A stretch of DNA of 64,000 nt from an uncultured Alphaproteobacteria bacterium (GTDB lineage: Bacteria; Pseudomonadota; Alphaproteobacteria; JAPOUT01; G958296285), in the NCBI GenBank assembly GCA_958296285.1, contig OY282459.1, positions 818,367 to 882,366 of the forward strand. Direction: 5' to 3'. This document shows, piece after piece, positions 1 through 64,000 of this stretch. The translations under genes were made by a program, and so were the position numbers. Position 1 is the stretch's first letter. The number at the start of each line of letters is the position of its first letter. Under the pieces are notes generated by a model. The model was given only the letters and a program-made list of their open reading frames with translations, made no database searches and was not told the DNA's origin.

Positions 1-720
1 CGCCGCTGTCTCGCCGATGACTGTGAGTTTCGTATCGGCGATGCTGCGGGTTTGCGTCACGACCTGACAAAATTCGGTCGCGCGCCCTTCAATAAAATTC
101 GCGTCATTCTTTTCGTTCCACTCCCAAAGCGCGCCGGACGGCGCATGGAGTTTCACATAAGGAATGTCGGAGGGCGCGTCCAATCCGCGATTGCGGAACG
201 TCCAGCCGAACGTGTTGATGCCGAGAATGGCGATATTCTTAATGCGATCCTTATCCGCGCGCTCCAGCCCTAAAAGATCGTAGAGTTCCTGTCCATGCGC
301 CCATGTCTCCATCAGACGCGCCGTGATGGAGGAGCGGACGCTCATTTCCGGCCCCGCCCATTTGACGCGCCGTTTCGGATCGGCTTCGGCGAAGCGCTCC
401 GCCATCTCCCGATAAAAGCCGCGCCACGTCTCTAATAAAGGACGATCGCGCAGCGTCCCGAGCCATTGATCGGTGACGTCTGTGAAAGAGCGTCCTTTTC
501 GCATCTCCCCCATGATCTTTTTGGAGAACGCCATGAACTCCGCCTCGTCTCTGAGCGAGGCGTCCGCCGCCCAGTTCCACATATGGAGATGGGCGATGAC
601 GTCATGGACTGTCCAATCTTTAAAGAGGGTTTTCTTGCGGAAATCCGCCTCATTGATTGGCGCGACAATTTCGTAAAGCGCCTCGCTCTCATCGCGGAAA
701 TCCATCGCCTGCGTCAGCAT
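1..720 (-). CDS. TIGR03084-type metal-binding protein (DinB/maleylpyruvate isomerase fold), 3' end beyond window
   Basis: An open frame of 240 codons runs from an ATG at 720 to the left edge of the window with no stop, so the C-terminus is missing. The product starts MLTQAMDFRDESEALYEIV and carries the DWTVHDVIAHLHMWN segment with His residues typical of DinB-like/mycothiol-dependent maleylpyruvate isomerase N-terminal domains. A further ETWAHGQELYD helix is the second metal-ligand region. The arrangement matches the TIGR03084 family, which is about 250 residues, so only about ten residues are lost. Family members are presumed cytosolic metal-dependent enzymes of unknown reaction. It stands alone; the next gene upstream, on the same strand, is about 100 bases away. 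Confidence 0.8.
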   Translation of the reverse strand, partial: MLTQAMDFRDESEALYEIVAPINEADFRKKTLFKDWTVHDVIAHLHMWNWAADASLRDEAEFMAFSKKIMGEMRKGRSFTDVTDQWLGTLRDRPLLETWRGFYREMAERFAEADPKRRVKWAGPEMSVRSSITARLMETWAHGQELYDLLGLERADKDRIKNIAILGINTFGWTFRNRGLDAPSDIPYVKLHAPSGALWEWNEKNDANFIEGRATEFCQVVTQTRSIADTKLTVIGETAA

Positions 721-816
721 GTTTCTCTCCCTGCCGCTGTTCGCGGAACGGGGCATGGTAGAGTCTCACGGCAGGATAAGCAAGCGGACGAGGAAACCGA
801 AAAGAGTCTCGCCGTT

Positions 817-1884
817 TCAGCGCTGATCCTCTGTCGGGATCCACCAAATATCTCCGGGTTTTAAGGCGCGGAAGACATTCTCGCCCAGATTCTCTTTGGC
901 GAGGGCGCGGCGCAGCGATTGGGCGGGTTCGTCATAGGGGGTCAGCGAGAGGTCAAAAGTCCCGAAATGAACGCCCATGCTGCGGAAGGCGTTTAGGATT
1001 TGATGCGCCTCCACGGCTTGAGACGGATCTTGATGGTGATAGTTAAAGAACCATCGCGGCTTATAGGTTCCGATTGGCAGAATGGCGAGGCGGAAGGCTC
1101 CGTATTTTTGTTTCGCCTCTTTGTAATAGCGCCCATTGCCGAAGCCGCTGTCGCCGACAAAATAGATCGCGCCGGAAGGGGTCTTGATGACGAAAGCGCC
1201 CCAGAGCGCTTTGTTGCGATCTATCGCGCCCCATCGGGTTGACCAATGGAACATCGGCTCCAGCGCGATTTCCATCTGCGCGGCGATGGGCTGGCTGTCG
1301 CCCCAATCCATCGCGATGGCTTTGATGCGCTCGTCATAATTGGCGAGGATTCTGTCGTTGCCGAGCGGCGCGAAGATCAGAGGCTTGTCGCGCTGCCAGA
1401 GAGCGGCGATCGTTTCCAAATCCATATGGTCGTAATGATTATGGCTGACGAGGATGATGTCTATTGGCGGGAGGTCGTTGAGTTTGATTCCGGGCTTTTG
1501 CGAGCGTTTTGGCCCTGCCCAAGAGACGGGGCTTGCGCGCTCTGACCAGACGGGATCGGTCAGGATGTTGAGATTTTGGGTTTGGATGAGAACGGAGGCG
1601 TGTCCGACAAAGGCGACTCGCATTTTTGCTCCGGGGACGCGTTTTGGCGGTTTGTCATAGGCGACGGTTTCGCTTTCGGGCCAAGGGGGATGGGGCGCGG
1701 TGATGACTTCCCAGAGGATTCGGGCATAGGGGAGATCGGGCTGCGCGCCGTGGTTATGGAATTGGGTTCCGTCAAAGTGGTCGCTTTCTGGCCCTTCATA
1801 GTAGGTCATGCAGGCGCTAAGCGAGAGAGCGAGCGCGAGGCTTGCAAAGAGGGCGAGAGCGAGGGTGAGAAGGGTTTTTCTCAT
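817..1884 (-). CDS. MBL-fold metallo-hydrolase, lipoprotein (RomA/NAPE-PLD-like)
   Basis: The 355-residue product begins MRKTLLTLALALFASLALAL and has an LSAC lipobox with Cys25, so it is probably a lipid-anchored periplasmic or outer-membrane protein. The metallo-beta-lactamase signature SHNHYDH (the HxHxDH metal site) is followed by further His/Asp positions in GDSGFGNG and in the YHHQDPSQA region. The pattern resembles UlaG/RomA and the N-acyl-phosphatidylethanolamine phospholipase D group. I chose the ATG at 1884 because GGAG lies about eight bases upstream and it begins the signal peptide directly; an in-frame ATG at 1911 would add nine non-signal residues. Substrate unknown; a phosphodiester or lactone hydrolase is the family expectation. 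Confidence 0.8.
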   Translation of the reverse strand: MRKTLLTLALALFASLALALSLSACMTYYEGPESDHFDGTQFHNHGAQPDLPYARILWEVITAPHPPWPESETVAYDKPPKRVPGAKMRVAFVGHASVLIQTQNLNILTDPVWSERASPVSWAGPKRSQKPGIKLNDLPPIDIILVSHNHYDHMDLETIAALWQRDKPLIFAPLGNDRILANYDERIKAIAMDWGDSQPIAAQMEIALEPMFHWSTRWGAIDRNKALWGAFVIKTPSGAIYFVGDSGFGNGRYYKEAKQKYGAFRLAILPIGTYKPRWFFNYHHQDPSQAVEAHQILNAFRSMGVHFGTFDLSLTPYDEPAQSLRRALAKENLGENVFRALKPGDIWWIPTEDQR

Positions 1885-2017
1885 GCTGCCTGCCTCTCCG
1901 CCGATTGCCATTGCGCCTTGTCGTCAAGACGGGGGGACTATTCACGATTCAGCTTGGCAAATCAAGAGGAAACGACTAGAAGACGTCCGAAGGCCGTTTT
2001 TGGCGTGGGAGGGGCTT

Positions 2018-2836
2018 ATGAGCAAGACAGTGCTGATCACGGGCGCTTCGGCGGGCATCGGCGAAGCGACCGCGCGCCAAATGGCGGGCGAAGCCTATAC
2101 GGTCTATGCCGCCGCGCGGCGTCTGGAAAAGATGGAGCCTTTGAAAAAGCTCGGCTGCATCCCCCTAAAAATGGACATCACGAAGGAAGAGGACATCCAA
2201 TCCGTCGTCAAGCGGATCGAGAAGGATCAGGGAGGCGTCGACATTCTCATCAACAATGCGGGCTACGGCCTCAACGGCGCGGTGGAGGAGGTGAGCCTCG
2301 AAGAGGCGCGGCGGCAGTTTGACGTCAATCTTTTCGGCTTGGCGCGACTGACGCAGCTCGTTCTCCCGAAGATGCGCGAGAAGCGCGAAGGCTGCATCGT
2401 CAATGTGTCTTCGGCGGCGGGGAGGACGATCGGGGTTCTTGCCGCCTGGTATTACGCGACGAAGCACGCGCTCGAGGGCTGGAGCGACTGTCTGCGCTAC
2501 GAGCTCCGCCCCTTCAATATCCGCGTCGTGATCATTGAGCCCGGCGCGATCGCGACGGAGTTCGCCGATGTCGCGGTCAATCCGATGCTCGAGCGCGCGC
2601 GCGGCGGCCCTTATGCGGAGACCGCGCAGAAACTCACCCGCGCCTTGGAGAACATGCGCGAAAGCGGAAACATGTCGCAGCCTTCCGTCATCGCCGACGC
2701 GATCCTCAAAGCGGTCAAGGCTCGGAATCCCAAGAGGCGCTATGTGGCGGGAAAATACGCCGGAACCATCCTTTTCGTCCGCAGATGGCTGGGCGACGGC
2801 ATGCAGGAGCGCCTTCTCGACAGGATGCTTCGATAG
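2018..2836 (+). CDS. Short-chain dehydrogenase/reductase
   Basis: A 272-residue classical SDR. The N-terminus has the nucleotide-binding motif TGASAGIG, followed by NNAGYG (structural NNAG) and the catalytic region VSSAAGR...YYATK, giving the Ser and Tyr-x-x-x-Lys residues. The early segment YAAARRLEKM, with Arg residues after beta-2, suggests NADP(H) rather than NAD(H). A strong ribosome site (GGGAGGGG) lies just before the ATG. The next SDR gene starts seven bases after the stop, so the two are probably one transcript. The substrate cannot be told from sequence. Confidence 0.85.
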   Translation: MSKTVLITGASAGIGEATARQMAGEAYTVYAAARRLEKMEPLKKLGCIPLKMDITKEEDIQSVVKRIEKDQGGVDILINNAGYGLNGAVEEVSLEEARRQFDVNLFGLARLTQLVLPKMREKREGCIVNVSSAAGRTIGVLAAWYYATKHALEGWSDCLRYELRPFNIRVVIIEPGAIATEFADVAVNPMLERARGGPYAETAQKLTRALENMRESGNMSQPSVIADAILKAVKARNPKRRYVAGKYAGTILFVRRWLGDGMQERLLDRMLR

Positions 2837-2843
2837 GAAAACG

Positions 2844-3809
2844 ATGATGGCCGAGATCAACCGAGACGCCTTCAACGTTGCAACGACAACCGACGAGGTT
2901 TTAGAAGGCATAGATCTGACGGGGACATGCGCGCTTGTCACGGGGGGCGCCTCCGGTCTTGGCGCGGAGACCGTCCGCGCGCTCGCCTCCAAAGGCGCGG
3001 AGGTCGTCATCGCCGCGCGGAATCACGAGAAGGCCGAAGAGGTCAGAGCGCGCGTCCAAGAGGAGACGGGAAACGACAAGATCCATATTGAAGAGCTGGA
3101 ACTCGCCTCGCTCGCGAAAGTTCGCGATTTCGCCGAGCGGTGTCTGTCTCGCTACGATCGCCTTCATCTTCTCATCAACAATGCCGGCGTCATGGCGTGT
3201 CCGCAAGGCAAGACCGAAGACGGGTTCGAACTGCAATTCGGCTCCAACCATCTGGGGCATTTTCTGATGACGTGTCTCATAATGCCGAAGATTATTAAAG
3301 CCGCGCCGTCGCGGATCGTATCGCTGAGTTCCTTAGGGCATCGCTTTTCGCCCGTCGTCTTCGACGACATCCATTTTGAGAGGAGGCCTTACGACAAATG
3401 GCTCTCTTATGGTCAGTCCAAGACGGCGAACGCGCTTTTCGCGGTTGCGCTTGAGAAGAGGCTGCAAGATAAATCCGTTCACGCCTATGCCGTGCATCCC
3501 GGCATCATTATCACGCGCTTGGGGCGGCATTTGACGCAAGAGGACATCACGCAAATGCAGAGCCGCTATCAAGATCGCGACATGCCGATCAAGAGCGTGG
3601 AGGCGGGCGCGGCGACTTCGGTTTATGCGGCGACTGCGCCCGAGTTGGAGGGTCAGGGCGGCGTCTATCTGGAAGACTGCCACATTGCCGTCGAGGAGGA
3701 ATCGGCGGATGCCGAGTCTGGCGTCCGTCCCTATGCGGCAGACTCCGAGCAGGCGGAGCGGCTCTGGACTGTCTCGGAAGAGATGATCGGGCAGAAATTC
3801 TCCTTTTAG
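2844..3809 (+). CDS. SDR-family oxidoreductase (retinol dehydrogenase/protochlorophyllide reductase-like)
   Basis: A 321-residue SDR with an N-terminal extension before the cofactor motif TGGASGLG. It shows NNAGVMACP, the substrate-binding NHLGHFLMT segment, the catalytic SLSSLGHR and the YGQSK tetrad. NNAGVMA and NHLGHF are typical of the WWOX/retinol-dehydrogenase/POR-like extended group, which acts on hydrophobic carbonyls or alcohols. Tandem ATGs occur at 2844 and 2847; AGGA lies upstream of both. It shares an apparent operon with the SDR before it but is not a close copy of it. The physiological substrate is unknown. Confidence 0.85.
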   Translation: MMAEINRDAFNVATTTDEVLEGIDLTGTCALVTGGASGLGAETVRALASKGAEVVIAARNHEKAEEVRARVQEETGNDKIHIEELELASLAKVRDFAERCLSRYDRLHLLINNAGVMACPQGKTEDGFELQFGSNHLGHFLMTCLIMPKIIKAAPSRIVSLSSLGHRFSPVVFDDIHFERRPYDKWLSYGQSKTANALFAVALEKRLQDKSVHAYAVHPGIIITRLGRHLTQEDITQMQSRYQDRDMPIKSVEAGAATSVYAATAPELEGQGGVYLEDCHIAVEEESADAESGVRPYAADSEQAERLWTVSEEMIGQKFSF

Positions 3810-3926
3810 AATCTTATCCCGTCTCTGCTCATCGAGGGCGTTGAGGGGCAGGCGCGATCTTTAAATCTCGCCGCCGATTGCCATTGCGCTGCCGCGCGAA
3901 TGGCGGGGCGATTCAGTGGCATAGGG

Positions 3927-4337
3927 TTATTTCTTGAGCGCGCCGCTTTGGATGACGGGGATCAGGAAGCCTGCGAAGAGGATCGTGTTTGGGATCACAT
4001 TGAGTCCGAAGCCTGTGGCGATGGAGAGGATTCCGTCTATGACGTACCATGCGGAGATGGCGATGGTTGTGGGGATCCAGATTTTTTTGCCCAGTTGGCT
4101 CGCGGCTTGGACGATGGCGAGGAGGGTTAGTCCCCATCCGATTGTGATGGCGCCCATCAGGGCTATGCTGAAGCGCGTATGGGGGTAGAGGCGGAGTTGT
4201 CCTGGGCCGTCTAGGAGATCGTAGAAGAATCGGGTTGGGGCGCTGGTGATTTGGAAGGCTGCGCCTGTGAGGATGATTCCGAAGGCGATGATGATCCAGC
4301 ACCAGATGGTGAGCCATTGTTTCCAGAATTTGGGCAT
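3927..4337 (-). CDS. Small integral membrane protein of unknown function
   Basis: The 136-residue product has about four hydrophobic segments: roughly residues 9-30 (WLTIWCWIIIAFGIILTGAA), 57-77, 88-106 and 112-130. I recognise no family. AAGGA lies seven bases before the ATG. The plus strand over this gene is G+T-rich (for example 4141-4200: G25 T14 A11 C10), the left-flank pattern next to the E1 repeat, so its codon choice probably reflects that bias more than foreign origin. The initiator tRNA gene lies 20 bases upstream on the same strand. Confidence 0.6.
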   Translation of the reverse strand: MPKFWKQWLTIWCWIIIAFGIILTGAAFQITSAPTRFFYDLLDGPGQLRLYPHTRFSIALMGAITIGWGLTLLAIVQAASQLGKKIWIPTTIAISAWYVIDGILSIATGFGLNVIPNTILFAGFLIPVIQSGALKK

Positions 4338-4356
4338 GGGTTTTTTCCTTTGGGGG

Positions 4357-4434
<78 letters not shown>

Positions 4435-4507
4435 GTGGTGTGTTTAGGGATAATAGGGATGTTTGGGGTTTATTTCAAGAGATGGGGCGTTTTGGCTTGC
4501 TCCTGTT

Positions 4508-4811
4508 GAGGGGGGTGTGGGGGGCTTGCCCCCCGCGAAAAAGGGGGGGTCGGGGGGAATCCCCCCGAATAGTCGGCGGGCGTGGCGAAACGAAGCGGGC
4601 GAAGCGCGATAGCGCAAGCCCGCGAGAAAGCCCGCCGACCACCCCCTCCAAGAGCTCTTGCGAGCAGGGGGCGCGTGGGTGGGGTCGCATTTGCTTGCTC
4701 GCCTTGCTCGCTTCGCAAATGCTTTTTCCCCCACCCCACCCACGCGCTTTCGGGGGGATTCCCCCCGATCCCCCCTTCTTTCTTGGGGGGCTAGCCCCCC
4801 AAACCCCCCTT
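4508..4811 (+). repeat. Composite palindromic repeat E1, empty form
   Basis: A roughly 300-bp GC-rich element without a gene. In order: two G6 runs and a hairpin (GGGGGG CTTG CCCCCC); the palindrome CGGGGGGAATCCCCCCG (4551-4567); an arm V1 bounded by GTCGGCGGGC (4572-4581) and its complement GCCCGCCGAC (4630-4639); a perfect 12-bp palindrome CAAGAGCTCTTG (4649-4660) followed by CGAGCAGGGGG; an arm V2 with GTGGGTGGGG and CCCCACCCAC; then a reversed cap (CGGGGGGATTCCCCCCG, 4751-4767; GGGGGGCTAGCCCCCC, 4785-4800). The same order, inverted, occurs at 36066-36362. No open frame across it looks real. Confidence 0.85.
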
Positions 4812-4893
4812 ACCTTCAGCTTCTATGCACTAGTTCCCCTGCGGCAAATCCAAAATGCCTCTCTATGAAAAAGATGCCTGCGGCGGCTCGCCG
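4812..4893 (+). repeat. Tail module of the repeat family
   Basis: An 80-bp sequence starting ACCTTCAGCTTCTATGCA and containing TAGTTCCCCTGCGGCAAA and ATGAAAAAGATGCC. It follows the right cap here and recurs at about 48448-48540 and 57304-57375 with few changes. It overlaps the 3' end of the glycosyltransferase gene at 4863-5648 and supplies its stop codon. Confidence 0.8.
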
Positions 4894-5648
4894 CCCCCCC
4901 CATGCGCCAACCAATAATCCCTAACCCACGAAACACACCCATAACCCCGATAAAGCCTCCTCCCCCAAAAACCGCCCCCCAACAACTCATGCGGCGAAGG
5001 CGAGCCATGAAAAACCACAATCCGCGAACCCCTAGGCGCAGACGGCGATACAAAAAAATGAGACGGAAAAAACCCCATGCAATCCCGCTTGAAACTCGCG
5101 CATAAACCATCACGCCAAAACGCCAAACCCTCCGCATGAGCCGATAAGAAACGCTGCTCATTCCGAAACAACCCCATCGCCCCAACAGAATCCTCCATGA
5201 ACGCCCGATAAACCCCCGCCTGACCCCCGATCCGAAAACGAAAAACAGACGAATTCCCCCCGCGATACGAAACCAAACCAAGACGCATCCCCAAAACAGG
5301 CCACTCCCGAATGATCAAAAACTCCCCCGCCGCGTCAAAAAACACCGACAAATCCCCCAACACAACAAGATCCAAATCCAAAAATAACGCCTCGCCAACA
5401 AGATCATACAATTGAGGCTTGAAAAGAGCGATCTTATGCCAGCCGCGCTCGCGCGAGCCTGTCGGAATGTCAGGCAGAGGAAAAGTCTCAATCCCATCAG
5501 AGGCAAGAGCGTCAGGATCGTCCGTCAGACAAACAAAGCGATGCCGCCGCTTCAAATGCTTGGCGACCGCGCTCTTTAAGACGCGAACATAATCGGCGGG
5601 ATATTTCTCGCCCCACCGCATGCAAATCACATTGACGCGCTCCGTCAT
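4863..5648 (-). CDS. Putative glycosyltransferase, GT-A type with DxD motif
   Basis: A 261-residue protein with an N-terminal NVICMRWGEKYPADYV strand, CLTDDPDAL, and the metal/nucleotide-sugar segment ALFLDLDLVVLGDLS (DLD), then FHGSPSPHE near the C-terminus. This is the layout of small GT8-like transferases. ATG overlaps the stop of nothing upstream; its stop side lies in the repeat tail, and the last residues (EPPQASFS) are repeat-encoded, so the native C-terminus was probably replaced. Its start overlaps the stop... of the upstream fused GT gene by four bases (ATGA), placing it last in the glycan operon. The plus strand here is A+C-rich, the right-flank bias of E1. Confidence 0.7.
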   Translation of the reverse strand: MTERVNVICMRWGEKYPADYVRVLKSAVAKHLKRRHRFVCLTDDPDALASDGIETFPLPDIPTGSRERGWHKIALFKPQLYDLVGEALFLDLDLVVLGDLSVFFDAAGEFLIIREWPVLGMRLGLVSYRGGNSSVFRFRIGGQAGVYRAFMEDSVGAMGLFRNEQRFLSAHAEGLAFWRDGLCASFKRDCMGFFPSHFFVSPSAPRGSRIVVFHGSPSPHELLGGGFWGRRLYRGYGCVSWVRDYWLAHGGGGEPPQASFS

Positions 5649-7234
5649 CTCTCTTTCGCCGAACCCGTCTGACGCTCCAACTTCTTGGCGATCCGAAGAA
5701 AACGCGAGAAACTGTAAATCATCGCCAAAACAAACCCCTGAACGCCGCCGAATAGGTTCCGCCGAAGAAACATAAGTTTCAAAAATATCAGAGGAAACTC
5801 CGTCAAAAGACGCAGCCGCAGAGCCGTCAGACTCTTCCGAATGGAAGCCTCGTCCGAACTATAGCGATTCTCCTTCCCCATCAAATGATGAAGCGATCGG
5901 ATCGGCGCATGGAAAAGCGCGCCTTTGAGACGCCGCGTCTTGTCGGGATGAGCGCCGACCCCGGGATCGCCGACATAGCGATCCGAAAAGCCGACATGCC
6001 GCCTGTCATAAAGACGAATGAAGCGCCAGCGTCTAGCAAAAAGCCAAACCTTGTCGGAGCCCGGGAAAATCTCATAGCGAGATGTCTCCCATGCGGTCGT
6101 TTCGGAAGAGGGCGCGCGGAAATCTCTTCTTATCTCTTCGGCGAGTTCCGCCGAGAGCCATTCATCGGCGTCCAGATTGAGAACGCGATCATGGGCGCAT
6201 TGTTTCTCGGCGAAGCGCTTCTGCGCGCCGAAGCCGCCGAGCCAGTCTTGACGAATCACGCGCGCGCCGAAAGATTCGGCGATTTCGCGGGTCTCGTCCG
6301 CGCTTCCCGAATCCACGACGACGATCTCGGCGCAAAGACCATGAACCGATCGCAAAGCGCGCCCGATGCGATCGGCTTCGTCCTGCGCGATGATGAAGCA
6401 GGAGAGAGGGACAGTCTCGCCTTGAGGCGCGGTTTCGGGCTTGACGGGCGCCGGGGCGAGAGCGCTCTTCCAGCTCTGTCGCGCCTCCAGCATTTCGGCG
6501 ATCCTTAAGAAGCGTCCGAAAGCGCGAGTCATGGCGTGGATATAGCCCTTCCGTCCAAAGCGACAATCGCCATGCAGCAGATAAGTCCGCGCGAATTGCA
6601 GAGGAAATTCCGTCAAGATTCGGACGAGAAGAACGGCGCGACTTTTCGGATTTTTGGCGGCGTCTCTGGCGTATCGCATTTCCTTGGCGACAAGATGGGA
6701 AAGGGATCGCGCCGGCGCATGGAAAATGGGATTCCGAAACTTTCCCGCCCCCCCGCGCGGCGAAGGGACTCCGGCATGATCTTCGCGCCGCGTCATGCGG
6801 GCGCGGCGTCTTTCATAGAGGCTGTTTTTATGCCATGGGCGGCGCGAGGGTCGCGGCTCGCTCTCGCCGAAAAAGGCGTCTTGGATCGGCATGCGCCAAA
6901 CGGAGCGATTCGGCTCGCCCTTTTCAAAAAGCGCGCGGATTTCTTGCGCGAGTTCCGCCGAGAGCCATTCATCAGCGTCCAGATTGAGAAGCCAATCATG
7001 GCGGCATTGATCTTCGGCGAAGCGCTTCTGCTCACCGAAACTCCCTGTCCAATCGCGGTGAATGACGCGCGCGCCGAAACGCTCGGCGATTTGGCGGGTC
7101 TTGTCGGCGCTTCCCGAATCCACAAGGACGATCTCGGCGCAGAGGTCTTGAACCGATCGCAGCGCTCGCGCCACGCGATCCGCCTCATTATGCGCGATGA
7201 CATAGCAGGAGAGAGGAAGCGGGGCTTGCGCCAT
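5645..7234 (-). CDS. Fusion of two GT2 glycosyltransferase domains (WaaE/KdtX-like)
   Basis: A 529-residue protein made of two homologous GT2 units. Unit 1 (about 1-260) starts PLSCYVIAHNEADRV with VLVDSGSADKT and LNLDADEWLS; unit 2 (about 275-529) starts PLSCFIIAQDEADRI with VVVDSGSADET and LNLDADEWLS. DADEW is the metal-binding motif of lipopolysaccharide-core beta-1,4-glucosyltransferases of the WaaE type, normally about 260 residues, so the gene arose by tandem duplication and fusion. In unit 1 the segment after the DXD is more diverged. I chose the ATG at 7234, directly at the conserved N-terminus and five bases after the upstream stop; a further start at 7321 would overlap the previous gene. 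Confidence 0.85.
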   Translation of the reverse strand: MAQAPLPLSCYVIAHNEADRVARALRSVQDLCAEIVLVDSGSADKTRQIAERFGARVIHRDWTGSFGEQKRFAEDQCRHDWLLNLDADEWLSAELAQEIRALFEKGEPNRSVWRMPIQDAFFGESEPRPSRRPWHKNSLYERRRARMTRREDHAGVPSPRGGAGKFRNPIFHAPARSLSHLVAKEMRYARDAAKNPKSRAVLLVRILTEFPLQFARTYLLHGDCRFGRKGYIHAMTRAFGRFLRIAEMLEARQSWKSALAPAPVKPETAPQGETVPLSCFIIAQDEADRIGRALRSVHGLCAEIVVVDSGSADETREIAESFGARVIRQDWLGGFGAQKRFAEKQCAHDRVLNLDADEWLSAELAEEIRRDFRAPSSETTAWETSRYEIFPGSDKVWLFARRWRFIRLYDRRHVGFSDRYVGDPGVGAHPDKTRRLKGALFHAPIRSLHHLMGKENRYSSDEASIRKSLTALRLRLLTEFPLIFLKLMFLRRNLFGGVQGFVLAMIYSFSRFLRIAKKLERQTGSAKER

Positions 7235-7238
7235 CACA

Positions 7239-8093
7239 TCAGCGCAAATGGTTGAGGAGATTGACGAAGGTCGGGCGATCGCCCAAGCGCCATAAACGCA
7301 GATAAGCCGCCAGACAGACAAAGCGCTTCTTTAGTGAAAAATAGAGGCGCGGCATGAAACGCGGCATAAAACGCGCCCGACCTCTCCGCGCCTGACGGAA
7401 ATCCGAGCGGGAGGGATCTGTGCGTGTCATGGTTTGGCGCGCGCCGATATGTCGGCAATAGGGTCCGCCGCCCAAGAGGAAGAGTCGTCTTTTCTGTTGG
7501 TCGTAGAAGCGTCCGATTTTTTTCTCAGGCGCGCCCTCGCCCTCCCCCCGCGAGAGTTTCTCGTAAGAGCCGATCGCGCGATAGTCCGCGAGTCTCCGCA
7601 AGCCCGGGTTGAAGTTGAGAATATAATCGGCGCTCGCCTTTGAGACATCGTAGCATCTCTGCCGCGCGGCTAGGCGCGTCATGCTCTTCAGGCTGCCCGG
7701 CACGTCCAGAGGATCGCGCAGCCAAACCATGACCGCCTCGGCATGGGTTTCCAGCAATTCCAGCGAGGCGGTCATGAAGCCGCCCTTCAGAAACTCCCAA
7801 TCGTCCTCGCAATGGAAGATATAGGGCGTTTGGATTTCGGCGTAGGCGCGGTCTATGGAGGCGATCTGCCCGATTCGGGTCTGATGGGCGAGAAGACGGA
7901 ACGGGAGTTTGGGGAGGTCTTGGATGATTTCGCGCAATCGCGCTTCGGCGTCAGGCTCGCCCGAATCCTCGGCGATGACGCATGTCTCTATGGCGCGATC
8001 GCTATGGCGAAAGAAACTCTGAAGAGTCCGCCGCAAGAGATCAAAGCGTCCGCAGCTGGTGAGGCAGAGGGTGATTTGACGCTCTTCGGTCAT
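7239..8093 (-). CDS. Glycosyltransferase family 2-like protein
   Basis: A 284-residue protein beginning MTEERQITLCLTSCGRFDLL, followed by TLQSFFRH, VIAEDSGEPDAEARL and the acidic motif IFHCEDDWEFL, which takes the place of the DXD. This is the fold of single-domain GT2-like transferases seen in O-antigen and capsule loci. I chose the ATG at 8093 because it overlaps the TGA of the upstream fkbM-like gene (ATGA) and begins the first conserved strand; the open frame extends to 8261 without family-like sequence. Acceptor and donor sugars are unknown. Confidence 0.75.
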   Translation of the reverse strand: MTEERQITLCLTSCGRFDLLRRTLQSFFRHSDRAIETCVIAEDSGEPDAEARLREIIQDLPKLPFRLLAHQTRIGQIASIDRAYAEIQTPYIFHCEDDWEFLKGGFMTASLELLETHAEAVMVWLRDPLDVPGSLKSMTRLAARQRCYDVSKASADYILNFNPGLRRLADYRAIGSYEKLSRGEGEGAPEKKIGRFYDQQKRRLFLLGGGPYCRHIGARQTMTRTDPSRSDFRQARRGRARFMPRFMPRLYFSLKKRFVCLAAYLRLWRLGDRPTFVNLLNHLR

Positions 8094-8845
8094 CGCCTGA
8101 CGGCGCTTCGCAGCAGGCGGAAAAGAGATTTCACGCCCCAGCGTCTGCGGCGCAGATGGGTTCGCATCAGAAAGCGCCTCCATTTGGCGATTTTGAGGTG
8201 GAGAGGGAGCGAGGGCGGCGCGCGCATCAGTTCTTTGGCGAAGGGGAGGCTGGCGAGCCAATTGCGCGTCCTATTATCCCCTCTCCTGCCCAGCATGGCG
8301 AGTCGCGCGGTGGAATATGAGCGAAAGCCCTCGCGCTTAAAGCGCCGCACCAGAGCTTTCGCCGCGTCTTTGCCTTCGGACGGGACGTCAAAAATATCAA
8401 AGTCAATCATGACGTTTTTGATTTTCGCCGCCTCGCCGCTATCCAGCAGATCATGCATGATCATGATTTCCGCGCCCTCCACATTGAGTTTCATGATCAC
8501 CAAATCCTCCGCCGCGATATGCTCGCGGAAGAAATCGGAGGCGCGGCGGAAGCGGCAGCGCGTGATGAGATCAGGATCAATCCCCTCTCTGTCGGCGAAG
8601 AGACTCGCGCCCAGATTTTCGCCGTAGATATTTTTCTCGCCGCTGAAGGAGGCGAGTCCGAACATATGGAAATGGATCGCCGGCGGCGGCGCATGAGAGC
8701 CGAAGCGATCGTTGAGGATTTGGAAAGGCTCCGGCATCGGCTCAAAACAATGGATCTCGTCAAAGAGATGCTCCCCTGTGACGAGATGTTCCAGCGTCTC
8801 GCCCTGATGAGCGCCGACATCCAGAAAGATTTTCTTTCCCGTCAT
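8090..8845 (-). CDS. FkbM-family SAM-dependent methyltransferase
   Basis: A 251-residue protein with IFLDVGAHQGETLEHL (SAM-binding motif I), IHCFEPMPEPFQIL (motif II with acidic residue) and EDLVIMKLNVEGAEIMIMHDLL, the conserved D-x-E-G-x-E segment of FkbM methyltransferases. Such enzymes O-methylate sugars or other hydroxyls in surface glycans and antibiotics. AAGGGG lies six bases before the ATG at 8845; a TTG six bases upstream is possible. Gene order within a glycosyltransferase run suggests methylation of the glycan made by the cluster. Confidence 0.85.
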   Translation of the reverse strand: MTGKKIFLDVGAHQGETLEHLVTGEHLFDEIHCFEPMPEPFQILNDRFGSHAPPPAIHFHMFGLASFSGEKNIYGENLGASLFADREGIDPDLITRCRFRRASDFFREHIAAEDLVIMKLNVEGAEIMIMHDLLDSGEAAKIKNVMIDFDIFDVPSEGKDAAKALVRRFKREGFRSYSTARLAMLGRRGDNRTRNWLASLPFAKELMRAPPSLPLHLKIAKWRRFLMRTHLRRRRWGVKSLFRLLRSAVRR

Positions 8846-8857
8846 CTTCAACCCCTT

Positions 8858-9661
8858 TCAGACGCCATAGCGTCTCTTCAAGACCTCAAAAGGGGATGTT
8901 TTGTCATAGGCGGCGTTCATGTCCAAGCCCTTTTTTCGCATGGCTTGGTTGTAGAGATGGGCGCAATAAGCGTCTTCGTAAAGGGCGCGACCTTCGGGGT
9001 CGGGATAGAAGAGTCGCATCGTGTCGTCGCCCGATTTGCAGCAGGTGAAAAGATAGCTCTCCATGATTCTGTCGGCTAGTCCGAAATGACAGAGCGCTCT
9101 GTAATAGGCCGTGCTTGCGGCGAGTTCCGATACTCTATAGGGCCAAAACTGCCAGCCTGGGATCCTATGCCGCCGCCAGAATTTGCGAAGCCTCTGATGC
9201 CATTCGCTCCAAGGGGCGGGCGTGTCGGGGTTCGCGGTGTAAAAAGCGAGAGATTGAGGAAGGGGATGCGCCGGCGGAAATTTGAAAAGACAGGTGTCGG
9301 ACTCCGTTATGATGATCTCTTCGGCAAAATCCAGCGGCTTCAGACAGACCATATCCATATCCGCCCACCATCCGCCTTCAAGCGCGATGAGCGTCCAGCG
9401 GAACCAGTCGGAGCGATGGTCTAAACGCTCGGAGGGATAAGCCGCCATCTTGGCTTCCGGAATGATTGCGTTGGCGTCTTTGATCTCCACGCCTTTCGGC
9501 ACCTCTTTGACGTCCTCATAGAGATAAAGATGAAAGGGATGTCCATGCGCCATGAAGGATTTGGCGCAGAGCTGCTCCAACGGCGAGAGTCGCGGGCCAA
9601 TCCATAGGCTCTTGATCGGCTCAAGGGCGGGGAGGGCGCGGCTTTTTCCGTCAGACGCCAT
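8858..9661 (-). CDS. Glycosyltransferase, DXD sugar-binding type (GT32-like), copy 2
   Basis: A 267-residue protein with IKSLWIGPRLSPLEQLC, FHLYLYEDV, SDWFRWTLIALEGGWW and the DXD motif DMDMVCLKPLDF, as in the Gly_transf_sug group. It is a close paralog of the gene immediately upstream (9651-10439), sharing long stretches such as CAKSFMAHGHPFHLYLYEDV and IKDANAIIPEA. Its start overlaps the 3' end of that gene by 11 bases. Tandem duplicates of this kind usually add similar sugars at successive positions; here that is inference. Confidence 0.8.
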   Translation of the reverse strand: MASDGKSRALPALEPIKSLWIGPRLSPLEQLCAKSFMAHGHPFHLYLYEDVKEVPKGVEIKDANAIIPEAKMAAYPSERLDHRSDWFRWTLIALEGGWWADMDMVCLKPLDFAEEIIITESDTCLFKFPPAHPLPQSLAFYTANPDTPAPWSEWHQRLRKFWRRHRIPGWQFWPYRVSELAASTAYYRALCHFGLADRIMESYLFTCCKSGDDTMRLFYPDPEGRALYEDAYCAHLYNQAMRKKGLDMNAAYDKTSPFEVLKRRYGV

Positions 9662-10439
9662 AGCGTTTTTTCAAAACCTCATAAGCGCATGTTTTGTCAT
9701 GGACGCCATATTTATCCGCGCCGAATCTATGCATGCCTTGATTGTCCAAATTGGCGCAATAGGCGTCTTGATAAAGAGCGCGCCCCTCGGGATCGGGCTT
9801 GAAGAGACGGCCATGATCTCGCTCGTCCTTATAGCAGGTGAAAAGATAGCTCTCCATGATTTTGTCGGTCAGACCGAAATGGCAGAGCGCTTTGTAATAG
9901 GCAGAGCCGGTGGTGAGTTCGGAGCCGGTATAGCGAAAGAGTCCGGCGCCGGGGATGCGGTTTCGTCTCAAGAATTTCCGCGCTCTTTGTTTCCAACTGC
10001 TCCATGGGGCGGGGATGTTCGGATTCCGCATGTGAAAGGCGAGCGCCTCGGCAAGCGGATGGCGCGGCGGATATTTGAAAAGGCAGGTCGCGGTCTCCAT
10101 CGTGATGATCTCTTGGCGGAAATCCAGCGGTTTTAGGCAGACCATGTCCATATCCACCCACCATCCGCCCTCAAGCGCGATGAGCGTGAAGCGGAACCAA
10201 TCGGAGCGGAAATCCAGACGCTTGATCGGATAGGCTGCCATTTCGGCTTCCGGAATGATTGCGTTGGCGTCTTTGATCTCAACCCCTGCCGGCACCTCCT
10301 TGACGTCCTCGTAGAGATAAAGATGAAAGGGATGCCCATGCGCCATGAAGGATTTGGCGCAGAGCCGCTCTAGCGGAGAAAGCCGCTCGCCGATCCATAG
10401 GCTCTTGATCGGCTCGCGTGGTTTTTCTTGATCGCTCAT
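9651..10439 (-). CDS. Glycosyltransferase, DXD sugar-binding type (GT32-like), copy 1
   Basis: A 262-residue paralog of the following gene. The features are IKSLWIGERLSPLERLC, SDWFRFTLIALEGGWW and DMDMVCLKPLDF, then FRYTGSELTTGSAYYKALCHFGL and a C-terminal HDKTCAYEVLKKRYGV that both copies share. ATG at 10439 overlaps the TGA of the upstream glycosyltransferase (ATGA). N-terminal residues before IKSLW are few (MSDQEKPREP) and differ from copy 2, so duplication covered the domain rather than the leader. Confidence 0.8.
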   Translation of the reverse strand: MSDQEKPREPIKSLWIGERLSPLERLCAKSFMAHGHPFHLYLYEDVKEVPAGVEIKDANAIIPEAEMAAYPIKRLDFRSDWFRFTLIALEGGWWVDMDMVCLKPLDFRQEIITMETATCLFKYPPRHPLAEALAFHMRNPNIPAPWSSWKQRARKFLRRNRIPGAGLFRYTGSELTTGSAYYKALCHFGLTDKIMESYLFTCYKDERDHGRLFKPDPEGRALYQDAYCANLDNQGMHRFGADKYGVHDKTCAYEVLKKRYGV

Positions 10440-11332
10440 TGGGGCGCGGGGGACAAAAGGGCTTTCCGAAAGACGGGGTCTTTGGAGAGATCGCGGCTTT
10501 TTTTGGCGAAGCGGCGGCGCTCGCGCTCCATCCGCGCCGGGTTTCTTCTATAGCGCAGATGCTGAACGCTGGGCGACAGTCTCTTATGGCGCTCGGAGAG
10601 ATTGTCGCCGACATTGAGGGCGCGGGCGCGCATCGTCTCGTTCCATGGGCTGAAATAATAATAGAGGCATAAGAGATCGTCTTGAGGCTCGGCGCAGAGA
10701 TGTTTGAGATGGGTCTCATGGCGTCCGATAAGATAGGCGCCATGCTCGGCTCTGTGATAGATGCGGGCGCGGGACATTGGCGCATAGGTCTTGAAGAGAA
10801 AAGGGCGCGTCCGCAAATGGCTGCGATAGGATTTCCTGTAGCGGCGGGGAACGAGGGAGACGCCATGCCGTCTGAAAAAGCCGCCCCAAGAGATTTCGTC
10901 TTCATAATGTCCGAAAACCCGCTGCTCTATGAGGGGCTTTTCGGGGTCGGGGGGCGGCAGGCTCTCGCCCAACGGATCCGCCATGATGACGCCTCTCATA
11001 TGAGCGCCTTCAAGCCCCGCCGCCTCCACCCGCGCCTCCACTTTGTCCAAGGATTGGGCGCAGAGAAACTCGGTGATGTTGAGGCAGGCTTTCCATCCCT
11101 TAAAGCGGCGCTCATGCATCATGATCTCAAAATCCGTTTCAATGGGATCCCAGCTCTTATATTCGGAAGGGACGATCTCCCAATCGGGGGCAAGTTCGCG
11201 GATGATCTCGCATGAGGCGTCTGTGGAGTGGTTGTCAATCATGACGCCATGGTCAAAAATCTCCCGATGGCGCTTGAGCCAAAAGGGGAGGAGATATTCC
11301 TCGTTTCGGAAAGGCGCGACGACGGTTCTCAT
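10436..11332 (-). CDS. Glycosyltransferase family 2 (Glyco_tranf_2_4 type), tandem copy 1
   Basis: A 298-residue protein starting MRTVVAPFRNEEYLLPFWL, with HREIFDHGVMIDNHSTDASCE, LNITEFLCAQSLDKVEAR and a His-rich C-terminal half (FGHYEDEISWGGFFRRHG, LYYYFSPWNETMRARA). The RNEExLLPFWLxHH opening is typical of the PF13704 group. It is the most diverged of three tandem paralogs (others 11421-12311, 12387-13292). The upstream frame extends to 11527 but only because it reads back into the neighbour; the conserved start and a promoter-like TTGCGA-N17-TATCTA at 11386-11414 fix the ATG at 11332. Confidence 0.8.
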   Translation of the reverse strand: MRTVVAPFRNEEYLLPFWLKRHREIFDHGVMIDNHSTDASCEIIRELAPDWEIVPSEYKSWDPIETDFEIMMHERRFKGWKACLNITEFLCAQSLDKVEARVEAAGLEGAHMRGVIMADPLGESLPPPDPEKPLIEQRVFGHYEDEISWGGFFRRHGVSLVPRRYRKSYRSHLRTRPFLFKTYAPMSRARIYHRAEHGAYLIGRHETHLKHLCAEPQDDLLCLYYYFSPWNETMRARALNVGDNLSERHKRLSPSVQHLRYRRNPARMERERRRFAKKSRDLSKDPVFRKALLSPAPQ

Positions 11333-11385
11333 AGGACTGTTCTCATAAACTCCGCGCCGATTGGCTTTGGCGAGGAGAAAGGGGA

Positions 11386-11414
11386 TAGATAGCCCGCCGC
11401 GCCTTTTTTCGCAA
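11386..11414 (-). promoter_or_regulatory. Promoter-like element before tandem GT copy 1
   Basis: TTGCGA and TATCTA separated by exactly 17 bases, about 54 bases upstream of the ATG at 11332. The same hexamers at the same spacing precede the other two tandem copies, while the surrounding spacer differs partly, which supports function. Confidence 0.55.
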
Positions 11415-11420
11415 CCGCCC

Positions 11421-12311
11421 TCAAAGGGCGAGCGCGTTTCTCTGAAAGACCTCGTCTTTGGAGAGATCGCGGCTTTTTTTGGCGAGGCGGCGGCGCGTTT
11501 GTTCCAGAGCCTCCAGAGATCGCGCATAGAGCAGATGCGGCGTTTTCGGATTCAGCGCTTTTTCTCTGTCCGAGAAATCCCCTTGTCGTCTGGCGCGGCG
11601 GCGCATCTCTTCGTTCCATGGGCTGAAATAATAATGGAGGCAGAGCATATCGTCTTGAGGCGCGGCGCAGAGGCGTCCCAGCTGCGTGGCGTGCCGCCCT
11701 TTATAATAAGCGCCGTGCCGCGCCCGATGATAGAGCCGCGCCCGCAAAAGGGGGCGGGTCTCTTTTTTATAGAGGAGGGGTCGCGTCCGCAGCATCGTTC
11801 TTTGGGTTGACGCGTAGCGCGGCTTGATGAGATGAACGCCATGCCGCCTGAAGAATCCGCCCCAAGAGATTTCGTCTTCATAATGTCCGAAGGCGCGCTG
11901 CTCTATAAGGGGCTTTTCGGGGTCGGGGGGCGGCAGCGTCTCGCTCAACGGATCCGCCATCAAGACGCCTCTGGCATGAGCGCCTTGCAATCCCTCTTTT
12001 TCCACCCGCGCCTCCACCTTGTCCAAAGATTCGGCGCAGAGAAACTCGGTGATGTTGAGCGTGATTTTCCATCCTTCAAAGCGGGCTTCGTGCGTCATGC
12101 GCTCAAAGTCTTCGTCAATCGGATCCCAGCCCTCGTCACGGTTGGCGGACGCGATCTCCCAATGGGGCGTCATGTCGCGGATGATCTCGCGGGAGGCGTC
12201 TGTGGAATGGTCGTCAATCATGACGCCGTGGTCAAAAATCTCCCTATGATGGCTGAGCCAAAAAGGGAGCAGATATTCCTCATTGCGGAAAATGGCGATG
12301 ACCGTTCTCAT
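11421..12311 (-). CDS. Glycosyltransferase family 2 (Glyco_tranf_2_4 type), tandem copy 2
   Basis: A 296-residue paralog starting MRTVIAIFRNEEYLLPFWL, followed by DHGVMIDDHSTDASRE, ITLNITEFLCAESLDKVEAR and FGHYEDEISWGGFFRRHG. Over about 155 bp (around 11970-12130) the DNA is almost identical to copy 3 (around 12958-13112; I count three differences), whereas other parts are much more diverged. That is the mark of recent gene conversion between copies. A promoter-like element lies about 41 bases upstream. Confidence 0.8.
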   Translation of the reverse strand: MRTVIAIFRNEEYLLPFWLSHHREIFDHGVMIDDHSTDASREIIRDMTPHWEIASANRDEGWDPIDEDFERMTHEARFEGWKITLNITEFLCAESLDKVEARVEKEGLQGAHARGVLMADPLSETLPPPDPEKPLIEQRAFGHYEDEISWGGFFRRHGVHLIKPRYASTQRTMLRTRPLLYKKETRPLLRARLYHRARHGAYYKGRHATQLGRLCAAPQDDMLCLHYYFSPWNEEMRRRARRQGDFSDREKALNPKTPHLLYARSLEALEQTRRRLAKKSRDLSKDEVFQRNALAL

Positions 12312-12351
12312 AAGAAGAGCGCTTCCATTGACAAAGAGGAGCGAAAGCCAA

Positions 12352-12380
12352 TAGATAGCCCGCCGCGCCCTTTTTCGCAA
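12352..12380 (-). promoter_or_regulatory. Promoter-like element before tandem GT copy 2
   Basis: TTGCGA-N17-TATCTA on the minus strand, about 41 bases before the ATG at 12311, in the 75-base gap between copies 3 and 2. Its GGGCTATCTAT core is shared with the other two copies. Confidence 0.55.
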
Positions 12381-12386
12381 CCGCTC

Positions 12387-13292
12387 TCAAAGGGCGAGCG
12401 CGTTTCTCCGAAAGACGGGATCTTTGGAAAGATCGCGGCTTTTCTTGGCGAGCCGCGCGCGATCCTTTTCCATCCGGCTCGGATCCTCCTCATAGAGCAG
12501 ATGTCGGACATCGGGATACCATCGGCGCTCCCGCGCCGAGAGCCGATCGCCCTGTCGCGCGGCGCGCTGGCGCATTTCGTCATTCCATGGGCTGAAATAA
12601 TAATGGAGGCATAAGAGATCGTCTTGGGGCGGCGACAAGTTCTTTCGCATTTGCGATTCGTGCCGCCCGGCGAGATAAGCGCCCTGCAGCGCCTTATGAT
12701 AAATCCGCGCGCGAATCATCAGATGGCTCAGTTTCTTGAACGGAAAAGGTCGCGTCCTGAAAGGTCGCAGGCGCAAATGGCTGGGATTGCCGCTGGCATA
12801 GCGCGGCTTAATCCAAGACGCGCCATGGCGGCGCAGCCATCCGCCCCAAGAGATTTCATCCTCAAAATGTCCAAAAACCCGCTGCTCCACGAGAGGCTTT
12901 TCGGGCGAGGGGGGCGGCAGCGTCTCGCCCAACGGATCCGCCATCAAGACGCCTCTGGCATGAGCGCCTTGCAATCCCTCTTTTTCCACCCGCGCCTCCA
13001 CCTTTTCCAAAGATTCGGCGCAGAGAAACTCGGTGATGTTGAGCGTGATTTTCCATCCTTCAAAGCGGGCTTCGTGCGTCATGCGCTCAAAATCTTCGTC
13101 AATCGGGTCCCAGTCCTTTTTGCGAGAGGGGACGATCTCCCAATGGGGCGCGAGTTCGCGGATGATGTCGCGGGAGGCGTCCGTGGAATGATCGTCAATC
13201 ATCACGCCATGGTCAAAGACCTCCCTGTGGTGCTTAAGCCAGAAGGGGAGCAGATATTCCTCATTTCGGAAAGGCGCGACGATCGTTCTCAT
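12387..13292 (-). CDS. Glycosyltransferase family 2 (Glyco_tranf_2_4 type), tandem copy 3
   Basis: A 301-residue protein starting MRTIVAPFRNEEYLLPFWL, with HREVFDHGVMIDDHSTDAS and LNITEFLCAESLEKVEAR. It differs from the other copies in a short basic insertion near residues 200-215 (RLRPFRTRPFPFKK). It is first in the leftward run and is divergent from the GT4 gene at 13374; the 81-base gap between them holds its promoter-like element. The minus-strand frame stays open far upstream (to 14087) over the opposite gene, which is a shadow. Donor and acceptor unknown. Confidence 0.8.
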   Translation of the reverse strand: MRTIVAPFRNEEYLLPFWLKHHREVFDHGVMIDDHSTDASRDIIRELAPHWEIVPSRKKDWDPIDEDFERMTHEARFEGWKITLNITEFLCAESLEKVEARVEKEGLQGAHARGVLMADPLGETLPPPSPEKPLVEQRVFGHFEDEISWGGWLRRHGASWIKPRYASGNPSHLRLRPFRTRPFPFKKLSHLMIRARIYHKALQGAYLAGRHESQMRKNLSPPQDDLLCLHYYFSPWNDEMRQRAARQGDRLSARERRWYPDVRHLLYEEDPSRMEKDRARLAKKSRDLSKDPVFRRNALAL

Positions 13293-13330
13293 AAGCGGGA
13301 TTCCGATTGATTTTATAAAAAGAATGCCGA

Positions 13331-13359
13331 TAGATAGCCCATAAGCTCCGGGCTCGCAA
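13331..13359 (-). promoter_or_regulatory. Promoter-like element before tandem GT copy 3
   Basis: TTGCGA-N17-TATCTA on the minus strand, about 39 bases before the ATG at 13292. It is the third instance of the same hexamer pair at identical spacing in this cluster. Confidence 0.55.
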
Positions 13360-13373
13360 CAGGATGGCGGAAA

Positions 13374-14501
13374 ATGAGAATCGCGATTGTCGCGCCTTTT
13401 TTTGATTTCAGCCGCTCTGTCCCCGGCGGCGCGATTGGCGACACGATCCGACATATGGCTGGGGAAAGCGTCTATAAGGACGCGATTCGGATTTTCGCGC
13501 CCTATGTCCAAGATCCCTATCCCGATCTCAATTTGGATATGTATCCGGCGTCTCTTGAGGGAAGGGCGCTTGTCGCTTTTCTCGCGGAACGTTTGCGGCT
13601 CTATCGGCCGGATATCGTGGAGGCGCATAATGTGGAGCGAGAGGCGCTGGATCTCTCGCGGCGATTTCCTTGGACGCCTTTTTTCCTCCATTCGCACAGC
13701 CTTCCGGCGTTTCGTCGGCATTCTCTGTGGAACGAAACGGTTCGCCCTCTGTGGCTGAAGCGCGTCATCGGCGTCAGCGACGCGGCGCGCGACAGATACA
13801 GAGCGATGTATCCCTGGCATAGGAAGCGAATCATCACGATTCGCAACGCGATTCCTGTCGGCGACAGGCGGGGCGGCATAAAGGGCCGAGAGAAACTCAT
13901 TCTTTTCGCCGCCCGCGCCGGCGATTATAAGGGCTTGGGCGAATTCGCCGAGGGCTGCGCGAAATCTCTGCGCGATCTCGCGGACTGGCAGGCCGCGATT
14001 CTCACAGTGGAAGATCGCTATTCCGATCCCGCCCTCCGCGAAGAGACTCAGGCGCGTTTTGGCGGCGAGATGGGCGCGCGCTGCCAATGGATTCAGAACG
14101 TCCCGACAGCGGAGGTCTCGGCATGGATGAAGCGGGCGGCGATTTTCGCCGCGCCCTCCAAATGCGAAGAGGCTTTTTCCTTATCCGTCTTGGAGGCGCA
14201 TCTTGGCGGCGCGGCGGTGATCTCGTCTGGGCGGGGCGGCATGAGGGAGGTGGGCGGCGAGGAGGGCGCGCTTTATCTCAAAGAGGTGTCCGCCGAGGCG
14301 GTCGCCGCGGCGATCCTGCGCCTCGCCAAGAATGACGAAGAGCGGCAGGCTCTCGCCAAAAGAGGACAGGATTACGTCCTCAAGCATCACCGCATAGAAG
14401 ATCGCGCGAAAGAGCTGGACGCGCTCCGAGAAAAAATTCTTTCCGCGCCGCGATGGCGTCAGCGCCCCGCCTTCCAAAGAGCGCGGCGGGTCGCCAAATA
14501 A
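13374..14501 (+). CDS. Glycosyltransferase family 4 (GT-B)
   Basis: A 375-residue protein with MRIAIVAPFFDFSRSVPGG, an N-terminal domain ending near VIGVSDAARDRY, and a C-terminal donor-binding domain with LILFAARAGDYKGLGEFA, IFAAPSKCEEAFSLSVLEAHLGGAAVISS. The ExxxxxxxE-like CEEAFSLSVLE is the GT4 nucleotide-sugar site. It is the only plus-strand gene of the cluster. Its last 43 bases overlap the 3' end of the convergent carbamoyltransferase gene. AGGA lies nine bases before the ATG. Confidence 0.85.
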   Translation: MRIAIVAPFFDFSRSVPGGAIGDTIRHMAGESVYKDAIRIFAPYVQDPYPDLNLDMYPASLEGRALVAFLAERLRLYRPDIVEAHNVEREALDLSRRFPWTPFFLHSHSLPAFRRHSLWNETVRPLWLKRVIGVSDAARDRYRAMYPWHRKRIITIRNAIPVGDRRGGIKGREKLILFAARAGDYKGLGEFAEGCAKSLRDLADWQAAILTVEDRYSDPALREETQARFGGEMGARCQWIQNVPTAEVSAWMKRAAIFAAPSKCEEAFSLSVLEAHLGGAAVISSGRGGMREVGGEEGALYLKEVSAEAVAAAILRLAKNDEERQALAKRGQDYVLKHHRIEDRAKELDALREKILSAPRWRQRPAFQRARRVAK

Positions 14502-16207
14502 TCCACGCGCCCCTGAATGAGCGCTTGCGCCGCTTCCTCAGGCTTATTGATGATCGGCTCTTCATGCGCGTTAAAGGACGTGTTGATGAGGACGGGCAGC
14601 CCCGTCCGCGCTTCATAGGCTTTCAGAATGTCGTAATAAAAGGGATTATCAGCCCGCGCGACAATCTGCGGTCTCGCCGTCCCGTCCAGATGGACGACCG
14701 CCGGAATCTTGTCGCGCCATGCAGGATTGACGCCGCAGGTGATCGTCATGAAGCGGGCGGCGTAAAGCATGGAGGGGCGGAGCTGGAAAATCTCCTCCGC
14801 CCGCTCCTTCAAGACGACAGGCGCGAAAGGCATGAACTCGGTGCGCGACAATCTTTGGTTGAGCCAGTCATTGACATTGGGGTCGGTCGGCGCCGCCAAA
14901 ATGGAGCGCGCGCCCAAAGCGCGAGGACCATATTCCATCCGTCCGGCGCAAATGCCGACAATCCCGCCTTCGTCAAGAAGCGCCGCGATTTTCTCTTCAA
15001 GAGAATGGGGATCATGCGGAACGTGTTTCGCGCCCGCCTGTTTCATCGCGGCGTCGGCATCCTCATCATAGTCTCTGCCCAGATAGAGATGACGGAGACG
15101 CTCGCGCTTGGCAAGCCAAGTTGCGAGACCATCGCGCTCCAACAGATATTGCAATACGCCCCCCGCCGAGAGACCCTGATCGCCCATCGCCGGATAGATG
15201 AAGATTTCTTCCACAGGGAGTTCTTCGGCGAGGCGCTGATTGAGACGCACATTGGCGAAGACGCCGCCTGAGAGCGCCAAATGCCGAACCTTATGCCGCT
15301 CCAAAAGTTTGCCGATGGAATCCAAGATGATTGTCTCCAAGACTTTCTGCGCCGAGGCGGCGACATCCTCGCGCCGCCCATATTTCGCGGCTTTTTGGAT
15401 GGCTTTGTCCAAATGGTAGCGACTCTTGCGCCGACCGATAAGCCAGCGATTGTTGCGGCTCAAACGGCGATGACGGAAGCGAAGCAAGACGCGCCCTTTC
15501 TCATCCACGTGGAAAGGGCGCATCCAGCTCTCCGCATAGACGGGGTCGCCGGAGGCGGCGAGGCCCAGCACTTTGCCCTCATGGCGCAAAGCTCTAAAGC
15601 CTAGAGACCGCGTTACTGTGGCGTAGAACTCTCCCATGCTCTGATCCACATGCTGCGTCTCTTTGAGCGAATCCTCTTCGCCGCCCCATATCTCGCTCAA
15701 CATGCCGTTCTTGAGAATGCGGTGACTGTAGAAGACGCCGTCGCCGGAACCGTCGGCGGTGTAGATGAAGGCGTCATCCCAATCGCTGTGGAAGAGCGCG
15801 CCGAGCGCGTGCGCGAAATGGTGATTGAAGAAGAAAAGCGGAGGCTTCTGCGGAAAGCCGAAACTTTGATAAAAACGGTCGGCGCAAAAGAGAGAGGCGG
15901 CGCTCCTGCCCGCCTTCCGCGCATACCACATAATTTCTTGCTCTTCCACGCCCGCCATGGCCGGAAATCGTCTGAGGAATCCGTCCCGCATCCAGAAATT
16001 GCCGTCTCGCCCGATGGCGATCGCGCCTATCTGATCCTGCCTGATTTCCGCCGCCGCCAGCGCTTCGGAGACGGCAATCTGCGGATAGCGGCTTCCATCA
16101 TTTTTCTCGCGCGTCATGCGCTCCAGCGGCACGGCGGACAGGAGGCGATAATCGTCATAGACGACAGCGCCGGCGTCATGTCCGCCATGGATTCCCAAAA
16201 TCATCAT
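14459..16207 (-). CDS. Carbamoyltransferase (NodU/CmcH family)
   Basis: A 582-residue protein starting MMILGIHGGHDAGAVVYDD, the ASKHA-like Kae1 fold opening with the conserved HDA. FFNHHFAHA and ALSGGVFANVRLNQRL follow, then the C-terminal YrdC-like region with YGPRALGARSILA, EFMPFAPVVLKE and NTSFNAHEEPI. Members transfer a carbamoyl group from carbamoyl phosphate to a hydroxyl of a sugar or antibiotic. Full length for the family. The start overlaps the sulfotransferase stop (ATGA). Probable role: O-carbamoylation of the cluster glycan. Confidence 0.88.
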   Translation of the reverse strand: MMILGIHGGHDAGAVVYDDYRLLSAVPLERMTREKNDGSRYPQIAVSEALAAAEIRQDQIGAIAIGRDGNFWMRDGFLRRFPAMAGVEEQEIMWYARKAGRSAASLFCADRFYQSFGFPQKPPLFFFNHHFAHALGALFHSDWDDAFIYTADGSGDGVFYSHRILKNGMLSEIWGGEEDSLKETQHVDQSMGEFYATVTRSLGFRALRHEGKVLGLAASGDPVYAESWMRPFHVDEKGRVLLRFRHRRLSRNNRWLIGRRKSRYHLDKAIQKAAKYGRREDVAASAQKVLETIILDSIGKLLERHKVRHLALSGGVFANVRLNQRLAEELPVEEIFIYPAMGDQGLSAGGVLQYLLERDGLATWLAKRERLRHLYLGRDYDEDADAAMKQAGAKHVPHDPHSLEEKIAALLDEGGIVGICAGRMEYGPRALGARSILAAPTDPNVNDWLNQRLSRTEFMPFAPVVLKERAEEIFQLRPSMLYAARFMTITCGVNPAWRDKIPAVVHLDGTARPQIVARADNPFYYDILKAYEARTGLPVLINTSFNAHEEPIINKPEEAAQALIQGRVDYLATRRALWKAGR

Positions 16208-16992
16208 AGAGCGTCTTGGCCCTTATCGCGGCGGCGGAGAAAGTCGAGCAGTTTCGGCAATTCCTCTTCATAGCCGAAAGTTTGAAAATCCTTTTTATAT
16301 CGGCGATAGCAGAGCCGCGCGCTTTTCTCGGTGAAAAAATTCCGCCAATCGCCCTTATGGGTCGGATGAAAATGCGCCAAAGGCTCAAGATCGTATTTTT
16401 CTCTGATGGGCGCGAAAGATTCGGGAAAAGCCTCAATCTTTCCGACATAATCGGTCAAAATCTGTCCCTTTTCATGGAGGAGATCATATTGCGATCGGAA
16501 ATGATGCTCGGCGATCTTGTCCGGGATTCGGATGACGGCATGGAGAAAATCGTCAAAACTTTCTCTTCCCGCTATCGCGCCGTAGAGATAATGGTCTGAA
16601 GAGTAGCCGCCTTGTCCCGATTGGCCGGCGACTTTATCGGCGTAGCATGAGGCGAGTCTGTCAAAGGGGTTGCGGGTGAAGGAGAAGGTGAAATAATTCT
16701 TCCGCTTTTCGCTTAAGCGCTCAGAATCGGTCATCTCCTCTATGGAGCGCCCGTCAAGGATCGTCCGCGGGTGATGGATGGAGCCGTCATCTTTCACCTC
16801 TTCTTTGAAAAAAGACTTCCTGATGGACGAGCAGACGCATTTGGGAAGAGTGAGATAGGCGATTTTTCTCTCGTCATCGCAAAGGAATTCTCTGCGGCTC
16901 CAAGGGTTGCGTCCCAATCGTCTGCGCCTCAGCAATCCTCTCGTCATGAGGCGATAAAGTTTCGCCGTCTCCAAAAGATGACGCGCTCCCAT
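16204..16992 (-). CDS. Sulfotransferase family 2 protein
   Basis: A 262-residue protein. KIAYLTLPKCVCSSIRKSF is the 5'-phosphosulfate-binding loop of PAPS-dependent sulfotransferases (K and S residues), and FTFSFTRNPFDRLASCYADKV is the 3'-phosphate-binding region with R and S. This fits the Sulfotransfer_2 group, which sulfates carbohydrates. The ATG at 16992 shares its A with the upstream TGA (TGATG), so translation is coupled. An upstream extension to 17133 reads inside the neighbour and was rejected. Confidence 0.85.
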   Translation of the reverse strand: MGARHLLETAKLYRLMTRGLLRRRRLGRNPWSRREFLCDDERKIAYLTLPKCVCSSIRKSFFKEEVKDDGSIHHPRTILDGRSIEEMTDSERLSEKRKNYFTFSFTRNPFDRLASCYADKVAGQSGQGGYSSDHYLYGAIAGRESFDDFLHAVIRIPDKIAEHHFRSQYDLLHEKGQILTDYVGKIEAFPESFAPIREKYDLEPLAHFHPTHKGDWRNFFTEKSARLCYRRYKKDFQTFGYEEELPKLLDFLRRRDKGQDAL

Positions 16993-18227
16993 CACGCGAA
17001 AATCTCCACTTCCGGAAAGGCGACCAGAAAGCGATCCTCTCTCCCCTCTCGGTTCTGACGGATCTTGCGGCAGAGCTCCTCTCGGAAATTCCACGCCCCG
17101 ATGAACCAAAAAACCCGACCCTCCGCCGCCCAAGCCTCTTCCGCCGAGACGACAGGAATGTTCCGACCGGGCATGAAGCGCCCCTGTTTGAGAGGACTTT
17201 CATCGGCGAGAAAGCGAAGATCCGTTTTGAGAAAATTGAGAAAGTTGCAAATCTTCGTCCCCGCCCCGAAGCCCGCCAGCGTGAAACCCTCTTTTTCAGC
17301 CTCTTGAAGTTTGACGCGCACAGCCTCCGCCCGCTTCCGCGCCTCCGCCGCGAAGCGTCTGATATGCGCCATGTCGTAGAAGCCCTTCTCTTTCTCCGCC
17401 GCGATCATAGCGCGGACGCTCTCCTCCTCCTCGCCTGCCAAGCCCAAAGTCCAAAGATGGCTCGTCCCATAAACGGGGCTATGGCGCGCGCGCAGCAATT
17501 TGAGACCCGACCTCTCCGCCAATCGCCTTATCCCGTCCGTTTGGAAGAAAGAGTGATGCTCATGGTAGATCGTGTCAAACTCGCCATTGGCGAGCATATT
17601 GGCGTAAGAGGTCTGCGCCAGGATCATGCCGCCTTCGGCGAGCGCCTCTCGGCAGCCTTTGAGAAAATCATAGGGAGACGCCACATGCGCCAAGACATTC
17701 ACCGCCGTGATGACGTCAAAAGATCGCCCCCAGTTCCGCGCGAAATCCTCGCTCCAAAAGGCGGCGTGGGTTTCAATGCCTTTCTCTTCGGCGAGGGGTT
17801 TTAAGTTCCGCGCCGGATCCACGCTGACCGCGCCATGCCCCCGCGCCTGAAAATGTTTCAGAAGAGTCCCGTCATTTCCGCCGATATCCAAGACGCGCAG
17901 AGAGGTTTCGCCGCCATGCTCTTTCTCGGCTCGCTCGGCGAAGCGGCGGAAATAATCGTCCAGCGTTTGAGACGTCCCGCTGACATAGGGATAATGCTCA
18001 TAGAGAAGATGAGGCGCGAGCGCGATCGCTTGCTGGCAGTGCGCGCATTCCCGACACGCCATCAGGCGGAGAGGATAGCGCGGAAGCTCTTGAGGCGTCT
18101 GAGGCCAGGCATTGGCGAGAGGCTGCGCGCCCAAGTCAAAAACCTCTTCAATCTCACCGCTTCCGCAGACCAGACATTGGGCGATCGGTTGGAAGTCCGC
18201 CGCATGGCTGGACGGAGAGTCTTTCAC
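16992..18227 (-). CDS. Class I SAM-dependent C-methyltransferase with N-terminal zinc-binding domain
   Basis: A 411-residue protein. The N-terminus has paired cysteines (CLVCGSG and CRECAHCQ) of the putative zinc-binding Methyltransf_13 domain; the core has VLDIGGNDGTLLKHF (SAM motif I) and ITAVNVLAHVASPYDFL; the C-terminus is a Methyltransf_14-like domain (GFGAGTKICNFLN, FIGAWNFREEL). This three-part layout is that of TylC3/NovU-type sugar C-methyltransferases acting on NDP-keto-deoxysugars. Both neighbours overlap it by one to four bases. Confidence 0.87.
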   Translation of the reverse strand: MKDSPSSHAADFQPIAQCLVCGSGEIEEVFDLGAQPLANAWPQTPQELPRYPLRLMACRECAHCQQAIALAPHLLYEHYPYVSGTSQTLDDYFRRFAERAEKEHGGETSLRVLDIGGNDGTLLKHFQARGHGAVSVDPARNLKPLAEEKGIETHAAFWSEDFARNWGRSFDVITAVNVLAHVASPYDFLKGCREALAEGGMILAQTSYANMLANGEFDTIYHEHHSFFQTDGIRRLAERSGLKLLRARHSPVYGTSHLWTLGLAGEEEESVRAMIAAEKEKGFYDMAHIRRFAAEARKRAEAVRVKLQEAEKEGFTLAGFGAGTKICNFLNFLKTDLRFLADESPLKQGRFMPGRNIPVVSAEEAWAAEGRVFWFIGAWNFREELCRKIRQNREGREDRFLVAFPEVEIFA

Positions 18228-19102
18228 GCCGCCTTGCTTTCGCCTAGATGAGTCGTCAGATCTTGGACGAGAGACTCCACGCTTTCTTGAAAGGCGAAAT
18301 TGTAGGCGCTTCGGAATTTCTCATTGGAGATGAGATAGTCGTAAGATTCGGTGTCCGCGCCCTCCTCAAGGGGGACGGAAAAATGAGACGAGATCCTCCT
18401 GCCGAGCTCCGCGATGCTGGTGTTGAAACTCGCCAGATTGTAGAAGCCTGTCCGCATGTCGGGGGCGTCAAGAAGGGCTTGGACGGCGCGGACGCAGTCG
18501 CCCAGCCCCAAAATGGAGCGCCGCATTCCGCCATTGAAAACCAGCACGCGCCTCTTTTCCATCGCGGATTTCGTCATGGCGTTGATGACCAGATCGTATC
18601 TGGTATTGGGGGAGGGCCCCGCCAGCGTGCCAAGACGCAAAGCGGCGAAATTCTCGGCATAGTTCTGCATCATGACGTCCAGCGCGTATTTGGAGATGTC
18701 GTAGGCGTTGGCGGGGTTGAAGCGCGTTTCGGTCTCTTTCGCGCCGGCGCCGGCGACAGCGTTGTAGATTCCGCCGGTGCTGGCATAGATGAGCCGCTGC
18801 GAGGGACTCATTTTGCGCCTCAGCTGAAAAAGACGGAGGAGATTGTTCGTGAGCGCCCCTTCCGGATCTTCATGCGACATCCCAACGCTGGAATGGCCGG
18901 CGAACCAGAGAAGATGATCATAGCGCGCCAACAGAGAGGCGTCCGCTTCGGCGTAATCCATCTTGATATTGTCGGGATTGACGAAATTGCCGCGCTTTTC
19001 CAAATCCAGCGTATCCACGCGCCTGCCCTCATCTTTGAGGGTCTGATAAAGGCGGCTGCCGATATAGCCGCAGCCGCCGATGAGAAGAATTTTATCGGGC
19101 AT
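18224..19102 (-). CDS. NAD-dependent epimerase/dehydratase
   Basis: A 292-residue extended SDR with ILLIGGCGYIGSRLYQTL (GxxGxxG), FAGHSSVGMS, IYASTGGIYN and the catalytic YDISKYA (Y-x-x-x-K). Such enzymes interconvert NDP-sugars; the C-methyltransferase overlapped downstream suggests a branched deoxysugar precursor, as inference. It is the first gene of the leftward run that ends at the repeat E1 (apart from the GT promoters inside). The plus strand upstream is G-rich low complexity up to the 5S gene. Confidence 0.8.
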   Translation of the reverse strand: MPDKILLIGGCGYIGSRLYQTLKDEGRRVDTLDLEKRGNFVNPDNIKMDYAEADASLLARYDHLLWFAGHSSVGMSHEDPEGALTNNLLRLFQLRRKMSPSQRLIYASTGGIYNAVAGAGAKETETRFNPANAYDISKYALDVMMQNYAENFAALRLGTLAGPSPNTRYDLVINAMTKSAMEKRRVLVFNGGMRRSILGLGDCVRAVQALLDAPDMRTGFYNLASFNTSIAELGRRISSHFSVPLEEGADTESYDYLISNEKFRSAYNFAFQESVESLVQDLTTHLGESKAA

Positions 19103-19156
19103 GGGTTTTGCTCATCGCGGGCGGGGGGTGGCGGGGGGCGGGGCGGGTTCTCCACA

Positions 19157-19274
19157 AGTCTGGCGGCGACCTACTCTCCCACGCCTTAAGACGCAGTACC
19201 ATCGGCGCTGGGGCATTTCACTTCCGAGTTCGGAATGGGATCGGGTGTTGAGCGCCCCGCCATAGCCACCAGAC
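19157..19274 (-). rRNA. 5S ribosomal RNA, orphan
   Basis: The minus strand begins GTCTGGTGGCTATGGCGGGG and ends with GTAGGTCGCCGCCAGACTT, the 5S helix I, and holds the conserved CCGATCCCATTCCGAACTCG and GAAATGCCCCAGCGCCGATG segments. Length about 118. No 23S or 16S gene lies on either side; the upstream neighbour is an alpha/beta hydrolase 63 bases away. Ends are set by the terminal helix and may be off by a few bases. Confidence 0.92.
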
Positions 19275-19337
19275 CAGCGGAGAATCCGCTTCATCTGGGT
19301 GAGTTTCGGAGACTTTATAGAAGCGGGTTTCGCCTGT

Positions 19338-20303
19338 CTAGCCCTCAAGCGCGGCTGCCCAGACGGTCAAAATGGCGCGGAGCGCGGTCGCGAAAGCGAG
19401 CGGCTGATCCAGCATCAGATGATGATTCGCGTGAGGCACGGCAAGAATCGGAAAGGGCGGCGCGCCCTCTTCGCGCAAATAGTCGGCGGAATCCTTCGTG
19501 AACATCATGCTCCGCTCGCCATAGAGAATCGCGCGGCGGCTCGCCAGACGCGCCAGACGCCGCGCCTGATCGCCCCACCAAGATTCGCCGCGATCGTCAG
19601 ATCGGAATATCCCGGGATCAAATTTCCACGTCCAGCCCCCCTCAGCCTCCTTCAAGGAATGATGCGCCATATAGTCCATCAGATAGCGATTGTCGCAGCT
19701 CTGCGGCGGCGCAAGACGGTATCGCGCCATGGCGGTCGGCAAATCGGGATAGAGCCAGTTCGGGCGTTTGCGTCCGCGCATCGCTTTGACGCGATCCTTA
19801 TGGAAAAGGGCGAGTTTCTCCGGGCGCATCACCATCATGTCGCAGACGACAAGACCGCCGAAAGAGTCGCCAAAAAGCTCCATCGCCTCCAAGCCGATCG
19901 CGCCGCCATAGGAATGGGCGACAATGAAAGGCTCGCCTCCGATCATGCCCAAATGATCGGAGACGGCGAAGAGTTCGCGCGCGCGGGTCGGGCTGTCGTA
20001 GGAGGGGCGCGTTCCAGAATCGCCCATCCCGGACAAGTCAAACGCCGCCACATGAAAATCCCGCGCCAAAAAAGGCGCGATGAAGGCGAAGCAGCGCGCA
20101 TGGGCGAGAAAGCCATGCGTCATCATGACGCCCCGCTTCTTCGGATCGCCCCACCGAAAATAGTGAATCGGACAATTCTCAACCTCCAAGACGCCCTCGT
20201 CTCGCGGGAAGGACAAAGATTCGCGGAACCAGTTCGGAATCTCTTCGGTGATATAGGCGAGCTCGGCTGCCAGAAAATCGGGCGCGGTTTTAAGACTCGT
20301 CAT
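19338..20303 (-). CDS. Alpha/beta hydrolase
   Basis: A 321-residue protein with MMTHGFLAHA (oxyanion HG), FDLSGMGDSG, the nucleophile elbow AHSYGGA and a late VPHANHHLMLD supplying the catalytic His. Typical single-domain alpha/beta hydrolase with no signal peptide. ATG overlaps the stop of the upstream MaoC-type gene (ATGA), and two MaoC-like genes precede it, suggesting hydrolysis of an acyl-CoA-derived or related ester. Specific substrate not deducible. Confidence 0.8.
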   Translation of the reverse strand: MTSLKTAPDFLAAELAYITEEIPNWFRESLSFPRDEGVLEVENCPIHYFRWGDPKKRGVMMTHGFLAHARCFAFIAPFLARDFHVAAFDLSGMGDSGTRPSYDSPTRARELFAVSDHLGMIGGEPFIVAHSYGGAIGLEAMELFGDSFGGLVVCDMMVMRPEKLALFHKDRVKAMRGRKRPNWLYPDLPTAMARYRLAPPQSCDNRYLMDYMAHHSLKEAEGGWTWKFDPGIFRSDDRGESWWGDQARRLARLASRRAILYGERSMMFTKDSADYLREEGAPPFPILAVPHANHHLMLDQPLAFATALRAILTVWAAALEG

Positions 20304-20779
20304 CCGCCCCCGCCCCCGCCGCCGTCCCCTGGGTTTCGTCTCTCAAAAAGCGCCTGTCCCAGAAAAGACAGCACGCATTCGCCCCGCTCATTGAAGGCTT
20401 CATTGCGGTTGCGGACCAGCCCCCATTGCGGACGGCTTTTGAGAAGAATCTTCTCGGCGATGGTCGTGCGATAGCGGACGCGATCCCCGGCGCGGACGGG
20501 GTTTGGCCATCGCATCTCCAAGAAGCCCGGCGACGGTCCCAAAATGGCGGGGCGCTCGTCATTTTCGGCGGGCGGGCGCAGGGCAAGATTTTCCGCCCGC
20601 GCCTCCATCATGCGGTTCATCCATCCGCCGACAACCTGCCAGCGCGAAGCCTCCAAGCCCTTCAGACATTCGGGGGCGGGATCGTATTTTCGCGCGAACT
20701 CCATAATCTCCTCCTTCGTGAAGAGACGTTCTCCCAAATCCATCTTTTCGCCAATCGGCATATCCTCAAAATAGCTCAT
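20300..20779 (-). CDS. MaoC-like hotdog-fold protein
   Basis: A 159-residue protein starting MSYFEDMPIGEKMDLGERLF, with FARKYDPAPE and GPSPGFLEMRWPNPVRAGDRVRYR, the MaoC dehydratase core. The canonical hydratase residues (Asp...His in ARxHGDxNPxH) are largely replaced (KYDPAPECLKG), as in many MaoC-like homologs, so enoyl-CoA hydratase activity is uncertain. The C-terminus ends in a run of glycines (GDGGGGGGG) encoded by a GC-rich simple repeat. It is paired with the next MaoC-like gene three bases away; such pairs often form heterodimers. Confidence 0.75.
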   Translation of the reverse strand: MSYFEDMPIGEKMDLGERLFTKEEIMEFARKYDPAPECLKGLEASRWQVVGGWMNRMMEARAENLALRPPAENDERPAILGPSPGFLEMRWPNPVRAGDRVRYRTTIAEKILLKSRPQWGLVRNRNEAFNERGECVLSFLGQALFERRNPGDGGGGGGG

Positions 20780-20782
20780 GGA

Positions 20783-21268
20783 TCACGAGGCTCCGGCGCG
20801 CAGAGAAATTTCGCGCGAGATTCTGATCTCGGTCTTTTTCTCGCCATGCTGATCAAAAACCTCCCAGAGAAAAAGACACGCGCCGACATTCTCGCCTTCG
20901 CGCGGCGGATGGCGTTTTACGACCGTCCGCTTCACGGTGAGCCTGTCGCCGGGGAAGACAGGACGCCGCCAGCGACATTCCTCAATCTCGGCGCGATCGG
21001 TAAAAGCGGGGCGTCTTGACGCGGGCGAGGCGGCATTCTCTTCGGCCTCCCGCGTCATCTTCCAGAGAATCGCCATGACATGCCAGCCGCTCGCGCAGAG
21101 CCTTCCGATCATGGAAGATTTCGCCGCCTCCTCGTCCAAGTGAAAAGGCTGCGGATCGTAGCGGGACGCGAAAAAAACAATATCCTCGCGCGTGATCTCA
21201 TAGGGGCCGATCTCATCGCTCTCGCCTGTCGTGAAATCTTCCCAGAAGCGGGTCGCGGTCTTGGTCAT
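20783..21268 (-). CDS. MaoC-like hotdog-fold protein
   Basis: A 161-residue protein: FWEDFTTGESDEIGPYEITREDIVFFASRYDPQPFHLDEEAA, with the Asp and His of the MaoC hydratase motif (YDPQPFH) present, then WRRPVFPGDRLTVKR. It fits R-specific enoyl-CoA hydratase/MaoC proteins. AGGAGAG lies before the ATG at 21268; the frame runs on to 21316 without a better site. It precedes its divergent partner MaoC-like gene, and only this one keeps the catalytic pair. Confidence 0.8.
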   Translation of the reverse strand: MTKTATRFWEDFTTGESDEIGPYEITREDIVFFASRYDPQPFHLDEEAAKSSMIGRLCASGWHVMAILWKMTREAEENAASPASRRPAFTDRAEIEECRWRRPVFPGDRLTVKRTVVKRHPPREGENVGACLFLWEVFDQHGEKKTEIRISREISLRAGAS

Positions 21269-21281
21269 GGCGGCTCTCCTT

Positions 21282-22397
21282 TCAAGAGGCGTGGCGAATA
21301 TGCATGACATCGCCATCCTTCACAATATAGTCTTTGCCCTCCAGACGCATCCGCCCGGCTTCGCGCGCGCCGTGCCATCCTTGATGGGCGAGGAAATCCT
21401 GATAGGCGACGGTTTCGGCGCGGATGAAATGTTTCTCAAAATCGGCGTGGATTCGCCCCGCCGCGCGCATTGCCGATGTGCCGTCAGGGATTGTCCATGC
21501 GCGCGCCTCTTTCTCTCCGACGGTGAAAAAGGTGATGAGTCGCAGGAGCGCGTAAGATTGGCGGATCAGTTCCTCCAGCCCTGTCGGGGCGAGCGCCTCG
21601 CTTTTGAGATAGTCGGCGCGCTCTTTTTCGGAAAAAAGGGCCAGTTCCTCCTCCAGCCGCGCCGAGAGAAGAACGATCGCCGCGCCTTTTTCCTCCGCAT
21701 AGTCCCGCGCCGATCGGATATGCGCGCTCCCGTGCCGCAAGCCCTCCTCATCGGCGTTGGCGACATAAAGGACGGGCTTCGCCGTCAAGAGCTGCCAAGA
21801 GCGCGCGCGCCTCTTCGCCGCGCCCTCCTCATTGAGAAGCGCTATGACGGAGGCGGAATCCCCCTTGTCCAAAAAGGAGAGAATCTCTTCCGCCAGCGCC
21901 TTGTCGGCGGCGGCGCTTTTGGCTTCGTCTCCCGCGCCTCGCGCTTTTTTCTCCAGTTTCGCCGATCGCTTTTGGAGGCTTTCCATATCGGCGAGCATCA
22001 GTTCGGTCTCCACGATCTCGGCGTCCCTCGCCGGATTGACGCTCTCGGCGACATGCGCCACATCCCCATCGTCAAAACAGCGCAGCGCGTGAAGAAGCGC
22101 GTCTCTCTCGCGGATATGGGCGAGAAAGCGATTGCCGAGACCCTCGCCCTTGGACGCGCCGGCGACAAGACCGGCGATGTCGGTGAAGGCGATTTTGGTC
22201 GGAACGATCTTGGCGGACGAGGCGAGCGCCGCCAATCTCCGAAGACGCGCATCCGCGAGAGCCACCTCGCCGTGATTGGGATCAATCGTGCAGAAGGGAT
22301 AGGCTTCGGCTTGCGCGGCGCGCCGTTTCGTCAGCGCGTTCAGCAGGGTGGATTTCCCGGCATTCGGCAGTCCGACAATCCCGCAGCTAAAGCCCAT
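21282..22397 (-). CDS. ychF: Redox-regulated ATPase YchF (Obg family)
   Basis: A 371-residue protein starting MGFSCGIVGLPNAGKSTLLN (P-loop), with TIDPNHGEV (switch I), DIAGLVAGASKGEGLGN (G3) and the atypical G4 segment LYVANADEEG, which in YchF gives ATP rather than GTP preference. A coiled-coil stretch (about 130-175) and C-terminal TGS domain (TFFTVGEKEARAWTIPDG) follow. Full length for the family (about 363). Its start overlaps the end of pth by 11 bases, the usual neighbour. Confidence 0.95.
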   Translation of the reverse strand: MGFSCGIVGLPNAGKSTLLNALTKRRAAQAEAYPFCTIDPNHGEVALADARLRRLAALASSAKIVPTKIAFTDIAGLVAGASKGEGLGNRFLAHIRERDALLHALRCFDDGDVAHVAESVNPARDAEIVETELMLADMESLQKRSAKLEKKARGAGDEAKSAAADKALAEEILSFLDKGDSASVIALLNEEGAAKRRARSWQLLTAKPVLYVANADEEGLRHGSAHIRSARDYAEEKGAAIVLLSARLEEELALFSEKERADYLKSEALAPTGLEELIRQSYALLRLITFFTVGEKEARAWTIPDGTSAMRAAGRIHADFEKHFIRAETVAYQDFLAHQGWHGAREAGRMRLEGKDYIVKDGDVMHIRHAS

Positions 22398-22974
22398 CTG
22401 AGAGCGCCTTTTCCATGGCGAGATGAATCTTATTGGCGAAGCTGGAATCCTTCCCCTCGCCCAGAAGGTCGGCGTGGGACGCGATCGCCTCCAGCAAAGA
22501 TTGGAGGCGCTCTTTTTCCTCGGCGCGGAAATCTCCCAAAACATGCCTAGAGACGAGCGCCGCATGGCCCGGATGTCCGATGCCCAGCCGCGCGCGGCGG
22601 AAATCTTGCCGAATATGCGCTTGGAGCGATCGCAAGCCATTATGCCCCGCCGAAGATCCTCCCTGTTTCATCCGCATTTTTCCCAAGGGCAGATCCAGCT
22701 CGTCATGGAAGACGACCATCTCCGGTCTTTTGGCGCGGCATTGTCTGATCATCGCGGCGACAGCAGGTCCGCAGAGATTCATGCTTGTCATGGGCTTGAA
22801 GATAAGGGTTTCGCGGTCTCCCAATCTGCCGCTTTGGAGCGAGCCTTGAAAGCGGTCGCGCCGCGCTTCAAAGGCTCGGCGCTCGGCGATTTTCTCCACC
22901 GCCATGAAGCCGATATTGTGCCGATGTTTCGCATAGGCTCTGCCGGGGTTTCCCAATCCGACCAAGAGGAGCAT
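22387..22974 (-). CDS. pth: Peptidyl-tRNA hydrolase
   Basis: A 195-residue enzyme that releases tRNA from peptidyl-tRNA. LLVGLGNPGRAYAKHRHNIGF holds the catalytic His and Asn, followed by KPMTSMNLCGPAV, VFHDELDLPLGKMRMKQGGSSAGHNGL and HVLGDF. The ATG at 22974 follows the rplY stop by seven bases, the common alphaproteobacterial order rplY-pth-ychF. The longer frame upstream reads through the acidic tail of rplY and was rejected. Confidence 0.95.
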   Translation of the reverse strand: MLLLVGLGNPGRAYAKHRHNIGFMAVEKIAERRAFEARRDRFQGSLQSGRLGDRETLIFKPMTSMNLCGPAVAAMIRQCRAKRPEMVVFHDELDLPLGKMRMKQGGSSAGHNGLRSLQAHIRQDFRRARLGIGHPGHAALVSRHVLGDFRAEEKERLQSLLEAIASHADLLGEGKDSSFANKIHLAMEKALSDGL

Positions 22975-22981
22975 GGGGGGA

Positions 22982-23647
22982 TCAGTTGTCGCCGTCTTGG
23001 CTGTCTCCGCCTTCCTGCGGCGCGTCCTCTTCGGCTTCGGCTTCTTCGGCTTCTTCTTCGGCGGCTTCCGCGCCGCGGAGCGCCGCCGGCGCGACCAGAG
23101 TCGCCACGGTGAAATCTCTGTCGCCGATGGTGGGCTTGACGCCTTCGGGAAGCGCGATGCCCGAAATATGGACGGAGTCGCCAATGTCGCATCCCGTCAG
23201 ATCGGCGACAATCTCTTCCGGGATCGCGTCCGCCGGGCAGCGCAGTTCCACCTTGTGGCGCACGACATTGAGAACGCCGCCGCGCCGCAAGCCCGGACAG
23301 TCTTCCTCGCCGGTGAAGCGGACGGCGACCTCCACGGCGAGGAAGTCGCCTTTGGCGAGGCGGAGGAAATCCACATGGCGCACGCCGCCTTGCACCGGAT
23401 CGCGCTGCGTTTCGCGGGCGATGGCGCGAATCGTCTTGCCGTGGAGTTTGATGGCGCAGGAGGCGCTTTTCATATCCTGCGCGCGGGCGAGTCTGGCGAA
23501 ATCCATCGCCGAGATTTGGATAGGCTCGGCATCCTCGCTGCCGCCATAGAGGATGGCGGGGATTTGTCCTTCGCGGCGGAGCGCCGAGAGCGCGCCCTTG
23601 CCGGAAGGCTGGCGCGATTGGGCGGTCAGTGTCAGAACCTTGCTCAT
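22982..23647 (-). CDS. rplY: 50S ribosomal protein L25/CTC-type
   Basis: A 221-residue L25 of the long CTC type: MSKVLTLTAQSRQPSGKGAL, RREGQIPAILYGG, CPGLRRGGVLNVVRHKVELRCPADAIPEEI and an acidic C-terminal tail (EEEAEEAEAEEDAPQEGGD). It binds 5S rRNA in the large subunit. TATAAA lies only seven bases before the ATG (promoter at 23655-23683) and there is no Shine-Dalgarno sequence, which suggests a leaderless transcript. Confidence 0.93.
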   Translation of the reverse strand: MSKVLTLTAQSRQPSGKGALSALRREGQIPAILYGGSEDAEPIQISAMDFARLARAQDMKSASCAIKLHGKTIRAIARETQRDPVQGGVRHVDFLRLAKGDFLAVEVAVRFTGEEDCPGLRRGGVLNVVRHKVELRCPADAIPEEIVADLTGCDIGDSVHISGIALPEGVKPTIGDRDFTVATLVAPAALRGAEAAEEEAEEAEAEEDAPQEGGDSQDGDN

Positions 23648-23654
23648 AAAGGCC

Positions 23655-23683
23655 TTTATAGTCTCTAGCGCGGCGGAGGGCAA
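23655..23683 (-). promoter_or_regulatory. Promoter of rplY
   Basis: TTGCCC-N17-TATAAA on the minus strand. The -10 box ends seven bases before the rplY ATG, so transcription would start at about the start codon. Confidence 0.6.
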
Positions 23684-23765
23684 GATGGCGGCGGAAACTT
23701 CAAGAGATTTCACGAAAGCGCGAGACTCTCTTGCGCCTCTTCATAAGAGATGGCTTATTGGGCGC

Positions 23766-24122
23766 ATGGTCAATCCGCCTTCCATATCGCTGAACAGTTT
23801 CGCGCAGAAAGCGCAGCAAGCCCAAGCCGCCGGCGGCGCGCTGCGCTTGGACAAGCAGGGCGGGCTTGTCGTCAAGGGCGACAGTTTTTTCGGCAAAGCC
23901 GCGCTTTGGGTCAAAGACAATCTTTTTCCAAAAGCCTCCCGCGCCGAGAATGTCGCCGTTTTGAGCGCTCTGGAGAGGACTCTCAATCAGGAGAAAGGGA
24001 GCGCGATAGAAGAACTCCCGGACAGCCTCCCCGCCGAGGCCAGCCGCCTCAACGACTCGCATGACGTGACCCGCGAGATCGCCGAGAGAGTCGCGGCTTT
24101 GGAGCCGGGGCTGAAAATCTGA
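23766..24122 (+). CDS. Protein of unknown function, paralog of the 33214-34515 protein
   Basis: A 118-residue product (MVNPPSISLNSFAQKAQQAQ...). It shares an N-terminal block with the 433-residue protein at 33214-34515: LNxF, GGALxxDKxGG, a central FG, LWxK and LFP, then VLxAL, over about 60 residues. No signal peptide or membrane helix is seen. The ATG at 23766 puts the shared block at the same distance from the start as in the paralog; an in-frame ATG at 23685 preceded by GGAGG is the alternative. It has none of the tyrosine motifs of the paralog. I do not recognise the family. Confidence 0.65.
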   Translation: MVNPPSISLNSFAQKAQQAQAAGGALRLDKQGGLVVKGDSFFGKAALWVKDNLFPKASRAENVAVLSALERTLNQEKGSAIEELPDSLPAEASRLNDSHDVTREIAERVAALEPGLKI

Positions 24123-24164
24123 CCCCCTCGCCGCCGCCCGCCGCCCGCCGCCGCTTCCGCGCAA

Positions 24165-25097
24165 TCACTCAAAAAGACTGGAAACCGATTCTTCCTTCGT
24201 CGTGCGGAGGATCGCGCTCCCAATCAAAGAGGCGATAGGCAAAATCCTGATCTTTGGATGATCCCGCACCGAAGAGTCAAAGCGAATGGAATCGGTCACG
24301 ACCAGTTCCGCCAAAGAGGATCGCGCGATGCGCTCCAAAGCCTCTCCCGACAAGACGCCATGGCTGACATAGGCGCGGACTTCTTCCGCGCCTTTCTCTT
24401 TCATCGCCTCGGCGGCGTTGCAGAGGGTTCCCGCCGAATCCACAATGTCATCCACGAGGATGCATCGCCTGCCCTTGACGTCTCCGACAATGTTCATGAC
24501 GTCTGACTGCCCCGCTTCCTCGCGCCTTTTATCCACGATGGCGATTTCGGCTTCCAAGCGCCGCGCCATGTCGCGGGTGCGGACGACTCCGCCGACATCC
24601 GGCGAGACCATCAGCAGATCGCCTCGCGGGACGCGCTCTTTGATGTCGCGGGCGAAGACAGGCGCGGCGAAGAGATTGTCGGTCGGAATGTCAAAGAAGC
24701 CCTGAATCTGTCCGGCGTGGAGATCCAGCGTCAGAACCCGATGCGCCCCTGCATGGGTGATCATATCGGCGATCAGTTTCGCCGAGATCGGGGTGCGCGA
24801 GCCTGTTTTTCTATCCTGCCGCGCATAGCCGAAATAGGGAATGACCGCCGTGATCCGCCGCGCCGAGGCGCGTTTCAAGGCGTCAATCAAGATCAGCAGC
24901 TCCATAATGTGATCGTTGGCGGGGTAGGAGGTGGATTGAATGATGAAGGCATCCTCGCCCCGCACATTCTCTTTGATCTCCACGAAGACTTCCTTGTCGG
25001 CGAAGCGCTGGACTGAGGAGTTCGTCATCGCCTCGCCCAAATGCGAGGCGATGCCGCGCGCCAATTCAGGATTGCTGTTGCCTGTGATGAGTTTCAT
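24165..25097 (-). CDS. prs: Ribose-phosphate pyrophosphokinase
   Basis: A 310-residue PRPP synthetase: [48 protein letters not shown], the metal/ATP-binding region [18 protein letters not shown], and the PRPP loop [17 protein letters not shown]. Makes PRPP for nucleotide, NAD, His and Trp synthesis. Stands between the unknown paralog gene and pgeF. Confidence 0.95.
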
Positions 25098-25139
25098 CGG
25101 ACGGCTCTCCCCCCTGCCTTCCCCGCTTCTCTCGCTCTT

Positions 25140-25841
25140 CTAGCAGGGGGCGGGGGCGAGCGCAATCGCCGAGATTTGCCGTCCATGACGCGACCCGCTG
25201 TCTTTAATGTCGCGGCGGCGCGAGCAAAAAAGCCCCTCTTCATCAAAGACGCAATGGGGCAGAATCTCTATGGCGCGGCGCGGCAGCCCCGCTCTTTCCA
25301 AACGCTGGGCGGCGTAAGATTTCAAATCAAAAAAAGCATGGTTTTGCGCGCCGGGCTTGAAGAGATCAGCGCTCCATGGATCTTGCTTGATGAAACTCTC
25401 GCGGAACGCGCCGCTGACCTCGTAATTGTCCTGCGAGATGGCGGGACCGATGGCGGCGACTGTGTTTTCGGGACGCGCGCCGTGTTTTTTCATTTGGGCG
25501 AGGGCGGCTTCTATGATTCCCGCCTTCGCGCCGCGCCAGCCGGCATGAATGGCGGCGATGAGGCCCGCCTCCATCTCCGCCAACAGCACCGGGACGCAAT
25601 CCGCCGTCAAGATGCCGATCGCCAAATGAGGCTTGTCGGTGATGAGAGCGTCCGCTTCTTCTTTGCCCGTCCGCCAAGGAGCCTTGATGAAAAGCGCCCG
25701 CGCCGTATGCGCCTGCCGCGCCGTCAAGAGATTGTCAGCCGACACGCCCAGACGCGCCGCGCCCGCCGCCGCCTCTTGCTCCCGCGTGAAGAATCCGTGC
25801 CGCAGCCCTTTTAGGTCAGAGAGTTTTCGCGAGAGAATCAT
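25140..25841 (-). CDS. pgeF: PgeF/YfiH-type polyphenol oxidase family protein
   Basis: A 233-residue DUF152 protein: LRHGFFTREQ, ILTADCVPVLLAE (metal Cys), AAIHAGWRGAKAGI (metal His) and AIGPAISQDNYEV, plus CVFDEEGLFCSRRRD. Family members are zinc/copper enzymes with purine-nucleoside phosphorylase, adenosine deaminase or laccase activity; in E. coli YfiH edits peptidoglycan precursors. ATG at 25841 overlaps the midA stop by one base (TGATG). Confidence 0.88.
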   Translation of the reverse strand: MILSRKLSDLKGLRHGFFTREQEAAAGAARLGVSADNLLTARQAHTARALFIKAPWRTGKEEADALITDKPHLAIGILTADCVPVLLAEMEAGLIAAIHAGWRGAKAGIIEAALAQMKKHGARPENTVAAIGPAISQDNYEVSGAFRESFIKQDPWSADLFKPGAQNHAFFDLKSYAAQRLERAGLPRRAIEILPHCVFDEEGLFCSRRRDIKDSGSRHGRQISAIALAPAPC

Positions 25842-26929
25842 CAAATGAAGCCGGCGACAGTTTGGACGGAGGAGGGCGTCAGCGCCATCGCCTTGAAGAG
25901 ACGCCCCATTTCTGTCGGCGCCATCAGACGCCGCGCTTGTCGGGCGAGGCGGATTTTCTCCGCCTCTGTCGCCTGTCTGATAAGGGCGTCAAAGCGGGTC
26001 TCCGCCCCGAGACGTTTTAGAAAAACCCCCTGATCCACAGGACCCATCACGCGCGCGCCGCCCCGCCGCGCCGCGCCGCCGAGCGCCGCGAAATCCACAT
26101 GCGCCGAGATGTCCGCTTCGCCGACATCGTCAAAAACGCCGTGAAATCTATGATTCCGAATGGCTTGAAGCGTGTCGCCATAGGATTCCTCCGCATAGCC
26201 GTAATCCATAATGAGCGCCGCGCCGCCATGACGCGAGACCCGCGCCGCGATCTCATAGGCCAGACGCTCGCCGTCAAAACGTCTCTCAAGGATTTCGTCT
26301 GAAGGGGCGTCAGGCGGAAATCTTATCGCCTCGGCGGCGGGGAGAAGGATCGGCGCGAGGCGGTTTTTCTCCGCCGCGGCGATATGGCGCTCATAGAGCG
26401 CGTCTTGTTTTCGGACGAACTGCCGAATCGGGAGCGCGTCAAAAAACTCATTGGCGAGGAGAAAAAGCGGCGCTTCGGGAATCTCCGAAAAAGACTCCCG
26501 AAACTCCGCGCAAGAGACCGCCCCCGCTTGAGCCTTTTTAAGACGAGCGCTTTTTTCCACAAAGAGAATCTTCGCCTCTTTGAGAAAATCCGGCGCGGCT
26601 TGAGCGATCGCGCGAAGAGCGTCCCGCATCAGCGTTCCTTGTCCCGCGCCCATTTCGGCGAAGAGAAAGGGGGCGGGGCTGCCCGTCTGCCGCCAAAGCG
26701 CCGCGAACCAAAGACCGACAATCTCGCCAAAGACTTGGCTCGTCTCCGGCGCGGTCAGGAAATCGCCCTTCGCGCCGAGCGCGGCGCGTGTCTGGTAGTA
26801 GCCCGCCTCCTCGTCCATCAAGACTGTCCGCATATATTCGTCCATGCGAATGGGGCCGGATGACACGATCCGCCGCGCGAGCCTCTTGGCGAGGTTTTTG
26901 GCTTCTTTAGGAGGCGGCGCGCCGCGCAT
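25841..26929 (-). CDS. MidA/NDUFAF7-type SAM-dependent methyltransferase
   Basis: A 362-residue protein: LARRIVSSGPIRMDEYMRTVLMDEEAGYYQT, DFLTAPETSQVFGEIVGLW, LFAEMGAGQGTLMRDAL (SAM motif I) and LLANEFFDALPIRQF. The mitochondrial homolog dimethylates an arginine of a complex I subunit; the bacterial role is inferred. It overlaps the end of lgt by 23 bases, the usual alphaproteobacterial order lgt-midA-pgeF. Confidence 0.88.
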   Translation of the reverse strand: MRGAPPPKEAKNLAKRLARRIVSSGPIRMDEYMRTVLMDEEAGYYQTRAALGAKGDFLTAPETSQVFGEIVGLWFAALWRQTGSPAPFLFAEMGAGQGTLMRDALRAIAQAAPDFLKEAKILFVEKSARLKKAQAGAVSCAEFRESFSEIPEAPLFLLANEFFDALPIRQFVRKQDALYERHIAAAEKNRLAPILLPAAEAIRFPPDAPSDEILERRFDGERLAYEIAARVSRHGGAALIMDYGYAEESYGDTLQAIRNHRFHGVFDDVGEADISAHVDFAALGGAARRGGARVMGPVDQGVFLKRLGAETRFDALIRQATEAEKIRLARQARRLMAPTEMGRLFKAMALTPSSVQTVAGFI

Positions 26930-27710
26930 GGGCAATCATCAGAGCGCCGGCGAGGATCAGAGGCAGCGAGAGCAGCATCCCCATCGTCAGCCCTCCTATC
27001 AGGAAGCCGATCTGTCTGTCGGGCTCGCGGAAGAATTCGGCGAGGATTCGCGCCGCCCCATAGCCCGACAAAAAGACCCCGGCGACCAAGCCCGGCCTCT
27101 TCAGCGCGCCGAAGCGATGGGTCAGAAGACGCAAGAGAAGGAAGAGCAGCAGCCCTTCCAAAAAAGCTTCATAGAGCTGGCTGGGATGGCGGGGCATGTC
27201 GCCGCCGCGCGGAAAGACGACTCCCCAAGCCATGTCGGTCGGACGACCCCAAAGTTCGCCATTGATGAAATTGGCGATCCTCCCCAAACAAAGACCGATC
27301 GGCGTGGCGGCGGCGCAGGCGTCAGCGAAGGAGAGGAACGCCACCCTATGCCGCCGCGCGAAAAGAAGAACGGCGACAATCACCCCCGCCAAGCCTCCAT
27401 GAAAGGCCATGCCGCCCTGCCAAATGGCGAAAATCTTCAGAGGATTTTCCGAATAATAGGGCAGATTGTAAAAGAGGACATAGCCCAACCGTCCGCCGAG
27501 AATGATGCCGAGAACCGTCCAAAGAAAAAACTCGCTCGCCTGATCGGCGGTGAAGGGCGGTTTTTCGCCCTTCCAGAGTTTCGCCCTTTCGGCGAGGCGC
27601 ATCATATAAAGAATGCCGAACCAAATGCCGAAAACATAGGCGAGCGCGTACCATCGGATCGCGAGCGGCCCGATTTGGATGAGGACGGGGTCTATATTGG
27701 GAAAGGGCAT
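26907..27710 (-). CDS. lgt: Prolipoprotein diacylglyceryl transferase
   Basis: A 267-residue inner-membrane enzyme with about seven hydrophobic segments. IRWYALAYVFGIWFGILYM opens it; GGRLGYVLFYN, GGMAFHGGLAGVI and the Lgt signature GRIANFINGELWGRPTD follow, with RHPSQLYEAFLEG and an FREPDRQIG segment. It attaches diacylglycerol to the lipobox cysteine of lipoproteins such as the MBL, MlaA and autotransporter proteins in this window. Confidence 0.95.
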   Translation of the reverse strand: MPFPNIDPVLIQIGPLAIRWYALAYVFGIWFGILYMMRLAERAKLWKGEKPPFTADQASEFFLWTVLGIILGGRLGYVLFYNLPYYSENPLKIFAIWQGGMAFHGGLAGVIVAVLLFARRHRVAFLSFADACAAATPIGLCLGRIANFINGELWGRPTDMAWGVVFPRGGDMPRHPSQLYEAFLEGLLLFLLLRLLTHRFGALKRPGLVAGVFLSGYGAARILAEFFREPDRQIGFLIGGLTMGMLLSLPLILAGALMIAHARRAAS

Positions 27711-27813
27711 GATTCTCCCATTCTAGCAAAAAGAGACGGTCTCCGCGCAAGAGCCGTTCGCCTCTTGCGCGTCTCCTCTTGCGCGGATGAGCGCTTTCGC
27801 GCATAGTGCGGCG

Positions 27814-28125
27814 ATGAGCCGATCAAACAAGCCGTTGGAGGATTTGGCGCGCCTGATGGGCGACGCCGCGGACGCGGCGCGGGGTCTGGGGCGCGAAGCC
27901 GGGAATCTTTTCCAAAGCCAAATAGACGCGCTCCTCCGCGAGCGGCATATGGTCTCGCGCGAGCAATTTGACGCGCTCGCCGACAGGGCGTCCGTCATGC
28001 GCGAAAAAATGGACGAGATGGAGAAAAGACTGGCGCGCGCCGAGGCGGCGCTCGCCGAACACGACTCTAAAGAGCCAGCCCTTGGCAAGCGAATCGCTGG
28101 CGGCAAATCGCGCGGAAAAGAGTGA
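27814..28125 (+). CDS. ubiK: UbiK/BMFP-family accessory factor
   Basis: A 103-residue protein: MSRSNKPLEDLARLMGDAAD, then a helix and a C-terminal coiled coil (MREKMDEMEKRLARAEAAL) with a basic tail. This is the BMFP/UbiK pattern, a ubiquinone-synthesis accessory factor and membrane-fusogenic protein in related bacteria. Chosen start is the ATG giving that layout; a start nine codons earlier exists. It faces away from lgt, and ybjN and proC follow. Confidence 0.8.
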   Translation: MSRSNKPLEDLARLMGDAADAARGLGREAGNLFQSQIDALLRERHMVSREQFDALADRASVMREKMDEMEKRLARAEAALAEHDSKEPALGKRIAGGKSRGKE

Positions 28126-28310
28126 GCGCCGCGCCAAACCCGCTTGGCTAGAACTTATAAAATCTTTCCCTGACAAGCTTTTAGCGGCGTCATAAAAAAA
28201 CGCTTGCGCGGCGGCGCGAATCCCTCAAGATTGGCGTATTCCCTTATCTTGTTGCGCGTCCATCAGATAAGACCAAATCTTGAGCGAAACGGAGCGAAAG
28301 ACCCGCCATC
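28126..28310. other. Intergenic, no feature recognised
   Basis: 185 bases between ubiK and the YbjN-like gene. It includes an A7 run and a CAAGATTGGCG...CAAATCTTGAG pair of similar short sequences, but I see no convincing promoter, hairpin or reading frame. Confidence 0.4.
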
Positions 28311-28811
28311 ATGCCCGCCTCCCTTCTCCATAAGGCGCGCGACTGCCTCGGCGAAGACCCTCTGGCTCTCTGCGAGGAGATCGCCGAAGCGCGTCAATGG
28401 CTCGTGGAGCGGCAGGGCGAGAGGGAGATGAGCCTCCATATTGTCGGCGAATGGTGCGACTGCGATATTCTGTTGGAGTGGCATGGGGATCGCGGTCTTC
28501 ATCTGCTGTGCGGTTTCGGCATCAAAGCGCTGCGGCATAGAAGGGGCGCTGTTCTGGAACTGATCTCGCGGATCAATGCGCGTCTCTGGATGGGGCATTT
28601 CACCATCGGGGCGGAAGATTCGGCGATTCTCTATCGCGCCGCGCTGCCGCTCGCCGACAGGACGCCTTCTATGGCGCTCTGCGATCTCTTTCTGGGGGGC
28701 TGCGAGGAAGCCGCCGATTACGCGCTCGCCTTCCAATCGGTGCTTTGGAGCGGCGTCTCGCCGGACGAGGCGATCGCCATCGCCGCGATGCGGGTGGAGG
28801 GGCGCGCTTGA
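28311..28811 (+). CDS. YbjN domain-containing protein
   Basis: A 166-residue protein: LCEEIAEARQWLVERQGEREMSLHIVGEWCDCDILLEW, LHLLCGFGIKALRHRRGAVLELISRINARLWMGHFTI, DLFLGGCEEAADYALAFQSVLWSG. This matches the YbjN (PF10722) fold, seen in alphaproteobacteria directly before proC. Molecular function unsettled; in other bacteria called a sensory transduction regulator or chaperone-like protein. Its last bases adjoin the proC reading frame. Confidence 0.8.
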   Translation: MPASLLHKARDCLGEDPLALCEEIAEARQWLVERQGEREMSLHIVGEWCDCDILLEWHGDRGLHLLCGFGIKALRHRRGAVLELISRINARLWMGHFTIGAEDSAILYRAALPLADRTPSMALCDLFLGGCEEAADYALAFQSVLWSGVSPDEAIAIAAMRVEGRA

Positions 28812-28852
28812 AAGGCGCGATGGAGCGCCATCGGGGATTCGGAGATTCGGAG

Positions 28853-29689
28853 ATGATAAGAGACGAAGGCGTCATTCTGCTTCTCGGCGCCGGGCGCATG
28901 GGCGGCGCGATGCTGGAGCGATGGACGGACACGGCCACAGATCCGAAAACCATCATCGTCATTGATCCCGCGCCGCCGCCTTCCCGCCAGAGATGGATGG
29001 ATGAGCGCGAGATCGCTTTTTTCCCGAGCCTTTCCTCTTTGCCTGGTTCGTCCGATGACGCGCCGCCGGCGTTTCTCGTCTTGGCGGTCAAGCCTTCGCA
29101 GGTGGCGGAGAGCGTTGAGGCGGCGCGGTCGCATATTGGGGAGGCGACTCTTGTCTTTTCCATCGCGGCGGGGGTGCCTTTGGCGGCATTTCTGTCGCCT
29201 CTGCCGCGCGGACAGATTGGGATACGCGCCATGCCGAACAGTCCGGCGCGTTTAGGCTATGGCGCGACAGCGCTTTTTCCGAGCGCGCCTCTGACGGCGG
29301 ATCAGAAACGGGCGGCGGAGGGTTTGGCTTCGCCTTTGGGCGCGGTTTTTTGGCTCAAAGAGGAGGCGGCGATGGACGGCGTGACGGCTTTGTCGGGAAG
29401 CGGCCCTGCCTATCTTTTCCATTTGGCGGAATGCATGCGGGACGCCGGCGCGGCGCTGGGCTTGGAGAAGGCGCTCGCCGAGCAATTGGCGCGGCAGACG
29501 ATCCTCGGCGCGGGCGCGATGCTCTCTGAGACGGAGGAGAGTCCGGAGGCGCTGCGCGAGGCGGTCTCGTCTCCGGGGGGGACGACCGAAGCCGCCCTCC
29601 GCCTCCTGATGAAGGACGAAGCCCTCGCCCGTCTGATGCGCCAAGCCATGACCGCCGCATGGAAAAAGGCGCGAGAGATCGGAACTTAA
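28853..29689 (+). CDS. proC: Pyrroline-5-carboxylate reductase
   Basis: A 278-residue enzyme, the last step of proline synthesis. VILLLGAGRMGGAMLERW binds NAD(P)H, FLVLAVKPSQVAE and IRAMPNSPARLGYGATAL follow, and the C-terminal signature is VTALSGSGPAYLFHLAECM and SSPGGTTEAALRLL. I chose the ATG at 28853, preceded by GGAG eight bases upstream; ATG at 28820 is the alternative. Confidence 0.93.
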   Translation: MIRDEGVILLLGAGRMGGAMLERWTDTATDPKTIIVIDPAPPPSRQRWMDEREIAFFPSLSSLPGSSDDAPPAFLVLAVKPSQVAESVEAARSHIGEATLVFSIAAGVPLAAFLSPLPRGQIGIRAMPNSPARLGYGATALFPSAPLTADQKRAAEGLASPLGAVFWLKEEAAMDGVTALSGSGPAYLFHLAECMRDAGAALGLEKALAEQLARQTILGAGAMLSETEESPEALREAVSSPGGTTEAALRLLMKDEALARLMRQAMTAAWKKAREIGT

Positions 29690-29716
29690 AACGAACCTCA
29701 AAGCCCGCCTCTGATT

Positions 29717-31267
29717 CTAGAGCGCCGCCTCAATCAGACGCGGCTCTTTCTGTCGGAGCGCCTCGCCGAGCTGGTCTGAAAATTCTCGCGCCGTTTCAGC
29801 CCTTGTCGCCGCGACCCCCAGCCCCCGCGCGATGGAAACCCAATCCAAATCGGGATTGGACAAATCCAGCATGGAAAGCGCTTTCGGCCCGGCGTTCTCC
29901 GCGCCGACCCGCATCAGTTCAATGTTGAGGATCGCGTAGGAGCGGTTGGAAAAAATGACGGTCGTGACGTCCAGCTTCTCGCGCGCTATCGTCCAAAGCG
30001 CTTGGACTGTGTACATCGCGCCGCCGTCCCCATGCAGACAGAGAACCTTCCGATCAGGCGCGGCGAGGGCGGCGCCTACCGCGAGCGGCAAGCCTTGTCC
30101 GATCGCGCCTCCGGTCAAAGACAGATGATCGTGCGGCGGCGCGTCAGCCAAAGAGGATTGCAGACCGCCTCCTGATGTGGCGGATTCATCGGAAAGAATC
30201 GCGCCTTCGGGAAGAAGCGCGCCAATGATCCGCGCCGCCAGATCGGGGGTCAGAGCGTCATCCGAAGACGGCGCTTTGGGGGGCGTCTCTCTGGGCGGCA
30301 ATGGCGGATTTCTCGGCGCTTTCAACGATGAGGCGAGGGCGCGAAGCGCCTCTTCTCCGTCTTCGGACGGATGGGCGAGAGTCAGAAGAGCGCAGCCTTT
30401 CGGCGTCATCCAGCTCTTGCGCCCCGGATAGGCGAAGAAACTGACCGGCGGCTTCGCCCCGACCAAAAGAAGACAATCCACGCCCTCCAAAAACGCCTCT
30501 ATCTGCTCGGCGAAATAGGGAATGCGCTCCACCGAGACCCGACCCCTGCCTTTCTGAATTCGGGGCGCGAAAGTGTCGCAGAGGAGTCTGACGCCGGCGG
30601 CGGCTTGGACGCGCCCCGCTTGGCGCAGCCCCTCCTCCTTCAAGACCGCGCCGCGCATTAAGATTGCCGCGCCTTTGGCGCGTCTCAAAGCCTCGGCGGC
30701 GCGATCTATCGCCCGCGCCGAGGGCGGAGCGGGCTTCGGCAGGGAAGGAGGAGGGAGCGCCTCTTCGGCGTCATTCCATGCGGCGTCCGCCGGGAGGATT
30801 AAAGTCGCCGTCTGTCCCGGCGGCGTCATGGACTGACGATAGGCTTCGCGGGCGAAGCGCGCCGCCTCATGCGCGTAAGGGACGCGCCCGATCCAGCCCG
30901 AGACGGGACGCGCCAAGCCTTCAATGTCGGAGGCGAGCGGCGCGTCAAAGCGCAGATGGTCTGTCGCGTGATCGCCGACAATATTAATGATCGGCGTGGC
31001 GGCGCGGCGGGCATTGTGAAGATTGGCGATCCCGTTTCCAAGACCCGGCCCCAAATGCAGAAGCGTGATGGCGGGCTTTTCTTTGATGCGTCCATATCCG
31101 TCCGCCGCCCCTGTGACGACCCCTTCAAAGAGGGCCAGAACGGCGCGCATTTTTTCCGACCGCCCGAGCGCGGAGACGCAATGCATTTCGGAGGTGCCGG
31201 GATTCGCTATGCAGAGCTCCGCCCCCGCCGCCTCCAATGTTTTCAGAACGCTCTCCGCGCCATTCAT
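29717..31267 (-). CDS. ThDP-dependent acetolactate synthase-like enzyme
   Basis: A 516-residue protein with the Pyr domain (IANPGTSEMHCVSAL, Glu in VLALFEGVVTGAADGYGRI), a central domain, and the PP domain with GDGGAMYTVQALWTIAREKL, the ThDP motif GDG...N. It matches the acetolactate-synthase large-subunit family close to benzoylformate decarboxylase (MdlC) rather than the biosynthetic IlvB, which is longer (about 560). ATG overlaps the stop of the adjacent acyl-CoA synthetase (ATGA), so the two probably work in one catabolic path; the substrate is unknown. Confidence 0.8.
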   Translation of the reverse strand: MNGAESVLKTLEAAGAELCIANPGTSEMHCVSALGRSEKMRAVLALFEGVVTGAADGYGRIKEKPAITLLHLGPGLGNGIANLHNARRAATPIINIVGDHATDHLRFDAPLASDIEGLARPVSGWIGRVPYAHEAARFAREAYRQSMTPPGQTATLILPADAAWNDAEEALPPPSLPKPAPPSARAIDRAAEALRRAKGAAILMRGAVLKEEGLRQAGRVQAAAGVRLLCDTFAPRIQKGRGRVSVERIPYFAEQIEAFLEGVDCLLLVGAKPPVSFFAYPGRKSWMTPKGCALLTLAHPSEDGEEALRALASSLKAPRNPPLPPRETPPKAPSSDDALTPDLAARIIGALLPEGAILSDESATSGGGLQSSLADAPPHDHLSLTGGAIGQGLPLAVGAALAAPDRKVLCLHGDGGAMYTVQALWTIAREKLDVTTVIFSNRSYAILNIELMRVGAENAGPKALSMLDLSNPDLDWVSIARGLGVAATRAETAREFSDQLGEALRQKEPRLIEAAL

Positions 31268-33156
31268 CGGCTCTTCGCCATGGAGATGACGGTCGCCGCC
31301 AAAGGCTCGGCGTAAAGCGTCTCAAGATCGGCGGCGCGGCGCGAGAGCGCGGTCGCTTGGTTGATATAGCCTTTGTCGGTGATCTCGCCGGCGTCCATGG
31401 AGGGCGGCGTCTCAAGAAGCAAAAGACGCATGATCCGCGTGGAAGAGCCGCGATTCTCCTCATTATGGTTAAAGAAGCGCGTCCGAAGATAATCGCGGAG
31501 CGCCTCGTCTTGAAGGAGGGCGGCGTCCTCGCCGCCTTCCTTCTTCAGAAAGGCGCGGACAGCCGCCATGTCCGGGAAGCCCAGCACGCCGATATAATTC
31601 TTATCCAGCCCGGCGATGAGCGCGTCCCGCAAGATTCCGCCCGCCGCGTCTATCGCTTGGACGCGAAGCCTGCCGGCATTGACCCATGTGCCGGTGGAAA
31701 GTTTGAAATCCTCCGAGACCCGTCCGTCAAAGACGAGACCCTGCTTGGGATCGCTCTCGTTCAAGAATTTCGCCGCGTCTCCCAGTTTGTAGAATCCTTC
31801 CTCGTCAAAGGCTTCGCGCGTTTTGTCGGCGTCCTTATGGTAGCCCGGCGTGATGCAGACGCCGCGCGCGCGAACCTCCATCTTTTCGCCGACAGGCTGC
31901 AATTTGATCTCCACCCCTGGGATTGGCAGCCCCAGCAATCCCATCCGCGAGGTCTCCCAATGGACGGTCATGATGGTCGGGCCCGTTTCGGTCGCGCCAT
32001 AGCCGGCGAGGAAGAGAATGCGCTCGCCGGTCATGCGGACAGCCGCCTTCTGAAAGCGCTCGGCGAGCTCCTGCCCCAGCGCCGCGCCGCCATAGGCGAC
32101 ATTGCGAAGGCGCGAGAAGAAGGTCTGCGCCAAAAGATCGTCTTTCTCAAGAGCGTCTATCAGCATCGCGTAGGCGGCGGGGACGTTGCCGTAGGTCGTG
32201 GGCGCGACTTCTCTGAGGGCGAGGATCGTCTCGTCAAAGAGTCCGGGCAGAGGCATTCCGCGATCCAAATACAAAGTCGCGCCATTGGTGAGCGCCAGAT
32301 TGAGGACGGCGTTGCCGCCATAGGTGTGATTCCAAGGCAGCCAGCTCAAGACCACATGCGGCTCTTCATCCTCCTCCTCGCGGACGAGTTTTTTCACCAT
32401 CGCCGCGTTGACGCACATCATGCCATGCGTGTTGATGACGGCTTTCGGCAAGCCGGTGGAGCCTGAAGTGAAGAGATATTTGGCGACGGTCTCCCATGTC
32501 AGAGAGGCTTCGCGCGCCTCCACCTCCTTCGGGCTGCCGCTTTGGAGAAGCGCCTTGTAGGAGACGATCTGCGCGCCTTCGGGCGGATCTTCGGCGATGA
32601 CGTGAACATCCTTTAGATCCAGCGCGCTCAAAGCGGAGGCGAAGCGCCGATAATCCTGCGCGAAAATGATTTTTGGGCGCACAATGTCAAAGACATGTTT
32701 TAGTTTCGCGAAGTCCGAACTCATCAGACTATAGGCTTCGGAGACAGGAGCGACAGGCGCGGCCGCCAGATGCGCGCCATAGGTCAAGATCGCGTGCGGG
32801 ATGGAGTTCCCCGACAAGATCATCACAGGCGCGTCCGGCCCAGCGCCCAGCTCTATCAGCCCTGCCGCGGCGGCGCGGATTTTCCGCCATGCCTCCCCAT
32901 AGGTGAGTTCGTTCCAGCGCCCGGCTTGGGTTTCGCCTTTCGGGCGCTCGGCGAGCCAAAGGCGATCCGGCGCCTCCCGCGCCCAACCCTCAAGAGGTTT
33001 TAAGAGATGCGGCGCGGGATCGCCCATCGGATTCAAACTGCGAAGAAGAATCGCGCCATCCTCGCGGCGCTTCACCTCCAGCTTGACAGGGAGGAAGTCC
33101 ACCTGTCTAAAAGGCGGCAATGTCGCGCCCCGCTTCTCTTCAGACGGCATAGCCAT
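31264..33156 (-). CDS. AMP-dependent acyl/aryl-CoA synthetase (feruloyl-CoA synthase-like)
   Basis: A 630-residue ANL enzyme: YLFTSGSTGLPKAVINTHGM (P-loop-like A3), WLPWNHTYGGNAVLN, YGATETGPT and GVFDGRVSEDFKLSTGTWVN. WNHTYGGN and the GRVSEDFKLSTGTWV region resemble feruloyl-CoA synthase (Fcs). AGGAGGGG lies six bases before the ATG at 33156. Together with the overlapping ThDP enzyme it suggests breakdown of an aromatic or side-chain acid. Confidence 0.8.
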   Translation of the reverse strand: MAMPSEEKRGATLPPFRQVDFLPVKLEVKRREDGAILLRSLNPMGDPAPHLLKPLEGWAREAPDRLWLAERPKGETQAGRWNELTYGEAWRKIRAAAAGLIELGAGPDAPVMILSGNSIPHAILTYGAHLAAAPVAPVSEAYSLMSSDFAKLKHVFDIVRPKIIFAQDYRRFASALSALDLKDVHVIAEDPPEGAQIVSYKALLQSGSPKEVEAREASLTWETVAKYLFTSGSTGLPKAVINTHGMMCVNAAMVKKLVREEEDEEPHVVLSWLPWNHTYGGNAVLNLALTNGATLYLDRGMPLPGLFDETILALREVAPTTYGNVPAAYAMLIDALEKDDLLAQTFFSRLRNVAYGGAALGQELAERFQKAAVRMTGERILFLAGYGATETGPTIMTVHWETSRMGLLGLPIPGVEIKLQPVGEKMEVRARGVCITPGYHKDADKTREAFDEEGFYKLGDAAKFLNESDPKQGLVFDGRVSEDFKLSTGTWVNAGRLRVQAIDAAGGILRDALIAGLDKNYIGVLGFPDMAAVRAFLKKEGGEDAALLQDEALRDYLRTRFFNHNEENRGSSTRIMRLLLLETPPSMDAGEITDKGYINQATALSRRAADLETLYAEPLAATVISMAKSR

Positions 33157-33213
33157 AGCCCCTCCTTCGCTCCCTCTTGCGTCCCTTGAGACGCGCATCA
33201 TAGAGGAAGGAGG

Positions 33214-34515
33214 CTAGGCGCGCAATTGCTCCAAAGGCGGAGAAAGACGGGATCGGGGCGGAAGATTCCGATAGCGCTCCTGAAGCCACGTCATGTCTTG
33301 AGGATCGGCGAGGCGGATGTCGGCGCTCTCCGGGAGCGACTCTATGACCTTCTCCTCTTTGAGCATCGCGACGAGCGCGGCTTCCATGAAAGGTCTGCGG
33401 AAATTGCCGGCGGCGTTCAGATACGCGCCCTTCTCGCGCGCGATGTCGGGCCGCTGCGCGAGGCTGATGATGAAATCGCTATAGCGCGGCTGCAGGGCGG
33501 TCAGATTGCCGCGGATCGCGTCTTTTTCCGCGCCCAGCGCGGTCAGAAGGCTTTCCATCCTGCTTGAGACGCGGGGCGCTTCCACCGCTCTGGAGGCGCG
33601 GGTCGTGGAGACAGGGGGCGTCCATCCGCCTTTCGGGGAGTCGTATAAGTCTTTCGCCTTTGGGTCTTGCGGAGGCTTTTCGGGGATTTCCTCATAAATA
33701 TGCTCTTCCTCCACGCCGACTTCGGAAGGCTTGGCGGCGCGCATGACGCCCGGAAAATTCACGTAAGGCTTTTCCGGGATATTGACATAGTCCGAATCCT
33801 CGCCCTTTGTCGCCATGGATTCTTTGGGCGTTTTGATCTCCAGCCGATCTTCTCCGACTTGGCTCTTGTCGCCTCGGACGGTCTTGGGGTTTGCGAGCGG
33901 CTTTTCAGGGATCATATTGGGGAAAGGATCGTCCGCGCCGCCGCTCCTGCCGCCCCTGCCGCTGCCGCCCGACTTCTCCAGATTCACATAGTCATGCCTC
34001 GCCGCGGATTCTGTTCCGCTTTTCTGTTTTTCGGGGACGGGGGGCGGACGGAGATGTCGCCGATAGAGATTCGCTTTTCTTTCGGGGCGGAGGAAATCGT
34101 CAAAGTTTTTGTCGGCATGGGCTTTGGCGCGGGCGCTGACGCTGGCGGGATTTTCTTGATCGGCATCTTGAGCGAGTCTCTTGACCGCGCCGGCCAGCCG
34201 ATCGGCGAGCGCTCCTGTTTCTTTGGGATGATGGGCGACTTCGCCGAATTGACTCTTTAAGTATTGCCCGGCCTCCCGCATTCCGATCTGTTTTTGGACG
34301 GCGCCTGCCAGCGCGTTCAGGACGCGCATATTTTGCCGCCGCATTTTTTGCGGAAAGAGACGCTGCTTGATCCACAACACTTTCCTGCCGAACCAATTTT
34401 TGCCGTCCACCGTGAAGCCGCCGCGCTTATCCACATTGAGCGCGCCGCCCAAACGATGGGCGCGAAGGGCTTGATCATGAAAAGCGTTGAGGACGGGATT
34501 CCGTATGTCGGACAT
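33214..34515 (-). CDS. Candidate effector-like protein with SH2/SH3-docking-like motifs
   Basis: A 433-residue protein of unknown family. Residues about 8-80 share LNxF, GGALxxDKxGG, FG, LWxK and LFP with the 118-residue protein at 23766-24122. Residues about 150-300 are low-complexity with YVNL (Tyr176), YVNI (Tyr243), YVNF (Tyr251), YEEI (Tyr274) and YDSP (Tyr291), and a class-II-like PxxPxK run RPPPVPEK (156-163). IPEKP recurs at 202, 246 and 277, each four residues after an aromatic residue. pYVNx and pYEEI are the classic Grb2 and Src SH2 ligands. A helical C-terminal part (about 318-433) is unlike anything I know. No Sec signal. Being a secreted effector is inference. Confidence 0.6.
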   Translation of the reverse strand: MSDIRNPVLNAFHDQALRAHRLGGALNVDKRGGFTVDGKNWFGRKVLWIKQRLFPQKMRRQNMRVLNALAGAVQKQIGMREAGQYLKSQFGEVAHHPKETGALADRLAGAVKRLAQDADQENPASVSARAKAHADKNFDDFLRPERKANLYRRHLRPPPVPEKQKSGTESAARHDYVNLEKSGGSGRGGRSGGADDPFPNMIPEKPLANPKTVRGDKSQVGEDRLEIKTPKESMATKGEDSDYVNIPEKPYVNFPGVMRAAKPSEVGVEEEHIYEEIPEKPPQDPKAKDLYDSPKGGWTPPVSTTRASRAVEAPRVSSRMESLLTALGAEKDAIRGNLTALQPRYSDFIISLAQRPDIAREKGAYLNAAGNFRRPFMEAALVAMLKEEKVIESLPESADIRLADPQDMTWLQERYRNLPPRSRLSPPLEQLRA

Positions 34516-34660
34516 AGGATTCTTCTAGCGGAGGATTTTTTAGCGGATTCTTCTCATCGTCTCCGATTGTCTCCCCGCGCGCGGAGTTTTTTGAGCGTCA
34601 GAGGAGTCTATCTTGGCGCTCGGATTTTCCCGCTTCACATTTCTTCAATCCGCCGTTTTT
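34516..34660. other. Intergenic, no feature recognised
   Basis: 145 bases between pyrC and the unknown protein gene. It contains CTCCCCGCGCGCGGAG followed by T6 on the plus strand, too weak a stem to call a terminator and serving no upstream plus-strand gene. Confidence 0.4.
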
Positions 34661-36046
34661 TCAGCGTGATGAGTCTTGGCGCTCTGCGTCTCGGCGCTCT
34701 GCGTCTTGGGGCGAGCGTGAGGGTCGCGTGAAATGGATGGGCTGTCCGCGCGGCGGCTCGTCTGTCAGTTCTCCGTGCCACATGACGAGGCGTCCGCCGA
34801 GGATCGTTCCGATCGGCCAGCCTTGGACGCGCATTCCGTCAAAGGGCGTCCATTTGCAGAGGCTTTGGATTTGGCTGTTTGTGATTTCGCGCCGCGCTTT
34901 CAGATCCACGATGGTGAGATCGGCGTCATAGTTGGGCGCGATTCGTCCCTTTTTCGGGATTCCGAAGAGTTCGGCCGGGGCGGCGCTTGTCAGTTGGACG
35001 AGGCGGCGGAGGCTCAATCGTCCGCGATTCATATGATGGAGCATGATTGGCAGAAGCGTTTGCGCGCCTGTCATTCCGGAGGGCGTGTTGGGATAGGTTT
35101 TGTCTTTTTCCTCGCGCGGGTGGGGCGCGTGGTCGGAGCCGATCACATCCACGGTTCCTTCGCGCAGCGCTTTCCACAGGGCTTGGCGGTGATGGGCGCT
35201 TCGGATGGGCGGGTTCATTTGGGCGTAGGCGCCGAGGCGCTCATAGCATTCCGGCGCGGTCAGGGTGAGGTGCTGCGGCGTGGTTTCCACGCTGGCGAGG
35301 TTTTTGTGGCGTTTGAGGAGCGCCATTTCGCCGCCTGTGGAGATGTGGAGGATATGGACGCGTCTGCCTGTTTTTTTGGCGAGATGGAGGAGTCGCCTTG
35401 TGGCTTTGAGGGCGGTTTGGGGGTCTCGCCAGATGGCGTGGCTTTGGACGTTTCCTTTTTCGCGTTTATGGGCTCGGGCGATGAGGCGGGTTTGGTCTTC
35501 GGCGTGGAAGGCGGCGGTTTTGCTTGTGGCTTTGAGGATTTCGGCGATGGTTTCGTCTTCGTCTGTCAGGAGCGATCCTGTGGAGGCTCCCATGAAGATT
35601 TTGACGCCTGGGCAAGCTGGGATTTTTTCCATTTCGGCGAGGAGGTTGATATTGTTTTTTGTTCCGCCTGCGTAGAAGGCGTAGTTGCAGAGCATGGTAT
35701 TTTTGGCGCGTTGGAGTTTATCGCGGAGGTGTTTTGGGGTTGTTGTTGGGGGGTTTGTGTTTGGCATATCGAAGATGGTTGTTGTTCCGCCGAGGATAGC
35801 GGCGCGGCTTCCGGTGAGGAGGTTTTCGGCGGGGTTTGTGTCGGGTTCGCGGAGATGGGTTTGGCTGTCTATGATTCCTGGGAGGATGTGGAGATTTTTG
35901 GCGTTGAGGGTTTGGTTGGCGGAGTGGTGGTTGAGGTTTCCGATTTGGGTGATAGTTTTGTTATTGATAGCGATATCGGTTTTGGTGATGGTGTTGGGGT
36001 TGCAGATGGTTCCGCCGAGGATGAGGATGTCGTGGTGGTTTGGCAT
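34661..36046 (-). CDS. pyrC: Dihydroorotase
   Basis: A 461-residue class I dihydroorotase-type amidohydrolase: LPGIIDSQTHLREPDTNPAE, KIFMGAST with the carboxylated-Lys position, HILHISTGGEM, and VIGSDHAPH with a metal Asp. In the first metal motif the usual HxH is QTH, a variant also known in other alphaproteobacterial dihydroorotases. The coding strand is strongly A+C-rich toward its 5' end, next to repeat E2 (plus strand 35701-35760: G27 T26 C4 A3), and the N-terminus is unusually rich in Asn, Thr, His and Ile, so the bias reaches the protein. Confidence 0.85.
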   Translation of the reverse strand: MPNHHDILILGGTICNPNTITKTDIAINNKTITQIGNLNHHSANQTLNAKNLHILPGIIDSQTHLREPDTNPAENLLTGSRAAILGGTTTIFDMPNTNPPTTTPKHLRDKLQRAKNTMLCNYAFYAGGTKNNINLLAEMEKIPACPGVKIFMGASTGSLLTDEDETIAEILKATSKTAAFHAEDQTRLIARAHKREKGNVQSHAIWRDPQTALKATRRLLHLAKKTGRRVHILHISTGGEMALLKRHKNLASVETTPQHLTLTAPECYERLGAYAQMNPPIRSAHHRQALWKALREGTVDVIGSDHAPHPREEKDKTYPNTPSGMTGAQTLLPIMLHHMNRGRLSLRRLVQLTSAAPAELFGIPKKGRIAPNYDADLTIVDLKARREITNSQIQSLCKWTPFDGMRVQGWPIGTILGGRLVMWHGELTDEPPRGQPIHFTRPSRSPQDAERRDAERQDSSR

Positions 36047-36065
36047 GGTGGCATTCTACATTAAG

Positions 36066-36362
36066 AAGGGGGGTCAAGGGGGGCTTGCCCCCCTTGAAAA
36101 AAGGGGGGGTCGGGGGGAATCCCCCCGAAACGGCTGGGGGGTGGGGTGGGAAAAAAGCTTTTCCGAGCAAGCGAAGCGCAGCGAGGAAAAGCGCCCACCC
36201 CCCAGCCGCCCCTGCTGCAAGAGCTCTTCTAGCAGGGAGGTCGGCGGGCTTTCTCGCGGGCTTGCCTGCGGCTTCGCCCGCTTCGTTTCGCCACGCCCGC
36301 CGACCGTAGCGGGCTTCGCCCGCTTGGTTTTTTTTGGGGGGCTAGCCCCCCAAACCCCCCTT
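36066..36362 (-). repeat. Composite palindromic repeat E2, empty form, opposite to E1
   Basis: About 297 bp. Left to right: AAGGGGGGG cap; CGGGGGGAATCCCCCCG (36111-36127); the V2 arm (CTGGGGGGTGGGGTGGG ... CCCACCCCCCAG); CAAGAGCTCTT (36218-36228) and AGCAGGG; the V1 arm reversed; then an intrinsic-terminator-like hairpin and GGGGGGCTAGCCCCCC ending AAACCCCCCTT. Read on the minus strand the order is V1, SacI-type palindrome, V2, as in E1 on the plus strand. The DNA on the two outer sides has opposite strand bias. Confidence 0.85.
36308..36335 (+). terminator. Intrinsic-terminator-like hairpin within E2
   Basis: AGCGGGC and GCCCGCT pair around a TTC loop, followed by T, T and T8. It would act on rightward transcription but there is no plus-strand gene just left of it; it is part of the right-cap module of the repeat family. 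Confidence 0.55.
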
Positions 36363-36421
36363 CACAGGAGCCCCTTCACAGGAGCAGGAAATAACCCCCC
36401 AAATTAATGTAAAATGAAACC

Positions 36422-37246
36422 ATGACCCATCTCGCAACCACCACCATGCGCGAAATCCAAATCCACGGACCAGACGCAACAAACTTCCTCCAAAATACCA
36501 TCACCCAAAACCCCCAAACCCCCAAACCCGCAACCTACGCAGGACTCCTCACCCCGCAAGGCAAAATCCTCTCCGCCTTCTTCCTCATCAAATCCCAAAC
36601 CCACTGCAAAATCCTCATCCCCCAAACCCTCGCCCAAAATCTCGCCAACAAACTCAACCTCTACAAACTCCGCGCCAATATCCGCATGATAGAAAAAAAT
36701 ACAAAACTCCTCATCACATGGGGAAACGCAAACCCCCCAAAGATCAACCCCAAATCCCAAACCTTCCCCGATCCAAGACTCCCGAAACTCGGAACATTCT
36801 CCATGCCCCCCGAAAACGCCCCCAACATCCCCGCCCCCTCCAACTCCGTTGAAGATTGGCAAAATCACTGCCGCGCGCAAGGCGTCCCCGATTGGAGCGA
36901 TATAGAATGGGGCGCGGACTTCCCAACCGAAATCAATATGGACCTCCTCAACGGCATAGACTACGAGAAAGGCTGCTTCATCGGACAAGAAGTCGTCTCG
37001 CGCATCAAACGGCGCGGACTGGCGCGAGCGCGAATGATCCTCGCCCCCAACGCCCCCGAAAACGCCCCCCGCGACACGCCCATAGAAGCAGGCGGCAGAC
37101 AAATCGGCGTCCTGCGCCGCGGCGGAAAACACGGGCTCGCGCTGACCCGATTAGACCGCCTCAAAGAAGCGGAAGCGAAATCCCTGACGCCCACAGTGAA
37201 AGACGAACCGATCCGCCTCCAAACGCCGCCATGGATGCGCGGATGA
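36422..37246 (+). CDS. ygfZ: YgfZ/GcvT-type folate-binding protein
   Basis: A 274-residue protein with the signature YEKGCFIGQEVVSRIKRRG (K-G-C-x-x-G-Q-E), the family mark of YgfZ, which helps Fe-S enzyme maturation and uses tetrahydrofolate. The first 150 residues are rich in Asn, Gln, Thr, Pro and Lys; plus-strand 36481-36540 is C29 A23 T6 G2, the right-flank bias of E2. The normal composition returns after about 37000. No clear ribosome site before the ATG. Confidence 0.85.
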   Translation: MTHLATTTMREIQIHGPDATNFLQNTITQNPQTPKPATYAGLLTPQGKILSAFFLIKSQTHCKILIPQTLAQNLANKLNLYKLRANIRMIEKNTKLLITWGNANPPKINPKSQTFPDPRLPKLGTFSMPPENAPNIPAPSNSVEDWQNHCRAQGVPDWSDIEWGADFPTEINMDLLNGIDYEKGCFIGQEVVSRIKRRGLARARMILAPNAPENAPRDTPIEAGGRQIGVLRRGGKHGLALTRLDRLKEAEAKSLTPTVKDEPIRLQTPPWMRG

Positions 37247-37821
37247 CGCCCCGCGCATGGCAGAGAATGCTCAGCGGACGGCGCTTGGATCTCCTAGACC
37301 CCTCGCCGCTGGACGTAGAGATTGAGGACATCGCGCACGGTCTCGCGCGACTCGCCCGATGGAACGGACAAACGCAAGGGGCGCATATTTTCTCAGTCGC
37401 GCAGCATTCGGTCTTGGTCTCCGAGATTTTCGCCGAGACCCGTCCGCTCGCGCCGAAGCGCTGGCGTCTGGCAGCCCTCCTCCATGACGCCCCCGAATAT
37501 GTGATAGGCGATCTGATCAGCCCCTTCAAAACGGCGATAGGCTTGGATTATAAAGATTTTGAGGATCGTCTGTTGGAAGCGATCCATCGGCGCTTCGGAA
37601 TAGGCTGGCCGCTCCCGCGAGACGCTCAAGAGGCGATCAAGAAAGCGGACGCCCATGCGGCATTCTCCGAAGCGGTGATGCTCGCCGGCTTCTCCGAGCG
37701 CGAGGCGAAGCGATTCTTCGCGCCCAAAGAGCGTCTCGCGCCCCGCGCTCTTGAGGCTTGGTCGTCTCCCTGCGCCGAGAAGCGCTTCCTTGAGGCGTTT
37801 GCAATGCTCTCTGACGCCTGA
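37243..37821 (+). CDS. HD-domain hydrolase (YfbR-like nucleotidase)
   Basis: A 192-residue protein: RRLDLLDPSPLDVEIEDIAHGLARLARWNGQT, FSVAQHSVLVSEI (metal His) and LAALLHDAPEYVIGDLISPFK (HD), then a later ADAHAAF (Asp). This is the layout of YfbR-type 5'-deoxynucleotidases and related HD hydrolases. I chose ATG 37243, which overlaps the ygfZ stop (ATGA). Confidence 0.83.
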   Translation: MTPRAWQRMLSGRRLDLLDPSPLDVEIEDIAHGLARLARWNGQTQGAHIFSVAQHSVLVSEIFAETRPLAPKRWRLAALLHDAPEYVIGDLISPFKTAIGLDYKDFEDRLLEAIHRRFGIGWPLPRDAQEAIKKADAHAAFSEAVMLAGFSEREAKRFFAPKERLAPRALEAWSSPCAEKRFLEAFAMLSDA

Positions 37822-37844
37822 TAGAAGCGGAAAGGTTCAAGAGA

Positions 37845-38408
37845 ATGACAAAAGACAAGAAAAACGCGCTCATTTACTCCGCGCCTCTTGAGGCGGTGGA
37901 AGAGATGATCGCGCTCTATCGTCCGTCCCATCTGATGAGCCTGCTCAGGCCGAGCGCGATGAGCCAAGAGATGGGCGAGACGCCTTCGGGAATCCTGCCC
38001 AAAAACCATCTGCGCTTGGAACTTGACGACATTGAAGCCAAAGCCGAAGCCGAAATGACGGCGCCGGAAGCGCGGCATGTTTCGGATTTGTTGGATTTCG
38101 TCTTGAAATGGGAAAAAGACGCGCCGCTTCTCATTCATTGCCATGCTGGGATCAGTCGCTCCACGGCCGCCGTTTTCATCGCGCTCTGCGCTCTGAACCC
38201 CGAGAGGCGCGAGACGGAGATCGCCTCTCTTTTGATGGCGCGCGCGCCCCACGCCTATCCGAATCGCGGTCTGATACGCCTCGCTGACCGCGCCCTCCAA
38301 CGCGAAGGACGCATGAGAGATGCGATAAAAAAGATCCCGCCGCCCAAAACTTATGGAGAAAGACGCGCCTCTTTCCCATGTCTGATTCCGAAAGGGCGCG
38401 GCGCATGA
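37845..38408 (+). CDS. Tyrosine/dual-specificity phosphatase-type protein
   Basis: A 187-residue protein with the CX5R P-loop LLIHCHAGISRSTAAVFIAL and an upstream acidic region that could hold the general acid. It is the common alphaproteobacterial dual-specificity phosphatase-like protein found near the NAD regulator. Cytosolic, no signal. It ends inside the next gene's start (ATGA overlap with 38405). Natural substrate unknown; nothing ties it to the tyrosine-motif protein at 33214. Confidence 0.8.
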   Translation: MTKDKKNALIYSAPLEAVEEMIALYRPSHLMSLLRPSAMSQEMGETPSGILPKNHLRLELDDIEAKAEAEMTAPEARHVSDLLDFVLKWEKDAPLLIHCHAGISRSTAAVFIALCALNPERRETEIASLLMARAPHAYPNRGLIRLADRALQREGRMRDAIKKIPPPKTYGERRASFPCLIPKGRGA

Positions 38409-39367
38409 GACAAAAGACCGGCGACAAATCTTTCGCGCTGAGTTTGGACGCCGTTTTGGTGGCGATGCGCGACAATCTGCCGCATGTCCTTCTGATTGAG
38501 GAGGGAGGCGCGGCGGGGGCGGCGGGGGCGGCGGGCGCGGCGCGTCTGCCGTCCGGCACTTTTCGTCCCGAGCGGCATCGGACATTGGAGGCGGCGCTGC
38601 GCGCGCTCGTCTCAGAGCAGACCTCCCATGCGCTGGACTATGTGGAGCAGCTTTACACCTTCGGCGACAGAGGGCGTCTCAAAACAAGCGCCGAAGAGAA
38701 TGTCATTTCCATCGGCTATTTGGCGCTGACGAAGACCGAGAGCGCCGAGAACAGCGGCGGCGGGGGCAGCGGGGGCGAGACGCGCTGGCGCGATTGGTAT
38801 CGGTTTTTTCCGTGGGAGGATCGCCGCCGCAGTCGGGAGATCGTGGAGGCGGAGATCGTCCCGCCTCTGCGCCGATGGGCTTGCGGCAGCGCCGATCGCA
38901 TAGCGCGGGCGCATCTTTGTTTCGGCTTGGAGGAGACGGTCTGGGATGAGGAGAAAGTCTTGGAGCGCTATGAGCTTCTTTTTGAGGCGGGTCTGGTCTC
39001 GGAGGCGCGGCGCGGCGGGCTGGCGCGCGCCGAAGCGTGGGACGGCGCGCCGATGCGCCACGATCACAGACGAATCCTCGCAACGGCGATGGGGCGTCTG
39101 CGCGGAAAATTGAAGTATCGGCCTGTTGTCTTTGAGTTGATGCCCGAATCTTTTACGCTCTCCGAATTGCAAAGCGCCGTGGAGGCGATCGCCGGCATCA
39201 CGCTGCATAAGCAGAATTTTCGCCGTCTGATAGAGCGCGAGCGCTTGGTGGAGCGCCTTTCGGGCAGCGCCCGCAAGACGCGCGGACGCCCTGCCTCTTT
39301 GGTGCGCTTTCGCCGCGCCCTTCTCGCCGAGCGACCCCGCTTGGGCTTGCGTCTTGGAAAAGGCTGA
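38405..39367 (+). CDS. nadQ: NUDIX-related regulator of NAD synthesis (NadQ/COG4111-like)
   Basis: A 320-residue protein: an N-terminal NUDIX-like domain (SFALSLDAVLVAMRDNLPHVLLIEEGG, RPERHRTLEAALRAL, DYVEQLYTFGDRGR, ISIGYLALT) and a C-terminal winged-helix-like part (VVFELMPESFTLSELQSAVEAIAG, KQNFRRLIER). This is the alphaproteobacterial predicted NAD regulator. The palindrome before nadA at 42950-42970 is its likely operator. Two low-complexity Gly/Ala inserts (about residues 36-46 and 115-127) come from GC-rich simple repeats. Starts at ATG 38405, overlapping the upstream stop. Confidence 0.65.
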   Translation: MRQKTGDKSFALSLDAVLVAMRDNLPHVLLIEEGGAAGAAGAAGAARLPSGTFRPERHRTLEAALRALVSEQTSHALDYVEQLYTFGDRGRLKTSAEENVISIGYLALTKTESAENSGGGGSGGETRWRDWYRFFPWEDRRRSREIVEAEIVPPLRRWACGSADRIARAHLCFGLEETVWDEEKVLERYELLFEAGLVSEARRGGLARAEAWDGAPMRHDHRRILATAMGRLRGKLKYRPVVFELMPESFTLSELQSAVEAIAGITLHKQNFRRLIERERLVERLSGSARKTRGRPASLVRFRRALLAERPRLGLRLGKG

Positions 39368-39382
39368 CAGGATTTGGCATTT

Positions 39383-42300
39383 ATGAGGCGAGCCTCCTTT
39401 TTCTTTCCTTCCTGCGCTCTCATTCTGTCGCTTCTCGCCTGTTCGGGCGGCGGCGGAGGCGGGGGCGGCGGCGTTGTTGAGGAAAACGGGGTTCATTTCG
39501 TGCGGAGCGAAATCTTCAAAGCCGCCTCCGAAAATAACGGCGCGGCGGTCGCCGTGATCATGAATGGCGGCGCGAACCCCATCATCATTATCGGCGAGGC
39601 GGACGCGCCAATCACCAACAGGGGTCCGGCCCCCGGCAATCATGCCGTCCATGCCTCCGGCGAAGGCGACATCACGATTCGCTTGAGAAGCGGAACTTTG
39701 GCGCTCGGGGACGACAGCGACGCCATCCACGCCGAAACTTTGGGCGCGCGCGCCGTCAATGTCCGCCTGACAGGCGGAACGCATCGCACGACAGGCAGCC
39801 AGGGCGTGGAATCGGCGACCGTCAATCTGGCGACAGGATCGGGAAGGATCGCGCTCACCGTAGACGAGGCGGCGCGAATCGGACTCTCGTCAGAGACCCG
39901 CCGCAAAGCGATCCGCCTCGTCAGCGCCAATAGCCGCACAGGCGCGAACCGCAACGCCATTGAGAATGACGGGTGGATTTTCGGCATCATCACGGCGAGC
40001 GCCGGCAATGACCTCTTTCAGAATAAGGCGGCGAGCCTATTCTACGGCGCGTTCCAAATGGGCGCGGGAGACGATGAAGTGGAGAATCAAGGCGAGATGG
40101 TCATCAGGGACAATCTCTCTTTCGGCGCGGGAGAAGACAGTTTCACGAACAAGGCGCAGGCGCGTCTCGTCATAGATACGGCGTTCAAAGGCGGACGGAT
40201 TCTGATGAGGGGGTTGGAAAATTTCACGCAAGAAGGGCGGGGCTTGCTGGAATTTCGGATCAATCCCAACGCGCTCCCTCCTTCCACGACTTTCCTTTTG
40301 GATATCGGCAGGTCTTCGGGGACGGTCGCCGGCGCGCTGGACGTCATTTTGTCGGAAGACCCCTCTACGACCAGCTCTTTCACCGTCAATCTTCTGCGAG
40401 GCTCGGCGACTCTGGACGTCTCCAGCCTCGCCGCGACCGACAGAGACGGCTTCGCCTTCACCCGCTCCGGGCATGAGTGGAGCGTGGCGATTGATCCCTC
40501 CCGCCTGCTGCCCTTCAACCATCAGAGCTGGGGGGGGTTGATGAGCCTCGCCGCAGTGAGCGAGACGACTGAGCTCGGACGCAATCAAGCGCTTCATGGG
40601 CTGGCGAATGTCTCCAGCGCTTGGGCGCGCGGCGCGACAGGGGACGGCGTGCTGATCACGGTTTGGGACAGTCCGGTGAATTTCCACGTTCCCGATTTTG
40701 ACAGCGCGAACAATAAACTCATCTGCACAGGCTGCCCGTCAGACGCGCCTAGAGATTATGACGATTTCTATCATGGGCTTCGCGTGGCGGCGATCGCCGC
40801 CGCCGAGAAGGACGGAATCGGGATTGTCGGAGTCGCGCATCAGGCGCGGGTGCAGATCATTGATTCCATGGCTGGATCGGGGACGACCAATCTCCCGCCT
40901 TCGGCGGATCTGCGGAGGAATCGGGGGGATCCCATCGACTTCAGCGGCTCTCTAGCGGCGCGGCTTCGGCAGGCGCGGCAGAGCGACATCGTCAATATGA
41001 GCTGGTCTTACATCGGACTCCCGACCGACAAGCGCATCTTTGACAATGACCCTTCCAATGACGGTGAAGATCTTTACACGGAGATGCTGGTGCGAACAAG
41101 TTTCGGGGCTTTAATCACCGAGATGAAATACGCGCCGTCATCGGGCGAGAAGCGAATTTTCGTAACCGCCGCCGGCAATTCTCACGGCAGGACGCAATGT
41201 CTGCGCCGCGTCACCCAATGTCTAAACAACAGACCCACCGACAGAACGCCCACGCGGGAAGTCAATGCCAGCGCCCCCGCCGCCCTTCTCTCAAGCCTTC
41301 CCCTTTTCGTCAGCGAGATTCAAGGCTATCTCCTTGCCGTTGTCGCGGTGCAGGGTTCTGGTCAAGGGCGGATCGCCTCTTTTTCCAATCGCTGCGGCAT
41401 AGCGAAAGCCTTCTGCATCGCCGCGCCCGGCACAGGATGGAGCGTGCCGATTTTGGGGGCCGGCCCTCTGATCAACGGCTATCCGCCCTACGCGGTCGGC
41501 TGTTGCGGGGGGGGAACCTCTTTCGCCGCGCCTTTTGTCGCCGGGGCGCTGGCGCTGTTGATTGATCATTTTCCGGGCATGACTCGCGAAGAGATCGTCC
41601 AGCGCCTTCTGACGACCGCCAAGAAGACGGGAATCCACGCCAACTCCGACATTTACGGGCAGGGGCTGGTGGATTTGGACGCCGCGACCGCGCCGGTGGA
41701 AAGGACGAGCTTCGCCCTTGAGACCTCGCTGGATGGCGCCAGATCGCCGACAGAGACAAGCGCGCTCCACGCCTCGTTCCCCTATGGCGGCGCGATCAGA
41801 AGAGCGCTTGGGGACGCCCGCGCCGCGATCTTTGACTCGCTGGACGCGCCTTTTTTCGTTCCCCTTTCGGCTTTCGTCTCCGAAGACGCGCCGCCTCTGT
41901 CGCTGGAGAGGCGGTTGGCGAATCTTTCGGACGACAGCGCTTTCGCGCCGCGTCAGATTGAGGCTTATGGCGCATGGGGCATGATGGATGGTTTTTTGGG
42001 GCATGGCGGATCGGCGGCGCGGCATTTCGGCTTTGGCGTCATGGACAGATTTGGCGTCATGGATAGAAATGACGCGGCGCTCGCCAATCCCTATCTTTCT
42101 TTCGCCGAAGGCGGAACCTATTTGGGCGGCGGCGTGAAATGGAACGGCGCGTCTTTCCGTTTGGGACTTTTCACAGGGGCTTCGCTCAGCGAGAATGGGG
42201 CTCGCCCCGGAGAGGCTCGCCTCTTCCAAGAATCATGGCGAGGGGCGCGGGGGGCGAGCGCCAAGACGCATGGCGCTCTTGCCGAAATGTTTTTGGCGCT

Positions 42301-42874
42301 CCATCAGAGATTTCGTTTTTTGGCGCAAGCCGGCTTTTTGGCGGAGGAGGCGAGCATCGCGCAGGCGCGTTTTTCGGGCGCTTTCGGCTCTTTGCGCTCT
42401 TCCAGCACGGTTTTTGGCGGTTTGGGATTCTCGCTCGCTCTTTCCGAAAAGACCCGATTCTTGGCTTCGGCGCAGCTGGGTCGCTCCTCGGCGCGGATGG
42501 GGAAGGGATCATCGCTGCTCCGCGCCATTTCGCCGCTTCAGACGAGCGCCTTCGGGGCGGTTTTTGAGAGGCGAGAGATTTTCGTCAAGGAGGACGCGCT
42601 TCGCCTGTCGCTGTCGCGTCCTTTGCGCGTGGATAGGGGACGGGCGCGGCTGCGCTACGCGGCGGGGCGGCGGCGCGATCGGAGTCTGATCGCGCGGCAT
42701 TTGGACGCGAGTCTCTCGCCCTCCTCCCATAGCGTGGATTTGGAACTTCGCTACGCGCGGGCTTTTTTGGGAGGGCGCTTGGCTTTCTCCCTCGCCTATG
42801 GCGCGAATCCGCGCCATGATTCCTCCCGCGCCGATCTTTTCGCGGCGCTTTTCGCCTTTTCAGGAAGATTTTAG
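39383..42874 (+). CDS. Surface lipoprotein autotransporter with subtilisin-like (S8) protease domain
   Basis: A 1163-residue protein. Signal MRRASFFFPSCALILSLLAC (lipobox LLAC) followed by a Gly run; a repeat-like N-terminal region to about 380; a subtilisin domain with VWDSPVNFHVPDF (Asp), FYHGLRVAAIAAA (His), VTAAGNSH (oxyanion Asn) and GGGTSFAAPFVAGALALL (Ser); and a C-terminal beta-barrel, about 875-1163, ending in FSGRF. The layout is that of NalP/SphB1-type autotransporter lipoproteins, which process other surface proteins. It follows the NAD regulator and precedes nadA but is unrelated to NAD synthesis. A TTG nine bases upstream is a possible alternate start. Confidence 0.88.
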   Translation: MRRASFFFPSCALILSLLACSGGGGGGGGGVVEENGVHFVRSEIFKAASENNGAAVAVIMNGGANPIIIIGEADAPITNRGPAPGNHAVHASGEGDITIRLRSGTLALGDDSDAIHAETLGARAVNVRLTGGTHRTTGSQGVESATVNLATGSGRIALTVDEAARIGLSSETRRKAIRLVSANSRTGANRNAIENDGWIFGIITASAGNDLFQNKAASLFYGAFQMGAGDDEVENQGEMVIRDNLSFGAGEDSFTNKAQARLVIDTAFKGGRILMRGLENFTQEGRGLLEFRINPNALPPSTTFLLDIGRSSGTVAGALDVILSEDPSTTSSFTVNLLRGSATLDVSSLAATDRDGFAFTRSGHEWSVAIDPSRLLPFNHQSWGGLMSLAAVSETTELGRNQALHGLANVSSAWARGATGDGVLITVWDSPVNFHVPDFDSANNKLICTGCPSDAPRDYDDFYHGLRVAAIAAAEKDGIGIVGVAHQARVQIIDSMAGSGTTNLPPSADLRRNRGDPIDFSGSLAARLRQARQSDIVNMSWSYIGLPTDKRIFDNDPSNDGEDLYTEMLVRTSFGALITEMKYAPSSGEKRIFVTAAGNSHGRTQCLRRVTQCLNNRPTDRTPTREVNASAPAALLSSLPLFVSEIQGYLLAVVAVQGSGQGRIASFSNRCGIAKAFCIAAPGTGWSVPILGAGPLINGYPPYAVGCCGGGTSFAAPFVAGALALLIDHFPGMTREEIVQRLLTTAKKTGIHANSDIYGQGLVDLDAATAPVERTSFALETSLDGARSPTETSALHASFPYGGAIRRALGDARAAIFDSLDAPFFVPLSAFVSEDAPPLSLERRLANLSDDSAFAPRQIEAYGAWGMMDGFLGHGGSAARHFGFGVMDRFGVMDRNDAALANPYLSFAEGGTYLGGGVKWNGASFRLGLFTGASLSENGARPGEARLFQESWRGARGASAKTHGALAEMFLALHQRFRFLAQAGFLAEEASIAQARFSGAFGSLRSSSTVFGGLGFSLALSEKTRFLASAQLGRSSARMGKGSSLLRAISPLQTSAFGAVFERREIFVKEDALRLSLSRPLRVDRGRARLRYAAGRRRDRSLIARHLDASLSPSSHSVDLELRYARAFLGGRLAFSLAYGANPRHDSSRADLFAALFAFSGRF

Positions 42875-42875
42875 T

Positions 42876-42919
42876 GATTTCGCTCTGACTTCGCTCTGAT
42901 TTCGCTCCGATTTTGCTCT
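42876..42919 (+). repeat. Four imperfect 11-bp tandem repeats
   Basis: Units GATTTCGCTCT, GACTTCGCTCT, GATTTCGCTCC and GATTTTGCTCT stand head to tail just after the autotransporter stop and upstream of nadA. Each holds GCTC, also present in the operator arm. Function unknown. Confidence 0.7.
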
Positions 42920-42949
42920 TGCGCCGCTGGGGCGTTTCTGATACTCTCT

Positions 42950-42970
42950 TTATGCTCATTTAGAGCATAA
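42950..42970 (+). promoter_or_regulatory. Palindromic operator upstream of nadA (candidate NadQ site)
   Basis: Perfect 8-bp arms TTATGCTC and GAGCATAA, separated by ATTTA, 53 bases before the nadA start. Its position in front of NAD genes and the nearby NadQ-like gene point to NAD-responsive repression, which is inference. Confidence 0.65.
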
Positions 42971-43023
42971 GTGAGGCGAAATGAGCGTCAAGAGCCGCGA
43001 AGAGCCTAGCAGGAGCAAAGTCT

Positions 43024-44034
43024 ATGTCGCAATCCCCCGCCATTTTGGACTACACCCCCTCTGTCGCCAAAGAGACTCGCGCGCTTTATCAGAAAGTTCG
43101 CAAGGTCGTGCCTGCCGCCGAGTGGCCTCTCTTCGCGCCCTATATCGCCGAGATCAATCGTCTGAAGAAAGAGCGGAGCGCGATCATTTTGGCGCATAAT
43201 TATCAGACGCCGGAGATTTTCCACTGCGTCGCCGACTTTATGGGCGACTCGCTCCAACTGGCGCGCGAGGCGGCGCGGACGGACGCGCAGATCATCGTTC
43301 AATGCGGCGTGCATTTCATGGCGGAGACGGCGAAGATTCTCAGCCCCGAAAAGACCGTCCTGATACCTGACAAAGATGCGGGCTGCTCATTGGCGGCGTC
43401 CATCACAGGCGCCGATGTCCGCCGTCTTCGCGAGACCCATCCGGGCGTGCCGATCGTCTCTTACGTCAATACGAGCGCCGAGGTGAAAGCCGAGTCCGAC
43501 ATCTGCTGCACCTCGTCCAACGCCGTCAAGATCGTGGAGTCTCTGAACGCGCCCCGCGTCTTCTGCATCCCCGATGAATATCTGGCGAAAAACATCGCCC
43601 AAGAGACGGATGTGGAGATTCTGTCATGGGCGGGGCGCTGCGAAGTCCATGAGCGCTTCACGGCGGAGGAACTCCAAGATTATCGCGCGTCCGATCCTTC
43701 TCTGCAGATCATCGCCCATCCCGAATGCGCGCCTGATGTCGTGGCGGAGGCGGATTTTTCCGGCTCCACCTCGGCGATGATCCGATGGGTTCGGGACGAG
43801 AAGCCGAAGCGGGTCATGATGGTCACCGAATGCTCCATGAGCGACAATGTGGCGGTGGAGAATCCTGACGTGGAGTTCATCCGCCCCTGCAATCTCTGTC
43901 CGCATATGAAGCGGATCACGCTGCCGAAGATTCGGGATTCGCTTCTTCATTTGAAGGATGAGGTTGTCGTGTCGCCGGATTTGGCGGCGCGGGCGCGTCT
44001 GCCGATTGAGCGCATGATGCGCGCCAGCGCATAA
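43024..44034 (+). CDS. nadA: Quinolinate synthase
   Basis: A 336-residue [4Fe-4S] enzyme that condenses iminoaspartate with dihydroxyacetone phosphate. [57 protein letters not shown] and [10 protein letters not shown]...[12 protein letters not shown] give the substrate and cluster residues. AGGAG lies before the ATG. It starts an operon with nadC and an isochorismatase-like gene, and is preceded by the palindromic operator. nadB is not in the window. Confidence 0.96.
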
Positions 44035-44044
44035 TGCGCGCTGC

Positions 44045-44935
44045 ATGACGCCCCTCCCGTCTCTTCTGATAGAGCGTCATGTTCGCGCGGCGCTGTTGGA
44101 GGATTGGGGGCGCTTGGGCGACATCACGACCGAGGCGCTCATTCCCTCTGACTTAAAATGCCGCGCCGCTTTGATCGCGCGAGAGGATTGCGTTCTCTGC
44201 GGCGTGTCTGTGGCGGAGGCGGCGTTTCGTCTGACGGGGCGGAGCGTCTCTTTCACGCGGCGCAAGGAGGATGGCGACCGATTGAAAGCCGGCGAAGCGT
44301 TTTTGGAAACGGAAGGCGCGGCGGCGGGGATTCTCTCTGCCGAGCGCGTGGCGCTTAATTTCGCATCGCATCTTTCAGGGATCGCCACGGCGACTGCCGC
44401 GCTCGTCAAGGCGGTTGGGGGTTCGGGCGCTCGCGTCTCTTGCACGCGCAAGACGACTCCAAATCTCCGCGCTTTAGAAAAATACGCCGTGCGGACGGGC
44501 GGCGGCAAAAATCACCGATTGGGTCTTGATGACGCTGTCCTCATTAAAGACAATCATATCGCGCTTGTCGGGAGCGTGAAGGAGGCGTTTAAGCGCGCGC
44601 GGGAGCATGTCGGGCATATGGTCAAGATTGCCGTAGAGGTGGATTCCATGCCGCAGCTGGAAGAAGCGCTGGAGAATGGCGCGGAAGCGATTCTGTTGGA
44701 CAATTTCGGCATAGATCAGTTGCGCGAGGCTGTCGCGCGAAACAAAAAGCGAGGCGGACGAGGCGGGCGCGGGGGTCGGGCGTTGTTGGAGGCGTCGGGC
44801 GGGATCACGCCGGAGAATATCAAGGCGGTGGTGGCGGCGGGCGTGGATGTCGTCTCTGTCGGATGGCTGACGCACTCCGCGCCTGCCGTTAATATGTCTT
44901 TGGAAATGGAAATGGAGAGGGGGGATAAGCGATGA
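44045..44935 (+). CDS. nadC: Nicotinate-nucleotide pyrophosphorylase (carboxylating)
   Basis: A 296-residue quinolinate phosphoribosyltransferase: EDWGRLGDITTEAL, LNFASHLSGIATATAALV, CTRKTTPNLRALEKYAV, GGGKNHRLGLDDAVLIKDNHI, EVDSMPQLEEALENGAEAILLDNF and GGITPENIKAV. A short basic Gly-rich insert (KKRGGRGGRGGRA, about 242-254) interrupts the usual fold late in the protein. ATG overlaps the downstream gene start. Confidence 0.95.
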   Translation: MTPLPSLLIERHVRAALLEDWGRLGDITTEALIPSDLKCRAALIAREDCVLCGVSVAEAAFRLTGRSVSFTRRKEDGDRLKAGEAFLETEGAAAGILSAERVALNFASHLSGIATATAALVKAVGGSGARVSCTRKTTPNLRALEKYAVRTGGGKNHRLGLDDAVLIKDNHIALVGSVKEAFKRAREHVGHMVKIAVEVDSMPQLEEALENGAEAILLDNFGIDQLREAVARNKKRGGRGGRGGRALLEASGGITPENIKAVVAAGVDVVSVGWLTHSAPAVNMSLEMEMERGDKR

Positions 44936-45483
44936 AGTTGGAAAGAGAGACGAGTCAGTTTCTTTTGATTGATGTTCAGGAGAGATTGATGCCTGTCATA
45001 GAGGCGGCGGATTTGACGATAGAGCGCTGCGGCGTTTTGTTGGACGCGGCGCGGGAGATGGAGATTCCCGCGATGGCGTCCGAGCAATATCCGCGTGGGA
45101 TTGGGGCGACTGTGGCGCCGTTGCGCGAGAAGATTGGCAATGCTCCTATTATGGAGAAGATGCATTTTTCGTGCTGTGGGGATGCGGGGATTATGATGCA
45201 TTTGGAGAGTTTGAAGGGTCGGGGGCGAACGCAATGTGTGTTGGCGGGTGTTGAGTCGCATGTATGTGTTATGCAGACGGCTTTGGATTTGAGGGTTCGT
45301 GGGTTTGAGGTTTATGTTGCGGCGGATGCGGTATCTTCGCGGCGTTTGGGGGATAAGTCTGCGGCGATGAAGCGTTTGCGTCATTCTGGGGTACATGTGA
45401 TTACGAGCGAGATGGCGGTTTTTGAGTGGTTAGGGGTATCGGGGACGGATTTATTTAGGCGGGTTTCCAAGTTGGTGAAGTAG
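44932..45483 (+). CDS. Isochorismatase-family cysteine hydrolase
   Basis: A 183-residue YcaC-type protein: FLLIDVQERLMPVI (Asp), EKMHFSCCG (Lys) and LAGVESHVCVMQTALDL (catalytic Cys), the triad of isochorismatase-like hydrolases. It overlaps nadC by four bases. A nicotinamidase or related amide hydrolase would suit the operon but is not shown by sequence. Its 3' half is G+T-rich (45301-45360: G25 T20 C8 A7), the left-flank bias of cassette A. Confidence 0.8.
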   Translation: MKLERETSQFLLIDVQERLMPVIEAADLTIERCGVLLDAAREMEIPAMASEQYPRGIGATVAPLREKIGNAPIMEKMHFSCCGDAGIMMHLESLKGRGRTQCVLAGVESHVCVMQTALDLRVRGFEVYVAADAVSSRRLGDKSAAMKRLRHSGVHVITSEMAVFEWLGVSGTDLFRRVSKLVK

Positions 45484-45504
45484 GGGAGCGCATGCCGCGC
45501 TCCC
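45484..45504. terminator. Inverted repeat after the nad operon
   Basis: GGGAGCGC and GCGCTCCC pair perfectly around ATGCC right after the stop codon. There is no T run, so it may act as a hairpin stabiliser or factor-dependent stop. Confidence 0.45.
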
Positions 45505-45507
45505 GTT

Positions 45508-45675
45508 AAGGGGGGTGTGGGGGGCGAAGCCCCCCGCGAAGAAGGGGGGATCGGGGGGAATCCCCCCGAAGAGTCGGCGGGCGTGGCGCAACGAAGCAGG
45601 CGAAGCGCGTTAGCGCGAGCCTGCGAGAAGCCACTCGTGGCGTAGCCCGCCGACCCCCCTGCTCGCAGGAGCTCT
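45508..45675 (+). repeat. Forward V1 arm, left border of cassette A
   Basis: AAGGGGGGTGTGGGGGG, a GGGGGG CGAAG CCCCCC hairpin, CGGGGGGAATCCCCCCG, then GTCGGCGGGC (45573-45582) and GCCCGCCGAC (45645-45654) closing a long imperfect stem, ending CCCCCCTGCTCGCAGGAGCTCT. Confidence 0.85.
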
Positions 45676-45679
45676 AAGG

Positions 45680-47380
45680 TCAAATTTTTTCGAAATGTTC
45701 CTGTGCCTTCGCGTATTTTTTCTCGCTAGCATGTTTTTCTAGCATAGGCGGTATATTTGGTCTGCGTCCGGCAAAATGATCCTCAATAGAGAAAATCTGA
45801 AATTTTGGGTAGGAATCGCCCTTGATCTTAACATCACCTCGCGCAAGCGCAGACTTTACGCCTTGGGTGATAAGATTGTTTGACATCACGATCAGAATCC
45901 CAAAGGCAGCGTTCTCGGTATTCACAGTGCCTACGAAATCCCTAGCCATAGACGGGGTGATATTTTGACCTCCCTTAACCTGTGCTAGCACTAAGAGAGG
46001 ATTTTCATCCACCGTATAGCCCCTTCCATCAACGCCGCGATCGCCCGATTTTCGTTGGTTTGGTATCAAACCATAAATACGTGACACTGCCCACGCTTCA
46101 AATTGGAATGGACTCCTCCTAAACAAATCTCGCGCGGCGTCCAAATCTTCGGGCGATCCAATAACTATGGGCTTATCGCCCAGACGCTTTTGAAACCGAT
46201 GCTCAATAACGCTAATGGCGACATGGCTTATATCTATGCCCACGAATTTACGGGCCTTTTTCGCATCGGGCATATTTCTTCCTTCAACTTCGCGGCAAAC
46301 ATGGACTGTCGTGCCACACCCGCAATAGGGATCAAGAACGGTATCCCCTGGATTGGAGCTCACTTTTATGAATCTCCGAATAAGAGCCTCTGGCTTTTGG
46401 GTTTCATAGCCAAGATATTCTCCTCCGCCAACGCTGAAATTCGTGAATCCAGAAGGCTTAAGAATGAGATTCTGCGGCATGATATTTCCATCAGCGGCAG
46501 CATAGCGTTTCAGACCCGGCCATTTCCCTGTCTTGGGATGGTGAATAAGATTTGCAGCGTCAAGGGCATTAAGACGACCATGCACGCTCTCAATTTTGCC
46601 ATAATTGGGAATGAAATTCTCTTGGATATAGTCGGCATACTTGCCTCTGCCGACTTTGGGCGGTGCCCAATGCCGCCCCATCTTATGAACATCGTATCCC
46701 TTCCAAGGTTGGCCGCTTGGGGCATCTTTCCTTGCCACGGGTGAAGCTCCCGTTATGTTGTCTGATCTGTATGGCCCGCGACCATCTTTATCGTCTCTGG
46801 GGTAGTTTTTGAGAGCTTTCGGCTCTGAAATGGATTCGCCATTCCATGTGTAATTGTTCGTTTTCGTATAGAAATATATGTGATCTAAGATGCGCCCATA
46901 TCTTACCGCGTCATTATGTGCGGTCGCACGACGCCATATGAGCGTGTTCTGATATTGCTCCATGCCAAACACGGCATCCAGTAGTACTTTAATGTAATGC
47001 CCTGCAGTGTCATCACAATGGAGATACAGAGACCCCGTTTCCTTTAGCAGGCGATGCATATGGTAAAGTCGCGGGGCAAGATGGCAAAGATAAGCCAGCA
47101 TAGGCGTTTCCGGCATCATTGTCTCAAAAGCTCTTACAGTTGCAGCAATTTCCGTTGTGGTAGAAAGTGCGCTGCCTTTGTCCGAAGCAGCCTGTTCTCC
47201 CCATCGCCAAGTGTCCTCATAGGCTCTGATTTGCGCACCTGATTTGAAAAGCACATTCTTATCCACTTGCGAATTGAATGGCGGATCAAGATAGATCAGA
47301 TCCACGCACTCATCCTGCCACTGTTCCATCCATTGAAGGTTATCGCCATAGTACAGTGTGTTAAGCTTAACAACAGACAT
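45680..47380 (-). CDS. DNA N6-adenine methyltransferase fused to an Mrr-type nuclease domain
   Basis: A 566-residue protein. The methylase has DPPF (32-35) before DPYCGCGT (350-357), the beta-class order, and LIYLDPPFNSQ. The C-terminal part (about 425-505) has FEAWAVSRIYGLIP, SGDRGVDGRG (Asp451) and LVLAQVKGG (Q-x-K), a PD-(D/E)xK Mrr_cat nuclease. One chain with both activities may be a stand-alone restriction-modification enzyme or a type IV-like defence protein. Codon use and GC are well below the surroundings. It ends four bases after the left repeat arm. Confidence 0.85.
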   Translation of the reverse strand: MSVVKLNTLYYGDNLQWMEQWQDECVDLIYLDPPFNSQVDKNVLFKSGAQIRAYEDTWRWGEQAASDKGSALSTTTEIAATVRAFETMMPETPMLAYLCHLAPRLYHMHRLLKETGSLYLHCDDTAGHYIKVLLDAVFGMEQYQNTLIWRRATAHNDAVRYGRILDHIYFYTKTNNYTWNGESISEPKALKNYPRDDKDGRGPYRSDNITGASPVARKDAPSGQPWKGYDVHKMGRHWAPPKVGRGKYADYIQENFIPNYGKIESVHGRLNALDAANLIHHPKTGKWPGLKRYAAADGNIMPQNLILKPSGFTNFSVGGGEYLGYETQKPEALIRRFIKVSSNPGDTVLDPYCGCGTTVHVCREVEGRNMPDAKKARKFVGIDISHVAISVIEHRFQKRLGDKPIVIGSPEDLDAARDLFRRSPFQFEAWAVSRIYGLIPNQRKSGDRGVDGRGYTVDENPLLVLAQVKGGQNITPSMARDFVGTVNTENAAFGILIVMSNNLITQGVKSALARGDVKIKGDSYPKFQIFSIEDHFAGRRPNIPPMLEKHASEKKYAKAQEHFEKI

Positions 47381-47710
47381 ATCACCCCCTTTAGTGCGCG
47401 AATCAAAATTCTACTCTAGTCATTTTACTTTAAATGCTATTGGCAACCTTCATCTAAATGATTCCACTAGTCAGGGTGCCTGCGGGCTTTGGCTCAATCA
47501 GCCCCCATTGCCAAGCACAAAGCCGGCTGTCATAGACGCTTTTAACAAGCTGGACGCTGTTTTACTTAAACAAGCCTTTAGCAACGATCCGAAGAAAAAA
47601 GGGATTATCCGTCCATAAAGAGAGCAGGTGTCGTTCAACCCAGCCTTGGGAAGCGAGCCACCTGCAACAACCATGTAAGAAACCTCTTCCTTTATGTCAA
47701 GATGAGACAT
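47381..47710. other. Low-GC spacer with no recognised gene
   Basis: 330 bases between the methylase start and the right arm. A 70-codon minus-strand frame (47498-47710, starting MSHLDIKEEVSYMVV) is present but matches nothing I know. It lacks the G+T/A+C bias of the chromosomal flanks, like the cargo. Confidence 0.4.
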
Positions 47711-47857
47711 TCCTGCGAGTAGGGGTGTCGGCGGGCTTTCTCGCTCGCTCCGCCACAAGTGGCTACGCTCGGCTTCGTTGCGCCACGCCCGCCGACCATA
47801 GCGGCGCTGTGCGCCGCTCGGTTTTTCTTGGGGGGCTCGCCCCCCAAACCCCCCTCC
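47711..47857 (-). repeat. Reverse V1 arm, right border of cassette A cargo
   Basis: CCTGCGAGTAGGGG, GTCGGCGGGC (47727-47736) to GCCCGCCGAC (47787-47796), a GCGGCG...CGCCGC hairpin followed by T5, then GGGGGGCTCGCCCCCC and AAACCCCCC. It is the 45508-45675 arm inverted. Confidence 0.8.
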
Positions 47858-47895
47858 ACGGGAGAAAGTCAGACCGCCCAAACCCCCAACGCCAC

Positions 47896-48312
47896 TCAGC
47901 CAAAAATCCCCTGCAACAAAACCCCAACCACCGCCGCCAAAATGAAGCCAAACATCCATTTCAACAAAACTATATCCGCTTCTATCTTTGCAAAACGCCC
48001 GTCCATCTTGGCATCCATCTCGGCAAAACGCTTCTCCATCTTGGCATCCATCTCGGCAAAACGCTTGTCCATCTTGGCATCCACCTCGGCAAAACGCTTG
48101 TCCATCTTGGCGTCCATCTCGGCAAAACGCCTGTCCATCTCGCCGCGCAAATCCGCAATGCGCTCATTGGTCTCACCCTGCATCCGAATCATGTCGGCGC
48201 GAAGCTCCCCATAGCGCTCCTGACTCGACTCCAAAGCCTCCACCGCAGCGGCAGCTTTGTCATCGCTGACCTTCGCCTCTTTCAGCGCATCATAAACCGC
48301 CACAAGACTCAT
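47896..48312 (-). CDS. Small coiled-coil membrane protein, paralog 1
   Basis: A 138-residue protein: a conserved helical head (MSLVAVYDALKEAKVSD), then five 11-residue repeats of the type MDKRFAEMDAK (about 59-113) from 33-bp DNA repeats, and a C-terminal membrane helix (LLKWMFGFILAAVVGVLL). The 11-residue period suggests a hendecad coiled coil. It resembles the DUF1640/CCDC90 layout. Paralogs are at 52798-53169 and 54514-54777, one per cassette. The plus strand here is A+C-rich. Confidence 0.75.
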   Translation of the reverse strand: MSLVAVYDALKEAKVSDDKAAAAVEALESSQERYGELRADMIRMQGETNERIADLRGEMDRRFAEMDAKMDKRFAEVDAKMDKRFAEMDAKMEKRFAEMDAKMDGRFAKIEADIVLLKWMFGFILAAVVGVLLQGIFG

Positions 48313-48374
48313 GGCTTTTCTCCTTGCGAGAAAGTCTGTGTAGCATGTCTCTCCCTTCTCCGCAATCTTTCAAG

Positions 48375-48574
48375 AACGCCCGCCGACTATAGCGGGCTCA
48401 CGCCCGCTCGGTTTTTCTTGGGGGGCTCGCCCCCCAAACCCCCCTTCACCTCCAGCTTCTATGCGTTAGTTCCCCTGCGGCAAATCCAAAATGCCTCTCT
48501 ATGAAAAAGATGCCCGCGGCGGCTCGCCGCGAAAAAGATGCCTGTCGCGGCAGCGACCCCCCCAAACCCCCCTT
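48375..48574 (-). repeat. Partial reverse arm with tail
   Basis: Starts at the inner half of the stem (CGCCCGCCGAC), has the GCGGGC...GCCCGC hairpin and GGGGGGCTCGCCCCCC, then the tail found after E1 (from 48448), an extra GCGGCGGCTCGCCGC hairpin and a second CCCCCCCAAACCCCCCTT end. Confidence 0.8.
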
Positions 48575-48600
48575 AACCTTTAACTCCTATTTCGTATAAA
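48573..48600 (+). promoter_or_regulatory. Possible promoter of the serine hydrolase gene
   Basis: TTAACC and TATAAA separated by 16 bases, 34 bases before the ATG at 48635. The -35 hexamer is made by the last bases of the repeat, so the element may supply part of the promoter. Confidence 0.4.
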
Positions 48601-48634
48601 CTCTCCCCAATCAAACAAAATCAAGGAGAAAACC

Positions 48635-49888
48635 ATGCTCAAAACTATCACCACAACCGAAAACCCATTCCAAACCGAAAAACCCGAAAACCTCGGATTC
48701 TCATCCAAACGCCTCGCCCAAATCCCCCACTTCTTCCAATCCTATCTAGACCAAGAAAAAATCCCAGGACTCGCAATCCTCATCGCAAGAGGCGAGAAAA
48801 TCGCCCACTTCAGCGCGCAAGGATTCGCCTCCACAGAAACCAACGCCAAACTCCAAGCCGATTCCATCTTCCGAATCTACTCCATGACCAAACCCATCAC
48901 CAGCGCAGGACTCATGATGCTCTTTGACGAAGGACGCTTCCGCCTAGAAGAGCCCGTCGGGAAATATATGCCGGAACTCGGAGAGATGCAGGTCTGGAAA
49001 GACGGCAGCAATCTGCGATGGCAAACCCGAGGCCCCACAAACCCCATGCGAATCCGCGATCTCCTCACCCACAGCAGCGGACTCACCTATGGCTTCATGC
49101 ATATGCATCCCGTGGATAGACTCTATCGTCATGCGCAGATTGGGGAGCGGCATCTGTCATTGGGGGAGACGGTGGGGCGTTTGGCGGGGATTCCTCTGCT
49201 TTTTGATCCGGGGACGGCGTGGAACTACAGCGTCTCCACCGATATGTGCGGACGCCTCATAGAGATTTTGTCGGGCGAGACGTTGGATGGTTTTTTCGCG
49301 GAGCGGATTTTCAAGCCTCTGGGCATGAGCGATACGGCTTTCGCGGTGGATGCCGGGAAGGCGTCGCGGCTGACGTCCAATTATGATCGTCATCCGAAGA
49401 AGAAGGCGATGCGCGTCATAGATTCTGCGGCGAAGAGCGCCTATTTGCGGATGCCTGCCTTTTTGTCTGGGGGTGGCGGGTTGGTTTCCACGATTGGCGA
49501 TTATTACCGATTCTGTTTGATGCTGTCGCGTGGGGGCGAGTTGGGGGGCGCGCGGTTGTTGTCGCCTGCGACGGTAGATTTGATGATGCGGAATCATTTG
49601 CCTGGTGGTTTGACGTTGTCGGAGTTTTCGTTTGGGTCTTTGTTTAGCGAGAATCGTTTAGAGGGGACGGGTTTTGGCTTAGGGGGTTCTGTGGTTGAGG
49701 ATTCTGCGGAGTTGATGATGCCTGTATCGGAGGGGACGTTTTCGTGGGGTGGCGCGGCGAGCACGTATTTTTGGATTGATCGGCATCGTGAGATTATTGG
49801 GATTATGATGACTCAGTTTATGCCGTCTGATTATTTTCCGTTGCGTCCTCAGTTGCAGCAGTTGGTTTACGGCGCTCTGATAGAATGA
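48635..49888 (+). CDS. Serine hydrolase, class C beta-lactamase family
   Basis: A 417-residue protein: IYSMTKPITSAGLMML (SxxK), a WNYSVSTDMCGRLIE segment at the usual YxN place (YSV, so the Asn is not conserved) and later LLTHSSGL. It resembles EstB/penicillin-binding-like serine hydrolases. AAGGAG lies before the ATG. A native gene between cassettes A and B, with the opposite biases of both on one gene: 48661-48720 is C24 A22 T8 G6, 49621-49680 is T24 G22 A8 C6. Confidence 0.83.
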   Translation: MLKTITTTENPFQTEKPENLGFSSKRLAQIPHFFQSYLDQEKIPGLAILIARGEKIAHFSAQGFASTETNAKLQADSIFRIYSMTKPITSAGLMMLFDEGRFRLEEPVGKYMPELGEMQVWKDGSNLRWQTRGPTNPMRIRDLLTHSSGLTYGFMHMHPVDRLYRHAQIGERHLSLGETVGRLAGIPLLFDPGTAWNYSVSTDMCGRLIEILSGETLDGFFAERIFKPLGMSDTAFAVDAGKASRLTSNYDRHPKKKAMRVIDSAAKSAYLRMPAFLSGGGGLVSTIGDYYRFCLMLSRGGELGGARLLSPATVDLMMRNHLPGGLTLSEFSFGSLFSENRLEGTGFGLGGSVVEDSAELMMPVSEGTFSWGGAASTYFWIDRHREIIGIMMTQFMPSDYFPLRPQLQQLVYGALIE

Positions 49889-49913
49889 CCGATGCCCTGA
49901 CTTGCTCCCTGTG

Positions 49914-50056
49914 AAGGGGGGTGTGGGGGGCTCGCCCCCCGCGAGAAAGGGGGGATCGGGGGGAATCCCCCCGAAAGGTCGGCGGGCGTGGCGCAACGAA
50001 GCGGGCGAAGCGCGACAGCGCAAGCCCGCGAGAAGCCCGCCGACCCCCCTGCTCGC
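49914..50056 (+). repeat. Forward V1 arm, left border of cassette B
   Basis: AAGGGGGGTGTGGGGGG, GGGGGG CTCG CCCCCC, CGGGGGGAATCCCCCCG and the V1 stem GTCGGCGGGC (49978-49987) to GCCCGCCGAC (50035-50044), ending CCCCCCTGCTCGC. Confidence 0.85.
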
Positions 50057-50067
50057 CACGATAGAAA

Positions 50068-52599
50068 TTACGGCTGTGAAAAGATATTTCTAATTTCCTT
50101 CTTTGCCTTTGCCCTCGCCATTATCCTTTTTCGAATCTCCTTGGCGATCTTCTCCCTTACCTCCTTCTCTTTGGGAATGGGAAGCTGGACTTCTCCCAAT
50201 CTGTTCCCAATCGTTGAGAGAGTCGCTTGAACAAAAGTTCTTTCGTCGATTTGCCTCCGAACAATAGGCACATGTAGAAGGTGCAAGAGAAGATATGGGT
50301 TCAGCTTCTTTCGATCTGACGATCTGATTTTCAAGAAGTGGTTCTGCACCAACATTCTCAGGTCGTTCTTTGTTAGTATGATGGATTCTCCGATCCTATA
50401 AGTTCCATCTTTGACAAATAGGATATCCCGCTCTTGCAAATCTTGCTTTCGTTTATATTTGAGATAGGTCATCTCGTCCACCTTTTGGACAGCATCGTTT
50501 CTTGGCTCCCAGCATCCGATGTCAGATGTTCTCAGAAATGGTATATCATCATAAATGCTATACTCCTTAGCAGTTGCGGATTCACCTACGCCCTTTATTT
50601 TTAGAACGCCTTCATCAATTAGACTCCGAACTGTCTTCATTTCGTATTCTCCAGAGTTTTCCATATTACACAGATCCGCGACTGTGTCGGGATTGTAGTA
50701 TCTAGGAACTAGAATACCGTCCTTTAAATCTTGTTCAAGCAAGGTGAACCCAAGGCGGTTAAATCCCTCGATAACCCGGTTTGAGTTTTTCCTATAGATT
50801 TCAGCTGTCTCTGAAAACTCCTCATCCAAAACTTCTTCTTCACCATTGCTTACATAGATTTCCCTCCCCCGCGTGTCGTGACCACACTTTTCGACCACAC
50901 TCATCATTATGGGATAATTCTCCTTCTTATCCCCCTCCCATTTTCTCAATAGAAGGACACTCGTTTTTGTATGAGTATGCGGCATGAAGGTGTTATGTGG
51001 ACAATCAACAACAGCCAAAATTTCTGCCTTATCTTTAATCCACTCACGGATATACCCATCAGTCGGATTGCCAAAAACGCCATCTGGCAAAACAATTGCC
51101 ATTCTCCCGCCATCTTTTAACAAATCCAAACAACGCTCTATAAAGAGGGTTTGTGGTTCGGTTTCTTTAGGTGAGGCAGTTTTCACCACCCACCCATTTT
51201 CATTTTGCACGTCTTCTTTCTGCCTGCTCCATTGCTGAGCAAGTTCATATTGCCCCAATATGCCCTCATCTTTGATTTTTATATTCCTCCCGAAAGGCGG
51301 ATTGGTAAGAATCACATCGTATTGTCTCAGCCTACCGTTCCTGTACAGGATATTGTGTGATGCAGGCTCCCACTCATTAGGGTTTTTTAAACTATTCTCC
51401 CTGACTACCTTACTCTTTCCGTCACCAATAATGGACATATATGCCTTGCATATTCTAACAAGGCTCATCTCCTTATCTATTCCGTAAAAATCCCTGCTCG
51501 CAATTTTGCTTTGCGATTCTTTGAGATTTTCTCCTTGATATTTTGGGTCTTCTGCCATGGTTTTCCACACATGCTCAAGGGCATAAATCAAAAACCCTCC
51601 ACTGCCACAAGCTGGGTCTAAAACCTTCTCTTCTGGTCGAGGGTCAAGCATTTCAACTGCCATTTTTACGACTTGCCGTGGAGTGAAAAACTCGCCTTTC
51701 TCTCCAGCAAACTGCCTCTCTGCAAAAACCTCAAAGGCATCACCAATAACATCCTTATCCGTCTTGTTAAGACTAAACGTTTCAAGCTCTCCAACAACTT
51801 TCCTAACGGATTCGGCATCAAGATCAATACCCTCGTGCTGTTGGAAAATTCCTTCATCAACAAGGCTATTCTTGACTTCCTCCCACAACTTCTCAACATT
51901 TTCTTTTACCTGCTGAGCCGTATCATTGATCCCGACTCTGAATTTAGGTGGTTTATCTTGATAGTGGAGCTCATCGTGAATTTTGCAGAAAATGAGCCGT
52001 GTCATTTCGGCTCCCAGTTTCTCTTTGCTAGAGATATTTGAGTTTGCATAGAGGTGATGGAATATCGTCCGGAAAACAGGCTTCAAGTATCTCACCGGCC
52101 TTAAATCGTTCTTCGTGATTCTGCCAATGTCCTCAAAGGTTTCCCCCTTGCGAGGGATTTGAAAAATATAATCCCGTTTTATCTCGCCAGTTGTTACATC
52201 CCTGTATACATATTCGGTCTGCTTGCCATTAGTCCAAACGCCCCACAAGCAGCAAGTCGCAGACATATAACTCTCCAGTTGTTTCAATCCCCCCCTCTTT
52301 GAAGGGGATTTAGTCTCTACTATTCCCAAAATATCTCTGCTTTGGTTGCGCCTTGTTATATCCGCTGTCTTATAGACAACAATGTCCGCACGCTCACTCC
52401 TATTCTTTCTACTGCGTCTTTCTCCTCTCTGTATCGAAACTTCGATATCCATCTGCTCAAAGCAATAGTCATAGTTGTCACGCAGAATAGTTTCATATTC
52501 TTGGCGCACAGCTTCTTCCGGCTTTCTTATATCAACCAGCTTACCTGTTGCTTTGTCAGGAACATGTCCTTCCTGTAGAGTGGTGGTTTGCTCTTCCAT
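50068..52599 (-). CDS. Single-chain type I-like restriction-modification protein (HsdR_N-like, HsdM, specificity part)
   Basis: An 843-residue protein. The N-terminus has a PD-(D/E)xK domain of the HsdR_N kind (RADIVVYKT with Asp72; GIVETKSP, Glu95 and Lys97); the middle an N6 methylase with DPACGSGG (328-335) and NPPF (433-436) in the gamma order; the end (about 620-843) an S-like target-recognition part with FLRTSDIG and a helical KEKEVREKIAKEIRKR. All three activities in one chain resemble type IIG enzymes. GC is about 40-45% in lines checked, far below the flanks. It begins near arm 52681 and ends 12 bases after the left arm. Confidence 0.82.
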   Translation of the reverse strand: MEEQTTTLQEGHVPDKATGKLVDIRKPEEAVRQEYETILRDNYDYCFEQMDIEVSIQRGERRSRKNRSERADIVVYKTADITRRNQSRDILGIVETKSPSKRGGLKQLESYMSATCCLWGVWTNGKQTEYVYRDVTTGEIKRDYIFQIPRKGETFEDIGRITKNDLRPVRYLKPVFRTIFHHLYANSNISSKEKLGAEMTRLIFCKIHDELHYQDKPPKFRVGINDTAQQVKENVEKLWEEVKNSLVDEGIFQQHEGIDLDAESVRKVVGELETFSLNKTDKDVIGDAFEVFAERQFAGEKGEFFTPRQVVKMAVEMLDPRPEEKVLDPACGSGGFLIYALEHVWKTMAEDPKYQGENLKESQSKIASRDFYGIDKEMSLVRICKAYMSIIGDGKSKVVRENSLKNPNEWEPASHNILYRNGRLRQYDVILTNPPFGRNIKIKDEGILGQYELAQQWSRQKEDVQNENGWVVKTASPKETEPQTLFIERCLDLLKDGGRMAIVLPDGVFGNPTDGYIREWIKDKAEILAVVDCPHNTFMPHTHTKTSVLLLRKWEGDKKENYPIMMSVVEKCGHDTRGREIYVSNGEEEVLDEEFSETAEIYRKNSNRVIEGFNRLGFTLLEQDLKDGILVPRYYNPDTVADLCNMENSGEYEMKTVRSLIDEGVLKIKGVGESATAKEYSIYDDIPFLRTSDIGCWEPRNDAVQKVDEMTYLKYKRKQDLQERDILFVKDGTYRIGESIILTKNDLRMLVQNHFLKIRSSDRKKLNPYLLLHLLHVPIVRRQIDERTFVQATLSTIGNRLGEVQLPIPKEKEVREKIAKEIRKRIMARAKAKKEIRNIFSQP

Positions 52600-52680
52600 C
52601 TCCTGCTCCTTTCCTATCAGTGGCCGCTGACCGAATCAGATGCAGATATTTTGAACCAATTCCCCGCTAGTTTGTCAATC

Positions 52681-52786
52681 GCCTTGCCTCGCTACGCCCG
52701 GCTTTGTTGCGCCACGCCTGCCGACTATAGCGGCGCTCCGCGCCGCTCGGCTTTTCTTGGGGGGCTCGCCCCCCAAACCCCCCTCA
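52681..52786 (-). repeat. Truncated reverse arm, right border of cassette B cargo
   Basis: From within the V1 stem (CGCCTTGCCTCGC...CCTGCCGAC) through the GCGGCG hairpin with its T run, to GGGGGGCTCGCCCCCC and AAACCCCCC. The outer half of the V1 stem and the central palindrome are missing. Confidence 0.75.
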
Positions 52787-52797
52787 CCTAACGCCAA

Positions 52798-53169
52798 TCA
52801 GCCAAAAATGCCGTCGAGCAGAATCCCAACCAAACTCGCCAAAATGAACCCAAACATCCATTTCAACAAAACTATATCCGCTTCTATCTTTCCTATCCTG
52901 ACATCCATCGCCGCAAAACGCCTGTCCATCTCGGCGCGCAAATCCGCAATGCGCTCATTCGTATCAGCCTGCAGAGCCGTCATGCGCGCATTCGTGTCCG
53001 CCTGCAGAGCCGTCATGCGCTCATTGGTCTCACCCTGCATCCGAATCATGTCGGCGCGAAGCTCCCCATAGCGCTCATGACTCGACTCCAAAGCCTCCAC
53101 CGCAGCGGCAGCTTTGTGATCGCTCACCTTCGCCTCTTTCAGCGCATCATAAACCGCGACAAGACTCAT
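52798..53169 (-). CDS. Small coiled-coil membrane protein, paralog 2
   Basis: A 123-residue protein with the same head (MSLVAVYDALKEAKVSD) and C-terminal helix (LLKWMFGFILASLVGIL) as paralog 1. Its middle holds two repeats of MTALQADTNAR in place of the longer MDKRFAEMDAK array. The neighbouring arms match those of paralog 1. Function unknown; constant association with the cassettes suggests a role with the cargo. Confidence 0.75.
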   Translation of the reverse strand: MSLVAVYDALKEAKVSDHKAAAAVEALESSHERYGELRADMIRMQGETNERMTALQADTNARMTALQADTNERIADLRAEMDRRFAAMDVRIGKIEADIVLLKWMFGFILASLVGILLDGIFG

Positions 53170-53231
53170 ATCTTATCTCCTTGCGAGAGAATCTGTGTAG
53201 CATATCTCTCTCTTCTCCGCAATCTTTCAAA

Positions 53232-53306
53232 AGCGCCCGCCGACTATAGCGGGCTTGCGCCCGCTTGCTTTTCGCGGGGGGTGTCGCACCCCCCGCACCC
53301 CCCTTC
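53232..53306 (-). repeat. Partial reverse arm
   Basis: CGCCCGCCGAC, the AGCGGGC...GCCCGCT hairpin, then GCGGGGGGTGTCGCACCCCCCGC and ACCCCCCTTCACC, a variant cap. Confidence 0.75.
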
Positions 53307-53317
53307 ACCTTAAGCTT

Positions 53318-54367
<1,050 letters not shown>

Positions 54368-54376
54368 TTAGAGAAA

Positions 54377-54500
54377 AAGGGGGGTGTGGGGGGCGAAGCC
54401 CCCCGCGAGAAAGGGGGGATCGGGGGGAATCCCCCCGAAAAGTCGGCGGGCGAGAGCGAGACGAAGTCCACAAGCCCGAAGGGCGCAGTGAAACGAAGAA
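54377..54500 (+). repeat. Forward arm, left border of cassette C
   Basis: AAGGGGGGTGTGGGGGG, GGGGGG CGAAG CCCCCC, CGGGGGGAATCCCCCCG and GTCGGCGGGC (54442-54451), then a degraded remainder that lacks the closing stem half. Confidence 0.8.
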
Positions 54501-54513
54501 GGCGCAGATTCGT

Positions 54514-54777
54514 TTAGGAAGCTAGTCTGAGAAGGATTGCGCCTGTCATGGTTAGGTTTGCCAGTGCCAAGGCGATAGAAACTCCGACCATCCATGCCAA
54601 CAGAGTGACTCGCCCTCGCGTTTCCACCATCTCGGTTTGGAGGTTTCCGATTCGCTCTTCTATGTTCCGCAGACGTTGTTCGTCTCGGCTGGCTTCCAGC
54701 GCTTCTATGGCGGCGGTGGCTTTGTGGTCGCTGATTTTTGCTTCTTTGAGAGCGTCGTAGACCGCGACAAGGCTCAT
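54514..54777 (-). CDS. Small coiled-coil membrane protein, paralog 3
   Basis: An 87-residue protein with the same head (MSLVAVYDALKEAKISD), no 11-residue repeats, a short coiled part and a different C-terminal hydrophobic helix (LLAWMVGVSIALALANL). Over the 68 bp encoding the first residues it differs from paralog 1 by 16 bases; every transition is A-to-G or C-to-T on the plus strand. It is therefore informative about the mutation bias outside the arms. Confidence 0.75.
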   Translation of the reverse strand: MSLVAVYDALKEAKISDHKATAAIEALEASRDEQRLRNIEERIGNLQTEMVETRGRVTLLAWMVGVSIALALANLTMTGAILLRLAS

Positions 54778-54829
54778 GATTGTCTCCTTCTGTTTTTTTG
54801 ATCATAGCGCTTTCCTGTCTTTTTCCGCA

Positions 54830-54888
54830 ATCCCCCGAAAAGCCAGCGCCCGCCGACACCCTTGCAACGCATGAGTTCTTGCGAGCAG
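54830..54888 (+). repeat. Fragment of a forward arm before the KAP gene
   Basis: CCCCCGAAAAGCCAGCGCCCGCCGAC followed by a diverged version of the central palindrome (GAGTTCTTGCGAGCAG). The rest of the arm is deleted. Confidence 0.6.
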
Positions 54889-54943
54889 AAAGTTTGGCGG
54901 TCTTGCGCGGCAGTTATGTCCGTGCGAGAGTTAACAGAGAAGC

Positions 54944-57112
54944 ATGGCTAAAGAGGCAAAATATAAACTCCAAGGTGACGCGCCGCTCCGCGACCCGAAA
55001 GATGATCTCTTGGGTCACGCGAAATTTGCCAAAGATTTAGCAGAAAGCATTATCGGTCTTAAGCCACCAGAGGACAGAAGCTTCGTCTATGGTCTTTACG
55101 GCAAATGGGGGGCAGGCAAAAGCACTGTGCTCAATTTCGCTGAACATTACATCAATAAGAGTAATCAAAAGAACGGCAAGTCAAAGATTGTAGTCTTTAA
55201 GTTCAATCCGTGGATGTTCTCGGGGTCGGAGAATCTCACGAGGGTTTATTTTGAACAGCTGCACGTCAGACTAAACAAGGAAGGAAAATTTTGGAAAAGG
55301 GTTTCACAAAAAATCGCACAATTGAGTATGGTGGCTGCCCCTGTTGTTGGGGAGATACTCATTCCGAGTTCTGGAGTCCTTATAACGGGGGTTGCAAAGA
55401 ATGGTTCCCCCGCTGATAGACAAGAAAAATCTGATCAAGACCTTCACCATGCGAAAGAAAGCATTGCCGATGCGTTGAGAAATCAGGACGACAAGATTCT
55501 AGTGATTATAGACGATCTGGATCGGCTTTTTAAAAAGGAAATCAGACAGATCATAAGAGTGATTAAGGCGGTGTGTGATTTCCCGAATATCATTTATCTA
55601 ATCGCCTGCGATTCGGAGAAGGTCGCTAGCGCTCTCAGTGATAAGAAGGAGGAAGTCGACGATGGTTATGATTACCTAGAAAAAATCGTGCAGCTCTCCT
55701 ATAACCTCCCCAATCCCGACTGGGCAAGATTGTACAATCTTTTCTTCGAGAATTTGGATTCCATATTTGGGCATGGAAACCATTATGACGACAAGGATTT
55801 GATCCAACTCAGTTCCTGGATGTCGAATGATTTTCGTATGGGTTTTGGCCAGTGCCTTAAAAATTTCAGAAATGTAAAGGCTCTCATCAATTCCATTGTA
55901 GCATGTTATCCTCTAGTTCGGGGTGAGGCGCATATCAAGGATTTTGTTGAGGTTCAAGCGCTTCGCGTATTTTATCAACAGGCGTATCAGTGGGTAGGTA
56001 ACAATAAGAATCTTTTCACGGGTTCTGCCGACCCCTTGCTTGGAGGCGATGAGCAAAAACAAAGAGAAAGAAAGATGAAATTATACGAGCCTTTGCATCA
56101 ATTGTTTAGTGAAAACGAGACTGGTAAAAGGGATGTTTGCCAAGCATTGATAAAAAGGTTATTCCCAGAATATAAGAAAGCCTTCCGTTCCCATGTGGGA
56201 AGTGACGTTCAGAAATGGAACAGCGAGCACAGAATATGCAGTCCAGAATGGTTTGATCTCTACTTTAGACTCTCCATACCAGAGGGGGCTTTTGGTTTCA
56301 AGGAGATAAGGGATATTGTCGCTTTGGCAGATCGCCCGACTGAGTTAAAGGACAAGCTAAGTTCTCTCATAAAAGAAGGACGCCATCGGAAATTCCTCCA
56401 AGAATTAAAGACTCATCCCGAAGAAGAGATTCCCACGCCGAAAATCCAACCTTTGCTTCAAGCCATTTTGGACTCAAGTAGCGAGGAGCTAGAAAAAGTG
56501 CCGACCGATGGAAAACACGACCCAATCTCTGAGTGGAACGGCATATTAGGGAACGTGCAGCTCGTTCTTAATAGATTCATAGAGCGTCTTGATAGCGAGG
56601 AGGAGAGGTTTCACCTTCTCAAGACGATTTTTGGAAACTCTGAATCCATATCCATTGTAGTGATGTTAGCGTATCATGTTTTATCAGCGGAAGATAATGA
56701 AGACAATATTGTCACTCCCTCTCACGCTCGAGAAATTGAATCTTTGCTTCTGGATCGGATCAGAGAATCCGCAAATAATAACTGCCTTCCTCATACTCCC
56801 TTCTTTATCAGCATTCTTCATCATCCCTGGCAAAAATGGGGGACAGAAAGAGAGGTGAGGGAATATGTCGCAAAACTGACAACTTCTGACAAGGGGATCC
56901 TTCTTTTTCTAATAGGCCACAGAGGCTCAGGAGATCGGCTCGAGAGCATAGAAAAGCTTATGGGAGGAAAGCATATGCTAGAAAAATTGGTTGGGAAGGC
57001 GCGCATAATTCTAGCCGAGAACGATCAACTAACGCAGTTTGAGAGGGAAGTTCTCCAGGCGCTCATAGATCAAAAGGATAATTCCGAAAACTATCGGCGA
57101 TATCATAACTAG
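54944..57112 (+). CDS. KAP-family P-loop NTPase, defence-associated
   Basis: A 722-residue protein: Walker A GKWGAGKST (53-61), FNPWMF (87-92), Walker B ILVIIDDLDRL (185-195) and a hydrophobic stretch (about 127-151) between them where KAP proteins usually carry membrane helices. KAP NTPases are common in defence islands and in membrane-linked effector systems. Mixed, lower-GC composition than its surroundings. No clear ribosome site at the ATG, but AGAGA precedes it. It ends 38 bases before the right arm, whose hairpin may terminate it. Confidence 0.82.
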   Translation: MAKEAKYKLQGDAPLRDPKDDLLGHAKFAKDLAESIIGLKPPEDRSFVYGLYGKWGAGKSTVLNFAEHYINKSNQKNGKSKIVVFKFNPWMFSGSENLTRVYFEQLHVRLNKEGKFWKRVSQKIAQLSMVAAPVVGEILIPSSGVLITGVAKNGSPADRQEKSDQDLHHAKESIADALRNQDDKILVIIDDLDRLFKKEIRQIIRVIKAVCDFPNIIYLIACDSEKVASALSDKKEEVDDGYDYLEKIVQLSYNLPNPDWARLYNLFFENLDSIFGHGNHYDDKDLIQLSSWMSNDFRMGFGQCLKNFRNVKALINSIVACYPLVRGEAHIKDFVEVQALRVFYQQAYQWVGNNKNLFTGSADPLLGGDEQKQRERKMKLYEPLHQLFSENETGKRDVCQALIKRLFPEYKKAFRSHVGSDVQKWNSEHRICSPEWFDLYFRLSIPEGAFGFKEIRDIVALADRPTELKDKLSSLIKEGRHRKFLQELKTHPEEEIPTPKIQPLLQAILDSSSEELEKVPTDGKHDPISEWNGILGNVQLVLNRFIERLDSEEERFHLLKTIFGNSESISIVVMLAYHVLSAEDNEDNIVTPSHAREIESLLLDRIRESANNNCLPHTPFFISILHHPWQKWGTEREVREYVAKLTTSDKGILLFLIGHRGSGDRLESIEKLMGGKHMLEKLVGKARIILAENDQLTQFEREVLQALIDQKDNSENYRRYHN

Positions 57113-57150
57113 CTCACGAAAATATCGCTCGTGCATAGCTTACCTACATT

Positions 57151-57403
57151 GCAAGAGCTCTTGTAGCAGGGGGGTCGGCGGGCTTCTCGCAGACTCGTCT
57201 CGCTACGCTCGCCTCGTCTGCTTCGTTGCGCCACGCCCGCCGACTCGTAGGCTGCCTTCGGCAGCCTTGTTTTTCTTGGGGGGCTAGCCCCCCAAACCCC
57301 CCTTCACCTTCAGCTTCTATGCATTAGTTCCCCTGCGGCAAAAACAAGCGCCTATCCATGAAAAAGATGCCTGTCGCGGCAGCGACCCCCCCAAACCCCC
57401 CTT
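57151..57403 (-). repeat. Reverse V1 arm with tail, right border of cassette C
   Basis: GCAAGAGCTCTTG (57151-57163), AGCAGGGGGGTCGGCGGGC, the V1 stem to CGCCCGCCGAC, a GGCTGCC/GGCAGCC hairpin with T run, GGGGGGCTAGCCCCCC, then the tail and a second CCCCCCAAACCCCCCTT end. Confidence 0.85.
57250..57274 (+). terminator. Intrinsic terminator after the KAP gene
   Basis: GGCTGCC and GGCAGCC pair around TTC, followed by TTGTTTTT. It is the right-cap hairpin of the repeat family and would end rightward transcription from the KAP gene. Confidence 0.7.
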
Positions 57404-57407
57404 TACC

Positions 57408-58334
57408 TTAAGCTTCTGCACTACGAGACAAACCCAAAGCCTCACAAAACTCCCTAACAAAATCCCCCTGATTCAAAGTATAGATATGAAAATGACGCGA
57501 CCCGCCCGCAATCAACCGCTCGCACTGCTCAACCGCAAGCCGAACCGCCAAAGAACGCCGCGAAGCCAAACTATCCCCAAAAACCTCATGAGCCCTCCGC
57601 AACCAACCAGGAACAGAAGCCCCACACTTCCCAGCCATCCGAACAATCCCAGAAAAATTCGTCGTCGGTATGATCCCATGAACAATCGGAACCTCAATCC
57701 CCGCCAACCTCACACGCTCCAAATAACGCAAATGACAATCCGTATCAAAAACAAACTGCGTGATCGCACGACACGCCCCCGCCTCAACCTTCCGCTTCAA
57801 TAAATCAATCCCCTCATCCACAGACGCCGACTCCGGATGCCTCTCAGGATAAGCGCTGACGCTGACGTCAAAATCGCCAACCCCCCTTATCGCCCGAATG
57901 AAATCCGGCGTGGAAGCGAAACCATCATCCCGAGCCGCATAAGACGCCATGTCAGGCATGTCGCCCCGAAGCGCCACAATCCGATCCACCCCCATCTCCT
58001 TATAAAAACGAACCGCCCGAAGAAGAGCCTCCCGCGAAGAGCCGGCGCATGTCATATGCGGCGCGACCGGAATATCCGTCTCGCCGCGCAAGCGCTCTAT
58101 AACCCGCCGCGTCCGCGCGATCGGATGCTCGCCCCCCGCGCCCCCCGATCCAAACGCCCCCTGCGTCACCGAAATGAACGCAGGCGACCATGCCGAGAAA
58201 CCTCGGACAGCCTCCCAAAGACGCGCCTCCATCTCAGACTTCTTCGGCGGAAAAACCTCAAAAGACACGACAAGAGAACGCAAAGCGTCTCCGCTCTGCT
58301 CCCTATAGGACGAGGCTGAACGGCGCTCTTCCAC
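57408..58334 (-). CDS. metF: Methylenetetrahydrofolate reductase
   Basis: A 308-residue FAD enzyme making 5-methyl-THF: VVSFEVFPPKKSEMEARLW (Glu), FISVTQGAFG, HMTCAGSSREALL, IVALRGDMPDM, VSAYPERHPES and ITQFVFDTDCHL. The start codon is a GTG at 58334. The plus strand over its 3' part is A+C-rich (57421-57480: A25 C21 T9 G5), the right-flank bias of cassette C, and returns to normal toward 58000. Confidence 0.93.
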   Translation of the reverse strand: MEERRSASSYREQSGDALRSLVVSFEVFPPKKSEMEARLWEAVRGFSAWSPAFISVTQGAFGSGGAGGEHPIARTRRVIERLRGETDIPVAPHMTCAGSSREALLRAVRFYKEMGVDRIVALRGDMPDMASYAARDDGFASTPDFIRAIRGVGDFDVSVSAYPERHPESASVDEGIDLLKRKVEAGACRAITQFVFDTDCHLRYLERVRLAGIEVPIVHGIIPTTNFSGIVRMAGKCGASVPGWLRRAHEVFGDSLASRRSLAVRLAVEQCERLIAGGSRHFHIYTLNQGDFVREFCEALGLSRSAEA

Positions 58335-58342
58335 AGAAAAAC

Positions 58343-60121
58343 TTAATCGCCAAAGCCTTCGCGCCGATGAACGACGCGCCCGCCCATCATCGTCATGTCC
58401 ACCTGAATGGCATGAATGCGGCGCGGGGCTTCACGGAAAATGTCGCGCGACAGAACGATAAGATCGGCATATTTGCCGGGCGCGATCGTGCCAATCACCC
58501 TCTCAAGACGAAGCTGCCTCGCCCCTTGGAGAGTATAGCCTTTGAGAAGACGCTCCAACGCCATGCGCTGATCGGCGGGCGGAAGAGGCGCGGCTTCGGT
58601 CTCGCCGGGCGCGCGGCGCGTCATCCCAATCTCTATGCCGTAAAGAGGCGCGGCTTCAAGGAAGGGAAGACCGGTCGCGGGATAGTCTGACGCGAAAGCC
58701 ACGATCGGCGCCGCCTCCCAAAGATCCCGAAGAAGCATGACCCGCGCGCCCCTTTCCTCATCCATCAGTTTGGAATAAAGCGCAAGAGTCCCCGAAAGAT
58801 CGTGCGCCCAATGGGGAGTCGTCTGAATCGTCACGTCCAGCGCTTTCAGACGCCTCAAATCTTCAGGCGCGATGAGCATCGCATGGGCGAGCGTCAGGAG
58901 ACTTTGAGAGCGGGAAGAGCCGGAAAGATTTTTCCGCGCCGCCGCGATCGCGTCCAGCGAAACGCGAGACGCCCGATCGCCAATCGCATGGATATGAACG
59001 TCCAAAGAGGCGCGCATCATCGCTTCCAAAAGCCGCGAGAGAGGCTTCGCCTCAAGAAGAACCGCGCCCGCGCCGCCAGAGGCGTAAGGCGTCAAAAGAG
59101 CCGCCGTCTCGCCTTCAATCGTCCCGTCCTGCGGAATCTTGGCCGTTCGGATGTCTATCAGATCGGAGGCGTAGCGGCGGCGCATCTTCAAGATGCTTTC
59201 CGCCATCTCGCCCCCGTCTCGCGCTCTGTCGTTCAGATAGAGGCTCGCATGATAGCGCATCGGGAGTTTGCCGTCTTTTTCCATCGCGCGCAGAGCCTTG
59301 AGAGCGTTCTCCACAAGGCTGTCGCCCCCCGGAATCCCGGCGTCAAAGACCGAGGTGATCCCCATCGCCGAGAGCCGCGGCAGGATGGACGCGAAAGCCG
59401 CGCGGAAATCCTCCTCCGATCCAACGCCGAAGCGCGGAAGCAGCGGCCAGAACGCGCCGCCTTCCACCATCCATCCTGTCGGATCGCCCTTTTTGTCGCG
59501 CTGGTAGTAATGAACGCCGGGCAAAGGATCGGGCGTCTCTTTCGTGATGCCGCCGACCTCCAACGCTTCGCTGTTCAGCCACGCGCTGTGCGCGTCAAGC
59601 GCGATCAGCATGACGGGGCGATCGGAGACGATTTTGTCCAAATCCTCGCGGTGCGGACCCTTGACGCCCGCTTTGTTGATCTGCGTGTTGAGCGCGCTCG
59701 GAAAACCGAAGCCGAAGAGAACCTTCTCGTCAGGATGCGCCTCGGCGTAAGATTTGAGCGCGGCTTGGACTTCGGCGATCGTCCGTGTTCCGATGACGGA
59801 AAGTTTGGAGATCAACAGCCCGGCGACCGCCGGATGAATATGGCTTTCCACAAAGCCCGGCAAGAGCGCTCTGCCGCGCAAATCTATGCGCCGCGCCTCT
59901 TTGGAGGCGCGGCGCGCGGCTTCGTCATTGTCGCCGACATAAAGAATGCGCCGATCGCGCGTCAGAACGGCTTCGGCGCGAGGGCGCGCGGCGTCTCCTG
60001 TCCAAACCACGCCATTGAAAAACAAGGTTTCGTCAGCAGAGGCGAGGGCCGGCGCGCCCATAGCGAAAAGCGCGCTTATCAGAAACGCGCCTCTCCATCT
60101 CAACCGGCTCGCGCCGCCCAT
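58343..60121 (-). CDS. Exported amidohydrolase (YtcJ-like)
   Basis: A 592-residue protein with a signal peptide (LRWRGAFLISALFAMGAPAL) and ALASADETLF after it, RALLPGFVESHIHPAV (HxH metal site), VFDAGIPGG, IHAIGDRA and LAHAMLIAPEDL, then GTIAPGKYADLIVL. It matches YtcJ-type amidohydrolases, normally cytosolic, so the leader is a notable variation. GGGAGG precedes the ATG at 60121; an in-frame ATG at 60172 is in the promoter region. Confidence 0.83.
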   Translation of the reverse strand: MGGASRLRWRGAFLISALFAMGAPALASADETLFFNGVVWTGDAARPRAEAVLTRDRRILYVGDNDEAARRASKEARRIDLRGRALLPGFVESHIHPAVAGLLISKLSVIGTRTIAEVQAALKSYAEAHPDEKVLFGFGFPSALNTQINKAGVKGPHREDLDKIVSDRPVMLIALDAHSAWLNSEALEVGGITKETPDPLPGVHYYQRDKKGDPTGWMVEGGAFWPLLPRFGVGSEEDFRAAFASILPRLSAMGITSVFDAGIPGGDSLVENALKALRAMEKDGKLPMRYHASLYLNDRARDGGEMAESILKMRRRYASDLIDIRTAKIPQDGTIEGETAALLTPYASGGAGAVLLEAKPLSRLLEAMMRASLDVHIHAIGDRASRVSLDAIAAARKNLSGSSRSQSLLTLAHAMLIAPEDLRRLKALDVTIQTTPHWAHDLSGTLALYSKLMDEERGARVMLLRDLWEAAPIVAFASDYPATGLPFLEAAPLYGIEIGMTRRAPGETEAAPLPPADQRMALERLLKGYTLQGARQLRLERVIGTIAPGKYADLIVLSRDIFREAPRRIHAIQVDMTMMGGRVVHRREGFGD

Positions 60122-60219
60122 TTCACGCCTCCCTTCGGATTTCAAAACACTATACGCCCGCCCCCATTCCATGTATAGATGGCAAGACTTTTCTTCCGTG
60201 CGGGAGCAGGATCATCGCC

Positions 60220-61089
60220 ATGAACGCCATCGCTGTTCGCAGAGGGCTTTTGACAAGATTTTTCGCGCCGCCCTCCTGCGCCGCGGCGGCGATGGGCGTT
60301 TTTCTCCTCGCCGTCTCGGGCTGCGCGACCCGTCCGCCCGCCTCCGACACAGGCGCGCGCGCCGCTTATGAAGAAGCCAACGACCCTTTAGAGCCTCTCA
60401 ATCGCTACTTCTTTGAACTGACCAACTTCGCCGACTTTCTCTTCCTCCGACCTGTCGCCGAAGTCTATGACGATCTGATGCCGCGCTTCGCGCGCAAAGG
60501 CTTGCGGAACTTCTCGGAGAATCTCTCCACCCCCCTCACATTAGGACACGACATTCTGCAAGGCTCATGGCGGCGCGCCGGAGAATCGCTGGCGCGCCTC
60601 CTTCTGAACTCCACGCTCGGCATCGCCGGATTGATAGATGTCGCCGCGATGATCGGAATCCCCGCCCACAGCGAAGACGCAGGCCAAACGCTCGCCGTCT
60701 ATGGCGTGCCGGAGGGGCCTTATATCTTCCTCCCCTTTCTCGGACCCTCCTCGCTCCGCGCGGCGTCAGGAGGAGTCGCCGATTATTACGCCGATCCGAT
60801 AGGCTATGTCCCGATAGAAGGACGGCGCTTCATCCGCCTCGTCGCCGGCGCGGCGAGCGTCGTGGATTTCCGCGCAGGCACGCTTGATGTCCTCAGTCAA
60901 GTGGAGCGCACCTCCATAGATTATTACGCCGTCTTGCGCGAACTCTATCGGCAGAACAGACGCCGCGAGATTTTGAACGGCGAAATAGACATCTCCACCC
61001 TCCCCGACCTTTCAGACGATTTTGACTTTGACATGGAAGAAGAAGCCTTCCACCAAGACGATTCCATCTCCAGGGGCCTCCTGCCATGA
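60220..61089 (+). CDS. mlaA: MlaA/VacJ-family lipoprotein
   Basis: A 289-residue outer-membrane lipoprotein with a signal ending LLAVSGC (lipobox) and the family block ANDPLEPLNRYFFELTNFAD, then the SFLLPFLGPSSLR-like segment LPFLGPSSLRAASGG. It removes phospholipid from the outer leaflet. AGGA lies eight bases before the ATG. ATGA overlap with mlaC, which carries lipid in the periplasm. Confidence 0.9.
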   Translation: MNAIAVRRGLLTRFFAPPSCAAAAMGVFLLAVSGCATRPPASDTGARAAYEEANDPLEPLNRYFFELTNFADFLFLRPVAEVYDDLMPRFARKGLRNFSENLSTPLTLGHDILQGSWRRAGESLARLLLNSTLGIAGLIDVAAMIGIPAHSEDAGQTLAVYGVPEGPYIFLPFLGPSSLRAASGGVADYYADPIGYVPIEGRRFIRLVAGAASVVDFRAGTLDVLSQVERTSIDYYAVLRELYRQNRRREILNGEIDISTLPDLSDDFDFDMEEEAFHQDDSISRGLLP

Positions 61090-61772
61090 CGCGCCTCCTC
61101 GCCGCTTCTCTCGCGCTTGCCCTCTTGGCGGGAAGCCCCGCCGCCGCCGAATCGGATCAAGAAGCCGAGAGTTTCATCCGATCTCTCGCCGAAAAGATTC
61201 TGCGTCTGCGCGAAGACAAAGCCGGCGAGGCGCGCGAGAAAGTCTTGATGGAGCTGCTCGTCAAGAACATCTCGCTCTCGCGCGTCTCGCGCTTCATTTT
61301 GGGCCCCTACGCCCGCGACATGGATAAAGAGACGCGCAAAGCCTATAAAGAATTGCTTCCCGAATTCGTCTCCAAAGTCTATGTCCGCCGCCTGCTGACC
61401 TATGAGGGCGAGGTCTCGCTGGAGGTCACCAAGAGCGTCCGCAAGGGACGGCGCGGGCGCGAAGCCATCGTCTATAGCATGGCGACGGTGGAGAATTTTG
61501 ACGAGCCGATCCAAATCCAATGGTGGCTGCTGCGCGACCGCGAAGGCTCATACAAACTCTTTGACATCAATCTGAACGGCTTTTGGGCGGCGCAATGGCA
61601 GCGCGCCGAGTTCGTCTCGCAGCTGAGGAAGAGCAATGGCGATTTCGCCCAATTGATGGCGACGATGCGCGCCCAAATCGGCGGCGCCGCCGCGCCTTCG
61701 CCGCCCGGCGTCTCCGCCCCGCCGCCTGCCGCGCCTGCCGCCCCCGCCGCGCCTTCTGCCGCGCAGCCTTGA
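61086..61772 (+). CDS. mlaC: MlaC/Ttg2D-family periplasmic lipid-binding protein
   Basis: A 228-residue protein with a cleavable signal (LLAASLALALLAGSPAAAES) and the Tol-Tol-Ttg2D core (YKELLPEFVSKVYVRRL, IQIQWWLLRDREGSYKLFDINLNG). The C-terminus is a Pro/Ala-rich tail (SPPGVSAPPPAAPAAPAAPS) probably disordered. Carries phospholipid between MlaA and the inner-membrane transporter, which is not in the window. Confidence 0.9.
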   Translation: MTRLLAASLALALLAGSPAAAESDQEAESFIRSLAEKILRLREDKAGEAREKVLMELLVKNISLSRVSRFILGPYARDMDKETRKAYKELLPEFVSKVYVRRLLTYEGEVSLEVTKSVRKGRRGREAIVYSMATVENFDEPIQIQWWLLRDREGSYKLFDINLNGFWAAQWQRAEFVSQLRKSNGDFAQLMATMRAQIGGAAAPSPPGVSAPPPAAPAAPAAPSAAQP

Positions 61773-61803
61773 ACAGACTTAAATTAAAGCCCCTCAAGGA
61801 CGG

Positions 61804-61877
61804 TGGGCCCGGCAGGACTCGAACCTGCGACCAAACCGTTATGAGCGGTCTGCTCTAACCAACTGAGCTACAGGCCC
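61804..61877 (-). tRNA. tRNA with CAU anticodon, probably tRNA-Ile2
   Basis: A cloverleaf with GGGCCTG acceptor pairing with CGGGCCC, T-stem GCAGG/CCTGC and anticodon loop CTCATAA. D-arm GGTTAGAGCAG and variable GGTCG resemble the Ile2 tRNA whose C34 is changed to lysidine, rather than elongator Met. The sequence after the discriminator reads CCG, so CCA is not fully encoded. It faces rpoD's 3' end. Confidence 0.8.
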
Positions 61878-61886
61878 CTCGCTTTC

Positions 61887-63947
61887 CTAACTTTCCAGGA
61901 AAGAGCGCAATTTCCGCGCGCGATTCGGATGCTTGAGTTTTCGGAGCGCTTTCGCCTCTATTTGGCGGATTCGCTCGCGGGTGACCATAAATTGCTGCCC
62001 GACTTCCTCCAGCGTATGATCCTGATTCATCCCGATGCCGAAACGCATCCGAAGGACGCGCTCTTCGCGCGGCGTCAGCGTGGAGAGAATGCTCGTCATC
62101 TGCTCGCGCAGATTGGCTTGAATGGCGGCGTCCACCGGCACGACGGCGCTTTTGTCTTCCAGAAAGTCTCCCAGATGGCTGTCTTCCTCGTCTCCGATCG
62201 GGGTTTCCAGCGAGATCGGCTCTTTGTAGATTTTCAGGACTTTTCGCACTTTTTCCAGAGGCATGCCCAGTTTCTCGGCGAGTTCTTCCGGGGCGGGTTC
62301 GTGTCCCGTCTCATGGAGGATTTGGCGCGAGGTTCGCATCAGTTTGTTGATCGTCTCAATCATATGGACTGGAATGCGAATCGTCCGCGCCTGATCGGCG
62401 ATGGAGCGCGTGATCGCCTGCCTGATCCACCATGTGGCGTAGGTGGAGAATTTGTATCCGCGGCGATATTCAAATTTATCCACCGCCTTCATCAAGCCGA
62501 TATTGCCTTCTTGGATGAGGTCTAGAAATTGCAGTCCTCGGTTCGTGTATTTCTTGGCGATGGAAATGACGAGACGCAGATTGGCTTCAATCATCTCCTT
62601 CTTGGCGATTTTGGACTCGTGATCGCCCTTCTTGACGGCTTGCGCGATGCGGCGCAGTTCGGCGATCTCTATGCCGGTCTCCTCTGACAGTTCCTGCACT
62701 TTGCCGTGGATCTCGCGCAGCTCTTTGTCGGCGTGTTTGAGGAGGGACTCCCAGCCCGCCGTCTCGCGCTTAGCCAGATGGGTCAGCCATGAGGGCGACT
62801 GCTCAAAAGTGGCGTAATTGTCCAGGAAATCCTGCCGCTCCACGCCATATTTGATGGCGAGGCGCATCAGCCTGCCCTCTATCGCCACCAGATTCCGATG
62901 GACGTTATAGAGATGATCCACCAATTTCTTGATCGCGAAATGGTTGAAGGAGAGTTTTTGGATGGATCGCGCGATTTCCTCTTTGAGGAGCGTCATGCGT
63001 TTCTGCCGCGCCGGCGAGAGGGTTTTGTCTTCCCTGCGCAGTTGGATGCCGCTCTCTTGCAGGAGGCGGAATTTCTGCCAAAGTTTCGTGATCTCGTCCA
63101 AAATGGCGAAGATCTGCGGTTTGATTTTCTCTTCCATCGCCGCCATAGAGGGATTTCCGTCCATATCGCTATTGTCGGAATGGGCGGAGTTTTCGCGGCG
63201 CGTTTTCGCATTGTCCTTATCCGTCCTGCCGCTTTCCATGCCGCTGTAAGAACTTTCCAGATCAATAATCTCGCGGAGGAAGATTTTCCCCTCGCGCAGC
63301 TCGTCATGCCAAATGGCGATGGCGTGGAAGACCAAGGGGCTTTGGCAAAGCGCTTGAATCATCGCCTGCTGTCCCGCCTCTATGCGGCGCGCGATGGCGA
63401 TCTCGCCCTCGCGCGACAGCAGATCCACCGATCCCATCTCCCGCAAATACAGGCGGACGGGATCGTCTGTCGCGCTTGCCTGATCGGCGGTCTCTTTGGG
63501 TTTCTCGGCGGCGTCTTTAGGCTCGGGGGCGGCGGGCGCGGCTTCCATCTCTTCTTCGGCCTCGCTTTCCTCGTGATCCACGATTGTCACGCCCATTTCC
63601 GACAGCGAGGAGAGAATGTCCTCTATCTGCTCGGAGGAGAACTCATCGGTCGGCAGCGTCCGATTGATTTCGCGATAGCTGATATAGCCGTGCTTCTTGG
63701 CGATTTGGATCATTTCGCGGAGCGCCTGTTTATGGCTTTCCAAGAGAGGCATATCGGGCAGATCGCTTGCTTTGTCGTCTGTCTGCGGAGACGGTTTTTG
63801 GGCGGCGGGCTTTTTGACGCTCTTGGCGCTTTTCGCGGCTTTTTTCGGAGCGGCGGGGCGTCTTGACGCGGGAGCGGCGGGGCGTCTTGACGCGGTCGCG
63901 GCGGCGGGTTTCTTCGCGGATTTCACCCGCGCGGAGGATGGGGGCAT
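61887..63947 (-). CDS. rpoD: RNA polymerase primary sigma factor
   Basis: A 686-residue sigma-70 with all regions: 1.1 ([20 protein letters not shown]), 1.2 ([22 protein letters not shown]), 2.3-2.4 ([32 protein letters not shown]), region 3, and 4.2 ([40 protein letters not shown]). An N-terminal Ala/Pro/Lys-rich extension (about 1-60) is of low complexity. 53 bases of the upstream side lie to the window edge, without a feature. Confidence 0.97.
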
Positions 63948-64000
63948 AGGGGATGAGGCTCCATTCCGTGATTGGTTTGGGGGGGAGGGACGGGCATGTT

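What the first reader, a model, noticed from the sequence alone, without database searches (positions are those of the whole stretch)
34661..58000. Mirror-symmetric G+T / A+C strand bias around every repeat locus
I counted 60-base plus-strand windows on the outer sides. Left of each locus: 4141 G25 T14 A11 C10; 35701 G27 T26 C4 A3; 45301 G25 T20 C8 A7; 49621 T24 G22 A8 C6; 54121 G26 T23 C6 A5. Right: 4921 C31 A20 T5 G4; 36481 C29 A23 T6 G2; 48661 C24 A22 T8 G6; 53341 C24 A19 G10 T7; 57421 A25 C21 T9 G5. A control at 1201 is C19 G16 T14 A11. All ten flanks agree, for genes on either strand, fading within about 0.5-1 kb, and the cargo lacks it. A 3' single strand exposed on each side of a break at the palindrome, losing A and C to deamination (to G and T), gives this sign.
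Basis: partly seen in the sequence, partly recalled or inferred. Interest (0 to 1): 0.93.

Follow-up and report, generated by a model that had tools for sequence, protein, structure and literature searches.

The report
Mutation shadows around breaking DNA palindromes
Around most of the complete palindromic repeats sampled across one bacterial chromosome the DNA letters are skewed in mirror image for about a kilobase on each side, which is likely the scar of DNA breaks recurring at the palindromes and would let break-prone sites be read from sequence alone.

Summary
In 99 palindrome clusters from about 1.13 Mb of this 1.733-Mb alphaproteobacterial genome, the mean left-minus-right (G+T-A-C) skew is 0.475; random placement gives 0.001 (sd 0.021, maximum 0.079 of 5000). 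Of 49 strong plus-to-minus switch points, 46 sit on a repeat cluster. The skew recurs in 15 later-fetched stretches, fades by about 1.2-1.5 kb, reaches 0.61-0.70 at 4-fold sites for genes on either strand, shows no replication-direction effect, and is absent from one flanking gene in 80 relatives. Complete palindromes are two-sided in 33 of 43; clusters with one hairpin type only, mostly halves beside cargo, are one-sided in 37 of 43. The strand whose 3' end faces the palindrome has lost C (to T, partly G) and some A, much like the asymmetry reported at human meiotic breaks (PMC7615360, passages). I commit to recurrent breakage with 3'-strand exposure. AddA is encoded; SbcD, Ku, Y1 transposase and Y-family polymerases were not detected, so the cutter is unknown, and no break was measured. 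No comparable repeat family turned up in 40 other genomes, plasmids, phages, IMG/VR or Rfam.

The parts
4001..4508 (.). left flank, plus strand G+T-rich (+0.26 and +0.29 in two 250-bp bins)
4509..4900 (.). complete palindromic locus 1: outer G-run arms, C1 hairpin, core, C2 hairpin
4901..5500 (.). right flank, plus strand A+C-rich (-0.46 and -0.38 from 5001 on)
34501..36064 (.). left flank, G+T-rich, inside the minus-strand amidohydrolase gene 34661-36046 (I take it for dihydroorotase, recalled)
   Evidence: 80 relatives lack the skew
36065..36365 (.). palindromic locus 2 with C1 and a C2-like hairpin; the 311-nt stretch folds as one multibranched structure, DNA z -8.4
36366..37250 (.). right flank, A+C-rich (-0.26 to -0.54), inside a plus-strand CAF17/GcvT-like gene 36422-37246
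44751..45498 (.). left flank, G+T-rich, mostly in a plus-strand isochorismatase-family gene
45499..45663 (.). left half-locus (C1) of a split locus
45680..47380 (-). cargo: N6/N4 DNA methylase, no skew, interval GC 0.47
47727..48577 (.). right half-locus clusters (47727-47856 and 48376-48577) with a small ORF between
48578..49130 (.). right flank, A+C-rich: first part of a plus-strand serine-hydrolase gene 48635-49888
49131..49913 (.). left flank, G+T-rich: the same gene switches sign about midway between two loci
49914..50053 (.). left half-locus of the second split locus
50068..52599 (-). cargo: N6 DNA methylase with HsdR-N-like start, no skew, GC about 0.43
52691..53306 (.). right half-locus of the second split locus
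53307..53900 (.). right flank, A+C-rich: 3' part of the minus-strand nitronate-monooxygenase-like gene 53318-54310
53950..54375 (.). left flank, G+T-rich: 5' part of the same gene
54376..54452 (.). left half-locus of the third split locus
54944..57112 (+). cargo: KAP NTPase, PifA-like, no skew, GC about 0.44
57164..57403 (.). right half-locus of the third split locus
57404..58250 (.). right flank, A+C-rich, in the minus-strand methylenetetrahydrofolate reductase gene

Best explanation
Most complete copies of a ~300-bp palindromic repeat sampled in this bacterial chromosome are flanked by mirror-image G+T / A+C skews about 1.2 kb long, and these skews were likely written by DNA breaks recurring at the palindromes, where the exposed 3'-ended strands would lose C (and some A) by deamination before repair. 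Shown here: the skew, its centring, its decay, its strength at 4-fold sites, its independence from gene strand and from replication direction, and its absence in relatives' copies of one flanking gene. Inferred: a break or nick near the centre of the folded palindrome; removal of the 5' strands over ~1 kb on both sides, most likely by AddAB (AddA is encoded; AddB was not searched); C to U (read as T, partly ending as G) and A to hypoxanthine (read as G) in the 3' strand; and recombinational repair that restores the palindrome, so that the same site is hit again over evolutionary time. Also inferred: the cargo (defence-type genes) lies between the two halves because it entered at such a break. 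The cutter is unknown.
For: Skew centred on the repeats: 46 of 49 strong switch points; observed 0.475 against 0.001 +- 0.021; repeat in later stretches. 24 isolated clusters with both arm motifs, chosen without regard to skew (a few are halves by length): left above 0 in 22, right below 0 in 24; profile 0.38 near the locus, 0.20 at 675 bp, 0.05 at 1375 bp. Purine fraction stays 0.48-0.54 while keto bases rise, so mainly transitions. 4-fold skew 0.70 and 0.61 for the two gene orientations; order pos3 > pos1 > pos2; T/(C+T) rises 0.24 to 0.75 and 0.19 to 0.66, G/(A+G) 0.76 to 0.93 and 0.73 to 0.88 (flanks selected for skew above 0.15). No replichore effect: 0.018 +- 0.034 (n=15) and -0.016 +- 0.025 (n=17) among loci skewed on both sides, and -0.014 +- 0.047, -0.073 +- 0.049 and -0.032 +- 0.067 (n = 5, 7, 11) in three chromosome segments without that selection; origin placed from parB and dnaA. 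Superposition between neighbouring loci and flat cargo. Complete loci two-sided 33 of 43, C1-only clusters one-sided 37 of 43. Relatives' copies of the flanking amidohydrolase gene: -0.006 +- 0.044 against -0.47 here (n=80). Polarised replacements: C>T 15.7, T>C 3.3; amino-to-keto 34.7 against 19.3. AddA full-length, 1010 bits. Strand-asymmetric C>N and A>N within 2 kb is described at human meiotic breaks (PMC7615360, passages); yeast inverted repeats raise mutation up to 8 kb on both sides through breakage and end processing (PMC3681665, passages).
Against: No break was measured. SbcD, the known bacterial palindrome nuclease, was not found (nor in the Caulobacter control), so the cutter is unnamed. 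No Y-family polymerase, so the C>G part has no obvious polymerase. A>G is not in excess among polarised replacements (5.0 against 5.0), and the methylenetetrahydrofolate reductase gene alone shows no direction (C>T 2.3, T>C 2.0). Two of 43 complete loci show no skew and eight are one-sided, one for lack of a scorable right flank. Left and right magnitudes of a locus do not correlate (rho 0.12, p 0.50, n=32). In Caulobacter, AddAB processing reaches markers more than 100 kb away (PMC5443536, passages), much further than 1.2 kb. The human paper reports off-centre peaks at 700-800 bp for several mutation types; here the profile falls steadily. Gene absences rest on one 93.5%-complete assembly with withheld stretches.
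Confidence: 0.62

Rival explanations
1. Palindromes act as fork barriers or local replication-termination sites: the lagging-strand template of the arriving fork stays single-stranded for about one Okazaki fragment and deaminates.
For: Same sign as a replication terminus (G+T on the strand leading into the site); the length is like an Okazaki fragment (recalled); hairpins and G-runs stall polymerases (recalled).
Against: Forks arrive from one side in each replichore, yet left and right flanks are about equally strong in both (with selection for two-sided loci; without). The rest of the sampled genome has little regular replication skew.
Confidence: 0.12
2. A nick rather than a double-strand break: an unknown strand-specific nuclease nicks each arm and the 3' end is displaced as a flap, as in rolling-circle or transposition chemistry.
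For: Exposes the same 3'-ended strands; the arms are hairpin-rich like substrates of HUH nucleases (recalled).
Against: No Y1-type transposase match in the genome; other nickases not searched. C1-only clusters are mostly one-sided (37 of 43) although each still carries its hairpin.
Confidence: 0.11
3. The element inserts preferentially where skew already switches, or the flanks were imported with it.
For: Would also give perfect centring.
Against: The flanking genes identified in the window belong to ordinary metabolic families. The amidohydrolase gene is unskewed in 80 relatives. One gene reverses its skew between two loci. Two loci that sit within 0.8 kb of another lie inside its gradient without a left-side skew of their own (281738 after 280561, 632326 after 631400), as expected of younger insertions.
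Confidence: 0.06
4. Selection for oriented recombination words (Chi-like, G+T-rich) next to break sites.
For: Known Chi words are G+T-rich; TTGGGGTT is over-represented (50 seen, 23.2 expected) on the 3'-facing strand.
Against: Caulobacter putative Chi GCGGTGGT 6 seen, 4.5 expected; E. coli Chi 2 seen, 1.6 expected. The skew is spread over synonymous sites, codon positions and all neighbouring-base contexts.
Confidence: 0.04
5. Transcription or R-loop asymmetry around the repeats.
For: The non-template strand is exposed during transcription.
Against: Skew is similar for genes on either strand (4-fold 0.70 and 0.61) and reverses inside single genes. Transcripts leaving the locus would give the opposite sign.
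Confidence: 0.03

Closest known systems
Strand-asymmetric mutation at human meiotic break hotspots (PRDM9/SPO11; PMC7615360, passages read)
   Same: Asymmetry within ~2 kb of fixed break sites with 1-2 kb of resection; C>N and A>N on the forward strand, the complement on the reverse, including C>T, C>G and A>G
   Different: Bacterium; sites are palindromes rather than PRDM9 motifs; here it is a base-composition record, not a set of new mutations; no off-centre peak; breaks not measured
Mutagenesis by fragile inverted repeats in yeast (PMC3681665, passages read)
   Same: Inverted repeats break, ends are resected, flanking genes on both sides mutate, and repair restores the repeat
   Different: Needs Sae2 and Pol zeta; reaches 8 kb; strand direction not the readout; engineered sites
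E. coli mutagenic break repair (PMC5542668, passages read)
   Same: Bacterial break repair that mutates
   Different: Depends mainly on Pol IV/DinB, a family not detected here
Mitochondrial heavy-strand G+T enrichment (recalled, not tested)
   Same: C>T and A>G in a strand left single
   Different: Whole-genome replication asymmetry, not local mirror zones
REP/BIME and other small bacterial palindromic repeats (recalled)
   Same: Multi-copy, hairpin-forming, between genes in the window
   Different: ~300-bp composite with outer G-run arms and two different inner hairpins; no Y1/RAYT transposase match; no Rfam match at the window's loci

Membership tests
Break-hotspot strand-asymmetric mutagenesis | Asymmetry centred on the site and mirrored | tested here: met
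Break-hotspot strand-asymmetric mutagenesis | Loss of C and A on the 3'-ended strand, over resection-like length | tested here: met
   composition-based; C dominates
Break-hotspot strand-asymmetric mutagenesis | Directional substitutions from ancestor to descendant | tested here: inconclusive
   C>T over T>C 15.7 to 3.3, A>G over G>A 5 to 5; one of four genes without direction
Break-hotspot strand-asymmetric mutagenesis | Physical double-strand breaks at the site | not testable with these tools
   needs end-mapping
SbcCD cleavage of palindromes | SbcD nuclease encoded | tested here: not met
   13 of 14 control genomes matched, the one without being Caulobacter, the alphaproteobacterial control
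AddAB-type end resection | AddA encoded | tested here: met
   1010 bits against cut-off 860.75; AddB not searched
REP elements with RAYT transposase | Y1/RAYT transposase in the genome | tested here: not met
   5 of 14 controls matched
Non-homologous end joining (cargo capture) | Ku encoded | tested here: not met
   1 of 14 controls matched
Replication terminus-like skew | Stronger skew on the side from which forks arrive | tested here: not met
Known structured RNA family | Rfam match at the loci | tested here: not met
   window only: one 5S rRNA and two tRNAs

The most novel reading that the evidence does not exclude
This bacterium carries a chromosome-wide set of fixed, heritable break hotspots, a bacterial counterpart of meiotic hotspots: palindromes that are cut again and again, repaired by recombination that restores them, and used as landing sites through which defence genes are exchanged, at the price of a kilobase-wide mutation shadow in the neighbouring housekeeping genes.
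Probability: 0.3. Interest if true: 0.95.

Novelty: new variant of a known kind. Interest (0 to 1): 0.85.

Why it matters
If the reading is right, the places where a chromosome breaks, and the length and polarity of the single strands that follow, can be read from one genome sequence without any experiment. It would be a natural, evolutionary-scale record in a bacterium of the strand-asymmetric mutagenesis known from meiotic breaks. It would connect palindromes, end resection and the docking of defence genes. It also makes a direct test possible: every locus predicts a break site, the exposed strand and the length of exposure.

Tried and rejected
Gene-direction effect: rejected (4-fold skew 0.70 and 0.61 for the two orientations). 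Replication direction: rejected as main cause. Chi-like or other oriented words: no word found that explains it; TTGGGGTT is over-represented about two-fold and stays unexplained. Imported flanks: rejected for one gene with 80 relatives. SbcCD cutting and Ku joining: genes not found, but the Caulobacter control also lacks an SbcD match and only 1 of 14 controls has Ku, so these absences are not remarkable. Y1 transposase: not found. Endonuclease V: not found, and not in the Caulobacter control either. UDG-family proteins are present, two matches, so loss of that whole family is not the explanation. Y-family polymerases: not found, although 11 of 14 controls, Caulobacter included, have them. 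Search for the element elsewhere: the 16-base arm motif gave 0-12 hits per genome at up to one mismatch in 40 other genomes, against 157 here; the listed ones were all one-mismatch hits and the list was cut. A G6/C6 hairpin pattern matched in 7 of 240 genomes including this one; the next most frequent, G097 and G186, lie in plain G/C runs as far as listed. No match in IMG/VR (exact 25-mer), plasmids or phages. No close relative came from genome contigs (best 80 kept, best 56% protein identity). A first shift-based null was flawed because some shifts wrapped back onto the loci; I replaced it by random placement. Left/right magnitude correlation: none. (second table), 21, 31 and 63 use flanks selected for skew above 0.15; the replichore and correlation lines use loci above 0.1 on both sides; and the rest of 56 are unselected. 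Literature: ten searches, of which I saw the listings; no listed title or abstract start described mirrored skew around palindromes in a bacterium, within that open-licence library and those terms.
Full report
What was checked. The profile of the window shows plus-strand G+T excess to the left and A+C excess to the right of the repeat loci, dropping to background beyond about 1-1.5 kb.

What the loci are. The repeats are composites of about 300 bp (I printed 26 of 44). Outer arms with G-runs (for example AGGGGGGTTTGGGGGGCTAGCCCCCC and its inverse) enclose short hairpins, then two different large hairpins, C1 (GTCGGCGGGC...GCCCGCCGAC) and C2 (GCGTGGGTGGG...CCCACCCACGC, with variants), on the two sides of a core around GAGCTC. 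The names C1 and C2 are mine. One locus folds as a single multibranched structure in which the outer arms pair (DNA parameters, -112 kcal/mol, z -8.4). The 16-base C1 word occurs 157 times in the 1.733-Mb genome with up to one mismatch, against 0-12 times in each of 40 other genomes. The window's loci have no Rfam match; one locus has no match in plasmids or phages, and a 25-base C1 word none in IMG/VR. A G6/C6 hairpin pattern matched in 7 of 240 genomes of the class including this one, with 361 hits here; the next, G097 (80 hits) and G186 (23), lie in plain G/C runs as far as listed.

How general the skew is. I took 39 evenly spaced stretches with the window: 842,516 bases, 25,650 N. After dropping three stretches (L049, L050, L068), 88 clusters were called, 77 with an arm motif. 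Left 500-bp flanks exceed +0.15 in 50 of 77, right flanks lie below -0.15 in 58 of 76, and wrong signs beyond 0.15 are 3 and 0. Background: 827 windows, sd 0.10. Fifteen further stretches, taken later for another reason (broad skew), were scored by the same rule: 14 of 22 and 16 of 22, wrong signs 1 and 0. With all 99 arm clusters the mean left-minus-right skew is 0.475; random placement within the same stretches gives 0.001, sd 0.021, maximum 0.079 of 5000. Searching the sequence without reference to the repeats (L049, L068 and L165 left out), 49 points have left >= +0.2 and right <= -0.2; 46 lie within 300 bp of a repeat cluster and the three others are weak (0.20-0.24). The opposite switch occurs 18 times: 8 have a cluster within 1.3 kb on both sides, 9 on one side only, 1 on neither.

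One-sided and two-sided loci. Complete loci (C1, C2, core) are two-sided in 33 of 43, one-sided in 8 (one of them without a scorable right flank) and without skew in 2. Clusters with C1 but no C2, typically halves on either side of cargo, are one-sided in 37 of 43, two-sided in 5 and without skew in 1. The remaining 13 of 99 clusters fall in smaller classes (4 two-sided, 7 one-sided, 2 none). Of 31 short intervals between neighbouring clusters, 13 swing from at most -0.2 to at least +0.2 (GC 0.52-0.63), 8 are flat with GC 0.43-0.54 (cargo by position or composition), and 10 are mixed (my tally). In the window the plus-strand serine-hydrolase gene 48635-49888 and the minus-strand nitronate-monooxygenase-like gene 53318-54310 both reverse their skew between two loci. 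The three cargo proteins examined are a DNA methylase, a methylase with an HsdR-like start, and a PifA-like KAP NTPase. Two loci that sit within 0.8 kb of another lie inside its gradient without a left-side skew of their own, as expected if skew takes time to build up.

The mutational character. On the strand whose 3' end faces the locus, base fractions within 500 bp are A 0.148, C 0.176, G 0.382, T 0.294 against A 0.210, C 0.303, G 0.286, T 0.201 farther off (selected flanks). The purine fraction moves little, 0.48-0.54. At 4-fold sites the skew next to the locus is 0.70 when the gene's coding strand is that strand and 0.61 when it is the other; from 2.5-4 kb to 0-250 bp C falls from 0.44 to 0.12 and 0.35 to 0.11, T rises 0.14 to 0.35 and 0.08 to 0.22, A falls 0.10 to 0.04 and 0.15 to 0.08, G rises 0.32 to 0.50 and 0.42 to 0.58 (selected flanks). 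C is therefore the main loser, with T the main and G a second gainer. Third positions shift most, then first, then second. All neighbouring-base contexts shift the same way. In 24 isolated clusters chosen without regard to skew (both arm motifs present; a few are halves by length) the mean is +0.297 left and -0.340 right; the profile falls from 0.38 to 0.20 at 675 bp and 0.05 at 1375 bp.

Direction of change. For four genes next to loci I compared conserved columns of homologues (80, 118, 119 and 119 sequences) with the window protein. Of 118 differing columns 77 need one nucleotide change; 68 lie within 900 bp. C>T 15.7 against T>C 3.3; A>G 5.0 against G>A 5.0; all amino-to-keto 34.7 against keto-to-amino 19.3 (fractional counts). 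The amidohydrolase gene carries most of this and the methylenetetrahydrofolate reductase gene shows no direction. In 80 relatives the first 600 nt of the amidohydrolase gene have coding-strand skew -0.006, sd 0.044, range -0.127 to +0.120; here it is -0.47.

Replication and transcription. parB lies at 355.8 kb and the stronger DnaA match at 451 kb. Taking the origin near 0.40 Mb, loci skewed on both sides show no difference between flanks in either replichore (0.018 +- 0.034, n=15; -0.016 +- 0.025, n=17). That selection could hide one-sided loci; the isolated clusters, unselected, give -0.014 +- 0.047 (n=5), -0.073 +- 0.049 (n=7) and -0.032 +- 0.067 (n=11) in three segments, also without the excess on the fork-arrival side. 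Independence of gene strand speaks against transcription.

Mechanism. What remains is a process that exposes the 3'-ended strand on both sides of the palindrome for about 1 kb, irrespective of the direction of forks and genes. That is the geometry of a resected double-strand break. The human meiotic-break paper reports, in the passages I read, strong strand asymmetry in the flanking 2 kb, made of C>N and A>N on the forward and G>N and T>N on the reverse strand, none in the central 100 bp, and names deamination and translesion synthesis as sources of C>T, C>G and A>G (PMC7615360); it also reports off-centre peaks that I do not see here. Yeast inverted repeats break and raise mutation up to 8 kb on both sides, and repair restores the repeats (PMC3681665). 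AddA is encoded. SbcD, Ku, Y1 transposase, endonuclease V and Y-family polymerases were not detected; UDG-family proteins were. SbcD, Ku and endonuclease V are also without a match in the Caulobacter control; Y1 transposase and Y-family polymerases are matched there. The cutter is therefore unknown; candidates are a Holliday-junction resolvase acting on the extruded cruciform or a dedicated nuclease (inference). In Caulobacter, AddAB processing extends far beyond 1 kb (PMC5443536), so the short range needs either an early stop or rapid repair.

Known or new. The kind of process is known from eukaryotes. A chromosome-wide, base-composition record of it around one palindrome family in a bacterium was not listed by ten literature searches, within an open-licence library. 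I file it as a new variant of a known kind, with the break itself still to be shown.

Noticed in passing
G000:C1 about 1,449,700-1,485,000 and 1,672,000-1,727,000 (L066, L162, L050, L166, L069, L167): Two long blocks with fairly steady skew (about -0.2 and +0.2 over about 35 and 55 kb), not centred on palindromes; a second, short DnaA-C-terminal match lies at 1,688,587. Possibly an integrated replicon.
   Followed up: partly
L049 (G000:C1:1579701-1599700): The stretch is almost wholly a ~1.21-kb tandem repeat, open in one minus-strand frame over all 20 kb (6,666 codons): part of a giant repetitive protein gene.
   Followed up: no
window 45680-47380, 50068-52599, 54944-57112: Low-GC defence-type cargo (methylases, HsdR-like start, PifA-like KAP NTPase) sits between the two halves of split palindromic loci.
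   Followed up: partly
window 47896-48312 and 52798-53169, perhaps 54368-54859: Small related ORFs, the first with 33-bp internal repeats and only weak Pfam matches, recur beside the half-loci; relation of the third is from reading the sequence only.
   Followed up: no
flanks of loci, sampled stretches: The octamer TTGGGGTT is about two-fold over-represented (50 seen, 23.2 expected) on the 3'-facing strand within 1 kb of loci; unexplained.
   Followed up: partly
window 10465-13295: Three diverged direct copies of a ~1-kb segment in tandem (families D1, D3, D9 and D14), spacing about 0.98 kb.
   Followed up: no
window 48635-49888 and 57408-58334: Relatives of both genes (68% and 60% identity) lie on contigs of the same length, 16,035 bases, perhaps one syntenic relative; not fetchable here.
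   Followed up: no
whole genome G000: No Y-family (IMS) polymerase match, although 11 of 14 control genomes including Caulobacter have one.
   Followed up: no
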